DNA of 64,000 bases from Brachyhypopomus gauderio. Its lineage: Eukaryota > Chordata > Actinopteri > Gymnotiformes > Hypopomidae. The position numbers and the translations under genes are program-made. The notes beneath the pieces were generated by a model. That model saw only the letters and a program-made list of their open reading frames with translations, ran no database searches and was not told the origin of the DNA. The stretch lies in NCBI RefSeq assembly GCF_052324685.1, contig NW_027507037.1, positions 145,001 through 209,000 on the forward strand, written 5' to 3'. Below are positions 1 to 64,000 of this stretch, piece by piece. How positions within the stretch are numbered: the first letter of the stretch is position 1; the number at the start of each line of letters is the position of its first letter.

Positions 1-150
1 TTTTCAGAGTTACATATAGCTTAGCATTTTTTACTTTGAAAGTTAGGCAAGCATTGTTCCTCACAAGTTCAGCCCTGCTCATGTACCAAGTTGAGAATGC
101 TGCTTTGGAGGACTCCAGACTTGAAAATTGCAAAAAAGATATTATCAAAG

Positions 151-232
151 GGTAGCGTGGCCGAGCGGTCTAAGGCGCTGGATTTAGGCTTCAGTCTCTG
201 CGGAGGCGTGGGTTCGAATCCCACCGCTGCCA
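151..232 (+). tRNA. tRNA-Leu-TAG: tRNA-Leu (TAG), mosaic class A unit
   Basis: Type II tRNA with acceptor stem ggtagcg/cgctgcc, anticodon TAG at 185-187, a long variable arm and discriminator A. C41T turns one anticodon-stem pair into G:U. The T5 terminator is at 240-244. Spacer 1 downstream mixes class A and class C marks. Confidence 0.88.
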
Positions 233-509
233 AGCTGTGTTTTTAGGAGATGGCAGAAGAATTCTTATACCTAATCACTCTCAACAACGGTGCCTGACCC
301 AAGGCTGAAGAGCAGTCATTCGCATGATGGTAGCAGAGAGCCATGCCACGATGCCATTTGCAAATGCTCATACCTGGCTTTGTTCTTAGGCGACATTGAA
401 GACCCTGCAGTGTTTTGATAACAGGCAGGAAATGATGCATCTTTCCTCTTCTGACAGAAGACAAATTCAGCTTCTTCTACAAGAATGTCAGCAAATACAG
501 TCTTCCTGT

Positions 510-585
510 GGTAGCGTGTCTGAGTGGTCTAAGGCACTGGATTTAGGCTCCAGTCTCTGAGAAGGCATGGGATCGAATGCTGCCA
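510..585 (+). pseudogene. tRNA-Leu-like element (reference copy)
   Basis: This 76-nt relic aligns end to end with tRNA-Leu-TAG with 8 substitutions and a 6-nt gap. It keeps the acceptor stem, the anticodon arm (TAG) and a 3' A. It has lost the 3' strand of the T stem, and its B box reads ggatcgaatgc. The A box is weakened (tgtctgagtgg). Four of the 8 substitutions are CpG-to-TpG/CpA changes. The first T run of four or more downstream is 691-695. It is unlikely to make a tRNA. Confidence 0.85.
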
Positions 586-841
586 GCTGGTAACTTTACA
601 ATGATTCTTGCCTTTGTGTTCTCTTGAAAACCCTCTCTTCCAGTACAGATGACGGGAAACAATTTGAAAAAGACATTGGAACCCTTCTTCTTTTTCAGAG
701 TTACATATAACTTAGCATTTTTTACTTTGAAAGTTAGGCAAGCATTGTTCCTCACAAGTTCAGCCCTGCTCATGTACCAAGTTGAGAATGCTGCTTTGGA
801 GGACTCCAGACTTGAAAATTGCAAAAAAGATATTACCAAAG

Positions 842-923
842 GGTAGCGTGGCCGAGCGGTCTAAGGCGCTAGATTTAAGCTCCAGTCTCTGCGGAGGCGT
901 GGGTTCGAATCCCACCGCTGCCT
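842..923 (+). tRNA. tRNA-Leu-like gene with TAA anticodon, probably defective
   Basis: G37A changes the anticodon from TAG to TAA (876-878), still a leucine anticodon. G30A makes an A:C mismatch in the anticodon stem, and the discriminator is T instead of the A that leucyl-tRNA synthetase requires. A and B boxes are intact, so it may be transcribed, but charging is doubtful. The T5 terminator is at 931-935. Confidence 0.75.
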
Positions 924-1200
924 AGCAGTGTTTTTAAGAGATGGCAGAAGAATTCTTATACCTAATCACTCTCAACAATGGTGCCTGACCCAAGGCTGAA
1001 GAGCAGTCATTCGCATGATGGTAGCAGAGAGCCATGCCACGATGCCATTTGCAAATGCTCATACCTGGCTTTGTTCTTAGGCGACATTGAAGACCCTGCG
1101 GTGTTTTGATAACAGGCAGGAAATGATGCATCTTTCCTCTTCTGACAGAAGAAAAATTCACCTTCTTCCACAAGAATGTCAGCAAATGCAGTCTTCCTGT
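924..1200. other. Spacer 1 (representative): between tRNA gene and tRNA-like element
   Basis: These 277 nt hold the terminator, most of the class-diagnostic sites and a perfect 12-bp palindrome catttgcaaatg (1046-1057) that resembles an octamer site. Further on is a hairpin-prone stretch around ggaaatgatgcatctttcc. I recognise no gene here. Reading frames on the minus strand are open in all copies only because the copies are near-identical. Confidence 0.7.
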
Positions 1201-1276
1201 GGTAGCGTGTCTGAGTGGTCTAAGGCACTGGATTTAGGCTCCAGTCTCTGAGAAGGCATGGGATCGACTGCTGCCA
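1201..1276 (+). pseudogene. tRNA-Leu-like element
   Basis: Variant gac in the T loop (gggatcgactgc). Confidence 0.82.
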
Positions 1277-1532
1277 GCTGGTAACTTTACAATGATTCTT
1301 GCCTTTGTGTTCTCTTGAAAACCCTCTCTTCCAGTACAGATGACGGGAAACAATTTGAAAAAGACATTGGAACCCTTCTTCTTTTTCAGAGTTACATATA
1401 GCTTAGCATTTTTTACTTTGAAAGTTAGGCAAGCATTGTTCCTCACAAGTTCAGCCCTGCTCATGTACCAAGTTGAGAATGCTGCTTTGGAGGACTCCAG
1501 ACTTGAAAATTGCAAAAAAGATATTACCAAAG
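1277..1532. other. Spacer 2 (representative): between tRNA-like element and next tRNA gene
   Basis: These 256 nt contain two pyrimidine tracts ending in CAG (1322-1334 and 1373-1389) that look like 3' splice sites. The second includes a T5 run (1382-1386), and an A-rich stretch lies just before the next tRNA. A 65-codon + strand frame and a 98-codon minus frame overlap here. Their variable sites are mostly amino-acid-changing, so I do not call a protein. Confidence 0.7.
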
Positions 1533-1614
1533 GGTAGCGTGACCGAGCGGTCTAAGGCGCTGGATTTAGGCTCCAGTCTCTGCGGAGGCGTGGGTTCGAA
1601 TCCCACCGCTGCCA
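1533..1614 (+). tRNA. tRNA-Leu-TAG: tRNA-Leu (TAG), D-stem variant
   Basis: Class A. G10A breaks the 10:26 D-stem pair and changes a conserved A-box base. The rest is consensus. T5 terminator 1622-1626. Confidence 0.85.
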
Positions 1615-1891
1615 AGCAGTGTTTTTAAGAGATGGCAGAAGAATTCTTATACCTAATCACTCTCAACAATGGTGCCTGACCCAAGGCTGAAGAGCAGTCA
1701 TTCGCATGATGGTAGCAGAGAGCCATGCCACGATGCCATTTGCAAATGCTCATACCTGGCTTTGTTCTTAGGCGACATTGAAGACCCTGCGGTGTTTTGA
1801 TAACAGGCAGGAAATGATGCATCTTTCCTCTTCTGACAGAAGAAAAATTCACCTTCTTCCACAAGAATGTCAGCAAATGCAGTCTACCTGT

Positions 1892-1967
1892 GGTAGCGTG
1901 TCTGAGTGGTCTAAGGCACTGGATTTAGGCTCCAGTCTCTGAGAAGGCATGGGATCGAATGCTGCCA
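1892..1967 (+). pseudogene. tRNA-Leu-like element
   Basis: Reference form. Confidence 0.82.
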
Positions 1968-2223
1968 GCTGGTAACTTTACAATGATTCTTGCCTTTGTG
2001 TTCTCTTGAAAACCCTCTCTTCCAGTACAGATGACGGGAAACAATTTGAAAAAGACATTGGAACCCTTCTTCTTTTTCAGAGTTACATATAGCTTAGCAT
2101 TTTTTACTTTGAAAGTTAGGCAAGCATTGTTCCTCACAAGTTCAGCCCTGCTCATGTACCAAGTTGAGAATGCTGCTTTGGAGGACTCCAGACTTGAAAA
2201 TTGCAAAAAAGAGATTACCACAG

Positions 2224-2305
2224 GGTAGCGTGGCCGAGCGGTCTAAGGCGCTGGATTAAGGCTCCAGTCTCTGCGGAGGCGTGGGTTCGAATCCCACCGC
2301 AGCCA
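2224..2305 (+). tRNA. tRNA-Leu-AAG: tRNA-Leu (AAG), acceptor-stem variant
   Basis: Class Bq. T78A (cgcagcc) leaves an A4:A78 mismatch in the acceptor stem. Anticodon AAG at 2258-2260. T7 terminator 2311-2317. Confidence 0.85.
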
Positions 2306-2310
2306 AGCAG

Positions 2311-2317
2311 TTTTTTT
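2311..2317 (+). terminator. Pol III terminator, T7 form (representative of class B)
   Basis: In class B the T5 run and the preceding tg are replaced by seven T, starting 6 nt after the discriminator. One nearby base is lost, which makes these units 690 bp long. Confidence 0.8.
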
Positions 2318-2581
2318 GGAGATGGCAGAAGAATTCTTATACCTAATCACTCTCAACAACGGTGCCTGACCCAAGGCTGAAGAGCAGTTATTCGCATGAT
2401 GGTAGCAGAGAGCCATGCTACGATGCCATTTGCAAATGCTCATACCTGGCTTTGTTCTTAGGCGACATTGAAGACCCTGCAGTGTTTTGATAACAGGCAG
2501 GAAATGATGCATCTTTCCTCTTCTGACAGAAGACAAATTCAGCTTCTTCTACAAGAATGTCAGCAAATACAGTCTTCCTGT

Positions 2582-2657
2582 GGTAGCGTGTCTGAGTGGT
2601 CTAAGGCACTGGATTTAGGCTCCAGTCTCTGAGAAGGCATGGGATCGAATGCTGCCA
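2582..2657 (+). pseudogene. tRNA-Leu-like element
   Basis: Reference form. Confidence 0.82.
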
Positions 2658-2913
2658 GCTGGTAACTTTACAATGATTCTTGCCTTTGTGTTCTCTTGAA
2701 AACCCTCTCTTCCAGTACAGATGACGGGAAACAATTTGAAAAAGACATTGGAACCCTTCTTCTTTTTCAGAGTTACATATAGCTTAGCATTTTTTACTTT
2801 GAAAGTTAGGCAAGCATTGTTCCTCACAAGTTCAGCCCTGCTCATGTACCAAGTTGAGAATGCTGCTTTGGAGGACTCCAGACTTGAAAATTGCAAAAAA
2901 TATATTACCACAG

Positions 2914-2995
2914 GGTAGCGTGGCCGAGCGGTCTAAGGCGCTGGATTAAGGCTCCAGTCTCTGCGGAGGCGTGGGTTCGAATCCCACCGCTGCCA
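2914..2995 (+). tRNA. tRNA-Leu-AAG: tRNA-Leu (AAG)
   Basis: Class C, consensus AAG gene body. T5 terminator 3003-3007. Confidence 0.93.
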
Positions 2996-3272
2996 AGCAG
3001 TGTTTTTAGGAGATGGCAGAAGAATTCTTATACCTAATCACTCTCAACAACGGTGCCTGACCCAAGGCTGAAGAGCAGTTATTCGCATGATGGTAGCAGA
3101 GAGCCATGCTACGATGCCATTTGCAAATGCTCATACCTGGCTTTGTTCTTAGGCGACATTGAAGACCCTGCAGTGTTTTGATAACAGGCAGGAAATGATG
3201 CATCTTTCCTCTTCTGACAGAAGACAAATTCAGCTTCTTCTACAAGAATGTCAGCAAATACAGTCTTCCTGT

Positions 3273-3348
3273 GGTAGCGTGTCTGAGTGGTCTAAGGCAC
3301 TGGATTTAGGCTCCAGTCTCTGAGAAGGCATGGGATCGAATGCTGCCA
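3273..3348 (+). pseudogene. tRNA-Leu-like element
   Basis: Reference form. Confidence 0.82.
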
Positions 3349-3604
3349 GCTGGTAACTTTACAATGATTCTTGCCTTTGTGTTCTCTTGAAAACCCTCTC
3401 TTCCAGTACAGATGACGGGAAACAATTTGAAAAAGACATTGGAACCCTTCTTCTTTTTCAGAGTTACATATAGCTTAGCATTTTTTACTTTGAAAGTTAG
3501 GCAAGCATTGTTCCTCACAAGTTCAGCCCTGCTCATGTACCAAGTTGAGAATGCTGCTTTGGAGGACTCCAGACTTGAAAATTGCAAAAAAGATATTACC
3601 AAAG

Positions 3605-3686
3605 GGTAGCGTGGCCGAGCGGTCTAAGGCGCTGGATTAAGGCTCCAGTCTCTGCGGAGGCGTGGGTTCGAATCCCACCGCAGCCA
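3605..3686 (+). tRNA. tRNA-Leu-AAG: tRNA-Leu (AAG), acceptor-stem variant
   Basis: Class Bq, A4:A78 mismatch. T7 terminator 3692-3698. Confidence 0.85.
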
Positions 3687-3962
3687 AGCAGTTTTTTTGG
3701 AGATGGCAGAAGAATTCTTATACCTAATCACTCTCAACAACGGTGCCTGACCCAAGGCTGAAGAGCAGTTATTCGCATGATGGTAGCAGAGAGCCATGCT
3801 ACGATGCCATTTGCAAATGCTCATACCTGGCTTTGTTCTTAGGCGACATTGAAGACCCTGCAGTGTTTTGATAACAGGCAGGAAATGATGCATCTTTCCT
3901 CTTCTGACAGAAGACAAATTCAGCTTCTTCTACAAGAATGTCAGCAAATACAGTCTTCCTGT

Positions 3963-4038
3963 GGTAGCGTGTCTGAGTGGTCTAAGGCACTGGATTTAGG
4001 CTCCAGTCTCTGAGAAGGCATGGGATCGAATGCTGCCA
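3963..4038 (+). pseudogene. tRNA-Leu-like element
   Basis: Reference form. Confidence 0.82.
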
Positions 4039-4294
4039 GCTGGTAACTTTACAATGATTCTTGCCTTTGTGTTCTCTTGAAAACCCTCTCTTCCAGTACA
4101 GATGACGGGAAACAATTTGAAAAAGACATTGGAACCCTTCTTCTTTTTCAGAGTTACATATAGCTTAGCATTTTTTACTTTGAAAGTTAGGCAAGCATTG
4201 TTCCTCACAAGTTCAGCCCTGCTCATGTACCAAGTTGAGAATGCTGCTTTGGAGGACTCCAGACTTGAAAATTGCAAAAAAGATATTACCACAG

Positions 4295-4376
4295 GGTAGC
4301 GTGGCCGAGCGGTCTAAGGCGCTGGATTAAGGCTCCAGTCTCTGCGGAGGCGTGGGTTCGAATCCCACCGCTGCCA
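4295..4376 (+). tRNA. tRNA-Leu-AAG: tRNA-Leu (AAG)
   Basis: Class C, consensus. T5 terminator 4384-4388. Confidence 0.93.
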
Positions 4377-4653
4377 AGCAGTGTTTTTAGGAGATGGCAG
4401 AAGAATTCTTATACCTAATCACTCTCAACAACGGTGCCTGACCCAAGGCTGAAGAGCAGTTATTCGCATGATGGTAGCAGAGAGCCATGCTACGATGCCA
4501 TTTGCAAATGCTCATACCTGGCTTTGTTCTTAGGCGACATTGAAGACCCTGCAGTGTTTTGATAACAGGCAGGAAATGATGCATCTTTCCTCTTCTGACA
4601 GAAGACAAATTCAGCTTCTTCTACAAGAATGTCAGCAAATACAGTCTTCCTGT

Positions 4654-4729
4654 GGTAGCGTGTCTGAGTGGTCTAAGGCACTGGATTTAGGCTCCAGTCT
4701 CTGAGAAGGCATGGGATCGAATGCTGCCA
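4654..4729 (+). pseudogene. tRNA-Leu-like element
   Basis: Reference form. Confidence 0.82.
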
Positions 4730-4992
4730 GCTGGTAACTTTACAATGATTCTTGCCTTTGTGTTCTCTTGAAAACCCTCTCTTCCAGTACAGATGACGGG
4801 AAACAATTTGAAAAAGACATTGGAACCCTTCTTCTTTTTCAGAGTTACATATAGCTTAGCATTTTTTACTTTGAAAGTTAGGCAAGCATTGTTCCTCACA
4901 AGTTCAGCCCTGCTCATGTACCAAGTTGAGAATGCTGCTTTGGAGGACTCCAGACTTGAAAATTGCAAAAAAGATATTACCAAAGGGTAGCG

Positions 4993-5003
4993 TGGCCGAG
5001 CGG
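4993..5003 (+). promoter_or_regulatory. Internal A box of tRNA-Leu (representative)
   Basis: The sequence tggccgagcgg at gene positions 8-18 fits the Pol III type 2 A box. It is identical in almost all copies. Exceptions are G10A in the gene at 1533 and C12G in the gene at 11202. Confidence 0.85.
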
Positions 5004-5045
5004 TCTAAGGCGCTGGATTTAGGCTCCAGTCTCTGCGGAGGCGTG

Positions 5046-5056
5046 GGTTCGAATCC
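5046..5056 (+). promoter_or_regulatory. Internal B box of tRNA-Leu (representative)
   Basis: The sequence ggttcgaatcc at gene positions 61-71 is a perfect match to the TFIIIC B-box consensus. It is altered only in the genes at 30541 and 38747 (C70T) and 51180 (C65T). Confidence 0.9.
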
Positions 5057-5074
5057 CACCGCTGCCAAGCAGTG

Positions 5075-5079
5075 TTTTT
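5075..5079 (+). terminator. Pol III terminator, T5 form (representative of classes A and C)
   Basis: A run of five T starts 8 nt after the discriminator base. It is the first T run of four or more after the gene, as expected for Pol III termination. Confidence 0.8.
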
Positions 5080-5344
5080 AAGAGATGGCAGAAGAATTCT
5101 TATACCTAATCACTCTCAACAATGGTGCCTGACCCAAGGCTGAAGAGCAGTCATTCGCATGATGGTAGCAGAGAGCCATGCCACGATGCCATTTGCAAAT
5201 GCTCATACCTGGCTTTGTTCTTAGGCGACATTGAAGACCCTGCGGTGTTTTGATAACAGGCAGGAAATGATGCATCTTTCCTCTTCTGACAGAAGAAAAA
5301 TTCACCTTCTTCCACAAGAATGTCAGCAAATGCAGTCTTCCTGT

Positions 5345-5420
5345 GGTAGCGTGTCTGAGTGGTCTAAGGCACTGGATTTAGGCTCCAGTCTCTGAGAAGG
5401 CATGGGATCGACTGCTGCCA
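5345..5420 (+). pseudogene. tRNA-Leu-like element
   Basis: T-loop gac variant. Confidence 0.82.
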
Positions 5421-5676
5421 GCTGGTAACTTTACAATGATTCTTGCCTTTGTGTTCTCTTGAAAACCCTCTCTTCCAGTACAGATGACGGGAAACAATTT
5501 GAAAAAGACATTGGAACCCTTCTTCTTTTTCAGAGTTACATATAGCTTAGCATTTTTTACTTTGAAAGTTAGGCAAGCATTGTTCCTCACAAGTTCAGCC
5601 CTGCTCATGTACCAAGTTGAGAATGCTGCTTTGGAGGACTCCAGACTTGAAAATTGCAAAAAAGATATTACCAAAG

Positions 5677-5758
5677 GGTAGCGTGGCCGAGCGGTCTAAG
5701 GCGCTGGATTTAGGCTCCAGTCTCTGCGGAGGCGTGGGTTCGAATCCCACCGCTGCCA
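5677..5758 (+). tRNA. tRNA-Leu-TAG: tRNA-Leu (TAG)
   Basis: Class A, consensus. T5 terminator 5766-5770. Confidence 0.94.
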
Positions 5759-6035
5759 AGCAGTGTTTTTAAGAGATGGCAGAAGAATTCTTATACCTAA
5801 TCACTCTCAACAATGGTGCCTGACCCAAGGCTGAAGAGCAGTCATTCGCATGATGGTAGCAGAGAGCCATGCCACGATGCCATTTGCAAATGCTCATACC
5901 TGGCTTTGTTCTTAGGCGACATTGAAGACCCTGCGGTGTTTTGATAACAGGCAGGAAATGATGCATCTTTCCTCTTCTGACAGAAGAAAAATTCACCTTC
6001 TTCCACAAGAATGTCAGCAAATGCAGTCTACCTGT

Positions 6036-6111
6036 GGTAGCGTGTCTGAGTGGTCTAAGGCACTGGATTTAGGCTCCAGTCTCTGAGAAGGCATGGGATC
6101 GAATGCTGCCA
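6036..6111 (+). pseudogene. tRNA-Leu-like element
   Basis: Reference form. Confidence 0.82.
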
Positions 6112-6367
6112 GCTGGTAACTTTACAATGATTCTTGCCTTTGTGTTCTCTTGAAAACCCTCTCTTCCAGTACAGATGACGGGAAACAATTTGAAAAAGAC
6201 ATTGGAACCCTTCTTCTTTTTCAGAGTTACATATAGCTTAGCATTTTTTACTTTGAAAGTTAGGCAAGCATTGTTCCTCACAAGTTCAGCCCTGCTCATG
6301 TACCATGTTGAGAATGCTGCTTTGGAGGACTCCAGACTTGAAAATTGCAAAAAAGAGATTACCACAG

Positions 6368-6449
6368 GGTAGCGTGGCCGAGCGGTCTAAGGCGCTGGAT
6401 TAAGGCTCCAGTCTCTGCGGAGGCGTGGGTTCGAATCCCACCGCAGCCA
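6368..6449 (+). tRNA. tRNA-Leu-AAG: tRNA-Leu (AAG), acceptor-stem variant
   Basis: Class Bq, A4:A78 mismatch. T7 terminator 6455-6461. Confidence 0.85.
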
Positions 6450-6725
6450 AGCAGTTTTTTTGGAGATGGCAGAAGAATTCTTATACCTAATCACTCTCAA
6501 CAACGGTGCCTGACCCAAGGCTGAAGAGCAGTTATTCGCATGATGGTAGCAGAGAGCCATGCTACGATGCCATTTGCAAATGCTCATACCTGGCTTTGTT
6601 CTTAGGCGACATTGAAGACCCTGCAGTGTTTTGATAACAGGCAGGAAATGATGCATCTTTCCTCTTCTGACAGAAGACAAATTCAGCTTCTTCTACAAGA
6701 ATGTCAGCAAATACAGTCTTCCTGT

Positions 6726-6801
6726 GGTAGCGTGTCTGAGTGGTCTAAGGCACTGGATTTAGGCTCCAGTCTCTGAGAAGGCATGGGATCGAATGCTGCC
6801 A
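6726..6801 (+). pseudogene. tRNA-Leu-like element
   Basis: Reference form. Confidence 0.82.
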
Positions 6802-7057
6802 GCTGGTAACTTTACAATGATTCTTTCCTTTGTGTTCTCTTGAAAACCCTCTCTTCCAGTACAGATGACGGGAAACAATTTGAAAAAGACATTGGAACCC
6901 TTCTTCTTTTTCAGAGTTACATATAGCTTAGCATTTTTTACTTTGAAAGTTAGGCAAGCATTGTTCCTCACAAGTTCAGCCCTGCTCATGTACCAAGTTG
7001 AGAATGCTGCTTTGGAGGACTCCAGACTTGAAAATTGCAAAAAATATATTACCACAG

Positions 7058-7139
7058 GGTAGCGTGGCCGAGCGGTCTAAGGCGCTGGATTAAGGCTCCA
7101 GTCTCTGCGGAGGCGTGGGTTCGAATCCCACCGCTGCCA
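7058..7139 (+). tRNA. tRNA-Leu-AAG: tRNA-Leu (AAG)
   Basis: Class C, consensus. T5 terminator 7147-7151. The spacer 2 upstream carries the private g-to-t change at 6826. Confidence 0.93.
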
Positions 7140-7416
7140 AGCAGTGTTTTTAGGAGATGGCAGAAGAATTCTTATACCTAATCACTCTCAACAACGGTGC
7201 CTGACCCAAGGCTGAAGAGCAGTTATTCGCATGATGGTAGCAGAGAGCCATGCTACGATGCCATTTGCAAATGCTCATACCTGGCTTTGTTCTTAGGCGA
7301 CATTGAAGACCCTGCAGTGTTTTGATAACAGGCAGGAAATGATGCATCTTTCCTCTTCTGACAGAAGACAAATTCAGCTTCTTCTACAAGAATGTCAGCA
7401 AATACAGTCTTCCTGT

Positions 7417-7492
7417 GGTAGCGTGTCTGAGTGGTCTAAGGCACTGGATTTAGGCTCCAGTCTCTGAGAAGGCATGGGATCGAATGCTGCCA
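7417..7492 (+). pseudogene. tRNA-Leu-like element
   Basis: Reference form. Confidence 0.82.
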
Positions 7493-7748
7493 GCTGGTAA
7501 CTTTACAATGATTCTTGCCTTTGTGTTCTCTTGAAAACCCTCTCTTCCAGTACAGATGACGGGAAACAATTTGAAAAAGACATTGGAACCCTTCTTCTTT
7601 TTCAGAGTTACATATAGCTTAGCATTTTTTACTTTGAAAGTTAGGCAAGCATTGTTCCTCACAAGTTCAGCCCTGCTCATGTACCAAGTTGAGAATGCTG
7701 CTTTGGAGGACTCCAGACTTGAAAATTGCAAAAAAGATATTACCAAAG

Positions 7749-7830
7749 GGTAGCGTGGCCGAGCGGTCTAAGGCGCTGGATTTAGGCTCCAGTCTCTGCG
7801 GAGGCGTGGGTTCGAATCCCACCGCTGCCA
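7749..7830 (+). tRNA. tRNA-Leu-TAG: tRNA-Leu (TAG)
   Basis: Class A, consensus gene with a C-like base (agg) just after the T5 terminator at 7838-7842. Confidence 0.94.
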
Positions 7831-8107
7831 AGCAGTGTTTTTAGGAGATGGCAGAAGAATTCTTATACCTAATCACTCTCAACAATGGTGCCTGACCCAA
7901 GGCTGAAGAGCAGTCATTCGCATGATGGTAGCAGAGAGCCATGCCACGATGCCATTTGCAAATGCTCATACCTGGCTTTGTTCTTAGGCGACATTGAAGA
8001 CCCTGCGGTGTTTTGATAACAGGCAGGAAATGATGCATCTTTCCTCTTCTGACAGAAGAAAAATTCACCTTCTTCCACAAGAATGTCAGCAAATGCAGTC
8101 TACCTGT

Positions 8108-8183
8108 GGTAGCGTGTCTGAGTGGTCTAAGGCACTGGATTTAGGCTCCAGTCTCTGAGAAGGCATGGGATCGAATGCTGCCA
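8108..8183 (+). pseudogene. tRNA-Leu-like element
   Basis: Reference form. Confidence 0.82.
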
Positions 8184-8439
8184 GCTGGTAACTTTACAAT
8201 GATTCTTGCCTTTGTGTTCTCTTGAAAACCCTCTCTTCCAGTACAGATGACGGGAAACAATTTGAAAAAGACATTGGAACCCTTCTTCTTTTTCAGAGTT
8301 ACATATAGCTTAGCATTTTTTACTTTGAAAGTTAGGCAAGCATTGTTCCTCACAAGTTCAGCCCTGCTCATGTACCAAGTTGAGAATGCTGCTTTGGAGG
8401 ACTCCAGACTTGAAAATTGCAAAAAAGAGATTACCACAG

Positions 8440-8521
8440 GGTAGCGTGGCCGAGCGGTCTAAGGCGCTGGATTAAGGCTCCAGTCTCTGCGGAGGCGTGG
8501 GTTCGAATCCCACCGCTGCCA
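8440..8521 (+). tRNA. tRNA-Leu-AAG: tRNA-Leu (AAG), reference copy for class B
   Basis: Consensus AAG gene. It is identical to the TAG consensus except T35A, the first anticodon base (anticodon 8474-8476). Known: A34 in such tRNAs is deaminated to inosine, giving IAG that reads CUU, CUC and CUA. T7 terminator 8527-8533. Confidence 0.95.
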
Positions 8522-8797
8522 AGCAGTTTTTTTGGAGATGGCAGAAGAATTCTTATACCTAATCACTCTCAACAACGGTGCCTGACCCAAGGCTGAAGAG
8601 CAGTTATTCGCATGATGGTAGCAGAGAGCCATGCTACGATGCCATTTGCAAATGCTCATACCTGGCTTTGTTCTTAGGCGACATTGAAGACCCTGCAGTG
8701 TTTTGATAACAGGCAGGAAATGATGCATCTTTCCTCTTCTGACAGAAGACAAATTCAGCTTCTTCTACAAGAATGTCAGCAAATACAGTCTTCCTGT

Positions 8798-8873
8798 GGT
8801 AGCGTGTCTGAGTGGTCTAAGGCACTGGATTTAGGCTCCAGTCTCTGAGAAGGCATGGGATCGAATGCTGCCA
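8798..8873 (+). pseudogene. tRNA-Leu-like element
   Basis: Reference form. Confidence 0.82.
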
Positions 8874-9129
8874 GCTGGTAACTTTACAATGATTCTTGCC
8901 TTTGTGTTCTCTTGAAAACCCTCTCTTCCAGTACAGATGACGGGAAACAATTTGAAAAAGACATTGGAACCCTTCTTCTTTTTCAGAGTTACATATAGCT
9001 TAGCATTTTTTACTTTGAAAGTTAGGCAAGCATTGTTCCTCACAAGTTCAGCCCTGCTCATGTACCAAGTTGAGAATGCTGCTTTGGAGGACTCCAGACT
9101 TGAAAATTGCAAAAAAGATATTACCACAG

Positions 9130-9211
9130 GGTAGCGTGGCCGAGCGGTCTAAGGCGCTGGATTTAGGCTCCAGTCTCTGCGGAGGCGTGGGTTCGAATCC
9201 CACCGCTGCCA
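9130..9211 (+). tRNA. tRNA-Leu-TAG: tRNA-Leu (TAG), recombinant unit
   Basis: Consensus TAG gene followed by the class A terminator flank (T5 at 9219-9223) but by class B/C marks for the rest of spacer 1. Confidence 0.94.
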
Positions 9212-9488
9212 AGCAGTGTTTTTAAGAGATGGCAGAAGAATTCTTATACCTAATCACTCTCAACAACGGTGCCTGACCCAAGGCTGAAGAGCAGTTATTC
9301 GCATGATGGTAGCAGAGAGCCATGCTACGATGCCATTTGCAAATGCTCATACCTGGCTTTGTTCTTAGGCGACATTGAAGACCCTGCAGTGTTTTGATAA
9401 CAGGCAGGAAATGATGCATCTTTCCTCTTCTGACAGAAGACAAATTCAGCTTCTTCTACAAGAATGTCAGCAAATACAGTCTTCCTGT

Positions 9489-9564
9489 GGTAGCGTGTCT
9501 GAGTGGTCTAAGGCACTGGATTTAGGCTCCAGTCTCTGAGAAGGCATGGGATCGAATGCTGCCA
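9489..9564 (+). pseudogene. tRNA-Leu-like element
   Basis: Reference form. Confidence 0.82.
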
Positions 9565-9820
9565 GCTGGTAACTTTACAATGATTCTTGCCTTTGTGTTC
9601 TCTTGAAAACCCTCTCTTCCAGTACAGATGACGGGAAACAATTTGAAAAAGACATTGGAACCCTTCTTCTTTTTCAGAGTTACATATAGCTTAGCATTTT
9701 TTACTTTGAAAGTTAGGCAAGCATTGTTCCTCACAAGTTCAGCCCTGCTCATGTACCAAGTTGAGAATGCTGCTTTGGAGGACTCCAGACTTGAAAATTG
9801 CAAAAAAGATATTACCAAAG

Positions 9821-9902
9821 GGTAGCGTGGCCGAGCGGTCTAAGGCGCTGGATTTAGGCTCCAGTCTCTGCGGAGGCGTGGGTTCGAATCCCACCGCTGC
9901 CA
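9821..9902 (+). tRNA. tRNA-Leu-TAG: tRNA-Leu (TAG)
   Basis: Class A, consensus. T5 terminator 9910-9914. Spacer 1 carries a private cc-to-at change at 10043-10044. Confidence 0.94.
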
Positions 9903-10179
9903 AGCAGTGTTTTTAGGAGATGGCAGAAGAATTCTTATACCTAATCACTCTCAACAATGGTGCCTGACCCAAGGCTGAAGAGCAGTCATTCGCATGATGG
10001 TAGCAGAGAGCCATGCCACGATGCCATTTGCAAATGCTCATAATTGGCTTTGTTCTTAGGCGACATTGAAGACCCTGCGGTGTTTTGATAACAGGCAGGA
10101 AATGATGCATCTTTCCTCTTCTGACAGAAGAAAAATTCACCTTCTTCCACAAGAATGTCAGCAAATGCAGTCTACCTGT

Positions 10180-10255
10180 GGTAGCGTGTCTGAGTGGTCT
10201 AAGGCACTGGATTTAGGCTCCAGTCTCTGAGAAGGCATGGGATCGAATGCTGCCA
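10180..10255 (+). pseudogene. tRNA-Leu-like element
   Basis: Reference form. Confidence 0.82.
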
Positions 10256-10511
10256 GCTGGTAACTTTACAATGATTCTTGCCTTTGTGTTCTCTTGAAAA
10301 CCCTCTCTTCCAGTACAGATGACGGGAAACAATTTGAAAAAGACATTGGAACCCTTCTTCTTTTTCAGAGTTACATATAGCTTAGCATTTTTTACTTTGA
10401 AAGTTAGGCAAGCATTGTTCCTCACAAGTTCAGCCCTGCTCATGTACCAAGTTGAGAATGCTGCTTTGGAGGACTCCAGACTTGAAAATTGCAAAAAAGA
10501 GATTACCACAG

Positions 10512-10593
10512 GGTAGCGTGGCCGAGCGGTCTAAGGCGCTGGATTAAGGCTCCAGTCTCTGCGGAGGCGTGGGTTCGAATCCCACCGCTGCCA
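10512..10593 (+). tRNA. tRNA-Leu-AAG: tRNA-Leu (AAG)
   Basis: Class B, consensus. T7 terminator 10599-10605. Confidence 0.94.
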
Positions 10594-10869
10594 AGCAGTT
10601 TTTTTGGAGATGGCAGAAGAATTCTTATACCTAATCACTCTCAACAACGGTGCCTGACCCAAGGCTGAAGAGCAGTTATTCGCATGATGGTAGCAGAGAG
10701 CCATGCTACGATGCCATTTGCAAATGCTCATACCTGGCTTTGTTCTTAGGCGACATTGAAGACCCTGCAGTGTTTTGATAACAGGCAGGAAATGATGCAT
10801 CTTTCCTCTTCTGACAGAAGACAAATTCAGCTTCTTCTACAAGAATGTCAGCAAATACAGTCTTCCTGT

Positions 10870-10945
10870 GGTAGCGTGTCTGAGTGGTCTAAGGCACTGG
10901 ATTTAGGCTCCAGTCTCTGAGAAGGCATGGGATCGAATGCTGCCA
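10870..10945 (+). pseudogene. tRNA-Leu-like element
   Basis: Reference form. Confidence 0.82.
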
Positions 10946-11201
10946 GCTGGTAACTTTACAATGATTCTTGCCTTTGTGTTCTCTTGAAAACCCTCTCTTC
11001 CAGTACAGATGACGGGAAACAATTTGAAAAAGACATTGGAACCCTTCTTCTTTTTCAGAGTTACATATAACTTAGCATTTTTTACTTTGAAAGTTAGGCA
11101 AGCATTGTTCCTCACAAGTTCAGCCCTGCTCATGTACCAAGTTGAGAATGCTGCTTTGGAGGACTCCAGACTTGAAAATTGCAAAAAAGATATTACCAAA
11201 G

Positions 11202-11283
11202 GGTAGCGTGGCGGAGCGGTCTAAGGCGCTGGATTAAGGCTCCAGTCTCTGCGGAGGCGTGGGTTCGAATCCCACCGCAGCCA
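11202..11283 (+). tRNA. tRNA-Leu-AAG: tRNA-Leu (AAG), doubly altered copy
   Basis: Class Bq with A4:A78 plus C12G, which gives a G:G mismatch in the D stem and alters the A box. The terminator is T6 (11290-11295), the only six-T copy. Possibly non-functional. Confidence 0.8.
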
Positions 11284-11559
11284 AGCAGATTTTTTGGAGA
11301 TGGCAGAAGAATTCTTATACCTAATCACTCTCAACAACGGTGCCTGACCCAAGGCTGAAGAGCAGTTATTCGCATGATGGTAGCAGAGAGCCATGCTACG
11401 ATGCCATTTGCAAATGCTCATACCTGGCTTTGTTCTTAGGCGACATTGACGACCCTGCAGTGTTTTGATAACAGGCAGGAAATGATGCATCTTTCCTCTT
11501 CTGACAGAAGACAAATTCAGCTTCTTCTACAAGAATGTCAGCAAATACAGTCTTCCTGT

Positions 11560-11635
11560 GGTAGCGTGTCTGAGTGGTCTAAGGCACTGGATTTAGGCTC
11601 CAGTCTCTGAGAAGGCATGGGATCGAATGCTGCCA
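11560..11635 (+). pseudogene. tRNA-Leu-like element
   Basis: Reference form. Confidence 0.82.
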
Positions 11636-11891
11636 GCTGGTAACTTTACAATGATTCTTGCCTTTGTGTTCTCTTGAAAACCCTCTCTTCCAGTACAGAT
11701 GACGGGAAACAATTTGAAAAAGACATTGGAACCCTTCTTCTTTTTCAGAGTTACATATAGCTTAGCATTTTTTACTTTGAAAGTTAGGCAAGCATTGTTC
11801 CTCACAAGTTCAGCCCTGCTCATGTACCAAGTTGAGAATGCTGCTTTGGAGGACTCCAGACTTGAAAATTGCAAAAAAGATATTACCACAG

Positions 11892-11973
11892 GGTAGCGTG
11901 GCCGAGCGGTCTAAGGCGCTGGATTAAGGCTCCAGTCTCTGCGGAGGCGTGGGTTCGAATCCCACCGCTGCCA
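11892..11973 (+). tRNA. tRNA-Leu-AAG: tRNA-Leu (AAG)
   Basis: Class C, consensus. T5 terminator 11981-11985. Confidence 0.93.
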
Positions 11974-12250
11974 AGCAGTGTTTTTAGGAGATGGCAGAAG
12001 AATTCTTATACCTAATCACTCTCAACAACGGTGCCTGACCCAAGGCTGAAGAGCAGTTATTCGCATGATGGTAGCAGAGAGCCATGCTACGATGCCATTT
12101 GCAAATGCTCATACCTGGCTTTGTTCTTAGGCGACATTGAAGACCCTGCAGTGTTTTGATAACAGGCAGGAAATGATGCATCTTTCCTCTTCTGACAGAA
12201 GACAAATTCAGCTTCTTCTACAAGAATGTCAGCAAATACAGTCTTCCTGT

Positions 12251-12326
12251 GGTAGCGTGTCTGAGTGGTCTAAGGCACTGGATTTAGGCTCCAGTCTCTG
12301 AGAAGGCATGGGATCGACTGCTGCCA
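12251..12326 (+). pseudogene. tRNA-Leu-like element
   Basis: T-loop gac variant. Confidence 0.82.
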
Positions 12327-12582
12327 GCTGGTAACTTTACAATGATTCTTGCCTTTGTGTTCTCTTGAAAACCCTCTCTTCCAGTACAGATGACGGGAAA
12401 CAATTTGAAAAAGACATTGGAACCCTTCTTCTTTTTCAGAGTTACATATAGCTTAGCATTTTTTACTTTGAAAGTTAGGCAAGCATTGTTCCTCACAAGT
12501 TCAGCCCTGCTCATGTACCAAGTTGAGAATGCTGCTTTGGAGGACTCCAGACTTGAAAATTGCAAAAAAGATATTACCAAAG

Positions 12583-12664
12583 GGTAGCGTGGCCGAGCGG
12601 TCTAAGGCGCTGGATTTAGGCTCAAGTCTCTGCGGAGGCGTGGGTTCGAATCCCACCGCTGCCA
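12583..12664 (+). tRNA. tRNA-Leu-TAG: tRNA-Leu (TAG), anticodon-stem variant
   Basis: Class A with C42A, which gives a G30:A42 mismatch in the anticodon stem. T5 terminator 12672-12676. Confidence 0.85.
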
Positions 12665-12941
12665 AGCAGTGTTTTTAAGAGATGGCAGAAGAATTCTTAT
12701 ACCTAATCACTCTCAACAATGGTGCCTGACCCAAGGCTGAAGAGCAGTCATTCGCATGATGGTAGCAGAGAGCCATGCCACGATGCCATTTGCAAATGCT
12801 CATACCTGGCTTTGTTCTTAGGCGACATTGAAGACCCTGCGGTGTTTTGATAACAGGCAGGAAATGATGCATCTTTCCTCTTCTGACAGAAGAAAAATTC
12901 ACCTTCTTCCACAAGAATGTCAGCAAATGCAGTCTACCTGT

Positions 12942-13017
12942 GGTAGCGTGTCTGAGTGGTCTAAGGCACTGGATTTAGGCTCCAGTCTCTGAGAAGGCAT
13001 GGGATTGACTGCTGCCA
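12942..13017 (+). pseudogene. tRNA-Leu-like element
   Basis: Further decayed: gggattgactgc, a CpG-to-TpG change on top of the gac variant; unique in the window. Confidence 0.82.
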
Positions 13018-13273
13018 GCTGGTAACTTTACAATGATTCTTGCCTTTGTGTTCTCTTGAAAACCCTCTCTTCCAGTACAGATGACGGGAAACAATTTGAA
13101 AAAGACATTGGAACCCTTCTTCTTTTTCAGAGTTACATATAGCTTAGCATTTTTTACTTTGAAAGTTAGGCAAGCATTGTTCCTCACAAGTTCAGCCCTG
13201 CTCATGTACCAAGTTGAGAATGCTGCTTTGGAGGACTCCAGACTTGAAAATTGCAAAAAAGAGATTACCACAG

Positions 13274-13355
13274 GGTAGCGTGGCCGAGCGGTCTAAGGCG
13301 CTGGATTAAGGCTCCAGTCTCTGCGGAGGCGTGGGTTCGAATCCCACCGCTGCCA
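13274..13355 (+). tRNA. tRNA-Leu-AAG: tRNA-Leu (AAG), recombinant unit
   Basis: Consensus class B gene (T7 at 13361-13367). Its spacer 1 switches from class B to class A marks between about 13469 and 13531. Confidence 0.94.
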
Positions 13356-13631
13356 AGCAGTTTTTTTGGAGATGGCAGAAGAATTCTTATACCTAATCAC
13401 TCTCAACAACGGTGCCTGACCCAAGGCTGAAGAGCAGTTATTCGCATGATGGTAGCAGAGAGCCATGCTACGATGCCATTTGCAAATGCTCATACCTGGC
13501 TTTGTTCTTAGGCGACATTGAAGACCCTGCGGTGTTTTGATAACAGGCAGGAAATGATGCATCTTTCCTCTTCTGACAGAAGAAAAATTCACCTTCTTCC
13601 ACAAGAATGTCAGCAAATGCAGTCTTCCTGT

Positions 13632-13707
13632 GGTAGCGTGTCTGAGTGGTCTAAGGCACTGGATTTAGGCTCCAGTCTCTGAGAAGGCATGGGATCGACT
13701 GCTGCCA
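13632..13707 (+). pseudogene. tRNA-Leu-like element
   Basis: T-loop gac variant. Confidence 0.82.
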
Positions 13708-13963
13708 GCTGGTAACTTTACAATGATTCTTGCCTTTGTGTTCTCTTGAAAACCCTCTCTTCCAGTACAGATGACGGGAAACAATTTGAAAAAGACATTG
13801 GAACCCTTCTTCTTTTTCAGAGTTACATATAGCTTAGCATTTTTTACTTTGAAAGTTAGGCAAGCATTGTTCCTCACAAGTTCAGCCCTGCTCATGTACC
13901 AAGTTGAGAATGCTGCTTTGGAGGACTCCAGACTTGAAAATTGCAAAAAAGATATTACCAAAG

Positions 13964-14045
13964 GGTAGCGTGGCCGAGCGGTCTAAGGCGCTGGATTTAG
14001 GCTCCAGTCTCTGCGGAGGCGTGGGTTCGAATCCCACCGCTGCCA
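13964..14045 (+). tRNA. tRNA-Leu-TAG: tRNA-Leu (TAG)
   Basis: Class A, consensus. T5 terminator 14053-14057. Confidence 0.94.
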
Positions 14046-14322
14046 AGCAGTGTTTTTAAGAGATGGCAGAAGAATTCTTATACCTAATCACTCTCAACAA
14101 TGGTGCCTGACCCAAGGCTGAAGAGCAGTCATTCGCATGATGGTAGCAGAGAGCCATGCCACGATGCCATTTGCAAATGCTCATACCTGGCTTTGTTCTT
14201 AGGCGACATTGAAGACCCTGCGGTGTTTTGATAACAGGCAGGAAATGATGCATCTTTCCTCTTCTGACAGAAGAAAAATTCACCTTCTTCCACAAGAATG
14301 TCAGCAAATGCAGTCTACCTGT

Positions 14323-14398
14323 GGTAGCGTGTCTGAGTGGTCTAAGGCACTGGATTTAGGCTCCAGTCTCTGAGAAGGCATGGGATCGAATGCTGCCA
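14323..14398 (+). pseudogene. tRNA-Leu-like element
   Basis: Reference form. Confidence 0.82.
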
Positions 14399-14654
14399 GC
14401 TGGTAACTTTACAATGATTCTTGCCTTTGTGTTCTCTTGAAAACCCTCTCTTCCAGTACAGATGACGGGAAACAATTTGAAAAAGACATTGGAACCCTTC
14501 TTCTTTTTCAGAGTTACATATAGCTTAGCATTTTTTACTTTGAAAGTTAGGCAAGCATTGTTCCTCACAAGTTCAGCCCTGCTCATGTACCAAGTTGAGA
14601 ATGCTGCTTTGGAGGACTCCAGACTTGAAAATTGCAAAAAAGAGATTACCACAG

Positions 14655-14736
14655 GGTAGCGTGGCCGAGCGGTCTAAGGCGCTGGATTAAGGCTCCAGTC
14701 TCTGCGGAGGCGTGGGTTCGAATCCCACCGCAGCCA
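14655..14736 (+). tRNA. tRNA-Leu-AAG: tRNA-Leu (AAG), acceptor-stem variant
   Basis: Class Bq, A4:A78 mismatch. T7 terminator 14742-14748. Confidence 0.85.
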
Positions 14737-15012
14737 AGCAGTTTTTTTGGAGATGGCAGAAGAATTCTTATACCTAATCACTCTCAACAACGGTGCCTGA
14801 CCCAAGGCTGAAGAGCAGTTATTCGCATGATGGTAGCAGAGAGCCATGCTACGATGCCATTTGCAAATGCTCATACCTGGCTTTGTTCTTAGGCGACATT
14901 GAAGACCCTGCAGTGTTTTGATAACAGGCAGGAAATGATGCATCTTTCCTCTTCTGACAGAAGACAAATTCAGCTTCTTCTACAAGAATGTCAGCAAATA
15001 CAGTCTTCCTGT

Positions 15013-15088
15013 GGTAGCGTGTCTGAGTGGTCTAAGGCACTGGATTTAGGCTCCAGTCTCTGAGAAGGCATGGGATCGAATGCTGCCA
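15013..15088 (+). pseudogene. tRNA-Leu-like element
   Basis: Reference form. Confidence 0.82.
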
Positions 15089-15344
15089 GCTGGTAACTTT
15101 ACAATGATTCTTGCCTTTGTGTTCTCTTGAAAACCCTCTCTTCCAGTACAGATGACGGGAAACAATTTGAAAAAGACATTGGAACCCTTCTTCTTTTTCA
15201 GAGTTACATATAGCTTAGCATTTTTTACTTTGAAAGTTAGGCAAGCATTGTTCCTCACAAGTTCAGCCCTGCTCATGTACCAAGTTGAGAATGCTGCTTT
15301 GGAGGACTCCAGACTTGAAAATTGCAAAAAATATATTACCACAG

Positions 15345-15426
15345 GGTAGCGTGGCCGAGCGGTCTAAGGCGCTGGATTTAGGCTCCAGTCTCTGCGGAGG
15401 CGTGGGTTCGAATCCCACCGCTGCCA
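15345..15426 (+). tRNA. tRNA-Leu-TAG: tRNA-Leu (TAG)
   Basis: Class A, consensus. T5 terminator 15434-15438. First unit of the second copy of the 15-unit duplication. Confidence 0.94.
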
Positions 15427-15703
15427 AGCAGTGTTTTTAAGAGATGGCAGAAGAATTCTTATACCTAATCACTCTCAACAATGGTGCCTGACCCAAGGCT
15501 GAAGAGCAGTCATTCGCATGATGGTAGCAGAGAGCCATGCCACGATGCCATTTGCAAATGCTCATACCTGGCTTTGTTCTTAGGCGACATTGAAGACCCT
15601 GCGGTGTTTTGATAACAGGCAGGAAATGATGCATCTTTCCTCTTCTGACAGAAGAAAAATTCACCTTCTTCCACAAGAATGTCAGCAAATGCAGTCTTCC
15701 TGT

Positions 15704-15779
15704 GGTAGCGTGTCTGAGTGGTCTAAGGCACTGGATTTAGGCTCCAGTCTCTGAGAAGGCATGGGATCGACTGCTGCCA
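15704..15779 (+). pseudogene. tRNA-Leu-like element
   Basis: T-loop gac variant, matching its 15-unit partner at 5345. Confidence 0.82.
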
Positions 15780-16035
15780 GCTGGTAACTTTACAATGATT
15801 CTTGCCTTTGTGTTCTCTTGAAAACCCTCTCTTCCAGTACAGATGACGGGAAACAATTTGAAAAAGACATTGGAACCCTTCTTCTTTTTCAGAGTTACAT
15901 ATAGCTTAGCATTTTTTACTTTGAAAGTTAGGCAAGCATTGTTCCTCACAAGTTCAGCCCTGCTCATGTACCAAGTTGAGAATGCTGCTTTGGAGGACTC
16001 CAGACTTGAAAATTGCAAAAAAGATATTACCAAAG

Positions 16036-16117
16036 GGTAGCGTGGCCGAGCGGTCTAAGGCGCTGGATTTAGGCTCCAGTCTCTGCTGAGGCGTGGGTTC
16101 GAATCCCACCGCTGCCA
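16036..16117 (+). tRNA. tRNA-Leu-TAG: tRNA-Leu (TAG), variable-arm variant
   Basis: Class A with G52T in the variable arm, probably tolerated. T5 terminator 16125-16129. Confidence 0.9.
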
Positions 16118-16394
16118 AGCAGTGTTTTTAAGAGATGGCAGAAGAATTCTTATACCTAATCACTCTCAACAATGGTGCCTGACCCAAGGCTGAAGAGCAG
16201 TCATTCGCATGATGGTAGCAGAGAGCCATGCCACGATGCCATTTGCAAATGCTCATACCTGGCTTTGTTCTTAGGCGACATTGAAGACCCTGCGGTGTTT
16301 TGATAACAGGCAGGAAATGATGCATCTTTCCTCTTCTGACAGAAGAAAAATTCACCTTCTTCCACAAGAATGTCAGCAAATGCAGTCTACCTGT

Positions 16395-16470
16395 GGTAGC
16401 GTGTCTGAGTGGTCTAAGGCACTGGATTTAGGCTCCAGTCTCTGAGAAGGCATGGGATCGAATGCTGCCA
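16395..16470 (+). pseudogene. tRNA-Leu-like element
   Basis: Reference form. Confidence 0.82.
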
Positions 16471-16726
16471 GCTGGTAACTTTACAATGATTCTTGCCTTT
16501 GTGTTCTCTTGAAAACCCTCTCTTCCAGTACAGATGACGGGAAACAATTTGAAAAAGACATTGGAACCCTTCTTCTTTTTCAGAGTTACATATAGCTTAG
16601 CATTTTTTACTTTGAAAGTTAGGCAAGCATTGTTCCTCACAAGTTCAGCCCTGCTCATGTACCAAGTTGAGAATGCTGCTTTGGAGGACTCCAGACTTGA
16701 AAATTGCAAAAAAGAGATTACCACAG

Positions 16727-16808
16727 GGTAGCGTGGCCGAGCGGTCTAAGGCGCTGGATTAAGGCTCCAGTCTCTGCGGAGGCGTGGGTTCGAATCCCAC
16801 CGCAGCCA
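16727..16808 (+). tRNA. tRNA-Leu-AAG: tRNA-Leu (AAG), acceptor-stem variant
   Basis: Class Bq, A4:A78 mismatch. T7 terminator 16814-16820. Confidence 0.85.
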
Positions 16809-17084
16809 AGCAGTTTTTTTGGAGATGGCAGAAGAATTCTTATACCTAATCACTCTCAACAACGGTGCCTGACCCAAGGCTGAAGAGCAGTTATTCGCAT
16901 GATGGTAGCAGAGAGCCATGCTACGATGCCATTTGCAAATGCTCATACCTGGCTTTGTTCTTAGGCGACATTGAAGACCCTGCAGTGTTTTGATAACAGG
17001 CAGGAAATGATGCATCTTTCCTCTTCTGACAGAAGACAAATTCAGCTTCTTCTACAAGAATGTCAGCAAATACAGTCTTCCTGT

Positions 17085-17160
17085 GGTAGCGTGTCTGAGT
17101 GGTCTAAGGCACTGGATTTAGGCTCCAGTCTCTGAGAAGGCATGGGATCGAATGCTGCCA
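17085..17160 (+). pseudogene. tRNA-Leu-like element
   Basis: Reference form. Confidence 0.82.
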
Positions 17161-17416
17161 GCTGGTAACTTTACAATGATTCTTTCCTTTGTGTTCTCTT
17201 GAAAACCCTCTCTTCCAGTACAGATGACGGGAAACAATTTGAAAAAGACATTGGAACCCTTCTTCTTTTTCAGAGTTACATATAGCTTAGCATTTTTTAC
17301 TTTGAAAGTTAGGCAAGCATTGTTCCTCACAAGTTCAGCCCTGCTCATGTACCAAGTTGAGAATGCTGCTTTGGAGGACTCCAGACTTGAAAATTGCAAA
17401 AAATATATTACCACAG

Positions 17417-17498
17417 GGTAGCGTGGCCGAGCGGTCTAAGGCGCTGGATTAAGGCTCCAGTCTCTGCGGAGGCGTGGGTTCGAATCCCACCGCTGCCA
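17417..17498 (+). tRNA. tRNA-Leu-AAG: tRNA-Leu (AAG)
   Basis: Class C, consensus. T5 terminator 17506-17510. Confidence 0.93.
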
Positions 17499-17775
17499 AG
17501 CAGTGTTTTTAGGAGATGGCAGAAGAATTCTTATACCTAATCACTCTCAACAACGGTGCCTGACCCAAGGCTGAAGAGCAGTTATTCGCATGATGGTAGC
17601 AGAGAGCCATGCTACGATGCCATTTGCAAATGCTCATACCTGGCTTTGTTCTTAGGCGACATTGAAGACCCTGCAGTGTTTTGATAACAGGCAGGAAATG
17701 ATGCATCTTTCCTCTTCTGACAGAAGACAAATTCAGCTTCTTCTACAAGAATGTCAGCAAATACAGTCTTCCTGT

Positions 17776-17851
17776 GGTAGCGTGTCTGAGTGGTCTAAGG
17801 CACTGGATTTAGGCTCCAGTCTCTGAGAAGGCATGGGATCGAATGCTGCCA
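17776..17851 (+). pseudogene. tRNA-Leu-like element
   Basis: Reference form. Confidence 0.82.
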
Positions 17852-18107
17852 GCTGGTAACTTTACAATGATTCTTGCCTTTGTGTTCTCTTGAAAACCCT
17901 CTCTTCCAGTACAGATGACGGGAAACAATTTGAAAAAGACATTGGAACCCTTCTTCTTTTTCAGAGTTACATATAGCTTAGCATTTTTTACTTTGAAAGT
18001 TAGGCAAGCATTGTTCCTCACAAGTTCAGCCCTGCTCATGTACCAAGTTGAGAATGCTGCTTTGGAGGACTCCAGACTTGAAAATTGCAAAAAAGATATT
18101 ACCAAAG

Positions 18108-18189
18108 GGTAGCGTGGCCGAGCGGTCTAAGGCGCTGGATTTAGGCTCCAGTCTCTGCGGAGGCGTGGGTTCGAATCCCACCGCTGCCA
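18108..18189 (+). tRNA. tRNA-Leu-TAG: tRNA-Leu (TAG)
   Basis: Class A, consensus, with a C-like terminator flank. T5 18197-18201. Confidence 0.94.
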
Positions 18190-18466
18190 AGCAGTGTTTT
18201 TAGGAGATGGCAGAAGAATTCTTATACCTAATCACTCTCAACAATGGTGCCTGACCCAAGGCTGAAGAGCAGTCATTCGCATGATGGTAGCAGAGAGCCA
18301 TGCCACGATGCCATTTGCAAATGCTCATACCTGGCTTTGTTCTTAGGCGACATTGAAGACCCTGCGGTGTTTTGATAACAGGCAGGAAATGATGCATCTT
18401 TCCTCTTCTGACAGAAGAAAAATTCACCTTCTTCCACAAGAATGTCAGCAAATGCAGTCTACCTGT

Positions 18467-18542
18467 GGTAGCGTGTCTGAGTGGTCTAAGGCACTGGATT
18501 TAGGCTCCAGTCTCTGAGAAGGCATGGGATCGAATGCTGCCA
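18467..18542 (+). pseudogene. tRNA-Leu-like element
   Basis: Reference form. Confidence 0.82.
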
Positions 18543-18798
18543 GCTGGTAACTTTACAATGATTCTTGCCTTTGTGTTCTCTTGAAAACCCTCTCTTCCAG
18601 TACAGATGACGGGAAACAATTTGAAAAAGACATTGGAACCCTTCTTCTTTTTCAGAGTTACATATAGCTTAGCATTTTTTACTTTGAAAGTTAGGCAAGC
18701 ATTGTTCCTCACAAGTTCAGCCCTGCTCATGTACCAAGTTGAGAATGCTGCTTTGGAGGACTCCAGACTTGAAAATTGCAAAAAAGAGATTACCACAG

Positions 18799-18880
18799 GG
18801 TAGCGTGGCCGAGCGGTCTAAGGCGCTGGATTAAGGCTCCAGTCTCTGCGGAGGCGTGGGTTCGAATCCCACCGCTGCCA
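18799..18880 (+). tRNA. tRNA-Leu-AAG: tRNA-Leu (AAG)
   Basis: Class B, consensus. T7 terminator 18886-18892. Confidence 0.94.
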
Positions 18881-19156
18881 AGCAGTTTTTTTGGAGATGG
18901 CAGAAGAATTCTTATACCTAATCACTCTCAACAACGGTGCCTGACCCAAGGCTGAAGAGCAGTTATTCGCATGATGGTAGCAGAGAGCCATGCTACGATG
19001 CCATTTGCAAATGCTCATACCTGGCTTTGTTCTTAGGCGACATTGAAGACCCTGCAGTGTTTTGATAACAGGCAGGAAATGATGCATCTTTCCTCTTCTG
19101 ACAGAAGACAAATTCAGCTTCTTCTACAAGAATGTCAGCAAATACAGTCTTCCTGT

Positions 19157-19232
19157 GGTAGCGTGTCTGAGTGGTCTAAGGCACTGGATTTAGGCTCCAG
19201 TCTCTGAGAAGGCATGGGATCGAATGCTGCCA
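19157..19232 (+). pseudogene. tRNA-Leu-like element
   Basis: Reference form. Confidence 0.82.
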
Positions 19233-19488
19233 GCTGGTAACTTTACAATGATTCTTGCCTTTGTGTTCTCTTGAAAACCCTCTCTTCCAGTACAGATGAC
19301 GGGAAACAATTTGAAAAAGACATTGGAACCCTTCTTCTTTTTCAGAGTTACATATAGCTTAGCATTTTTTACTTTGAAAGTTAGGCAAGCATTGTTCCTC
19401 ACAAGTTCAGCCCTGCTCATGTACCAAGTTGAGAATGCTGCTTTGGAGGACTCCAGACTTGAAAATTGCAAAAAAGATATTACCACAG

Positions 19489-19570
19489 GGTAGCGTGGCC
19501 GAGCGGTCTAAGGCGCTGGATTTAGGCTCCAGTCTCTGCGGAGGCGTGGGTTCGAATCCCACCGCTGCCA
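19489..19570 (+). tRNA. tRNA-Leu-TAG: tRNA-Leu (TAG), recombinant unit
   Basis: Same A-to-B/C chimeric arrangement as the gene at 9130. T5 terminator 19578-19582. Confidence 0.94.
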
Positions 19571-19847
19571 AGCAGTGTTTTTAAGAGATGGCAGAAGAAT
19601 TCTTATACCTAATCACTCTCAACAACGGTGCCTGACCCAAGGCTGAAGAGCAGTTATTCGCATGATGGTAGCAGAGAGCCATGCTACGATGCCATTTGCA
19701 AATGCTCATACCTGGCTTTGTTCTTAGGCGACATTGAAGACCCTGCAGTGTTTTGATAACAGGCAGGAAATGATGCATCTTTCCTCTTCTGACAGAAGAC
19801 AAATTCAGCTTCTTCTACAAGAATGTCAGCAAATACAGTCTTCCTGT

Positions 19848-19923
19848 GGTAGCGTGTCTGAGTGGTCTAAGGCACTGGATTTAGGCTCCAGTCTCTGAGA
19901 AGGCATGGGATCGAATGCTGCCA
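19848..19923 (+). pseudogene. tRNA-Leu-like element
   Basis: Reference form. Confidence 0.82.
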
Positions 19924-20179
19924 GCTGGTAACTTTACAATGATTCTTGCCTTTGTGTTCTCTTGAAAACCCTCTCTTCCAGTACAGATGACGGGAAACAA
20001 TTTGAAAAAGACATTGGAACCCTTCTTCTTTTTCAGAGTTACATATAGCTTAGCATTTTTTACTTTGAAAGTTAGGCAAGCATTGTTCCTCACAAGTTCA
20101 GCCCTGCTCATGTACCAAGTTGAGAATGCTGCTTTGGAGGACTCCAGACTTGAAAATTGCAAAAAAGATATTACCACAG

Positions 20180-20261
20180 GGTAGCGTGGCCGAGCGGTCT
20201 AAGGCGCTGGATTAAGGCTCCAGTCTCTGCGGAGGCGTGGGTTCGAATCCCACCGCTGCCA
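20180..20261 (+). tRNA. tRNA-Leu-AAG: tRNA-Leu (AAG)
   Basis: Class C, consensus. T5 terminator 20269-20273. Confidence 0.93.
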
Positions 20262-20538
20262 AGCAGTGTTTTTAGGAGATGGCAGAAGAATTCTTATACC
20301 TAATCACTCTCAACAACGGTGCCTGACCCAAGGCTGAAGAGCAGTTATTCGCATGATGGTAGCAGAGAGCCATGCTACGATGCCATTTGCAAATGCTCAT
20401 ACCTGGCTTTGTTCTTAGGCGACATTGAAGACCCTGCAGTGTTTTGATAACAGGCAGGAAATGATGCATCTTTCCTCTTCTGACAGAAGACAAATTCAGC
20501 TTCTTCTACAAGAATGTCAGCAAATACAGTCTTCCTGT

Positions 20539-20614
20539 GGTAGCGTGTCTGAGTGGTCTAAGGCACTGGATTTAGGCTCCAGTCTCTGAGAAGGCATGGG
20601 ATCGAATGCTGCCA
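20539..20614 (+). pseudogene. tRNA-Leu-like element
   Basis: Reference form. Confidence 0.82.
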
Positions 20615-20870
20615 GCTGGTAACTTTACAATGATTCTTGCCTTTGTGTTCTCTTGAAAACCCTCTCTTCCAGTACAGATGACGGGAAACAATTTGAAAAA
20701 GACATTGGAACCCTTCTTCTTTTTCAGAGTTACATATAGCTTAGCATTTTTTACTTTGAAAGTTAGGCAAGCATTGTTCCTCACAAGTTCAGCCCTGCTC
20801 ATGTACCAAGTTGAGAATGCTGCTTTGGAGGACTCCAGACTTGAAAATTGCAAAAAAGATATTACCAAAG

Positions 20871-20952
20871 GGTAGCGTGGCCGAGCGGTCTAAGGCGCTG
20901 GATTTAGGCTCCAGTCTCTGCGGAGGCGTGGGTTCGAATCCCACCGCTGCCA
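20871..20952 (+). tRNA. tRNA-Leu-TAG: tRNA-Leu (TAG)
   Basis: Class A, consensus. T5 terminator 20960-20964. Confidence 0.94.
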
Positions 20953-21229
20953 AGCAGTGTTTTTAAGAGATGGCAGAAGAATTCTTATACCTAATCACTC
21001 TCAACAATGGTGCCTGACCCAAGGCTGAAGAGCAGTCATTCGCATGATGGTAGCAGAGAGCCATGCCACGATGCCATTTGCAAATGCTCATACCTGGCTT
21101 TGTTCTTAGGCGACATTGAAGACCCTGCGGTGTTTTGATAACAGGCAGGAAATGATGCATCTTTCCTCTTCTGACAGAAGAAAAATTCACCTTCTTCCAC
21201 AAGAATGTCAGCAAATGCAGTCTTCCTGT

Positions 21230-21305
21230 GGTAGCGTGTCTGAGTGGTCTAAGGCACTGGATTTAGGCTCCAGTCTCTGAGAAGGCATGGGATCGACTGC
21301 TGCCA
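21230..21305 (+). pseudogene. tRNA-Leu-like element
   Basis: T-loop gac variant, the last one in the window. Confidence 0.82.
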
Positions 21306-21561
21306 GCTGGTAACTTTACAATGATTCTTGCCTTTGTGTTCTCTTGAAAACCCTCTCTTCCAGTACAGATGACGGGAAACAATTTGAAAAAGACATTGGA
21401 ACCCTTCTTCTTTTTCAGAGTTACATATAGCTTAGCATTTTTTACTTTGAAAGTTAGGCAAGCATTGTTCCTCACAAGTTCAGCCCTGCTCATGTACCAA
21501 GTTGAGAATGCTGCTTTGGAGGACTCCAGACTTGAAAATTGCAAAAAAGATATTACCAAAG

Positions 21562-21643
21562 GGTAGCGTGGCCGAGCGGTCTAAGGCGCTGGATTTAGGC
21601 TCCAGTCTCTGCGGAGGCGTGGGTTCGAATCCCACCGCTGCCA
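21562..21643 (+). tRNA. tRNA-Leu-TAG: tRNA-Leu (TAG)
   Basis: Class A, consensus. T5 terminator 21651-21655. Confidence 0.94.
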
Positions 21644-21920
21644 AGCAGTGTTTTTAAGAGATGGCAGAAGAATTCTTATACCTAATCACTCTCAACAATG
21701 GTGCCTGACCCAAGGCTGAAGAGCAGTCATTCGCATGATGGTAGCAGAGAGCCATGCCACGATGCCATTTGCAAATGCTCATACCTGGCTTTGTTCTTAG
21801 GCGACATTGAAGACCCTGCGGTGTTTTGATAACAGGCAGGAAATGATGCATCTTTCCTCTTCTGACAGAAGAAAAATTCACCTTCTTCCACAAGAATGTC
21901 AGCAAATGCAGTCTACCTGT

Positions 21921-21996
21921 GGTAGCGTGTCTGAGTGGTCTAAGGCACTGGATTTAGGCTCCAGTCTCTGAGAAGGCATGGGATCGAATGCTGCCA
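21921..21996 (+). pseudogene. tRNA-Leu-like element
   Basis: Reference form. Confidence 0.82.
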
Positions 21997-22252
21997 GCTG
22001 GTAACTTTACAATGATTCTTGCCTTTGTGTTCTCTTGAAAACCCTCTCTTCCAGTACAGATGACGGGAAACAATTTGAAAAAGACATTGGAACCCTTCTT
22101 CTTTTTCAGAGTTACATATAGCTTAGCATTTTTTACTTTGAAAGTTAGGCAAGCATTGTTCCTCACAAGTTCAGCCCTGCTCATGTACCAAGTTGAGAAT
22201 GCTGCTTTGGAGGACTCCAGACTTGAAAATTGCAAAAAAGAGATTACCACAG

Positions 22253-22334
22253 GGTAGCGTGGCCGAGCGGTCTAAGGCGCTGGATTAAGGCTCCAGTCTC
22301 TGCGGAGGCGTGGGTTCGAATCCCACCGCAGCCA
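22253..22334 (+). tRNA. tRNA-Leu-AAG: tRNA-Leu (AAG), acceptor-stem variant
   Basis: Class Bq, A4:A78 mismatch. T7 terminator 22340-22346. Confidence 0.85.
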
Positions 22335-22610
22335 AGCAGTTTTTTTGGAGATGGCAGAAGAATTCTTATACCTAATCACTCTCAACAACGGTGCCTGACC
22401 CAAGGCTGAAGAGCAGTTATTCGCATGATGGTAGCAGAGAGCCATGCTACGATGCCATTTGCAAATGCTCATACCTGGCTTTGTTCTTAGGCGACATTGA
22501 AGACCCTGCAGTGTTTTGATAACAGGCAGGAAATGATGCATCTTTCCTCTTCTGACAGAAGACAAATTCAGCTTCTTCTACAAGAATGTCAGCAAATACA
22601 GTCTTCCTGT

Positions 22611-22686
22611 GGTAGCGTGTCTGAGTGGTCTAAGGCACTGGATTTAGGCTCCAGTCTCTGAGAAGGCATGGGATCGAATGCTGCCA
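22611..22686 (+). pseudogene. tRNA-Leu-like element
   Basis: Reference form. Confidence 0.82.
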
Positions 22687-22942
22687 GCTGGTAACTTTAC
22701 AATGATTCTTTCCTTTGTGTTCTCTTGAAAACCCTCTCTTCCAGTACAGATGACGGGAAACAATTTGAAAAAGACATTGGAACCCTTCTTCTTTTTCAGA
22801 GTTACATATAGCTTAGCATTTTTTACTTTGAAAGTTAGGCAAGCATTGTTCCTCACAAGTTCAGCCCTGCTCATGTACCAAGTTGAGAATGCTGCTTTGG
22901 AGGACTCCAGACTTGAAAATTGCAAAAAATATATTACCACAG

Positions 22943-23024
22943 GGTAGCGTGGCCGAGCGGTCTAAGGCGCTGGATTAAGGCTCCAGTCTCTGCGGAGGCG
23001 TGGGTTCGAATCCCACCGCTGCCA
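22943..23024 (+). tRNA. tRNA-Leu-AAG: tRNA-Leu (AAG)
   Basis: Class C, consensus. T5 terminator 23032-23036. Confidence 0.93.
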
Positions 23025-23301
23025 AGCAGTGTTTTTAGGAGATGGCAGAAGAATTCTTATACCTAATCACTCTCAACAACGGTGCCTGACCCAAGGCTGA
23101 AGAGCAGTTATTCGCATGATGGTAGCAGAGAGCCATGCTACGATGCCATTTGCAAATGCTCATACCTGGCTTTGTTCTTAGGCGACATTGAAGACCCTGC
23201 AGTGTTTTGATAACAGGCAGGAAATGATGCATCTTTCCTCTTCTGACAGAAGACAAATTCAGCTTCTTCTACAAGAATGTCAGCAAATACAGTCTTCCTG
23301 T

Positions 23302-23377
23302 GGTAGCGTGTCTGAGTGGTCTAAGGCACTGGATTTAGGCTCCAGTCTCTGAGAAGGCATGGGATCGAATGCTGCCA
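23302..23377 (+). pseudogene. tRNA-Leu-like element
   Basis: Reference form. Confidence 0.82.
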
Positions 23378-23633
23378 GCTGGTAACTTTACAATGATTCT
23401 TGCCTTTGTGTTCTCTTGAAAACCCTCTCTTCCAGTACAGATGACGGGAAACAATTTGAAAAAGACATTGGAACCCTTCTTCTTTTTCAGAGTTACATAT
23501 AGCTTAGCATTTTTTACTTTGAAAGTTAGGCAAGCATTGTTCCTCACAAGTTCAGCCCTGCTCATGTACCAAGTTGAGAATGCTGCTTTGGAGGACTCCA
23601 GACTTGAAAATTGCAAAAAAGATATTACCAAAG

Positions 23634-23715
23634 GGTAGCGTGGCCGAGCGGTCTAAGGCGCTGGATTTAGGCTCCAGTCTCTGCGGAGGCGTGGGTTCGA
23701 ATCCCACCGCTGCCA
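23634..23715 (+). tRNA. tRNA-Leu-TAG: tRNA-Leu (TAG)
   Basis: Class A, consensus, C-like terminator flank. T5 23723-23727. Confidence 0.94.
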
Positions 23716-23992
23716 AGCAGTGTTTTTAGGAGATGGCAGAAGAATTCTTATACCTAATCACTCTCAACAATGGTGCCTGACCCAAGGCTGAAGAGCAGTC
23801 ATTCGCATGATGGTAGCAGAGAGCCATGCCACGATGCCATTTGCAAATGCTCATACCTGGCTTTGTTCTTAGGCGACATTGAAGACCCTGCGGTGTTTTG
23901 ATAACAGGCAGGAAATGATGCATCTTTCCTCTTCTGACAGAAGAAAAATTCACCTTCTTCCACAAGAATGTCAGCAAATGCAGTCTACCTGT

Positions 23993-24068
23993 GGTAGCGT
24001 GTCTGAGTGGTCTAAGGCACTGGATTTAGGCTCCAGTCTCTGAGAAGGCATGGGATCGAATGCTGCCA
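23993..24068 (+). pseudogene. tRNA-Leu-like element
   Basis: Reference form. Confidence 0.82.
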
Positions 24069-24324
24069 GCTGGTAACTTTACAATGATTCTTGCCTTTGT
24101 GTTCTCTTGAAAACCCTCTCTTCCAGTACAGATGACGGGAAACAATTTGAAAAAGACATTGGAACCCTTCTTCTTTTTCAGAGTTACATATAACTTAGCA
24201 TTTTTTACTTTGAAAGTTAGGCAAGCATTGTTCCTCACAAGTTCAGCCCTGCTCATGTACCAAGTTGAGAATGCTGCTTTGGAGGACTCCAGACTTGAAA
24301 ATTGCAAAAAAGAGATTACCACAG

Positions 24325-24406
24325 GGTAGCGTGGCCGAGCGGTCTAAGGCGCTGGATTAAGGCTCCAGTCTCTGCGGAGGCGTGGGTTCGAATCCCACCG
24401 CAGCCA
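24325..24406 (+). tRNA. tRNA-Leu-AAG: tRNA-Leu (AAG), acceptor-stem variant
   Basis: Class Bq, A4:A78 mismatch, the last copy of this subtype in the window. T7 terminator 24412-24418. Confidence 0.85.
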
Positions 24407-24682
24407 AGCAGTTTTTTTGGAGATGGCAGAAGAATTCTTATACCTAATCACTCTCAACAACGGTGCCTGACCCAAGGCTGAAGAGCAGTTATTCGCATGA
24501 TGGTAGCAGAGAGCCATGCTACGATGCCATTTGCAAATGCTCATACCTGGCTTTGTTCTTAGGCGACATTGAAGACCCTGCAGTGTTTTGATAACAGGCA
24601 GGAAATGATGCATCTTTCCTCTTCTGACAGAAGACAAATTCAGCTTCTTCTACAAGAATGTCAGCAAATACAGTCTTCCTGT

Positions 24683-24758
24683 GGTAGCGTGTCTGAGTGG
24701 TCTAAGGCACTGGATTTAGGCTCCAGTCTCTGAGAAGGCATGGGATCGAATGCTGCCA
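24683..24758 (+). pseudogene. tRNA-Leu-like element
   Basis: Reference form. Confidence 0.82.
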
Positions 24759-25014
24759 GCTGGTAACTTTACAATGATTCTTGCCTTTGTGTTCTCTTGA
24801 AAACCCTCTCTTCCAGTACAGATGATGGGAAACAATTTGAAAAAGACATTGGAACCCTTCTTCTTTTTCAGAGTTACATATAGCTTAGCATTTTTTACTT
24901 TGAAAGTTAGGCAAGCATTGTTCCTCACAAGTTCAGCCCTGCTCATGTACCAAGTTGAGAATGCTGCTTTGGAGGACTCCAGACTTGAAAATTGCAAAAA
25001 AGATATTACCAAAG

Positions 25015-25096
25015 GGTAGCGTGGCCGAGCGGTCTAAGGCGCTGGATTTAGGCTCCAGTCTCTGCGGAGGCGTGGGTTCGAATCCCACCGCTGCCA
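25015..25096 (+). tRNA. tRNA-Leu-TAG: tRNA-Leu (TAG)
   Basis: Class A, consensus, C-like terminator flank. T5 25104-25108. Confidence 0.94.
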
Positions 25097-25373
25097 AGCA
25101 GTGTTTTTAGGAGATGGCAGAAGAATTCTTATACCTAATCACTCTCAACAATGGTGCCTGACCCAAGGCTGAAGAGCAGTCATTCGCATGATGGTAGCAG
25201 AGAGCCATGCCACGATGCCATTTGCAAATGCTCATACCTGGCTTTGTTCTTAGGCGACATTGAAGACCCTGCGGTGTTTTGATAACAGGCAGGAAATGAT
25301 GCATCTTTCCTCTTCTGACAGAAGAAAAATTCACCTTCTTCCACAAGAATGTCAGCAAATGCAGTCTACCTGT

Positions 25374-25449
25374 GGTAGCGTGTCTGAGTGGTCTAAGGCA
25401 CTGGATTTAGGCTCCAGTCTCTGAGAAGGCATGGGATCGAATGCTGCCA
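25374..25449 (+). pseudogene. tRNA-Leu-like element
   Basis: Reference form. Confidence 0.82.
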
Positions 25450-25705
25450 GCTGGTAACTTTACAATGATTCTTGCCTTTGTGTTCTCTTGAAAACCCTCT
25501 CTTCCAGTACAGATGACGGGAAACAATTTGAAAAAGACATTGGAACCCTTCTTCTTTTTCAGAGTTACATATAGCTTAGCATTTTTTACTTTGAAAGTTA
25601 GGCAAGCATTGTTCCTCACAAGTTCAGCCCTGCTCATGTACCAAGTTGAGAATGCTGCTTTGGAGGACTCCAGACTTGAAAATTGCAAAAAAGAGATTAC
25701 CACAG

Positions 25706-25787
25706 GGTAGCGTGGCCGAGCGGTCTAAGGCGCTGGATTAAGGCTCCAGTCTCTGCGGAGGCGTGGGTTCGAATCCCACCGCTGCCA
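25706..25787 (+). tRNA. tRNA-Leu-AAG: tRNA-Leu (AAG)
   Basis: Class B, consensus. T7 terminator 25793-25799. Confidence 0.94.
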
Positions 25788-26063
25788 AGCAGTTTTTTTG
25801 GAGATGGCAGAAGAATTCTTATACCTAATCACTCTCAACAACGGTGCCTGACCCAAGGCTGAAGAGCAGTTATTCGCATGATGGTAGCAGAGAGCCATGC
25901 TACGATGCCATTTGCAAATGCTCATACCTGGCTTTGTTCTTAGGCGACATTGAAGACCCTGCAGTGTTTTGATAACAGGCAGGAAATGATGCATCTTTCC
26001 TCTTCTGACAGAAGACAAATTCAGCTTCTTCTACAAGAATGTCAGCAAATACAGTCTTCCTGT

Positions 26064-26139
26064 GGTAGCGTGTCTGAGTGGTCTAAGGCACTGGATTTAG
26101 GCTCCAGTCTCTGAGAAGGCATGGGATCGAATGCTGCCA
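26064..26139 (+). pseudogene. tRNA-Leu-like element
   Basis: Reference form. Confidence 0.82.
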
Positions 26140-26395
26140 GCTGGTAACTTTACAATGATTCTTGCCTTTGTGTTCTCTTGAAAACCCTCTCTTCCAGTAC
26201 AGATGACGGGAAACAATTTGAAAAAGACATTGGAACCCTTCTTCTTTTTCAGAGTTACATATAGCTTAGCATTTTTTACTTTGAAAGTTAGGCAAGCATT
26301 GTTCCTCACAAGTTCAGCCCTGCTCATGTACCAAGTTGAGAATGCTGCTTTGGAGGACTCCAGACTTGAAAATTGCAAAAAAGATATTACCACAG

Positions 26396-26477
26396 GGTAG
26401 CGTGGCCGAGCGGTCTAAGGCGCTGGATTTAGGCTCCAGTCTCTGCGGAGGCGTGGGTTCGAATCCCACCGCTGCCA
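26396..26477 (+). tRNA. tRNA-Leu-TAG: tRNA-Leu (TAG), recombinant unit
   Basis: Third copy of the A-to-B/C chimeric unit seen at 9130 and 19489. T5 terminator 26485-26489. Confidence 0.94.
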
Positions 26478-26754
26478 AGCAGTGTTTTTAAGAGATGGCA
26501 GAAGAATTCTTATACCTAATCACTCTCAACAACGGTGCCTGACCCAAGGCTGAAGAGCAGTTATTCGCATGATGGTAGCAGAGAGCCATGCTACGATGCC
26601 ATTTGCAAATGCTCATACCTGGCTTTGTTCTTAGGCGACATTGAAGACCCTGCAGTGTTTTGATAACAGGCAGGAAATGATGCATCTTTCCTCTTCTGAC
26701 AGAAGACAAATTCAGCTTCTTCTACAAGAATGTCAGCAAATACAGTCTTCCTGT

Positions 26755-26830
26755 GGTAGCGTGTCTGAGTGGTCTAAGGCACTGGATTTAGGCTCCAGTC
26801 TCTGAGAAGGCATGGGATCGAATGCTGCCA
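26755..26830 (+). pseudogene. tRNA-Leu-like element
   Basis: Reference form. Confidence 0.82.
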
Positions 26831-27086
26831 GCTGGTAACTTTACAATGATTCTTGCCTTTGTGTTCTCTTGAAAACCCTCTCTTCCAGTACAGATGACGG
26901 GAAACAATTTGAAAAAGACATTGGAACCCTTCTTCTTTTTCAGAGTTACATATAGCTTAGCATTTTTTACTTTGAAAGTTAGGCAAGCATTGTTCCTCAC
27001 AAGTTCAGCCCTGCTCATGTACCAAGTTGAGAATGCTGCTTTGGAGGACTCCAGACTTGAAAATTGCAAAAAAGATATTACCAAAG

Positions 27087-27168
27087 GGTAGCGTGGCCGA
27101 GCGGTCTAAGGCGCTGGATTTAGGCTCCAGTCTCTGCGGAGGCGTGGGTTCGAATCCCACCGCTGCCA
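27087..27168 (+). tRNA. tRNA-Leu-TAG: tRNA-Leu (TAG)
   Basis: Class A, consensus. T5 terminator 27176-27180. Spacer 1 shares the private cc-to-at change (27309-27310) with the unit at 9821. Confidence 0.94.
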
Positions 27169-27445
27169 AGCAGTGTTTTTAGGAGATGGCAGAAGAATTC
27201 TTATACCTAATCACTCTCAACAATGGTGCCTGACCCAAGGCTGAAGAGCAGTCATTCGCATGATGGTAGCAGAGAGCCATGCCACGATGCCATTTGCAAA
27301 TGCTCATAATTGGCTTTGTTCTTAGGCGACATTGAAGACCCTGCGGTGTTTTGATAACAGGCAGGAAATGATGCATCTTTCCTCTTCTGACAGAAGAAAA
27401 ATTCACCTTCTTCCACAAGAATGTCAGCAAATGCAGTCTACCTGT

Positions 27446-27521
27446 GGTAGCGTGTCTGAGTGGTCTAAGGCACTGGATTTAGGCTCCAGTCTCTGAGAAG
27501 GCATGGGATCGAATGCTGCCA
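27446..27521 (+). pseudogene. tRNA-Leu-like element
   Basis: Reference form. Confidence 0.82.
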
Positions 27522-27777
27522 GCTGGTAACTTTACAATGATTCTTGCCTTTGTGTTCTCTTGAAAACCCTCTCTTCCAGTACAGATGACGGGAAACAATT
27601 TGAAAAAGACATTGGAACCCTTCTTCTTTTTCAGAGTTACATATAGCTTAGCATTTTTTACTTTGAAAGTTAGGCAAGCATTGTTCCTCACAAGTTCAGC
27701 CCTGCTCATGTACCAAGTTGAGAATGCTGCTTTGGAGGACTCCAGACTTGAAAATCGCAAAAAAGATATTACCAAAG

Positions 27778-27859
27778 GGTAGCGTGGCCGAGCGGTCTAA
27801 GGCGCTGGATTTAGGCTCCAGTCTCTGCGGAGGCGTGGGTTCGAATCCCACCGCTGCCA
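27778..27859 (+). tRNA. tRNA-Leu-TAG: tRNA-Leu (TAG)
   Basis: Class A, consensus. T5 terminator 27867-27871. Its 5' flank has the private aatcgc form, shared only with the gene at 36066. Confidence 0.94.
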
Positions 27860-28136
27860 AGCAGTGTTTTTAAGAGATGGCAGAAGAATTCTTATACCTA
27901 ATCACTCTCAACAATGGTGCCTGACCCAAGGCTGAAGAGCAGTCATTCGCATGATGGTAGCAGAGAGCCATGCCACGATGCCATTTGCAAATGCTCATAC
28001 CTGGCTTTGTTCTTAGGCGACATTGAAGACCCTGCGGTGTTTTGATAACAGGCAGGAAATGATGCATCTTTCCTCTTCTGACAGAAGAAAAATTCACCTT
28101 CTTCCACAAGAATGTCAGCAAATGCAGTCTTCCTGT

Positions 28137-28212
28137 GGTAGCGTGTCTGAGTGGTCTAAGGCACTGGATTTAGGCTCCAGTCTCTGAGAAGGCATGGGAT
28201 CGAATGCTGCCA
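28137..28212 (+). pseudogene. tRNA-Leu-like element
   Basis: Reference form. Confidence 0.82.
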
Positions 28213-28468
28213 GCTGGTAACTTTACAATGATTCTTGCCTTTGTGTTCTCTTGAAAACCCTCTCTTCCAGTACAGATGACGGGAAACAATTTGAAAAAGA
28301 CATTGGAACCCTTCTTCTTTTTCAGAGTTACATATAGCTTAGCATTTTTTACTTTGAAAGTTAGGCAAGCATTGTTCCTCACAAGTTCAGCCCTGCTCAT
28401 GTACCAAGTTGAGAATGCTGCTTTGGAGGACTCCAGACTTGAAAATTGCAAAAAAGAGATTACCACAG

Positions 28469-28550
28469 GGTAGCGTGGCCGAGCGGTCTAAGGCGCTGGA
28501 TTTAGGCTCCAGTCTCTGCGGAGGCGTGGGTTCGAATCCCACCGCTGCCA
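28469..28550 (+). tRNA. tRNA-Leu-TAG: tRNA-Leu (TAG)
   Basis: Class A, consensus. T5 terminator 28558-28562. Confidence 0.94.
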
Positions 28551-28827
28551 AGCAGTGTTTTTAAGAGATGGCAGAAGAATTCTTATACCTAATCACTCTC
28601 AACAATGGTGCCTGACCCAAGGCTGAAGAGCAGTCATTCGCATGATGGTAGCAGAGAGCCATGCCACGATGCCATTTGCAAATGCTCATACCTGGCTTTG
28701 TTCTTAGGCGACATTGAAGACCCTGCGGTGTTTTGATAACAGGCAGGAAATGATGCATCTTTCCTCTTCTGACAGAAGAAAAATTCACCTTCTTCCACAA
28801 GAATGTCAGCAAATGCAGTCTTCCTGT

Positions 28828-28903
28828 GGTAGCGTGTCTGAGTGGTCTAAGGCACTGGATTTAGGCTCCAGTCTCTGAGAAGGCATGGGATCGAATGCTG
28901 CCA
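28828..28903 (+). pseudogene. tRNA-Leu-like element
   Basis: Reference form. Confidence 0.82.
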
Positions 28904-29159
28904 GCTGGTAACTTTACAATGATTCTTGCCTTTGTGTTCTCTTGAAAACCCTCTCTTCCAGTACAGATGACGGGAAACAATTTGAAAAAGACATTGGAAC
29001 CCTTCTTCTTTTTCAGAGTTACATATAGCTTAGCATTTTTTACTTTGAAAGTTAGGCAAGCATTGTTCCTCACAAGTTCAGCCCTGCTCATGTACCAAGT
29101 TGAGAATGCTGCTTTGGAGGACTCCAGACTTGAAAATTGCAAAAAAGAGATTACCACAG

Positions 29160-29241
29160 GGTAGCGTGGCCGAGCGGTCTAAGGCGCTGGATTAAGGCTC
29201 CAGTCTCTGCGGAGGCGTGGGTTCGAATCCCACCGCTGCCA
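29160..29241 (+). tRNA. tRNA-Leu-AAG: tRNA-Leu (AAG)
   Basis: Class B, consensus. T7 terminator 29247-29253. First of five B* units, followed by a tRNA-like element ending gcggcca. Confidence 0.94.
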
Positions 29242-29517
29242 AGCAGTTTTTTTGGAGATGGCAGAAGAATTCTTATACCTAATCACTCTCAACAACGGTG
29301 CCTGACCCAAGGCTGAAGAGCAGTTATTCGCATGATGGTAGCAGAGAGCCATGCTACGATGCCATTTGCAAATGCTCATACCTGGCTTTGTTCTTAGGCG
29401 ACATTGAAGACCCTGCAGTGTTTTGATAACAGGCAGGAAATGATGCATCTTTCCTCTTCTGACAGAAGACAAATTCAGCTTCTTCTACAAGAATGTCAGC
29501 AAATACAGTCTTCCTGT

Positions 29518-29593
29518 GGTAGCGTGTCTGAGTGGTCTAAGGCACTGGATTTAGGCTCCAGTCTCTGAGAAGGCATGGGATCGAATGCGGCCA
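29518..29593 (+). pseudogene. tRNA-Leu-like element, B* form
   Basis: Ends gcggcca, so the acceptor stem also gains an A:G mismatch. This mark defines the B* units. Confidence 0.82.
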
Positions 29594-29849
29594 GCTGGTA
29601 ACTTTACAATGATTCTTGCCTTTGTGTTCTCTTGAAAACCCTCTCTTCCAGTACAGATGACGGGAAACAATTTGAAAAAGACATTGGAACCCTTCTTCTT
29701 TTTCAGAGTTACATATAGCTTAGCATTTTTTACTTTGAAAGTTAGGCAAGCATTGTTCCTCACAAGTTCAGCCCTGCTCATGTACCAAGTTGAGAATGCT
29801 GCTTTGGAGGACTCCAGACTTGAAAATTGCAAAAAAGATATTACCAAAG

Positions 29850-29931
29850 GGTAGCGTGGCCGAGCGGTCTAAGGCGCTGGATTTAGGCTCCAGTCTCTGC
29901 GGAGGCGTGGGTTCGAATCCCACCGCTGCCA
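29850..29931 (+). tRNA. tRNA-Leu-TAG: tRNA-Leu (TAG)
   Basis: Class A, consensus. T5 terminator 29939-29943. Confidence 0.94.
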
Positions 29932-30208
29932 AGCAGTGTTTTTAAGAGATGGCAGAAGAATTCTTATACCTAATCACTCTCAACAATGGTGCCTGACCCA
30001 AGGCTGAAGAGCAGTCATTCGCATGATGGTAGCAGAGAGCCATGCCACGATGCCATTTGCAAATGCTCATACCTGGCTTTGTTCTTAGGCGACATTGAAG
30101 ACCCTGCGGTGTTTTGATAACAGGCAGGAAATGATGCATCTTTCCTCTTCTGACAGAAGAAAAATTCACCTTCTTCCACAAGAATGTCAGCAAATGCAGT
30201 CTACCTGT

Positions 30209-30284
30209 GGTAGCGTGTCTGAGTGGTCTAAGGCACTGGATTTAGGCTCCAGTCTCTGAGAAGGCATGGGATCGAATGCTGCCA
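30209..30284 (+). pseudogene. tRNA-Leu-like element
   Basis: Reference form. Confidence 0.82.
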
Positions 30285-30540
30285 GCTGGTAACTTTACAA
30301 TGATTCTTGCCTTTGTGTTCTCTTGAAAACCCTCTCTTCCAGTACAGATGACGGGAAACAATTTGAAAAAGACATTGGAACCCTTCTTCTTTTTCAGAGT
30401 TACATATAGCTTAGCATTTTTTACTTTGAAAGTTAGGCAAGCATTGTTCCTCACAAGTTCAGCCCTGCTCATGTACCAAGTTGAGAATGCTGCTTTGGAG
30501 GACTCCAGACTTGAAAATTGCAAAAAAGATATTACCACAG

Positions 30541-30622
30541 GGTAGCGTGGCCGAGCGGTCTAAGGCGCTGGATTAAGGCTCCAGTCTCTGCGGAGTCGTG
30601 GGTTCGAATTCCACCGCTGCCA
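30541..30622 (+). tRNA. tRNA-Leu-AAG: tRNA-Leu (AAG), subtype C' with B-box change
   Basis: G56T before the T stem, plus C70T, which weakens the B box and makes a G:U pair in the T stem. T5 terminator 30630-30634. Confidence 0.82.
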
Positions 30623-30899
30623 AGCAGTGTTTTTAGGAGATGGCAGAAGAATTCTTATACCTAATCACTCTCAACAACGGTGCCTGACCCAAGGCTGAAG
30701 AGCAGTTATTCGCATGATGGTAGCAGAGAGCCATGCTACGATGCCATTTGCAAATGCTCATACCTGGCTTTGTTCTTAGGCGACATTGAAGACCCTGCAG
30801 TGTTTTGATAACAGGCAGGAAATGATGCATCTTTCCTCTTCTGACAGAAGACAAATTCAGCTTCTTCTACAAGAATGTCAGCAAATACAGTCTTCCTGT

Positions 30900-30975
30900 G
30901 GTAGCGTGTCTGAGTGGTTTAAGGCACTGTATTTAGGCTCCAGTCTCTGAGAAGGCATGGGATCGAATGCTGCCA
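30900..30975 (+). pseudogene. tRNA-Leu-like element, C' form
   Basis: Two linked changes, ggtTtaagg in the D loop and actgTattt in the anticodon stem. They always follow a C' gene. Confidence 0.82.
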
Positions 30976-31231
30976 GCTGGTAACTTTACAATGATTCTTG
31001 CCTTTGTGTTCTCTTGAAAACCCTCTCTTCCAGTACAGATGACGGGAAACAATTTGAAAAAGACATTGGAACCCTTCTTCTTTTTCAGAGTTACATATAG
31101 CTTAGCATTTTTTACTTTGAAAGTTAGGCAAGCATTGTTCCTCACAAGTTCAGCCCTGCTCATGTACCAAGTTGAGAATGCTGCTTTGGAGGACTCCAGA
31201 CTTGAAAATTGCAAAAAAGAGATTACCACAG

Positions 31232-31313
31232 GGTAGCGTGGCCGAGCGGTCTAAGGCGCTGGATTAAGGCTCCAGTCTCTGCGGAGGCGTGGGTTCGAAT
31301 CCCACCGCTGCCA
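31232..31313 (+). tRNA. tRNA-Leu-AAG: tRNA-Leu (AAG)
   Basis: Class B, consensus. T7 terminator 31319-31325. Confidence 0.94.
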
Positions 31314-31589
31314 AGCAGTTTTTTTGGAGATGGCAGAAGAATTCTTATACCTAATCACTCTCAACAACGGTGCCTGACCCAAGGCTGAAGAGCAGTTATT
31401 CGCATGATGGTAGCAGAGAGCCATGCTACGATGCCATTTGCAAATGCTCATACCTGGCTTTGTTCTTAGGCGACATTGAAGACCCTGCAGTGTTTTGATA
31501 ACAGGCAGGAAATGATGCATCTTTCCTCTTCTGACAGAAGACAAATTCAGCTTCTTCTACAAGAATGTCAGCAAATACAGTCTTCCTGT

Positions 31590-31665
31590 GGTAGCGTGTC
31601 TGAGTGGTCTAAGGCACTGGATTTAGGCTCCAGTCTCTGAGAAGGCATGGGATCGAATGCTGCCA
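31590..31665 (+). pseudogene. tRNA-Leu-like element
   Basis: Reference form. Confidence 0.82.
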
Positions 31666-31921
31666 GCTGGTAACTTTACAATGATTCTTGCCTTTGTGTT
31701 CTCTTGAAAACCCTCTCTTCCAGTACAGATGACGGGAAACAATTTGAAAAAGACATTGGAACCCTTCTTCTTTTTCAGAGTTACATATAGCTTAGCATTT
31801 TTTACTTTGAAAGTTAGGCAAGCATTGTTCCTCACAAGTTCAGCCCTGCTCATGTACCAAGTTGAGAATGCTGCTTTGGAGGACTCCAGACTTGAAAATT
31901 GCAAAAAAGATATTACCAAAG

Positions 31922-32003
31922 GGTAGCGTGGCCGAGCGGTCTAAGGCGCTGGATTTAGGCTCCAGTCTCTGCGGAGGCGTGGGTTCGAATCCCACCGCTG
32001 CCA
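31922..32003 (+). tRNA. tRNA-Leu-TAG: tRNA-Leu (TAG)
   Basis: Class A, consensus. T5 terminator 32011-32015. Confidence 0.94.
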
Positions 32004-32280
32004 AGCAGTGTTTTTAAGAGATGGCAGAAGAATTCTTATACCTAATCACTCTCAACAATGGTGCCTGACCCAAGGCTGAAGAGCAGTCATTCGCATGATG
32101 GTAGCAGAGAGCCATGCCACGATGCCATTTGCAAATGCTCATACCTGGCTTTGTTCTTAGGCGACATTGAAGACCCTGCGGTGTTTTGATAACAGGCAGG
32201 AAATGATGCATCTTTCCTCTTCTGACAGAAGAAAAATTCACCTTCTTCCACAAGAATGTCAGCAAATGCAGTCTACCTGT

Positions 32281-32356
32281 GGTAGCGTGTCTGAGTGGTC
32301 TAAGGCACTGGATTTAGGCTCCAGTCTCTGAGAAGGCATGGGATCGAATGCTGCCA
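32281..32356 (+). pseudogene. tRNA-Leu-like element
   Basis: Reference form. Confidence 0.82.
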
Positions 32357-32612
32357 GCTGGTAACTTTACAATGATTCTTGCCTTTGTGTTCTCTTGAAA
32401 ACCCTCTCTTCCAGTACAGATGACGGGAAACAATTTGAAAAAGACATTGGAACCCTTCTTCTTTTTCAGAGTTACATATAGCTTAGCATTTTTTACTTTG
32501 AAAGTTAGGCAAGCATTGTTCCTCACAAGTTCAGCCCTGCTCATGTACCAAGTTGAGAATGCTGCTTTGGAGGACTCCAGACTTGAAAATTGCAAAAAAG
32601 ATATTACCACAG

Positions 32613-32694
32613 GGTAGCGTGGCCGAGCGGTCTAAGGCGCTGGATTAAGGCTCCAGTCTCTGCGGAGTCGTGGGTTCGAATCCCACCGCTGCCA
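32613..32694 (+). tRNA. tRNA-Leu-AAG: tRNA-Leu (AAG), subtype C'
   Basis: G56T only; boxes and stems intact. T5 terminator 32702-32706. Confidence 0.9.
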
Positions 32695-32971
32695 AGCAGT
32701 GTTTTTAGGAGATGGCAGAAGAATTCTTATACCTAATCACTCTCAACAACGGTGCCTGACCCAAGGCTGAAGAGCAGTTATTCGCATGATGGTAGCAGAG
32801 AGCCATGCTACGATGCCATTTGCAAATGCTCATACCTGGCTTTGTTCTTAGGCGACATTGAAGACCCTGCAGTGTTTTGATAACAGGCAGGAAATGATGC
32901 ATCTTTCCTCTTCTGACAGAAGACAAATTCAGCTTCTTCTACAAGAATGTCAGCAAATACAGTCTTCCTGT

Positions 32972-33047
32972 GGTAGCGTGTCTGAGTGGTTTAAGGCACT
33001 GTATTTAGGCTCCAGTCTCTGAGAAGGCATGGGATCGAATGCTGCCA
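32972..33047 (+). pseudogene. tRNA-Leu-like element, C' form
   Basis: C' double variant. Confidence 0.82.
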
Positions 33048-33303
33048 GCTGGTAACTTTACAATGATTCTTGCCTTTGTGTTCTCTTGAAAACCCTCTCT
33101 TCCAGTACAGATGACGGGAAACAATTTGAAAAAGACATTGGAACCCTTCTTCTTTTTCAGAGTTACATATAGCTTAGCATTTTTTACTTTGAAAGTTAGG
33201 CAAGCATTGTTCCTCACAAGTTCAGCCCTGCTCATGTACCAAGTTGAGAATGCTGCTTTGGAGGACTCCAGACTTGAAAATTGCAAAAAAGAGATTACCA
33301 CAG

Positions 33304-33385
33304 GGTAGCGTGGCCGAGCGGTCTAAGGCGCTGGATTAAGGCTCCAGTCTCTGCGGAGGCGTGGGTTCGAATCCCACCGCTGCCA
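33304..33385 (+). tRNA. tRNA-Leu-AAG: tRNA-Leu (AAG)
   Basis: Class B, consensus. T7 terminator 33391-33397. Confidence 0.94.
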
Positions 33386-33661
33386 AGCAGTTTTTTTGGA
33401 GATGGCAGAAGAATTCTTATACCTAATCACTCTCAACAACGGTGCCTGACCCAAGGCTGAAGAGCAGTTATTCGCATGATGGTAGCAGAGAGCCATGCTA
33501 CGATGCCATTTGCAAATGCTCATACCTGGCTTTGTTCTTAGGCGACATTGAAGACCCTGCAGTGTTTTGATAACAGGCAGGAAATGATGCATCTTTCCTC
33601 TTCTGACAGAAGACAAATTCAGCTTCTTCTACAAGAATGTCAGCAAATACAGTCTTCCTGT

Positions 33662-33737
33662 GGTAGCGTGTCTGAGTGGTCTAAGGCACTGGATTTAGGC
33701 TCCAGTCTCTGAGAAGGCATGGGATCGAATGCTGCCA
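33662..33737 (+). pseudogene. tRNA-Leu-like element
   Basis: Reference form. Confidence 0.82.
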
Positions 33738-33993
33738 GCTGGTAACTTTACAATGATTCTTGCCTTTGTGTTCTCTTGAAAACCCTCTCTTCCAGTACAG
33801 ATGACGGGAAACAATTTGAAAAAGACATTGGAACCCTTCTTCTTTTTCAGAGTTACATATAACTTAGCATTTTTTACTTTGAAAGTTAGGCAAGCATTGT
33901 TCCTCACAAGTTCAGCCCTGCTCATGTACCAAGTTGAGAATGCTGCTTTGGAGGACTCCAGACTTGAAAATTGCAAAAAAGATATTACCGAAG

Positions 33994-34075
33994 GGTAGCG
34001 TGGCCGAGCGGTCTAAGGCGCTGGATTTAGGCTCCAGTCTCTGCGGAGGCGTGGGTTCGAATCCCACCGCTGCCA
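33994..34075 (+). tRNA. tRNA-Leu-TAG: tRNA-Leu (TAG)
   Basis: Class A, consensus. T5 terminator 34083-34087. The 5' flank has the private accgaagg form, shared only with the gene at 42200. Confidence 0.94.
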
Positions 34076-34352
34076 AGCAGTGTTTTTAAGAGATGGCAGA
34101 AGAATTCTTATACCTAATCACTCTCAACAATGGTGCCTGACCCAAGGCTGAAGAGCAGTCATTCGCATGATGGTAGCAGAGAGCCATGCCACGATGCCAT
34201 TTGCAAATGCTCATACCTGGCTTTGTTCTTAGGCGACATTGAAGACCCTGCGGTGTTTTGATAACAGGCAGGAAATGATGCATCTTTCCTCTTCTGACAG
34301 AAGAAAAATTCACCTTCTTCCACAAGAATGTCAGCAAATGCAGTCTTCCTGT

Positions 34353-34428
34353 GGTAGCGTGTCTGAGTGGTCTAAGGCACTGGATTTAGGCTCCAGTCTC
34401 TGAGAAGGCATGGGATCGAATGCTGCCA
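34353..34428 (+). pseudogene. tRNA-Leu-like element
   Basis: Reference form. Confidence 0.82.
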
Positions 34429-34684
34429 GCTGGTAACTTTACAATGATTCTTGCCTTTGTGTTCTCTTGAAAACCCTCTCTTCCAGTACAGATGACGGGA
34501 AACAATTTGAAAAAGACATTGGAACCCTTCTTCTTTTTCAGAGTTACATATAGCTTAGCATTTTTTACTTTGAAAGTTAGGCAAGCATTGTTCCTCACAA
34601 GTTCAGCCCTGCTCATGTACCAAGTTGAGAATGCTGCTTTGGAGGACTCCAGACTTGAAAATTGCAAAAAAGAGATTACCACAG

Positions 34685-34766
34685 GGTAGCGTGGCCGAGC
34701 GGTCTAAGGCGCTGGATTTAGGCTCCAGTCTCTGCGGAGGCGTGGGTTCGAATCCCACCGCTGCCA
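34685..34766 (+). tRNA. tRNA-Leu-TAG: tRNA-Leu (TAG)
   Basis: Class A, consensus. T5 terminator 34774-34778. Confidence 0.94.
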
Positions 34767-35043
34767 AGCAGTGTTTTTAAGAGATGGCAGAAGAATTCTT
34801 ATACCTAATCACTCTCAACAATGGTGCCTGACCCAAGGCTGAAGAGCAGTCATTCGCATGATGGTAGCAGAGAGCCATGCCACGATGCCATTTGCAAATG
34901 CTCATACCTGGCTTTGTTCTTAGGCGACATTGAAGACCCTGCGGTGTTTTGATAACAGGCAGGAAATGATGCATCTTTCCTCTTCTGACAGAAGAAAAAT
35001 TCACCTTCTTCCACAAGAATGTCAGCAAATGCAGTCTTCCTGT

Positions 35044-35119
35044 GGTAGCGTGTCTGAGTGGTCTAAGGCACTGGATTTAGGCTCCAGTCTCTGAGAAGGC
35101 ATGGGATCGAATGCTGCCA
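35044..35119 (+). pseudogene. tRNA-Leu-like element
   Basis: Reference form. Confidence 0.82.
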
Positions 35120-35375
35120 GCTGGTAACTTTACAATGATTCTTGCCTTTGTGTTCTCTTGAAAACCCTCTCTTCCAGTACAGATGACGGGAAACAATTTG
35201 AAAAAGACATTGGAACCCTTCTTCTTTTTCAGAGTTACATATAGCTTAGCATTTTTTACTTTGAAAGTTAGGCAAGCATTGTTCCTCACAAGTTCAGCCC
35301 TGCTCATGTACCAAGTTGAGAATGCTGCTTTGGAGGACTCCAGACTTGAAAATTGCAAAAAAGAGATTACCACAG

Positions 35376-35457
35376 GGTAGCGTGGCCGAGCGGTCTAAGG
35401 CGCTGGATTAAGGCTCCAGTCTCTGCGGAGGCGTGGGTTCGAATCCCACCGCTGCCA
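35376..35457 (+). tRNA. tRNA-Leu-AAG: tRNA-Leu (AAG)
   Basis: Class B, consensus. T7 terminator 35463-35469. Confidence 0.94.
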
Positions 35458-35733
35458 AGCAGTTTTTTTGGAGATGGCAGAAGAATTCTTATACCTAATC
35501 ACTCTCAACAACGGTGCCTGACCCAAGGCTGAAGAGCAGTTATTCGCATGATGGTAGCAGAGAGCCATGCTACGATGCCATTTGCAAATGCTCATACCTG
35601 GCTTTGTTCTTAGGCGACATTGAAGACCCTGCAGTGTTTTGATAACAGGCAGGAAATGATGCATCTTTCCTCTTCTGACAGAAGACAAATTCAGCTTCTT
35701 CTACAAGAATGTCAGCAAATACAGTCTTCCTGT

Positions 35734-35809
35734 GGTAGCGTGTCTGAGTGGTCTAAGGCACTGGATTTAGGCTCCAGTCTCTGAGAAGGCATGGGATCGA
35801 ATGCTGCCA
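35734..35809 (+). pseudogene. tRNA-Leu-like element
   Basis: Reference form. Confidence 0.82.
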
Positions 35810-36065
35810 GCTGGTAACTTTACAATGATTCTTGCCTTTGTGTTCTCTTGAAAACCCTCTCTTCCAGTACAGATGACGGGAAACAATTTGAAAAAGACAT
35901 TGGAACCCTTCTTCTTTTTCAGAGTTACATATAGCTTAGCATTTTTTACTTTGAAAGTTAGGCAAGCATTGTTCCTCACAAGTTCAGCCCTGCTCATGTA
36001 CCAAGTTGAGAATGCTGCTTTGGAGGACTCCAGACTTGAAAATCGCAAAAAAGATATTACCAAAG

Positions 36066-36147
36066 GGTAGCGTGGCCGAGCGGTCTAAGGCGCTGGATTT
36101 AGGCTCCAGTCTCTGCGGAGGCGTGGGTTCGAATCCCACCGCTGCCA
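36066..36147 (+). tRNA. tRNA-Leu-TAG: tRNA-Leu (TAG)
   Basis: Class A, consensus. T5 terminator 36155-36159. The aatcgc 5' flank matches the gene at 27778. Confidence 0.94.
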
Positions 36148-36424
36148 AGCAGTGTTTTTAAGAGATGGCAGAAGAATTCTTATACCTAATCACTCTCAAC
36201 AATGGTGCCTGACCCAAGGCTGAAGAGCAGTCATTCGCATGATGGTAGCAGAGAGCCATGCCACGATGCCATTTGCAAATGCTCATACCTGGCTTTGTTC
36301 TTAGGCGACATTGAAGACCCTGCGGTGTTTTGATAACAGGCAGGAAATGATGCATCTTTCCTCTTCTGACAGAAGAAAAATTCACCTTCTTCCACAAGAA
36401 TGTCAGCAAATGCAGTCTTCCTGT

Positions 36425-36500
36425 GGTAGCGTGTCTGAGTGGTCTAAGGCACTGGATTTAGGCTCCAGTCTCTGAGAAGGCATGGGATCGAATGCTGCCA
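36425..36500 (+). pseudogene. tRNA-Leu-like element
   Basis: Reference form. Confidence 0.82.
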
Positions 36501-36756
36501 GCTGGTAACTTTACAATGATTCTTGCCTTTGTGTTCTCTTGAAAACCCTCTCTTCCAGTACAGATGACGGGAAACAATTTGAAAAAGACATTGGAACCCT
36601 TCTTCTTTTTCAGAGTTACATATAGCTTAGCATTTTTTACTTTGAAAGTTAGGCAAGCATTGTTCCTCACAAGTTCAGCCCTGCTCATGTACCAAGTTGA
36701 GAATGCTGCTTTGGAGGACTCCAGACTTGAAAATTGCAAAAAAGAGATTACCACAG

Positions 36757-36838
36757 GGTAGCGTGGCCGAGCGGTCTAAGGCGCTGGATTTAGGCTCCAG
36801 TCTCTGCGGAGGCGTGGGTTCGAATCCCACCGCTGCCA
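36757..36838 (+). tRNA. tRNA-Leu-TAG: tRNA-Leu (TAG)
   Basis: Class A, consensus. T5 terminator 36846-36850. Confidence 0.94.
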
Positions 36839-37115
36839 AGCAGTGTTTTTAAGAGATGGCAGAAGAATTCTTATACCTAATCACTCTCAACAATGGTGCC
36901 TGACCCAAGGCTGAAGAGCAGTCATTCGCATGATGGTAGCAGAGAGCCATGCCACGATGCCATTTGCAAATGCTCATACCTGGCTTTGTTCTTAGGCGAC
37001 ATTGAAGACCCTGCGGTGTTTTGATAACAGGCAGGAAATGATGCATCTTTCCTCTTCTGACAGAAGAAAAATTCACCTTCTTCCACAAGAATGTCAGCAA
37101 ATGCAGTCTTCCTGT

Positions 37116-37191
37116 GGTAGCGTGTCTGAGTGGTCTAAGGCACTGGATTTAGGCTCCAGTCTCTGAGAAGGCATGGGATCGAATGCTGCCA
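37116..37191 (+). pseudogene. tRNA-Leu-like element
   Basis: Reference form. Confidence 0.82.
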
Positions 37192-37447
37192 GCTGGTAAC
37201 TTTACAATGATTCTTGCCTTTGTGTTCTCTTGAAAACCCTCTCTTCCAGTACAGATGACGGGAAACAATTTGAAAAAGACATTGGAACCCTTCTTCTTTT
37301 TCAGAGTTACATATAGCTTAGCATTTTTTACTTTGAAAGTTAGGCAAGCATTGTTCCTCACAAGTTCAGCCCTGCTCATGTACCAAGTTGAGAATGCTGC
37401 TTTGGAGGACTCCAGACTTGAAAATTGCAAAAAAGAGATTACCACAG

Positions 37448-37529
37448 GGTAGCGTGGCCGAGCGGTCTAAGGCGCTGGATTAAGGCTCCAGTCTCTGCGG
37501 AGGCGTGGGTTCGAATCCCACCGCTGCCA
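37448..37529 (+). tRNA. tRNA-Leu-AAG: tRNA-Leu (AAG)
   Basis: Class B (B*), consensus. T7 terminator 37535-37541. Confidence 0.94.
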
Positions 37530-37805
37530 AGCAGTTTTTTTGGAGATGGCAGAAGAATTCTTATACCTAATCACTCTCAACAACGGTGCCTGACCCAAGG
37601 CTGAAGAGCAGTTATTCGCATGATGGTAGCAGAGAGCCATGCTACGATGCCATTTGCAAATGCTCATACCTGGCTTTGTTCTTAGGCGACATTGAAGACC
37701 CTGCAGTGTTTTGATAACAGGCAGGAAATGATGCATCTTTCCTCTTCTGACAGAAGACAAATTCAGCTTCTTCTACAAGAATGTCAGCAAATACAGTCTT
37801 CCTGT

Positions 37806-37881
37806 GGTAGCGTGTCTGAGTGGTCTAAGGCACTGGATTTAGGCTCCAGTCTCTGAGAAGGCATGGGATCGAATGCGGCCA
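37806..37881 (+). pseudogene. tRNA-Leu-like element, B* form
   Basis: Ends gcggcca. Confidence 0.82.
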
Positions 37882-38137
37882 GCTGGTAACTTTACAATGA
37901 TTCTTGCCTTTGTGTTCTCTTGAAAACCCTCTCTTCCAGTACAGATGACGGGAAACAATTTGAAAAAGACATTGGAACCCTTCTTCTTTTTCAGAGTTAC
38001 ATATAGCTTAGCATTTTTTACTTTGAAAGTTAGGCAAGCATTGTTCCTCACAAGTTCAGCCCTGCTCATGTACCAAGTTGAGAATGCTGCTTTGGAGGAC
38101 TCCAGACTTGAAAATTGCAAAAAAGATATTACCAAAG

Positions 38138-38219
38138 GGTAGCGTGGCCGAGCGGTCTAAGGCGCTGGATTTAGGCTCCAGTCTCTGCGGAGGCGTGGGT
38201 TCGAATCCCACCGCTGCCA
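38138..38219 (+). tRNA. tRNA-Leu-TAG: tRNA-Leu (TAG)
   Basis: Class A, consensus. T5 terminator 38227-38231. Heads the unit with the 82-bp deletion. Confidence 0.94.
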
Positions 38220-38496
38220 AGCAGTGTTTTTAAGAGATGGCAGAAGAATTCTTATACCTAATCACTCTCAACAATGGTGCCTGACCCAAGGCTGAAGAGC
38301 AGTCATTCGCATGATGGTAGCAGAGAGCCATGCCACGATGCCATTTGCAAATGCTCATACCTGGCTTTGTTCTTAGGCGACATTGAAGACCCTGCGGTGT
38401 TTTGATAACAGGCAGGAAATGATGCATCTTTCCTCTTCTGACAGAAGAAAAATTCACCTTCTTCCACAAGAATGTCAGCAAATGCAGTCTACCTGT

Positions 38497-38572
38497 GGTA
38501 GCGTGTCTGAGTGGTCTAAGGCACTGGATTTAGGCTCCAGTCTCTGAGAAGGCATGGGATCGAATGCTGCCA
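38497..38572 (+). pseudogene. tRNA-Leu-like element at deletion edge
   Basis: Reference form; the 82-bp deletion in spacer 2 starts right at its 3' end. Confidence 0.82.
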
Positions 38573-38746
38573 AAAAGACATTGGAACCCTTCTTCTTTTT
38601 CAGAGTTACATATAGCTTAGCATTTTTTACTTTGAAAGTTAGGCAAGCATTGTTCCTCACAAGTTCAGCCCTGCTCATGTACCAAGTTGAGAATGCTGCT
38701 TTGGAGGACTCCAGACTTGAAAATTGCAAAAAAGATATTACCACAG
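38573..38746. other. Spacer 2 with an 82-bp deletion
   Basis: Here spacer 2 is 174 nt instead of 256. Right after the tRNA-like element the sequence jumps to aaaagacattgg, which normally lies 82 bp further on. The joint has about one base of ambiguity. It is the only large indel in the window and makes this unit 609 bp long. Confidence 0.93.
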
Positions 38747-38828
38747 GGTAGCGTGGCCGAGCGGTCTAAGGCGCTGGATTAAGGCTCCAGTCTCTGCGGA
38801 GTCGTGGGTTCGAATTCCACCGCTGCCA
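38747..38828 (+). tRNA. tRNA-Leu-AAG: tRNA-Leu (AAG), subtype C' with B-box change
   Basis: G56T and C70T, the same pair as the gene at 30541. T5 terminator 38836-38840. Confidence 0.82.
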
Positions 38829-39105
38829 AGCAGTGTTTTTAGGAGATGGCAGAAGAATTCTTATACCTAATCACTCTCAACAACGGTGCCTGACCCAAGG
38901 CTGAAGAGCAGTTATTCGCATGATGGTAGCAGAGAGCCATGCTACGATGCCATTTGCAAATGCTCATACCTGGCTTTGTTCTTAGGCGACATTGAAGACC
39001 CTGCAGTGTTTTGATAACAGGCAGGAAATGATGCATCTTTCCTCTTCTGACAGAAGACAAATTCAGCTTCTTCTACAAGAATGTCAGCAAATACAGTCTT
39101 CCTGT

Positions 39106-39181
39106 GGTAGCGTGTCTGAGTGGTTTAAGGCACTGTATTTAGGCTCCAGTCTCTGAGAAGGCATGGGATCGAATGCTGCCA
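39106..39181 (+). pseudogene. tRNA-Leu-like element, C' form
   Basis: C' double variant. Confidence 0.82.
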
Positions 39182-39437
39182 GCTGGTAACTTTACAATGA
39201 TTCTTGCCTTTGTGTTCTCTTGAAAACCCTCTCTTCCAGTACAGATGACGGGAAACAATTTGAAAAAGACATTGGAACCCTTCTTCTTTTTCAGAGTTAC
39301 ATATAGCTTAGCATTTTTTACTTTGAAAGTTAGGCAAGCATTGTTCCTCACAAGTTCAGCCCTGCTCATGTACCAAGTTGAGAATGCTGCTTTGGAGGAC
39401 TCCAGACTTGAAAATTGCAAAAAAGAGATTACCACAG

Positions 39438-39519
39438 GGTAGCGTGGCCGAGCGGTCTAAGGCGCTGGATTAAGGCTCCAGTCTCTGCGGAGGCGTGGGT
39501 TCGAATCCCACCGCTGCCA
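39438..39519 (+). tRNA. tRNA-Leu-AAG: tRNA-Leu (AAG)
   Basis: Class B, consensus. T7 terminator 39525-39531. Confidence 0.94.
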
Positions 39520-39795
39520 AGCAGTTTTTTTGGAGATGGCAGAAGAATTCTTATACCTAATCACTCTCAACAACGGTGCCTGACCCAAGGCTGAAGAGCA
39601 GTTATTCGCATGATGGTAGCAGAGAGCCATGCTACGATGCCATTTGCAAATGCTCATACCTGGCTTTGTTCTTAGGCGACATTGAAGACCCTGCAGTGTT
39701 TTGATAACAGGCAGGAAATGATGCATCTTTCCTCTTCTGACAGAAGACAAATTCAGCTTCTTCTACAAGAATGTCAGCAAATACAGTCTTCCTGT

Positions 39796-39871
39796 GGTAG
39801 CGTGTCTGAGTGGTCTAAGGCACTGGATTTAGGCTCCAGTCTCTGAGAAGGCATGGGATCGAATGCTGCCA
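39796..39871 (+). pseudogene. tRNA-Leu-like element
   Basis: Reference form. Confidence 0.82.
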
Positions 39872-40127
39872 GCTGGTAACTTTACAATGATTCTTGCCTT
39901 TGTGTTCTCTTGAAAACCCTCTCTTCCAGTACAGATGACGGGAAACAATTTGAAAAAGACATTGGAACCCTTCTTCTTTTTCAGAGTTACATATAGCTTA
40001 GCATTTTTTACTTTGAAAGTTAGGCAAGCATTGTTCCTCACAAGTTCAGCCCTGCTCATGTACCAAGTTGAGAATGCTGCTTTGGAGGACTCCAGACTTG
40101 AAAATTGCAAAAAAGATATTACCAAAG

Positions 40128-40209
40128 GGTAGCGTGGCCGAGCGGTCTAAGGCGCTGGATTTAGGCTCCAGTCTCTGCGGAGGCGTGGGTTCGAATCCCA
40201 CCGCTGCCA
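40128..40209 (+). tRNA. tRNA-Leu-TAG: tRNA-Leu (TAG)
   Basis: Class A, consensus. T5 terminator 40217-40221. Confidence 0.94.
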
Positions 40210-40486
40210 AGCAGTGTTTTTAAGAGATGGCAGAAGAATTCTTATACCTAATCACTCTCAACAATGGTGCCTGACCCAAGGCTGAAGAGCAGTCATTCGC
40301 ATGATGGTAGCAGAGAGCCATGCCACGATGCCATTTGCAAATGCTCATACCTGGCTTTGTTCTTAGGCGACATTGAAGACCCTGCGGTGTTTTGATAACA
40401 GGCAGGAAATGATGCATCTTTCCTCTTCTGACAGAAGAAAAATTCACCTTCTTCCACAAGAATGTCAGCAAATGCAGTCTACCTGT

Positions 40487-40562
40487 GGTAGCGTGTCTGA
40501 GTGGTCTAAGGCACTGGATTTAGGCTCCAGTCTCTGAGAAGGCATGGGATCGAATGCTGCCA
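40487..40562 (+). pseudogene. tRNA-Leu-like element
   Basis: Reference form. Confidence 0.82.
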
Positions 40563-40818
40563 GCTGGTAACTTTACAATGATTCTTGCCTTTGTGTTCTC
40601 TTGAAAACCCTCTCTTCCAGTACAGATGACGGGAAACAATTTGAAAAAGACATTGGAACCCTTCTTCTTTTTCAGAGTTACATATAGCTTAGCATTTTTT
40701 ACTTTGAAAGTTAGGCAAGCATTGTTCCTCACAAGTTCAGCCCTGCTCATGTACCAAGTTGAGAATGCTGCTTTGGAGGACTCCAGACTTGAAAATTGCA
40801 AAAAAGATATTACCACAG

Positions 40819-40900
40819 GGTAGCGTGGCCGAGCGGTCTAAGGCGCTGGATTAAGGCTCCAGTCTCTGCGGAGTCGTGGGTTCGAATCCCACCGCTGCCA
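40819..40900 (+). tRNA. tRNA-Leu-AAG: tRNA-Leu (AAG), subtype C'
   Basis: G56T only. T5 terminator 40908-40912. Confidence 0.9.
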
Positions 40901-41177
40901 AGCAGTGTTTTTAGGAGATGGCAGAAGAATTCTTATACCTAATCACTCTCAACAACGGTGCCTGACCCAAGGCTGAAGAGCAGTTATTCGCATGATGGTA
41001 GCAGAGAGCCATGCTACGATGCCATTTGCAAATGCTCATACCTGGCTTTGTTCTTAGGCGACATTGAAGACCCTGCAGTGTTTTGATAACAGGCAGGAAA
41101 TGATGCATCTTTCCTCTTCTGACAGAAGACAAATTCAGCTTCTTCTACAAGAATGTCAGCAAATACAGTCTTCCTGT

Positions 41178-41253
41178 GGTAGCGTGTCTGAGTGGTTTAA
41201 GGCACTGTATTTAGGCTCCAGTCTCTGAGAAGGCATGGGATCGAATGCTGCCA
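41178..41253 (+). pseudogene. tRNA-Leu-like element, C' form
   Basis: C' double variant. Confidence 0.82.
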
Positions 41254-41509
41254 GCTGGTAACTTTACAATGATTCTTGCCTTTGTGTTCTCTTGAAAACC
41301 CTCTCTTCCAGTACAGATGACGGGAAACAATTTGAAAAAGACATTGGAACCCTTCTTCTTTTTCAGAGTTACATATAGCTTAGCATTTTTTACTTTGAAA
41401 GTTAGGCAAGCATTGTTCCTCACAAGTTCAGCCCTGCTCATGTACCAAGTTGAGAATGCTGCTTTGGAGGACTCCAGACTTGAAAATTGCAAAAAAGAGA
41501 TTACCACAG

Positions 41510-41591
41510 GGTAGCGTGGCCGAGCGGTCTAAGGCGCTGGATTAAGGCTCCAGTCTCTGCGGAGGCGTGGGTTCGAATCCCACCGCTGCCA
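41510..41591 (+). tRNA. tRNA-Leu-AAG: tRNA-Leu (AAG)
   Basis: Class B, consensus. T7 terminator 41597-41603. Confidence 0.94.
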
Positions 41592-41867
41592 AGCAGTTTT
41601 TTTGGAGATGGCAGAAGAATTCTTATACCTAATCACTCTCAACAACGGTGCCTGACCCAAGGCTGAAGAGCAGTTATTCGCATGATGGTAGCAGAGAGCC
41701 ATGCTACGATGCCATTTGCAAATGCTCATACCTGGCTTTGTTCTTAGGCGACATTGAAGACCCTGCAGTGTTTTGATAACAGGCAGGAAATGATGCATCT
41801 TTCCTCTTCTGACAGAAGACAAATTCAGCTTCTTCTACAAGAATGTCAGCAAATACAGTCTTCCTGT

Positions 41868-41943
41868 GGTAGCGTGTCTGAGTGGTCTAAGGCACTGGAT
41901 TTAGGCTCCAGTCTCTGAGAAGGCATGGGATCGAATGCTGCCA
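41868..41943 (+). pseudogene. tRNA-Leu-like element
   Basis: Reference form. Confidence 0.82.
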
Positions 41944-42199
41944 GCTGGTAACTTTACAATGATTCTTGCCTTTGTGTTCTCTTGAAAACCCTCTCTTCCA
42001 GTACAGATGACGGGAAACAATTTGAAAAAGACATTGGAACCCTTCTTCTTTTTCAGAGTTACATATAACTTAGCATTTTTTACTTTGAAAGTTAGGCAAG
42101 CATTGTTCCTCACAAGTTCAGCCCTGCTCATGTACCAAGTTGAGAATGCTGCTTTGGAGGACTCCAGACTTGAAAATTGCAAAAAAGATATTACCGAAG

Positions 42200-42281
42200 G
42201 GTAGCGTGGCCGAGCGGTCTAAGGCGCTGGATTTAGGCTCCAGTCTCTGCGGAGGCGTGGGTTCGAATCCCACCGCTGCCA
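42200..42281 (+). tRNA. tRNA-Leu-TAG: tRNA-Leu (TAG)
   Basis: Class A, consensus. T5 terminator 42289-42293. The accgaagg 5' flank matches the gene at 33994. Confidence 0.94.
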
Positions 42282-42558
42282 AGCAGTGTTTTTAAGAGAT
42301 GGCAGAAGAATTCTTATACCTAATCACTCTCAACAATGGTGCCTGACCCAAGGCTGAAGAGCAGTCATTCGCATGATGGTAGCAGAGAGCCATGCCACGA
42401 TGCCATTTGCAAATGCTCATACCTGGCTTTGTTCTTAGGCGACATTGAAGACCCTGCGGTGTTTTGATAACAGGCAGGAAATGATGCATCTTTCCTCTTC
42501 TGACAGAAGAAAAATTCACCTTCTTCCACAAGAATGTCAGCAAATGCAGTCTTCCTGT

Positions 42559-42634
42559 GGTAGCGTGTCTGAGTGGTCTAAGGCACTGGATTTAGGCTCC
42601 AGTCTCTGAGAAGGCATGGGATCGAATGCTGCCA
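42559..42634 (+). pseudogene. tRNA-Leu-like element
   Basis: Reference form. Confidence 0.82.
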
Positions 42635-42890
42635 GCTGGTAACTTTACAATGATTCTTGCCTTTGTGTTCTCTTGAAAACCCTCTCTTCCAGTACAGATG
42701 ACGGGAAACAATTTGAAAAAGACATTGGAACCCTTCTTCTTTTTCAGAGTTACATATAGCTTAGCATTTTTTACTTTGAAAGTTAGGCAAGCATTGTTCC
42801 TCACAAGTTCAGCCCTGCTCATGTACCAAGTTGAGAATGCTGCTTTGGAGGACTCCAGACTTGAAAATTGCAAAAAAGAGATTACCACAG

Positions 42891-42972
42891 GGTAGCGTGG
42901 CCGAGCGGTCTAAGGCGCTGGATTTAGGCTCCAGTCTCTGCGGAGGCGTGGGTTCGAATCCCACCGCTGCCA
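42891..42972 (+). tRNA. tRNA-Leu-TAG: tRNA-Leu (TAG)
   Basis: Class A, consensus. T5 terminator 42980-42984. Confidence 0.94.
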
Positions 42973-43249
42973 AGCAGTGTTTTTAAGAGATGGCAGAAGA
43001 ATTCTTATACCTAATCACTCTCAACAATGGTGCCTGACCCAAGGCTGAAGAGCAGTCATTCGCATGATGGTAGCAGAGAGCCATGCCACGATGCCATTTG
43101 CAAATGCTCATACCTGGCTTTGTTCTTAGGCGACATTGAAGACCCTGCGGTGTTTTGATAACAGGCAGGAAATGATGCATCTTTCCTCTTCTGACAGAAG
43201 AAAAATTCACCTTCTTCCACAAGAATGTCAGCAAATGCAGTCTTCCTGT

Positions 43250-43325
43250 GGTAGCGTGTCTGAGTGGTCTAAGGCACTGGATTTAGGCTCCAGTCTCTGA
43301 GAAGGCATGGGATCGAATGCTGCCA
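43250..43325 (+). pseudogene. tRNA-Leu-like element
   Basis: Reference form. Confidence 0.82.
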
Positions 43326-43581
43326 GCTGGTAACTTTACAATGATTCTTGCCTTTGTGTTCTCTTGAAAACCCTCTCTTCCAGTACAGATGACGGGAAAC
43401 AATTTGAAAAAGACATTGGAACCCTTCTTCTTTTTCAGAGTTACATATAGCTTAGCATTTTTTACTTTGAAAGTTAGGCAAGCATTGTTCCTCACAAGTT
43501 CAGCCCTGCTCATGTACCAAGTTGAGAATGCTGCTTTGGAGGACTCCAGACTTGAAAATTGCAAAAAAGAGATTACCACAG

Positions 43582-43663
43582 GGTAGCGTGGCCGAGCGGT
43601 CTAAGGCGCTGGATTAAGGCTCCAGTCTCTGCGGAGGCGTGGGTTCGAATCCCACCGCTGCCA
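43582..43663 (+). tRNA. tRNA-Leu-AAG: tRNA-Leu (AAG)
   Basis: Class B (B*), consensus. T7 terminator 43669-43675. Confidence 0.94.
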
Positions 43664-43939
43664 AGCAGTTTTTTTGGAGATGGCAGAAGAATTCTTATAC
43701 CTAATCACTCTCAACAACGGTGCCTGACCCAAGGCTGAAGAGCAGTTATTCGCATGATGGTAGCAGAGAGCCATGCTACGATGCCATTTGCAAATGCTCA
43801 TACCTGGCTTTGTTCTTAGGCGACATTGAAGACCCTGCAGTGTTTTGATAACAGGCAGGAAATGATGCATCTTTCCTCTTCTGACAGAAGACAAATTCAG
43901 CTTCTTCTACAAGAATGTCAGCAAATACAGTCTTCCTGT

Positions 43940-44015
43940 GGTAGCGTGTCTGAGTGGTCTAAGGCACTGGATTTAGGCTCCAGTCTCTGAGAAGGCATGG
44001 GATCGAATGCGGCCA
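43940..44015 (+). pseudogene. tRNA-Leu-like element, B* form
   Basis: Ends gcggcca. Confidence 0.82.
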
Positions 44016-44271
44016 GCTGGTAACTTTACAATGATTCTTGCCTTTGTGTTCTCTTGAAAACCCTCTCTTCCAGTACAGATGACGGGAAACAATTTGAAAA
44101 AGACATTGGAACCCTTCTTCTTTTTCAGAGTTACATATAGCTTAGCATTTTTTACTTTGAAAGTTAGGCAAGCATTGTTCCTCACAAGTTCAGCCCTGCT
44201 CATGTACCAAGTTGAGAATGCTGCTTTGGAGGACTCCAGACTTGAAAATTGCAAAAAAGATATTACCAAAG

Positions 44272-44353
44272 GGTAGCGTGGCCGAGCGGTCTAAGGCGCT
44301 GGATTTAGGCTCCAGTCTCTGCGGAGGCGTGGGTTCGAATCCCACCGCTGCCA
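44272..44353 (+). tRNA. tRNA-Leu-TAG: tRNA-Leu (TAG)
   Basis: Class A, consensus. T5 terminator 44361-44365. Confidence 0.94.
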
Positions 44354-44630
44354 AGCAGTGTTTTTAAGAGATGGCAGAAGAATTCTTATACCTAATCACT
44401 CTCAACAATGGTGCCTGACCCAAGGCTGAAGAGCAGTCATTCGCATGATGGTAGCAGAGAGCCATGCCACGATGCCATTTGCAAATGCTCATACCTGGCT
44501 TTGTTCTTAGGCGACATTGAAGACCCTGCGGTGTTTTGATAACAGGCAGGAAATGATGCATCTTTCCTCTTCTGACAGAAGAAAAATTCACCTTCTTCCA
44601 CAAGAATGTCAGCAAATGCAGTCTACCTGT

Positions 44631-44706
44631 GGTAGCGTGTCTGAGTGGTCTAAGGCACTGGATTTAGGCTCCAGTCTCTGAGAAGGCATGGGATCGAATG
44701 CTGCCA
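44631..44706 (+). pseudogene. tRNA-Leu-like element
   Basis: Reference form. Confidence 0.82.
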
Positions 44707-44962
44707 GCTGGTAACTTTACAATGATTCTTGCCTTTGTGTTCTCTTGAAAACCCTCTCTTCCAGTACAGATGACGGGAAACAATTTGAAAAAGACATTGG
44801 AACCCTTCTTCTTTTTCAGAGTTACATATAGCTTAGCATTTTTTACTTTGAAAGTTAGGCAAGCATTGTTCCTCACAAGTTCAGCCCTGCTCATGTACCA
44901 AGTTGAGAATGCTGCTTTGGAGGACTCCAGACTTGAAAATTGCAAAAAAGATATTACCACAG

Positions 44963-45044
44963 GGTAGCGTGGCCGAGCGGTCTAAGGCGCTGGATTAAGG
45001 CTCCAGTCTCTGCGGAGTCGTGGGTTCGAATCCCACCGCTGCCA
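44963..45044 (+). tRNA. tRNA-Leu-AAG: tRNA-Leu (AAG), subtype C'
   Basis: G56T only. T5 terminator 45052-45056. Confidence 0.9.
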
Positions 45045-45321
45045 AGCAGTGTTTTTAGGAGATGGCAGAAGAATTCTTATACCTAATCACTCTCAACAAC
45101 GGTGCCTGACCCAAGGCTGAAGAGCAGTTATTCGCATGATGGTAGCAGAGAGCCATGCTACGATGCCATTTGCAAATGCTCATACCTGGCTTTGTTCTTA
45201 GGCGACATTGAAGACCCTGCAGTGTTTTGATAACAGGCAGGAAATGATGCATCTTTCCTCTTCTGACAGAAGACAAATTCAGCTTCTTCTACAAGAATGT
45301 CAGCAAATACAGTCTTCCTGT

Positions 45322-45397
45322 GGTAGCGTGTCTGAGTGGTTTAAGGCACTGTATTTAGGCTCCAGTCTCTGAGAAGGCATGGGATCGAATGCTGCCA
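45322..45397 (+). pseudogene. tRNA-Leu-like element, C' form
   Basis: C' double variant. Confidence 0.82.
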
Positions 45398-45653
45398 GCT
45401 GGTAACTTTACAATGATTCTTGCCTTTGTGTTCTCTTGAAAACCCTCTCTTCCAGTACAGATGACGGGAAACAATTTGAAAAAGACATTGGAACCCTTCT
45501 TCTTTTTCAGAGTTACATATAGCTTAGCATTTTTTACTTTGAAAGTTAGGCAAGCATTGTTCCTCACAAGTTCAGCCCTGCTCATGTACCAAGTTGAGAA
45601 TGCTGCTTTGGAGGACTCCAGACTTGAAAATTGCAAAAAAGAGATTACCACAG

Positions 45654-45735
45654 GGTAGCGTGGCCGAGCGGTCTAAGGCGCTGGATTAAGGCTCCAGTCT
45701 CTGCGGAGGCGTGGGTTCGAATCCCACCGCTGCCA
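45654..45735 (+). tRNA. tRNA-Leu-AAG: tRNA-Leu (AAG)
   Basis: Class B, consensus. T7 terminator 45741-45747. Confidence 0.94.
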
Positions 45736-46011
45736 AGCAGTTTTTTTGGAGATGGCAGAAGAATTCTTATACCTAATCACTCTCAACAACGGTGCCTGAC
45801 CCAAGGCTGAAGAGCAGTTATTCGCATGATGGTAGCAGAGAGCCATGCTACGATGCCATTTGCAAATGCTCATACCTGGCTTTGTTCTTAGGCGACATTG
45901 AAGACCCTGCAGTGTTTTGATAACAGGCAGGAAATGATGCATCTTTCCTCTTCTGACAGAAGACAAATTCAGCTTCTTCTACAAGAATGTCAGCAAATAC
46001 AGTCTTCCTGT

Positions 46012-46087
46012 GGTAGCGTGTCTGAGTGGTCTAAGGCACTGGATTTAGGCTCCAGTCTCTGAGAAGGCATGGGATCGAATGCTGCCA
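46012..46087 (+). pseudogene. tRNA-Leu-like element
   Basis: Reference form. Confidence 0.82.
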
Positions 46088-46343
46088 GCTGGTAACTTTA
46101 CAATGATTCTTGCCTTTGTGTTCTCTTGAAAACCCTCTCTTCCAGTACAGATGACGGGAAACAATTTGAAAAAGACATTGGAACCCTTCTTCTTTTTCAG
46201 AGTTACATATAGCTTAGCATTTTTTACTTTGAAAGTTAGGCAAGCATTGTTCCTCACAAGTTCAGCCCTGCTCATGTACCAAGTTGAGAATGCTGCTTTG
46301 GAGGACTCCAGACTTGAAAATTGCAAAAAAGATATTACCAAAG

Positions 46344-46425
46344 GGTAGCGTGGCCGAGCGGTCTAAGGCGCTGGATTTAGGCTCCAGTCTCTGCGGAGGC
46401 GTGGGTTCGAATCCCACCGCTGCCA
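46344..46425 (+). tRNA. tRNA-Leu-TAG: tRNA-Leu (TAG)
   Basis: Class A, consensus. T5 terminator 46433-46437. Confidence 0.94.
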
Positions 46426-46702
46426 AGCAGTGTTTTTAAGAGATGGCAGAAGAATTCTTATACCTAATCACTCTCAACAATGGTGCCTGACCCAAGGCTG
46501 AAGAGCAGTCATTCGCATGATGGTAGCAGAGAGCCATGCCACGATGCCATTTGCAAATGCTCATACCTGGCTTTGTTCTTAGGCGACATTGAAGACCCTG
46601 CGGTGTTTTGATAACAGGCAGGAAATGATGCATCTTTCCTCTTCTGACAGAAGAAAAATTCACCTTCTTCCACAAGAATGTCAGCAAATGCAGTCTACCT
46701 GT

Positions 46703-46778
46703 GGTAGCGTGTCTGAGTGGTCTAAGGCACTGGATTTAGGCTCCAGTCTCTGAGAAGGCATGGGATCGAATGCTGCCA
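46703..46778 (+). pseudogene. tRNA-Leu-like element
   Basis: Reference form. Confidence 0.82.
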
Positions 46779-47034
46779 GCTGGTAACTTTACAATGATTC
46801 TTGCCTTTGTGTTCTCTTGAAAACCCTCTCTTCCAGTACAGATGACGGGAAACAATTTGAAAAAGACATTGGAACCCTTCTTCTTTTTCAGAGTTACATA
46901 TAGCTTAGCATTTTTTACTTTGAAAGTTAGGCAAGCATTGTTCCTCACAAGTTCAGCCCTGCTCATGTACCAAGTTGAGAATGCTGCTTTGGAGGACTCC
47001 AGACTTGAAAATTGCAAAAAAGATATTACCACAG

Positions 47035-47116
47035 GGTAGCGTGGCCGAGCGGTCTAAGGCGCTGGATTAAGGCTCCAGTCTCTGCGGAGTCGTGGGTTCG
47101 AATCCCACCGCTGCCA
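47035..47116 (+). tRNA. tRNA-Leu-AAG: tRNA-Leu (AAG), subtype C'
   Basis: G56T only. T5 terminator 47124-47128. Confidence 0.9.
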
Positions 47117-47393
47117 AGCAGTGTTTTTAGGAGATGGCAGAAGAATTCTTATACCTAATCACTCTCAACAACGGTGCCTGACCCAAGGCTGAAGAGCAGT
47201 TATTCGCATGATGGTAGCAGAGAGCCATGCTACGATGCCATTTGCAAATGCTCATACCTGGCTTTGTTCTTAGGCGACATTGAAGACCCTGCAGTGTTTT
47301 GATAACAGGCAGGAAATGATGCATCTTTCCTCTTCTGACAGAAGACAAATTCAGCTTCTTCTACAAGAATGTCAGCAAATACAGTCTTCCTGT

Positions 47394-47469
47394 GGTAGCG
47401 TGTCTGAGTGGTTTAAGGCACTGTATTTAGGCTCCAGTCTCTGAGAAGGCATGGGATCGAATGCTGCCA
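47394..47469 (+). pseudogene. tRNA-Leu-like element, C' form
   Basis: C' double variant. Confidence 0.82.
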
Positions 47470-47725
47470 GCTGGTAACTTTACAATGATTCTTGCCTTTG
47501 TGTTCTCTTGAAAACCCTCTCTTCCAGTACAGATGACGGGAAACAATTTGAAAAAGACATTGGAACCCTTCTTCTTTTTCAGAGTTACATATAGCTTAGC
47601 ATTTTTTACTTTGAAAGTTAGGCAAGCATTGTTCCTCACAAGTTCAGCCCTGCTCATGTACCAAGTTGAGAATGCTGCTTTGGAGGACTCCAGACTTGAA
47701 AATTGCAAAAAAGAGATTACCACAG

Positions 47726-47807
47726 GGTAGCGTGGCCGAGCGGTCTAAGGCGCTGGATTAAGGCTCCAGTCTCTGCGGAGGCGTGGGTTCGAATCCCACC
47801 GCTGCCA
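47726..47807 (+). tRNA. tRNA-Leu-AAG: tRNA-Leu (AAG)
   Basis: Class B, consensus. T7 terminator 47813-47819. Confidence 0.94.
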
Positions 47808-48083
47808 AGCAGTTTTTTTGGAGATGGCAGAAGAATTCTTATACCTAATCACTCTCAACAACGGTGCCTGACCCAAGGCTGAAGAGCAGTTATTCGCATG
47901 ATGGTAGCAGAGAGCCATGCTACGATGCCATTTGCAAATGCTCATACCTGGCTTTGTTCTTAGGCGACATTGAAGACCCTGCAGTGTTTTGATAACAGGC
48001 AGGAAATGATGCATCTTTCCTCTTCTGACAGAAGACAAATTCAGCTTCTTCTACAAGAATGTCAGCAAATACAGTCTTCCTGT

Positions 48084-48159
48084 GGTAGCGTGTCTGAGTG
48101 GTCTAAGGCACTGGATTTAGGCTCCAGTCTCTGAGAAGGCATGGGATCGAATGCTGCCA
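48084..48159 (+). pseudogene. tRNA-Leu-like element
   Basis: Reference form. Confidence 0.82.
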
Positions 48160-48415
48160 GCTGGTAACTTTACAATGATTCTTGCCTTTGTGTTCTCTTG
48201 AAAACCCTCTCTTCCAGTACAGATGACGGGAAACAATTTGAAAAAGACATTGGAACCCTTCTTCTTTTTCAGAGTTACATATAGCTTAGCATTTTTTACT
48301 TTGAAAGTTAGGCAAGCATTGTTCCTCACAAGTTCAGCCCTGCTCATGTACCAAGTTGAGAATGCTGCTTTGGAGGACTCCAGACTTGAAAATTGCAAAA
48401 AAGATATTACCAAAG

Positions 48416-48497
48416 GGTAGCGTGGCCGAGCGGTCTAAGGCGCTGGATTTAGGCTCCAGTCTCTGCGGAGGCGTGGGTTCGAATCCCACCGCTGCCA
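48416..48497 (+). tRNA. tRNA-Leu-TAG: tRNA-Leu (TAG)
   Basis: Class A, consensus. T5 terminator 48505-48509. Confidence 0.94.
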
Positions 48498-48774
48498 AGC
48501 AGTGTTTTTAAGAGATGGCAGAAGAATTCTTATACCTAATCACTCTCAACAATGGTGCCTGACCCAAGGCTGAAGAGCAGTCATTCGCATGATGGTAGCA
48601 GAGAGCCATGCCACGATGCCATTTGCAAATGCTCATACCTGGCTTTGTTCTTAGGCGACATTGAAGACCCTGCGGTGTTTTGATAACAGGCAGGAAATGA
48701 TGCATCTTTCCTCTTCTGACAGAAGAAAAATTCACCTTCTTCCACAAGAATGTCAGCAAATGCAGTCTACCTGT

Positions 48775-48850
48775 GGTAGCGTGTCTGAGTGGTCTAAGGC
48801 ACTGGATTTAGGCTCCAGTCTCTGAGAAGGCATGGGATCGAATGCTGCCA
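48775..48850 (+). pseudogene. tRNA-Leu-like element
   Basis: Reference form. Confidence 0.82.
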
Positions 48851-49106
48851 GCTGGTAACTTTACAATGATTCTTGCCTTTGTGTTCTCTTGAAAACCCTC
48901 TCTTCCAGTACAGATGACGGGAAACAATTTGAAAAAGACATTGGAACCCTTCTTCTTTTTCAGAGTTACATATAGCTTAGCATTTTTTACTTTGAAAGTT
49001 AGGCAAGCATTGTTCCTCACAAGTTCAGCCCTGCTCATGTACCAAGTTGAGAATGCTGCTTTGGAGGACTCCAGACTTGAAAATTGCAAAAAAGAGATTA
49101 CCACAG

Positions 49107-49188
49107 GGTAGCGTGGCCGAGCGGTCTAAGGCGCTGGATTAAGGCTCCAGTCTCTGCGGAGGCGTGGGTTCGAATCCCACCGCTGCCA
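49107..49188 (+). tRNA. tRNA-Leu-AAG: tRNA-Leu (AAG)
   Basis: Class C without the C' change, consensus. T5 terminator 49196-49200. Confidence 0.93.
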
Positions 49189-49465
49189 AGCAGTGTTTTT
49201 AGGAGATGGCAGAAGAATTCTTATACCTAATCACTCTCAACAACGGTGCCTGACCCAAGGCTGAAGAGCAGTTATTCGCATGATGGTAGCAGAGAGCCAT
49301 GCTACGATGCCATTTGCAAATGCTCATACCTGGCTTTGTTCTTAGGCGACATTGAAGACCCTGCAGTGTTTTGATAACAGGCAGGAAATGATGCATCTTT
49401 CCTCTTCTGACAGAAGACAAATTCAGCTTCTTCTACAAGAATGTCAGCAAATACAGTCTTCCTGT

Positions 49466-49541
49466 GGTAGCGTGTCTGAGTGGTTTAAGCCACTGGATTT
49501 AGGCTCCAGTCTCTGAGAAGGCATGGGATCGAATGCTGCCA
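49466..49541 (+). pseudogene. tRNA-Leu-like element
   Basis: Variant ggtttaagccactgg, shared only with the copy at 58445. Confidence 0.82.
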
Positions 49542-49797
49542 GCTGGTAACTTTACAATGATTCTTGCCTTTGTGTTCTCTTGAAAACCCTCTCTTCCAGT
49601 ACAGATGACGGGAAACAATTTGAAAAAGACATTGGAACCCTTCTTCTTTTTCAGAGTTACATATAACTTAGCATTTTTTACTTTGAAAGTTAGGCAAGCA
49701 TTGTTCCTCACAAGTTCAGCCCTGCTCATGTACCAAGTTGAGAATGCTGCTTTGGAGGACTCCAGACTTGAAAATTGCAAAAAAGATATTACCAAAG

Positions 49798-49879
49798 GGT
49801 AGCGTGGCCGAGCGGTCTAAGGCGCTGGATTTAGGCTCCAGTCTCTGCGGAGGCGTGGGTTCGAATCCCACCGCTGCCA
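49798..49879 (+). tRNA. tRNA-Leu-TAG: tRNA-Leu (TAG)
   Basis: Class A, consensus. T5 terminator 49887-49891. Confidence 0.94.
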
Positions 49880-50156
49880 AGCAGTGTTTTTAAGAGATGG
49901 CAGAAGAATTCTTATACCTAATCACTCTCAACAATGGTGCCTGACCCAAGGCTGAAGAGCAGTCATTCGCATGATGGTAGCAGAGAGCCATGCCACGATG
50001 CCATTTGCAAATGCTCATACCTGGCTTTGTTCTTAGGCGACATTGAAGACCCTGCGGTGTTTTGATAACAGGCAGGAAATGATGCATCTTTCCTCTTCTG
50101 ACAGAAGAAAAATTCACCTTCTTCCACAAGAATGTCAGCAAATGCAGTCTTCCTGT

Positions 50157-50232
50157 GGTAGCGTGTCTGAGTGGTCTAAGGCACTGGATTTAGGCTCCAG
50201 TCTCTGAGAAGGCATGGGATCGAATGCTGCCA
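50157..50232 (+). pseudogene. tRNA-Leu-like element
   Basis: Reference form. Confidence 0.82.
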
Positions 50233-50488
50233 GCTGGTAACTTTACAATGATTCTTGCCTTTGTGTTCTCTTGAAAACCCTCTCTTCCAGTACAGATGAC
50301 GGGAAACAATTTGAAAAAGACATTGGAACCCTTCTTCTTTTTCAGAGTTACATATAGCTTAGCATTTTTTACTTTGAAAGTTAGGCAAGCATTGTTCCTC
50401 ACAAGTTCAGCCCTGCTCATGTACCAAGTTGAGAATGCTGCTTTGGAGGACTCCAGACTTGAAAATTGCAAAAAAGAGATTACCACAG

Positions 50489-50570
50489 GGTAGCGTGGCC
50501 GAGCGGTCTAAGGCGCTGGATTTAGGCTCCAGTCTCTGCGGAGGCGTGGGTTCGAATCCCACCGCTGCCA
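50489..50570 (+). tRNA. tRNA-Leu-TAG: tRNA-Leu (TAG)
   Basis: Class A, consensus. T5 terminator 50578-50582. Confidence 0.94.
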
Positions 50571-50847
50571 AGCAGTGTTTTTAAGAGATGGCAGAAGAAT
50601 TCTTATACCTAATCACTCTCAACAATGGTGCCTGACCCAAGGCTGAAGAGCAGTCATTCGCATGATGGTAGCAGAGAGCCATGCCACGATGCCATTTGCA
50701 AATGCTCATACCTGGCTTTGTTCTTAGGCGACATTGAAGACCCTGCGGTGTTTTGATAACAGGCAGGAAATGATGCATCTTTCCTCTTCTGACAGAAGAA
50801 AAATTCACCTTCTTCCACAAGAATGTCAGCAAATGCAGTCTTCCTGT

Positions 50848-50923
50848 GGTAGCGTGTCTGAGTGGTCTAAGGCACTGGATTTAGGCTCCAGTCTCTGAGA
50901 AGGCATGGGATCGAATGCTGCCA
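50848..50923 (+). pseudogene. tRNA-Leu-like element
   Basis: Reference form. Confidence 0.82.
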
Positions 50924-51179
50924 GCTGGTAACTTTACAATGATTCTTGCCTTTGTGTTCTCTTGAAAACCCTCTCTTCCAGTACAGATGACGGGAAACAA
51001 TTTGAAAAAGACATTGGAACCCTTCTTCTTTTTCAGAGTTACATATAGCTTAGCATTTTTTACTTTGAAAGTTAGGCAAGCATTGTTCCTCACAAGTTCA
51101 GCCCTGCTCATGTACCAAGTTGAGAATGCTGCTTTGGAGGACTCCAGACTTGAAAATTGCAAAAAAGATATTACCACAG

Positions 51180-51261
51180 GGTAGCGTGGCCGAGCGGTCT
51201 AAGGCGCTGGATTAAGGCTCCAGTCTCTGCGGAGTCGTGGGTTTGAATCCCACCGCTGCCA
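51180..51261 (+). tRNA. tRNA-Leu-AAG: tRNA-Leu (AAG), subtype C' with broken B-box CpG
   Basis: G56T plus C65T. The latter changes the invariant TTCGA of the B box and T loop to TTTGA, a CpG-to-TpG change, so it is likely poorly transcribed. T5 terminator 51269-51273. Confidence 0.8.
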
Positions 51262-51538
51262 AGCAGTGTTTTTAGGAGATGGCAGAAGAATTCTTATACC
51301 TAATCACTCTCAACAACGGTGCCTGACCCAAGGCTGAAGAGCAGTTATTCGCATGATGGTAGCAGAGAGCCATGCTACGATGCCATTTGCAAATGCTCAT
51401 ACCTGGCTTTGTTCTTAGGCGACATTGAAGACCCTGCAGTGTTTTGATAACAGGCAGGAAATGATGCATCTTTCCTCTTCTGACAGAAGACAAATTCAGC
51501 TTCTTCTACAAGAATGTCAGCAAATACAGTCTTCCTGT

Positions 51539-51614
51539 GGTAGCGTGTCTGAGTGGTTTAAGGCACTGTATTTAGGCTCCAGTCTCTGAGAAGGCATGGG
51601 ATCGAATGCTGCCA
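51539..51614 (+). pseudogene. tRNA-Leu-like element, C' form
   Basis: C' double variant. Confidence 0.82.
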
Positions 51615-51870
51615 GCTGGTAACTTTACAATGATTCTTGCCTTTGTGTTCTCTTGAAAACCCTCTCTTCCAGTACAGATGACGGGAAACAATTTGAAAAA
51701 GACATTGGAACCCTTCTTCTTTTTCAGAGTTACATATAGCTTAGCATTTTTTACTTTGAAAGTTAGGCAAGCATTGTTCCTCACAAGTTCAGCCCTGCTC
51801 ATGTACCAAGTTGAGAATGCTGCTTTGGAGGACTCCAGACTTGAAAATTGCAAAAAAGAGATTACCACAG

Positions 51871-51952
51871 GGTAGCGTGGCCGAGCGGTCTAAGGCGCTG
51901 GATTAAGGCTCCAGTCTCTGCGGAGGCGTGGGTTCGAATCCCACCGCTGCCA
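51871..51952 (+). tRNA. tRNA-Leu-AAG: tRNA-Leu (AAG)
   Basis: Class B, consensus. T7 terminator 51958-51964. Confidence 0.94.
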
Positions 51953-52228
51953 AGCAGTTTTTTTGGAGATGGCAGAAGAATTCTTATACCTAATCACTCT
52001 CAACAACGGTGCCTGACCCAAGGCTGAAGAGCAGTTATTCGCATGATGGTAGCAGAGAGCCATGCTACGATGCCATTTGCAAATGCTCATACCTGGCTTT
52101 GTTCTTAGGCGACATTGAAGACCCTGCAGTGTTTTGATAACAGGCAGGAAATGATGCATCTTTCCTCTTCTGACAGAAGACAAATTCAGCTTCTTCTACA
52201 AGAATGTCAGCAAATACAGTCTTCCTGT

Positions 52229-52304
52229 GGTAGCGTGTCTGAGTGGTCTAAGGCACTGGATTTAGGCTCCAGTCTCTGAGAAGGCATGGGATCGAATGCT
52301 GCCA
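52229..52304 (+). pseudogene. tRNA-Leu-like element
   Basis: Reference form. Confidence 0.82.
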
Positions 52305-52560
52305 GCTGGTAACTTTACAATGATTCTTGCCTTTGTGTTCTCTTGAAAACCCTCTCTTCCAGTACAGATGACGGGAAACAATTTGAAAAAGACATTGGAA
52401 CCCTTCTTCTTTTTCAGAGTTACATATAGCTTAGCATTTTTTACTTTGAAAGTTAGGCAAGCATTGTTCCTCACAAGTTCAGCCCTGCTCATGTACCAAG
52501 TTGAGAATGCTGCTTTGGAGGACTCCAGACTTGAAAATTGCAAAAAAGATATTACCAAAG

Positions 52561-52642
52561 GGTAGCGTGGCCGAGCGGTCTAAGGCGCTGGATTTAGGCT
52601 CCAGTCTCTGCGGAGGCGTGGGTTCGAATCCCACCGCTGCCA
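52561..52642 (+). tRNA. tRNA-Leu-TAG: tRNA-Leu (TAG)
   Basis: Class A, consensus. T5 terminator 52650-52654. Confidence 0.94.
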
Positions 52643-52919
52643 AGCAGTGTTTTTAAGAGATGGCAGAAGAATTCTTATACCTAATCACTCTCAACAATGG
52701 TGCCTGACCCAAGGCTGAAGAGCAGTCATTCGCATGATGGTAGCAGAGAGCCATGCCACGATGCCATTTGCAAATGCTCATACCTGGCTTTGTTCTTAGG
52801 CGACATTGAAGACCCTGCGGTGTTTTGATAACAGGCAGGAAATGATGCATCTTTCCTCTTCTGACAGAAGAAAAATTCACCTTCTTCCACAAGAATGTCA
52901 GCAAATGCAGTCTACCTGT

Positions 52920-52995
52920 GGTAGCGTGTCTGAGTGGTCTAAGGCACTGGATTTAGGCTCCAGTCTCTGAGAAGGCATGGGATCGAATGCTGCCA
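52920..52995 (+). pseudogene. tRNA-Leu-like element
   Basis: Reference form. Confidence 0.82.
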
Positions 52996-53251
52996 GCTGG
53001 TAACTTTACAATGATTCTTGCCTTTGTGTTCTCTTGAAAACCCTCTCTTCCAGTACAGATGACGGGAAACAATTTGAAAAAGACATTGGAACCCTTCTTC
53101 TTTTTCAGAGTTACATATAGCTTAGCATTTTTTACTTTGAAAGTTAGGCAAGCATTGTTCCTCACAAGTTCAGCCCTGCTCATGTACCAAGTTGAGAATG
53201 CTGCTTTGGAGGACTCCAGACTTGAAAATTGCAAAAAAGAGATTACCACAG

Positions 53252-53333
53252 GGTAGCGTGGCCGAGCGGTCTAAGGCGCTGGATTTAGGCTCCAGTCTCT
53301 GCGGAGGCGTGGGTTCGAATCCCACCGCTGCCA
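53252..53333 (+). tRNA. tRNA-Leu-TAG: tRNA-Leu (TAG)
   Basis: Class A, consensus. T5 terminator 53341-53345. Confidence 0.94.
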
Positions 53334-53610
53334 AGCAGTGTTTTTAAGAGATGGCAGAAGAATTCTTATACCTAATCACTCTCAACAATGGTGCCTGACC
53401 CAAGGCTGAAGAGCAGTCATTCGCATGATGGTAGCAGAGAGCCATGCCACGATGCCATTTGCAAATGCTCATACCTGGCTTTGTTCTTAGGCGACATTGA
53501 AGACCCTGCGGTGTTTTGATAACAGGCAGGAAATGATGCATCTTTCCTCTTCTGACAGAAGAAAAATTCACCTTCTTCCACAAGAATGTCAGCAAATGCA
53601 GTCTTCCTGT

Positions 53611-53686
53611 GGTAGCGTGTCTGAGTGGTCTAAGGCACTGGATTTAGGCTCCAGTCTCTGAGAAGGCATGGGATCGAATGCTGCCA
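53611..53686 (+). pseudogene. tRNA-Leu-like element
   Basis: Reference form. Confidence 0.82.
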
Positions 53687-53942
53687 GCTGGTAACTTTAC
53701 AATGATTCTTGCCTTTGTGTTCTCTTGAAAACCCTCTCTTCCAGTACAGATGACGGGAAACAATTTGAAAAAGACATTGGAACCCTTCTTCTTTTTCAGA
53801 GTTACATATAGCTTAGCATTTTTTACTTTGAAAGTTAGGCAAGCATTGTTCCTCACAAGTTCAGCCCTGCTCATGTACCAAGTTGAGAATGCTGCTTTGG
53901 AGGACTCCAGACTTGAAAATTGCAAAAAAGAGATTACCACAG

Positions 53943-54024
53943 GGTAGCGTGGCCGAGCGGTCTAAGGCGCTGGATTAAGGCTCCAGTCTCTGCGGAGGCG
54001 TGGGTTCGAATCCCACCGCTGCCA
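53943..54024 (+). tRNA. tRNA-Leu-AAG: tRNA-Leu (AAG)
   Basis: Class B (B*), consensus. T7 terminator 54030-54036. Confidence 0.94.
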
Positions 54025-54300
54025 AGCAGTTTTTTTGGAGATGGCAGAAGAATTCTTATACCTAATCACTCTCAACAACGGTGCCTGACCCAAGGCTGAA
54101 GAGCAGTTATTCGCATGATGGTAGCAGAGAGCCATGCTACGATGCCATTTGCAAATGCTCATACCTGGCTTTGTTCTTAGGCGACATTGAAGACCCTGCA
54201 GTGTTTTGATAACAGGCAGGAAATGATGCATCTTTCCTCTTCTGACAGAAGACAAATTCAGCTTCTTCTACAAGAATGTCAGCAAATACAGTCTTCCTGT

Positions 54301-54376
54301 GGTAGCGTGTCTGAGTGGTCTAAGGCACTGGATTTAGGCTCCAGTCTCTGAGAAGGCATGGGATCGAATGCGGCCA
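54301..54376 (+). pseudogene. tRNA-Leu-like element, B* form
   Basis: Ends gcggcca. Confidence 0.82.
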
Positions 54377-54632
54377 GCTGGTAACTTTACAATGATTCTT
54401 GCCTTTGTGTTCTCTTGAAAACCCTCTCTTCCAGTACAGATGACGGGAAACAATTTGAAAAAGACATTGGAACCCTTCTTCTTTTTCAGAGTTACATATA
54501 GCTTAGCATTTTTTACTTTGAAAGTTAGGCAAGCATTGTTCCTCACAAGTTCAGCCCTGCTCATGTACCAAGTTGAGAATGCTGCTTTGGAGGACTCCAG
54601 ACTTGAAAATTGCAAAAAAGATATTACCAAAG

Positions 54633-54714
54633 GGTAGCGTGGCCGAGCGGTCTAAGGCGCTGGATTTAGGCTCCAGTCTCTGCGGAGGCGTGGGTTCGAA
54701 TCCCACCGCTGCCA
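54633..54714 (+). tRNA. tRNA-Leu-TAG: tRNA-Leu (TAG)
   Basis: Class A, consensus. T5 terminator 54722-54726. Confidence 0.94.
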
Positions 54715-54991
54715 AGCAGTGTTTTTAAGAGATGGCAGAAGAATTCTTATACCTAATCACTCTCAACAATGGTGCCTGACCCAAGGCTGAAGAGCAGTCA
54801 TTCGCATGATGGTAGCAGAGAGCCATGCCACGATGCCATTTGCAAATGCTCATACCTGGCTTTGTTCTTAGGCGACATTGAAGACCCTGCGGTGTTTTGA
54901 TAACAGGCAGGAAATGATGCATCTTTCCTCTTCTGACAGAAGAAAAATTCACCTTCTTCCACAAGAATGTCAGCAAATGCAGTCTACCTGT

Positions 54992-55067
54992 GGTAGCGTG
55001 TCTGAGTGGTCTAAGGCACTGGATTTAGGCTCCAGTCTCTGAGAAGGCATGGGATCGAATGCTGCCA
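54992..55067 (+). pseudogene. tRNA-Leu-like element
   Basis: Reference form. Confidence 0.82.
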
Positions 55068-55323
55068 GCTGGTAACTTTACAATGATTCTTGCCTTTGTG
55101 TTCTCTTGAAAACCCTCTCTTCCAGTACAGATGACGGGAAACAATTTGAAAAAGACATTGGAACCCTTCTTCTTTTTCAGAGTTACATATAGCTTAGCAT
55201 TTTTTACTTTGAAAGTTAGGCAAGCATTGTTCCTCACAAGTTCAGCCCTGCTCATGTACCAAGTTGAGAATGCTGCTTTGGAGGACTCCAGACTTGAAAA
55301 TTGCAAAAAAGATATTACCACAG

Positions 55324-55405
55324 GGTAGCGTGGCCGAGCGGTCTAAGGCGCTGGATTAAGGCTCCAGTCTCTGCGGAGTCGTGGGTTCGAATCCCACCGC
55401 TGCCA
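55324..55405 (+). tRNA. tRNA-Leu-AAG: tRNA-Leu (AAG), subtype C'
   Basis: G56T only. T5 terminator 55413-55417. Confidence 0.9.
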
Positions 55406-55682
55406 AGCAGTGTTTTTAGGAGATGGCAGAAGAATTCTTATACCTAATCACTCTCAACAACGGTGCCTGACCCAAGGCTGAAGAGCAGTTATTCGCATGA
55501 TGGTAGCAGAGAGCCATGCTACGATGCCATTTGCAAATGCTCATACCTGGCTTTGTTCTTAGGCGACATTGAAGACCCTGCAGTGTTTTGATAACAGGCA
55601 GGAAATGATGCATCTTTCCTCTTCTGACAGAAGACAAATTCAGCTTCTTCTACAAGAATGTCAGCAAATACAGTCTTCCTGT

Positions 55683-55758
55683 GGTAGCGTGTCTGAGTGG
55701 TTTAAGGCACTGTATTTAGGCTCCAGTCTCTGAGAAGGCATGGGATCGAATGCTGCCA
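55683..55758 (+). pseudogene. tRNA-Leu-like element, C' form
   Basis: C' double variant. Confidence 0.82.
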
Positions 55759-56014
55759 GCTGGTAACTTTACAATGATTCTTGCCTTTGTGTTCTCTTGA
55801 AAACCCTCTCTTCCAGTACAGATGACGGGAAACAATTTGAAAAAGACATTGGAACCCTTCTTCTTTTTCAGAGTTACATATAGCTTAGCATTTTTTACTT
55901 TGAAAGTTAGGCAAGCATTGTTCCTCACAAGTTCAGCCCTGCTCATGTACCAAGTTGAGAATGCTGCTTTGGAGGACTCCAGACTTGAAAATTGCAAAAA
56001 AGAGATTACCACAG

Positions 56015-56096
56015 GGTAGCGTGGCCGAGCGGTCTAAGGCGCTGGATTAAGGCTCCAGTCTCTGCGGAGGCGTGGGTTCGAATCCCACCGCTGCCA
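56015..56096 (+). tRNA. tRNA-Leu-AAG: tRNA-Leu (AAG)
   Basis: Class B, consensus. T7 terminator 56102-56108. Confidence 0.94.
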
Positions 56097-56372
56097 AGCA
56101 GTTTTTTTGGAGATGGCAGAAGAATTCTTATACCTAATCACTCTCAACAACGGTGCCTGACCCAAGGCTGAAGAGCAGTTATTCGCATGATGGTAGCAGA
56201 GAGCCATGCTACGATGCCATTTGCAAATGCTCATACCTGGCTTTGTTCTTAGGCGACATTGAAGACCCTGCAGTGTTTTGATAACAGGCAGGAAATGATG
56301 CATCTTTCCTCTTCTGACAGAAGACAAATTCAGCTTCTTCTACAAGAATGTCAGCAAATACAGTCTTCCTGT

Positions 56373-56448
56373 GGTAGCGTGTCTGAGTGGTCTAAGGCAC
56401 TGGATTTAGGCTCCAGTCTCTGAGAAGGCATGGGATCGAATGCTGCCA
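56373..56448 (+). pseudogene. tRNA-Leu-like element
   Basis: Reference form. Confidence 0.82.
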
Positions 56449-56704
56449 GCTGGTAACTTTACAATGATTCTTGCCTTTGTGTTCTCTTGAAAACCCTCTC
56501 TTCCAGTACAGATGACGGGAAACAATTTGAAAAAGACATTGGAACCCTTCTTCTTTTTCAGAGTTACATATAGCTTAGCATTTTTTACTTTGAAAGTTAG
56601 GCAAGCATTGTTCCTCACAAGTTCAGCCCTGCTCATGTACCAAGTTGAGAATGCTGCTTTGGAGGACTCCAGACTTGAAAATTGCAAAAAAGAGATTACC
56701 ACAG

Positions 56705-56786
56705 GGTAGCGTGGCCGAGCGGTCTAAGGCGCTGGATTAAGGCTCCAGTCTCTGCGGAGGCGTGGGTTCGAATCCCACCGCTGCCA
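56705..56786 (+). tRNA. tRNA-Leu-AAG: tRNA-Leu (AAG)
   Basis: Class B, consensus; the only B unit that directly follows another B unit without the Bq change. T7 terminator 56792-56798. Confidence 0.94.
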
Positions 56787-57062
56787 AGCAGTTTTTTTGG
56801 AGATGGCAGAAGAATTCTTATACCTAATCACTCTCAACAACGGTGCCTGACCCAAGGCTGAAGAGCAGTTATTCGCATGATGGTAGCAGAGAGCCATGCT
56901 ACGATGCCATTTGCAAATGCTCATACCTGGCTTTGTTCTTAGGCGACATTGAAGACCCTGCAGTGTTTTGATAACAGGCAGGAAATGATGCATCTTTCCT
57001 CTTCTGACAGAAGACAAATTCAGCTTCTTCTACAAGAATGTCAGCAAATACAGTCTTCCTGT

Positions 57063-57138
57063 GGTAGCGTGTCTGAGTGGTCTAAGGCACTGGATTTAGG
57101 CTCCAGTCTCTGAGAAGGCATGGGATCGAATGCTGCCA
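57063..57138 (+). pseudogene. tRNA-Leu-like element
   Basis: Reference form. Confidence 0.82.
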
Positions 57139-57394
57139 GCTGGTAACTTTACAATGATTCTTGCCTTTGTGTTCTCTTGAAAACCCTCTCTTCCAGTACA
57201 GATGACGGGAAACAATTTGAAAAAGACATTGGAACCCTTCTTCTTTTTCAGAGTTACATATAGCTTAGCATTTTTTACTTTGAAAGTTAGGCAAGCATTG
57301 TTCCTCACAAGTTCAGCCCTGCTCATGTACCAAGTTGAGAATGCTGCTTTGGAGGACTCCAGACTTGAAAATTGCAAAAAAGATATTACCAAAG

Positions 57395-57476
57395 GGTAGC
57401 GTGGCCGAGCGGTCTAAGGCGCTGGATTTAGGCTCCAGTCTCTGCGGAGGCGTGGGTTCGAATCCCACCGCTGCCA
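57395..57476 (+). tRNA. tRNA-Leu-TAG: tRNA-Leu (TAG)
   Basis: Class A, consensus. T5 terminator 57484-57488. Confidence 0.94.
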
Positions 57477-57753
57477 AGCAGTGTTTTTAAGAGATGGCAG
57501 AAGAATTCTTATACCTAATCACTCTCAACAATGGTGCCTGACCCAAGGCTGAAGAGCAGTCATTCGCATGATGGTAGCAGAGAGCCATGCCACGATGCCA
57601 TTTGCAAATGCTCATACCTGGCTTTGTTCTTAGGCGACATTGAAGACCCTGCGGTGTTTTGATAACAGGCAGGAAATGATGCATCTTTCCTCTTCTGACA
57701 GAAGAAAAATTCACCTTCTTCCACAAGAATGTCAGCAAATGCAGTCTACCTGT

Positions 57754-57829
57754 GGTAGCGTGTCTGAGTGGTCTAAGGCACTGGATTTAGGCTCCAGTCT
57801 CTGAGAAGGCATGGGATCGAATGCTGCCA
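57754..57829 (+). pseudogene. tRNA-Leu-like element
   Basis: Reference form. Confidence 0.82.
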
Positions 57830-58085
57830 GCTGGTAACTTTACAATGATTCTTGCCTTTGTGTTCTCTTGAAAACCCTCTCTTCCAGTACAGATGACGGG
57901 AAACAATTTGAAAAAGACATTGGAACCCTTCTTCTTTTTCAGAGTTACATATAGCTTAGCATTTTTTACTTTGAAAGTTAGGCAAGCATTGTTCCTCACA
58001 AGTTCAGCCCTGCTCATGTACCAAGTTGAGAATGCTGCTTTGGAGGACTCCAGACTTGAAAATTGCAAAAAAGAGATTACCACAG

Positions 58086-58167
58086 GGTAGCGTGGCCGAG
58101 CGGTCTAAGGCGCTGGATTAAGGCTCCAGTCTCTGCGGAGGCGTGGGTTCGAATCCCACCGCTGCCA
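58086..58167 (+). tRNA. tRNA-Leu-AAG: tRNA-Leu (AAG)
   Basis: Class C without the C' change, consensus, like the gene at 49107. T5 terminator 58175-58179. Confidence 0.93.
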
Positions 58168-58444
58168 AGCAGTGTTTTTAGGAGATGGCAGAAGAATTCT
58201 TATACCTAATCACTCTCAACAACGGTGCCTGACCCAAGGCTGAAGAGCAGTTATTCGCATGATGGTAGCAGAGAGCCATGCTACGATGCCATTTGCAAAT
58301 GCTCATACCTGGCTTTGTTCTTAGGCGACATTGAAGACCCTGCAGTGTTTTGATAACAGGCAGGAAATGATGCATCTTTCCTCTTCTGACAGAAGACAAA
58401 TTCAGCTTCTTCTACAAGAATGTCAGCAAATACAGTCTTCCTGT

Positions 58445-58520
58445 GGTAGCGTGTCTGAGTGGTTTAAGCCACTGGATTTAGGCTCCAGTCTCTGAGAAGG
58501 CATGGGATCGAATGCTGCCA
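58445..58520 (+). pseudogene. tRNA-Leu-like element
   Basis: Variant ggtttaagccactgg, as at 49466. Confidence 0.82.
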
Positions 58521-58776
58521 GCTGGTAACTTTACAATGATTCTTGCCTTTGTGTTCTCTTGAAAACCCTCTCTTCCAGTACAGATGACGGGAAACAATTT
58601 GAAAAAGACATTGGAACCCTTCTTCTTTTTCAGAGTTACATATAACTTAGCATTTTTTACTTTGAAAGTTAGGCAAGCATTGTTCCTCACAAGTTCAGCC
58701 CTGCTCATGTACCAAGTTGAGAATGCTGCTTTGGAGGACTCCAGACTTGAAAATTGCAAAAAAGATATTACCAAAG

Positions 58777-58858
58777 GGTAGCGTGGCCGAGCGGTCTAAG
58801 GCGCTGGATTTAGGCTCCAGTCTCTGCGGAGGCGTGGGTTCGAATCCCACCGCTGCCA
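58777..58858 (+). tRNA. tRNA-Leu-TAG: tRNA-Leu (TAG)
   Basis: Class A, consensus. T5 terminator 58866-58870. Confidence 0.94.
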
Positions 58859-59135
58859 AGCAGTGTTTTTAAGAGATGGCAGAAGAATTCTTATACCTAA
58901 TCACTCTCAACAATGGTGCCTGACCCAAGGCTGAAGAGCAGTCATTCGCATGATGGTAGCAGAGAGCCATGCCACGATGCCATTTGCAAATGCTCATACC
59001 TGGCTTTGTTCTTAGGCGACATTGAAGACCCTGCGGTGTTTTGATAACAGGCAGGAAATGATGCATCTTTCCTCTTCTGACAGAAGAAAAATTCACCTTC
59101 TTCCACAAGAATGTCAGCAAATGCAGTCTTCCTGT

Positions 59136-59211
59136 GGTAGCGTGTCTGAGTGGTCTAAGGCACTGGATTTAGGCTCCAGTCTCTGAGAAGGCATGGGATC
59201 GAATGCTGCCA
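59136..59211 (+). pseudogene. tRNA-Leu-like element
   Basis: Reference form. Confidence 0.82.
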
Positions 59212-59467
59212 GCTGGTAACTTTACAATGATTCTTGCCTTTGTGTTCTCTTGAAAACCCTCTCTTCCAGTACAGATGACGGGAAACAATTTGAAAAAGAC
59301 ATTGGAACCCTTCTTCTTTTTCAGAGTTACATATAGCTTAGCATTTTTTACTTTGAAAGTTAGGCAAGCATTGTTCCTCACAAGTTCAGCCCTGCTCATG
59401 TACCAAGTTGAGAATGCTGCTTTGGAGGACTCCAGACTTGAAAATTGCAAAAAAGAGATTACCACAG

Positions 59468-59549
59468 GGTAGCGTGGCCGAGCGGTCTAAGGCGCTGGAT
59501 TTAGGCTCCAGTCTCTGCGGAGGCGTGGGTTCGAATCCCACCGCTGCCA
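59468..59549 (+). tRNA. tRNA-Leu-TAG: tRNA-Leu (TAG)
   Basis: Class A, consensus. T5 terminator 59557-59561. Confidence 0.94.
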
Positions 59550-59826
59550 AGCAGTGTTTTTAAGAGATGGCAGAAGAATTCTTATACCTAATCACTCTCA
59601 ACAATGGTGCCTGACCCAAGGCTGAAGAGCAGTCATTCGCATGATGGTAGCAGAGAGCCATGCCACGATGCCATTTGCAAATGCTCATACCTGGCTTTGT
59701 TCTTAGGCGACATTGAAGACCCTGCGGTGTTTTGATAACAGGCAGGAAATGATGCATCTTTCCTCTTCTGACAGAAGAAAAATTCACCTTCTTCCACAAG
59801 AATGTCAGCAAATGCAGTCTTCCTGT

Positions 59827-59902
59827 GGTAGCGTGTCTGAGTGGTCTAAGGCACTGGATTTAGGCTCCAGTCTCTGAGAAGGCATGGGATCGAATGCTGC
59901 CA
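59827..59902 (+). pseudogene. tRNA-Leu-like element
   Basis: Reference form. Confidence 0.82.
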
Positions 59903-60158
59903 GCTGGTAACTTTACAATGATTCTTGCCTTTGTGTTCTCTTGAAAACCCTCTCTTCCAGTACAGATGACGGGAAACAATTTGAAAAAGACATTGGAACC
60001 CTTCTTCTTTTTCAGAGTTACATATAGCTTAGCATTTTTTACTTTGAAAGTTAGGCAAGCATTGTTCCTCACAAGTTCAGCCCTGCTCATGTACCAAGTT
60101 GAGAATGCTGCTTTGGAGGACTCCAGACTTGAAAATTGCAAAAAAGAGATTACCACAG

Positions 60159-60240
60159 GGTAGCGTGGCCGAGCGGTCTAAGGCGCTGGATTAAGGCTCC
60201 AGTCTCTGCGGAGGCGTGGGTTCGAATCCCACCGCTGCCA
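60159..60240 (+). tRNA. tRNA-Leu-AAG: tRNA-Leu (AAG)
   Basis: Class B (B*), consensus. T7 terminator 60246-60252. Confidence 0.94.
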
Positions 60241-60516
60241 AGCAGTTTTTTTGGAGATGGCAGAAGAATTCTTATACCTAATCACTCTCAACAACGGTGC
60301 CTGACCCAAGGCTGAAGAGCAGTTATTCGCATGATGGTAGCAGAGAGCCATGCTACGATGCCATTTGCAAATGCTCATACCTGGCTTTGTTCTTAGGCGA
60401 CATTGAAGACCCTGCAGTGTTTTGATAACAGGCAGGAAATGATGCATCTTTCCTCTTCTGACAGAAGACAAATTCAGCTTCTTCTACAAGAATGTCAGCA
60501 AATACAGTCTTCCTGT

Positions 60517-60592
60517 GGTAGCGTGTCTGAGTGGTCTAAGGCACTGGATTTAGGCTCCAGTCTCTGAGAAGGCATGGGATCGAATGCGGCCA
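60517..60592 (+). pseudogene. tRNA-Leu-like element, B* form
   Basis: Ends gcggcca. Confidence 0.82.
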
Positions 60593-60848
60593 GCTGGTAA
60601 CTTTACAATGATTCTTGCCTTTGTGTTCTCTTGAAAACCCTCTCTTCCAGTACAGATGACGGGAAACAATTTGAAAAAGACATTGGAACCCTTCTTCTTT
60701 TTCAGAGTTACATATAGCTTAGCATTTTTTACTTTGAAAGTTAGGCAAGCATTGTTCCTCACAAGTTCAGCCCTGCTCATGTACCAAGTTGAGAATGCTG
60801 CTTTGGAGGACTCCAGACTTGAAAATTGCAAAAAAGATATTACCAAAG

Positions 60849-60930
60849 GGTAGCGTGGCCGAGCGGTCTAAGGCGCTGGATTTAGGCTCCAGTCTCTGCG
60901 GAGGCGTGGGTTCGAATCCCACCGCTGCCA
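60849..60930 (+). tRNA. tRNA-Leu-TAG: tRNA-Leu (TAG)
   Basis: Class A, consensus. T5 terminator 60938-60942. Confidence 0.94.
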
Positions 60931-61207
60931 AGCAGTGTTTTTAAGAGATGGCAGAAGAATTCTTATACCTAATCACTCTCAACAATGGTGCCTGACCCAA
61001 GGCTGAAGAGCAGTCATTCGCATGATGGTAGCAGAGAGCCATGCCACGATGCCATTTGCAAATGCTCATACCTGGCTTTGTTCTTAGGCGACATTGAAGA
61101 CCCTGCGGTGTTTTGATAACAGGCAGGAAATGATGCATCTTTCCTCTTCTGACAGAAGAAAAATTCACCTTCTTCCACAAGAATGTCAGCAAATGCAGTC
61201 TACCTGT

Positions 61208-61283
61208 GGTAGCGTGTCTGAGTGGTCTAAGGCACTGGATTTAGGCTCCAGTCTCTGAGAAGGCATGGGATCGAATGCTGCCA
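61208..61283 (+). pseudogene. tRNA-Leu-like element
   Basis: Reference form. Confidence 0.82.
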
Positions 61284-61539
61284 GCTGGTAACTTTACAAT
61301 GATTCTTGCCTTTGTGTTCTCTTGAAAACCCTCTCTTCCAGTACAGATGACGGGAAACAATTTGAAAAAGACATTGGAACCCTTCTTCTTTTTCAGAGTT
61401 ACATATAGCTTAGCATTTTTTACTTTGAAAGTTAGGCAAGCATTGTTCCTCACAAGTTCAGCCCTGCTCATGTACCAAGTTGAGAATGCTGCTTTGGAGG
61501 ACTCCAGACTTGAAAATTGCAAAAAAGATATTACCACAG

Positions 61540-61621
61540 GGTAGCGTGGCCGAGCGGTCTAAGGCGCTGGATTAAGGCTCCAGTCTCTGCGGAGTCGTGG
61601 GTTCGAATCCCACCGCTGCCA
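61540..61621 (+). tRNA. tRNA-Leu-AAG: tRNA-Leu (AAG), subtype C'
   Basis: G56T only. T5 terminator 61629-61633. Confidence 0.9.
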
Positions 61622-61898
61622 AGCAGTGTTTTTAGGAGATGGCAGAAGAATTCTTATACCTAATCACTCTCAACAACGGTGCCTGACCCAAGGCTGAAGA
61701 GCAGTTATTCGCATGATGGTAGCAGAGAGCCATGCTACGATGCCATTTGCAAATGCTCATACCTGGCTTTGTTCTTAGGCGACATTGAAGACCCTGCAGT
61801 GTTTTGATAACAGGCAGGAAATGATGCATCTTTCCTCTTCTGACAGAAGACAAATTCAGCTTCTTCTACAAGAATGTCAGCAAATACAGTCTTCCTGT

Positions 61899-61974
61899 GG
61901 TAGCGTGTCTGAGTGGTTTAAGGCACTGTATTTAGGCTCCAGTCTCTGAGAAGGCATGGGATCGAATGCTGCCA
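61899..61974 (+). pseudogene. tRNA-Leu-like element, C' form
   Basis: C' double variant. Confidence 0.82.
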
Positions 61975-62230
61975 GCTGGTAACTTTACAATGATTCTTGC
62001 CTTTGTGTTCTCTTGAAAACCCTCTCTTCCAGTACAGATGACGGGAAACAATTTGAAAAAGACATTGGAACCCTTCTTCTTTTTCAGAGTTACATATAGC
62101 TTAGCATTTTTTACTTTGAAAGTTAGGCAAGCATTGTTCCTCACAAGTTCAGCCCTGCTCATGTACCAAGTTGAGAATGCTGCTTTGGAGGACTCCAGAC
62201 TTGAAAATTGCAAAAAAGAGATTACCACAG

Positions 62231-62312
62231 GGTAGCGTGGCCGAGCGGTCTAAGGCGCTGGATTAAGGCTCCAGTCTCTGCGGAGGCGTGGGTTCGAATC
62301 CCACCGCTGCCA
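62231..62312 (+). tRNA. tRNA-Leu-AAG: tRNA-Leu (AAG)
   Basis: Class B, consensus. T7 terminator 62318-62324. Confidence 0.94.
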
Positions 62313-62588
62313 AGCAGTTTTTTTGGAGATGGCAGAAGAATTCTTATACCTAATCACTCTCAACAACGGTGCCTGACCCAAGGCTGAAGAGCAGTTATTC
62401 GCATGATGGTAGCAGAGAGCCATGCTACGATGCCATTTGCAAATGCTCATACCTGGCTTTGTTCTTAGGCGACATTGAAGACCCTGCAGTGTTTTGATAA
62501 CAGGCAGGAAATGATGCATCTTTCCTCTTCTGACAGAAGACAAATTCAGCTTCTTCTACAAGAATGTCAGCAAATACAGTCTTCCTGT

Positions 62589-62664
62589 GGTAGCGTGTCT
62601 GAGTGGTCTAAGGCACTGGATTTAGGCTCCAGTCTCTGAGAAGGCATGGGATCGAATGCTGCCA
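62589..62664 (+). pseudogene. tRNA-Leu-like element
   Basis: Reference form. Confidence 0.82.
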
Positions 62665-62920
62665 GCTGGTAACTTTACAATGATTCTTGCCTTTGTGTTC
62701 TCTTGAAAACCCTCTCTTCCAGTACAGATGACGGGAAACAATTTGAAAAAGACATTGGAACCCTTCTTCTTTTTCAGAGTTACATATAGCTTAGCATTTT
62801 TTACTTTGAAAGTTAGGCAAGCATTGTTCCTCACAAGTTCAGCCCTGCTCATGTACCAAGTTGAGAATGCTGCTTTGGAGGACTCCAGACTTGAAAATTG
62901 CAAAAAAGATATTACCAAAG

Positions 62921-63002
62921 GGTAGCGTGGCCGAGCGGTCTAAGGCGCTGGATTTAGGCTCCAGTCTCTGCGGAGGCGTGGGTTCGAATCCCACCGCTGC
63001 CA
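62921..63002 (+). tRNA. tRNA-Leu-TAG: tRNA-Leu (TAG)
   Basis: Class A, consensus. T5 terminator 63010-63014. Confidence 0.94.
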
Positions 63003-63279
63003 AGCAGTGTTTTTAAGAGATGGCAGAAGAATTCTTATACCTAATCACTCTCAACAATGGTGCCTGACCCAAGGCTGAAGAGCAGTCATTCGCATGATGG
63101 TAGCAGAGAGCCATGCCACGATGCCATTTGCAAATGCTCATACCTGGCTTTGTTCTTAGGCGACATTGAAGACCCTGCGGTGTTTTGATAACAGGCAGGA
63201 AATGATGCATCTTTCCTCTTCTGACAGAAGAAAAATTCACCTTCTTCCACAAGAATGTCAGCAAATGCAGTCTACCTGT

Positions 63280-63355
63280 GGTAGCGTGTCTGAGTGGTCT
63301 AAGGCACTGGATTTAGGCTCCAGTCTCTGAGAAGGCATGGGATCGAATGCTGCCA
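63280..63355 (+). pseudogene. tRNA-Leu-like element
   Basis: Reference form. Confidence 0.82.
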
Positions 63356-63611
63356 GCTGGTAACTTTACAATGATTCTTGCCTTTGTGTTCTCTTGAAAA
63401 CCCTCTCTTCCAGTACAGATGACGGGAAACAATTTGAAAAAGACATTGGAACCCTTCTTCTTTTTCAGAGTTACATATAGCTTAGCATTTTTTACTTTGA
63501 AAGTTAGGCAAGCATTGTTCCTCACAAGTTCAGCCCTGCTCATGTACCAAGTTGAGAATGCTGCTTTGGAGGACTCCAGACTTGAAAATTGCAAAAAAGA
63601 TATTACCACAG

Positions 63612-63693
63612 GGTAGCGTGGCCGAGCGGTCTAAGGCGCTGGATTAAGGCTCCAGTCTCTGCGGAGTCGTTGGTTCGAATCCCACCGCTGCCA
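63612..63693 (+). tRNA. tRNA-Leu-AAG: tRNA-Leu (AAG), subtype C' with T-stem change
   Basis: G56T plus G60T, the latter a T:C mismatch in the T stem. T5 terminator 63701-63705. Confidence 0.83.
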
Positions 63694-63970
63694 AGCAGTG
63701 TTTTTAGGAGATGGCAGAAGAATTCTTATACCTAATCACTCTCAACAACGGTGCCTGACCCAAGGCTGAAGAGCAGTTATTCGCATGATGGTAGCAGAGA
63801 GCCATGCTACGATGCCATTTGCAAATGCTCATACCTGGCTTTGTTCTTAGGCGACATTGAAGACCCTGCAGTGTTTTGATAACAGGCAGGAAATGATGCA
63901 TCTTTCCTCTTCTGACAGAAGACAAATTCAGCTTCTTCTACAAGAATGTCAGCAAATACAGTCTTCCTGT

Positions 63971-64000
63971 GGTAGCGTGTCTGAGTGGTTTAAGGCACTG
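63971..64000 (+). pseudogene. tRNA-Leu-like element, cut by window end
   Basis: First 30 nt only. The ggtTtaagg change suggests the C' form, as expected after the C' gene at 63612. Confidence 0.75.

Follow-up and report, generated by a model that had tools for sequence, protein, structure and literature searches.

Does the uniformity of a tandem array of tRNA genes signify selection for tRNA supply, or does it follow from the turnover of the array itself? This question is raised by the window studied here, a stretch of 64,000 bp from the gymnotiform fish Brachyhypopomus gauderio. A sequence-only reading had described the whole window as a single head-to-tail array of leucine CUN tRNA genes, all on one strand and reaching beyond both ends, and had offered three readings of it: a tRNA supply cluster, a chromatin boundary or heterochromatin block, and a satellite that happens to contain tRNA genes.

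The tRNA-Leu genes and their repeat unit

The array and its genes are located as follows.

1..64000, + strand: tandem array of 690/691-bp units, head to tail (from gene spacing and unit identity)
151..232, + strand: first of 93 tRNA-Leu genes, UAG (ARAGORN, Rfam RF00005)
240..244, + strand: Pol III-type terminator, a T run (from the sequence of the first unit)
842..923, + strand: gene of unit 2, with TAA in place of the TAG anticodon, a broken pair in the anticodon stem and T instead of A as discriminator
63612-63693, + strand: last of 93 tRNA-Leu genes (ARAGORN)

The tRNAs were identified with ARAGORN and the Rfam covariance model RF00005. ARAGORN found 93 tRNA-Leu genes, every one on the + strand, and RF00005 gave 93 matches of 45.3-60.1 bits against a gathering cut-off of 29, in line with the expectation that the consensus copies would score as real tRNAs. 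Chance or mis-called tRNAs are ruled out by the recovery of 93/93 with two methods. No Rfam family other than RF00005 reached its gathering score; weak matches in the first 3 kb (YrlA, mascRNA-menRNA) fell far under theirs, overlapped tRNA genes and were set aside as tRNA-like noise.

The spacing from gene to gene is 691 bp in 62 cases, 690 bp in 29 and 609 bp in one, which bears out the single head-to-tail array. The window contains 92 complete units, and the 93rd is interrupted by its end. Among the 92 there are only 32 distinct unit sequences, and the mean pairwise identity is 98.7% (91 units). The partial unit 93 was left out of all unit-level statistics; unit 56, which carries a deletion, was left out of the identity, rare-variant, G/C-site and relic tests and retained in the whole-array lag tests, while gene-level tallies comprise all 93 genes. 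The repeat fills the window from edge to edge, with just 150 bp upstream of the first gene, and an extension past the edges, as had been claimed, is likely. A long head-to-tail run of near-identical units, as in a macrosatellite or tandem tRNA array, is thus present. Tandem Repeats Finder reported zero repeats with periods up to 500, the spacer included, and the open reading frames in one three-unit stretch were short and recurred with the unit (longest 98 aa). Exact patterns from the spacer had no match, two among viral contigs and two among genome contigs, both non-eukaryotic collections.

All 93 genes are of the cytosolic tRNA-Leu type by both ARAGORN and RF00005, with a cloverleaf, a long variable arm and a leucine anticodon. 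The anticodons are AAG in 48 genes, TAG in 44 and TAA in one, so the supposed restriction to the CUN box applies to 92 of the 93. Exact consensus copies number 40 of the TAG type and 30 of the AAG type, together the 70/93 that had been counted before, and the stem pairs of the consensus are all standard, including those of the three-pair variable stem. Variants of the gene include an A in acceptor position 78, carried by 8 AAG-type copies and by unit 17, and a G-to-T change after the variable stem; they would distinguish transcripts of the array from those of dispersed genes, provided that the latter lack them. As to tRNA-derived SINEs, in which a tRNA head is joined to an unrelated body with a tail and inserted at dispersed sites, the observation made here concerns the live genes, each of which is a complete tRNA in strictly tandem order.

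The exact box B pattern occurs in 90/93 genes, and the box A pattern is present in the single gene body inspected (151-232). Downstream of the gene, a T5 run starts from 8 nt in 63 units, a T7 run from 6 nt in 28 and a T6 run from 7 nt in one, so that all 92 complete units have a T run of at least 5 inside 12 nt of the gene. At the sequence level, a Pol III promoter and terminator are therefore in place, and most genes are judged to be transcribable because boxes A and B and the T run are present. Every structural check was passed by 78/93 genes. In the other 15, a stem pair is broken, box B or the discriminator is altered, or the anticodon lies outside the CUN box; the gene of unit 2, for instance, is probably non-functional, judging from its letters.

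A supply role may be compatible with these features, given 78/93 structurally sound genes and a T run in 92/92 complete units. Such a locus would have been expanded and kept for a high dose of tRNA-Leu(IAG/UAG) in some tissue, which could be the oocyte or another that secretes or grows fast, and the near 1:1 dose of AAG to TAG (48:44) would suit it. There are precedents in the accessible text of two papers, which describe zebrafish maternal tRNAs from highly repetitive clusters (PMC11417395) and activity of the Arabidopsis SYY array in root cap cells (PMC12308677). The share of damaged-looking copies (15/93), however, argues against this explanation, as do the relic and the rare substitutions discussed below.

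A decayed relic and the homogenisation of whole units

Each unit also contains a decayed tRNA-Leu(UAG) relic, a component that the earlier description of the unit did not have.

510..587, + strand: first tRNA-Leu(UAG) relic (alignment to gene)
37988..38596, + strand: unit 56, with an 82-bp deletion from the relic 3' end into the spacer and a 1-bp overlap at the junction
63971-64000, + strand: 93rd relic, cut by the window end

In each unit, 359 bp separate the start of the gene from that of the relic downstream. Alignment to the gene identifies the relic as a tRNA-Leu of 82 nt that has acquired substitutions and lost 6 nt from the T arm; both box A and box B are altered, and the first T4 run after it comes at 104 nt. 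These defects are common to all copies, and hence the decay preceded the amplification. The 92 complete copies all have at most 10 mismatches, and 68/92 are identical. The relic is thus about as uniform as the gene, for which 70/93 copies fall into two exact types, and it follows that homogenisation acts on the whole unit. Consequently, uniformity does not count as evidence for selected tRNA supply or for tRNA demand, and we reject it as a sign of selection on the gene. A dead relic that is homogenised together with the gene also speaks against a selected supply locus.

We also considered whether the array arose from an internal dimer of gene and relic with shared flanks. The similarity between the flanks of gene and relic was not above chance (62/200 and 173/200 shuffles matched the scores), and this origin was rejected, although a very old duplication could look alike.

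Above the level of the unit, the array has a further order.

29010..63461, + strand: units 43-92, a clear three-unit higher-order repeat of ~2.07 kb (from lag identities)
30366..35804, + strand: copy 1 of the longest exact direct repeat (5,439 bp), whole units 45-51
38572..44010, + strand: copy 2 of the 5,439-bp exact repeat, whole units 57-63

In units 43-92, identity rose from 98.34% at lag 1 to 99.27% at lag 3; the three-unit order is weak in the left part (units 1-42). Across the whole array, the lag-3 and lag-12 identities were reached by 0/1000 shuffles of unit order. Duplicated blocks reach seven units, with seven consecutive identical units at lag 12, and copy 2 of the longest repeat begins at the junction left by the deletion in unit 56. 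There are two unit subfamilies, tied to the anticodons AAG and UAG, and at six test sites 15/92 units combine the A and T classes in a mosaic. Such higher-order repeats, blocks and mosaics are as expected from unequal exchange and gene conversion. The internal block duplications are also consistent with copy-number variation between individuals.

Substitutions, CpG sites and known tRNA arrays

Rare changes affected 10/82 sites in the gene body versus 12/609 elsewhere (Fisher p 6.4e-5), 9/53 versus 6/261 at G/C sites alone (p 1.3e-4), and 10/82 in the gene versus 2/78 in the relic (p 0.03), where the p values are uncorrected for the several thresholds tried and the rare sites are not fully independent, sharing ancestry and block duplication. 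The excess in the gene body is the reverse of the usual pattern. It weakens without units 1-3, to 5/82 versus 10/609 (p 0.024). We read it as a higher mutation rate at transcribed genes combined with relaxed constraint per copy, a reading that rests partly on units 1-3. In a selected supply locus, rare changes would not be expected to be commoner in gene bodies than in the spacer, and we regard this explanation as rather unlikely.

The spacer has a CpG observed/expected ratio of only 0.25, and CpG transitions outside the gene affected 6/24 CpG positions versus 9/585 others, small counts that suggest germ-line methylation of the spacer. This would also agree with a silent heterochromatic satellite whose tRNA genes are methylated passengers, untranscribed in most or all tissues, much as the accessible text on the Arabidopsis SYY cluster describes it as heterochromatic and silent in most tissues (PMC12308677). 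Yet the CpGs of the gene body have been kept (observed/expected 0.95), with transitions at 1/17 CpG positions versus 5/65 others (small numbers), and the mutation peak is located on the gene. A silent array is, in our view, distinctly improbable.

Another explanation is a boundary or insulator array like that of human 1q23.3, acting through TFIIIC sites (box B) and CTCF. The presence of 93 genes with a box B within 64 kb, 90 of them with the exact pattern, would favour this. However, CCASNAGRKGGC, which we take to be the CTCF core pattern, had 0 matches with at most one mismatch, versus 7.3 expected by chance, and the human arrangement of a CTCF site per unit is accordingly lacking for this pattern. 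The available part of the human study describes tRNA genes and CTCF as predictive of boundaries, and its unit is GC-rich, unlike ours (PMC4041453). We consider a boundary array of this kind very improbable indeed.

Tandem tRNA arrays are already known, including the human 1q23.3 tRNA VNTR, the Entamoeba arrays, the Arabidopsis SYY cluster and the zebrafish clusters; Xenopus laevis also has a tandem tRNA repeat. Among the literature matches listed, which lay mostly outside the subscription literature, a one-family tRNA-Leu array with this unit was undescribed. According to the accessible text, the unit of the human VNTR is GC-rich, measures 7.3 kb and carries CTCF sites as well as five tRNA genes distributed over both strands; it is present in 9-43 copies (Darrow and Chadwick 2014, PMC4041453). 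The VNTR resembles our array in its large head-to-tail tRNA units, ~98% identity, tRNA-Leu content and macrosatellite behaviour. In contrast, the array described here has a 0.69-kb unit with the relic and a single family of live tRNA genes, all on the same strand, with at least 93 genes in the window; instead of several tRNA types per 7-kb unit, there is one live tRNA-Leu per 690/691 bp.

The Entamoeba arrays likewise consist of homogenised tandem units, with 1-5 tRNA types, attributed to concerted evolution; the portion of that paper available mentions short tandem repeats in the gene-to-gene spacers and does not report clear pseudogene copies (PMC2652664). Here, every unit includes a relic, and Tandem Repeats Finder, at periods up to 500, showed no such repeats in the spacer. 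The Arabidopsis SYY tRNA-Ser/Tyr cluster, as far as the accessible text goes, is similar in being a tandem tRNA repeat whose core is uniform, whose edges vary and which includes defective copies, and differs in its three genes per unit, two amino acids and plant heterochromatin (PMC12308677). The zebrafish clusters, mainly on the long arm of chromosome 4, share highly repetitive vertebrate tRNA genes with some maternal use and differ in their many tRNA types, again by the part of the source at hand (PMC11417395).

A probable gene-bearing satellite and what it may record

We consider it likely that the window is a Pol III gene-bearing macrosatellite, its genes mostly competent as predicted from sequence, that is maintained by satellite dynamics. 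For origin and upkeep, this corresponds to the earlier suggestion of a satellite containing tRNA genes; the suggested boundary, if of the CTCF type, is unsupported by matches to the core pattern. In the scenario that we propose, head-to-tail amplification began from a ~690-bp segment in which one intact tRNA-Leu gene lay beside a tRNA-Leu(UAG) neighbour that had decayed by then, and the AAG and UAG subfamilies were co-amplified as multi-unit blocks, recombining with each other; these two steps are the ones shown by the array itself. The blocks would stem from unequal exchange between sister or homologous arrays and the mosaics from gene conversion, and turnover rather than per-gene selection would keep the units alike. 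Most genes would be transcribable by Pol III and transcribed in the germ line, which would raise their mutation rate, and high redundancy would relax selection on single copies. The gain in tRNA-Leu dose would then be a consequence of the array, not the cause of its uniformity.

Tandem tRNA arrays are difficult to assemble and readily filtered out; the GtRNAdb filter, for example, drops tRNAs with excessive gene copies, according to the accessible text of PMC11417395. In this array, the live gene and its dead sister in each unit form a built-in control. They lie 359 bp apart and undergo a common turnover, so any difference between gene and relic reports on transcription and selection. Hence, one locus makes it possible to measure what tRNA transcription costs in mutations and how far redundant tRNA copies are constrained.

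A bolder possibility, which we hold to be unlikely, is that the array is a tRNA locus of the vertebrate germ line, perhaps of oocyte type, and evolves in the manner of a satellite. Two leucine genes with switched anticodons, separated by a single mutation, would be locked in a higher-order repeat of three units and their isoacceptor dose thereby fixed near 1:1, while transcription would mutate the gene bodies faster than the spacer. If so, the array would offer a natural record of mutation linked to transcription where selection is relaxed.

The array and its genes

The sequence-only reading had described the window as a head-to-tail tRNA-Leu array on one strand. This was borne out by ARAGORN, which called 93 tRNA-Leu genes across the whole window, all on the + strand, and Rfam likewise returned 93 matches to RF00005 (45.3–60.1 bits) and no other family at gathering score in the window. 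Of the distances between successive genes, 62 are 691 bp, 29 are 690 bp and one is 609 bp. The array reaches both window edges and likely continues past them.

1–64000, + strand: head-to-tail array of units (ARAGORN, Rfam RF00005)
842–923: gene with TAA in place of TAG; discriminator A and one stem pair also lost
37988–38596: unit 56, with 82 bp lost from the 3' end of the relic (a decayed tRNA-Leu copy) into the adjoining spacer; the junction has an overlap of 1 bp

The earlier count of 70 of 93 genes identical to either of two consensus sequences was also correct (40 of TAG type, 30 of AAG type). The claim that all genes belong to the CUN box held for 92 of the 93 (48 AAG, 44 TAG), but not for the single TAA gene. 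The anticodon of this gene would still decode leucine, through UUR codons rather than those of the CUN box.

A decayed tRNA-Leu copy in every unit

In addition to the gene, each unit contains another tRNA-Leu sequence, which had been overlooked previously; it lies 359 bp downstream from the start of the gene. The anticodon of this relic is TAG. It carries several substitutions, its T arm has lost 6 nt by deletion, and both box A and box B are altered. Neither ARAGORN nor Rfam called it anywhere in the window. The first run of at least four T lies 104 nt downstream of the relic, while the gene is followed by a run of 5–7 T within 6–12 nt in all 92 complete units. The flanks of gene and relic are no more similar to each other than shuffled sequence.

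The relic is present in 92 of 92 complete units, with identical copies in 68; a 93rd copy is interrupted by the window end. Because its defects are common to the copies, the relic must have been dead before the array expanded. The dead relic and the live gene are similarly uniform, which shows that homogenisation is a unit-wide process.

Higher-order repeats and mosaic units

Mean pairwise identity among 91 units (unit 56 and partial unit 93 excluded) was 98.7%, with a minimum of 96.8%, and the 92 complete units comprise 32 distinct sequences, the commonest occurring 15 times. Identity was highest between units separated by multiples of three positions. Compared with 1000 shuffles of unit order, the observed identity was reached by none at lags 3 and 12, by 2 at lag 9, 12 at lag 21, 16 at lag 6, 32 at lag 15 and 91 at lag 24. 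This three-unit order stands out clearly in units 43–92 but is weak in units 1–42. Seven consecutive units (45–51) are repeated exactly 12 units further on. The window's longest exact repeat measures 5,439 bp and starts at the deletion junction of unit 56.

The AAG and TAG unit classes differ at 15 alignment columns, all within unit columns 140–504. The remaining 326 columns (505–691 and 1–139, for instance the same positions of the window) are free of class differences, giving a sharp border that was perhaps caused by early conversion. Mosaics of the two classes make up 15 of 92 units (six test sites), three of them being AAG-type units with a TAG-type gene region only. We infer that blocks were duplicated via unequal exchange and that short-tract conversion took place.

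Gene-body variation and the nature of the array

Rare changes, defined as those present in at most two of 91 units, affected 10 of 82 gene sites versus 12 of 609 sites elsewhere (Fisher p = 6.4e-5; sites are not fully independent, and this and the following p values are uncorrected for the number of tests). With other rarity cut-offs, p ranged from 1.8e-5 when only changes in one unit were counted to 0.0014 when every variable site was included. The excess was also found at G/C sites only (9/53 versus 6/261, p = 1.3e-4) and between gene and relic (10/82 versus 2/78, p = 0.03), and columns 121–240, covering the gene and its edges, hold 15 of the 22 rare sites. Of the 10 rare gene sites, 5 fall in units 1–3 (1–1960), a sign that an array edge may lie near the left window end; without these units the comparison was 5/82 versus 10/609 (p = 0.024). 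Furthermore, a stem pair is disrupted, box B or the discriminator is changed, or the anticodon lies outside the CUN box in 15 of the 93 genes.

This variation is opposite to the published pattern for ordinary tRNA genes, whose bodies are described as varying very little while transcription-associated mutagenesis raises mutation in the flanks (PMC8113476, citing Thornlow 2018). We read the gene-body excess as raised mutation combined with relaxed constraint on the gene copies; Pol III would transcribe the array genes in the germ line. Judged from its sequence, the array is most likely a macrosatellite whose repeat unit includes a working tRNA-Leu gene. An alternative explanation might be a tRNA supply locus maintained by selection.

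In the consensus, CpG observed/expected was 0.95 for the gene but 0.25 for the rest of the unit. Outside the gene, transitions occurred at 6 of 24 CpG positions versus 9 of 585 others, and inside it at 1 of 17 versus 5 of 65; these numbers are small but would fit a germ line in which the spacer is methylated and the gene bodies are not. The depletion of CpG, together with a tRNA sequence resembling vertebrate tRNA-Leu, points to a vertebrate host. Exact scans with four spacer patterns, run against viral and other non-eukaryotic contig collections, gave no match. A silent heterochromatic block is a further rival to the macrosatellite with working genes. The boundary reading is the weakest, because a CTCF core pattern had no match with at most one mismatch in the window versus 7.3 expected, although near-identical units amount to effectively one unit's worth of sequence.

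The present array joins a known kind of tandem tRNA array, to which the Entamoeba arrays (PMC2652664), the Arabidopsis SYY cluster (PMC12308677), zebrafish tRNA clusters (PMC11417395) and the human 1q23.3 tRNA VNTR (PMC4041453) belong. At the human locus, each 7.3-kb unit holds five tRNA genes, identity is 98% and CTCF sites are present; the same source calls homogeneous tRNA tandem repeats uncommon outside Entamoeba (PMC4041453). The array's own traits are its short unit, a single amino acid with two alternating anticodons, a fossil relic in each unit and an inverted pattern of variation.
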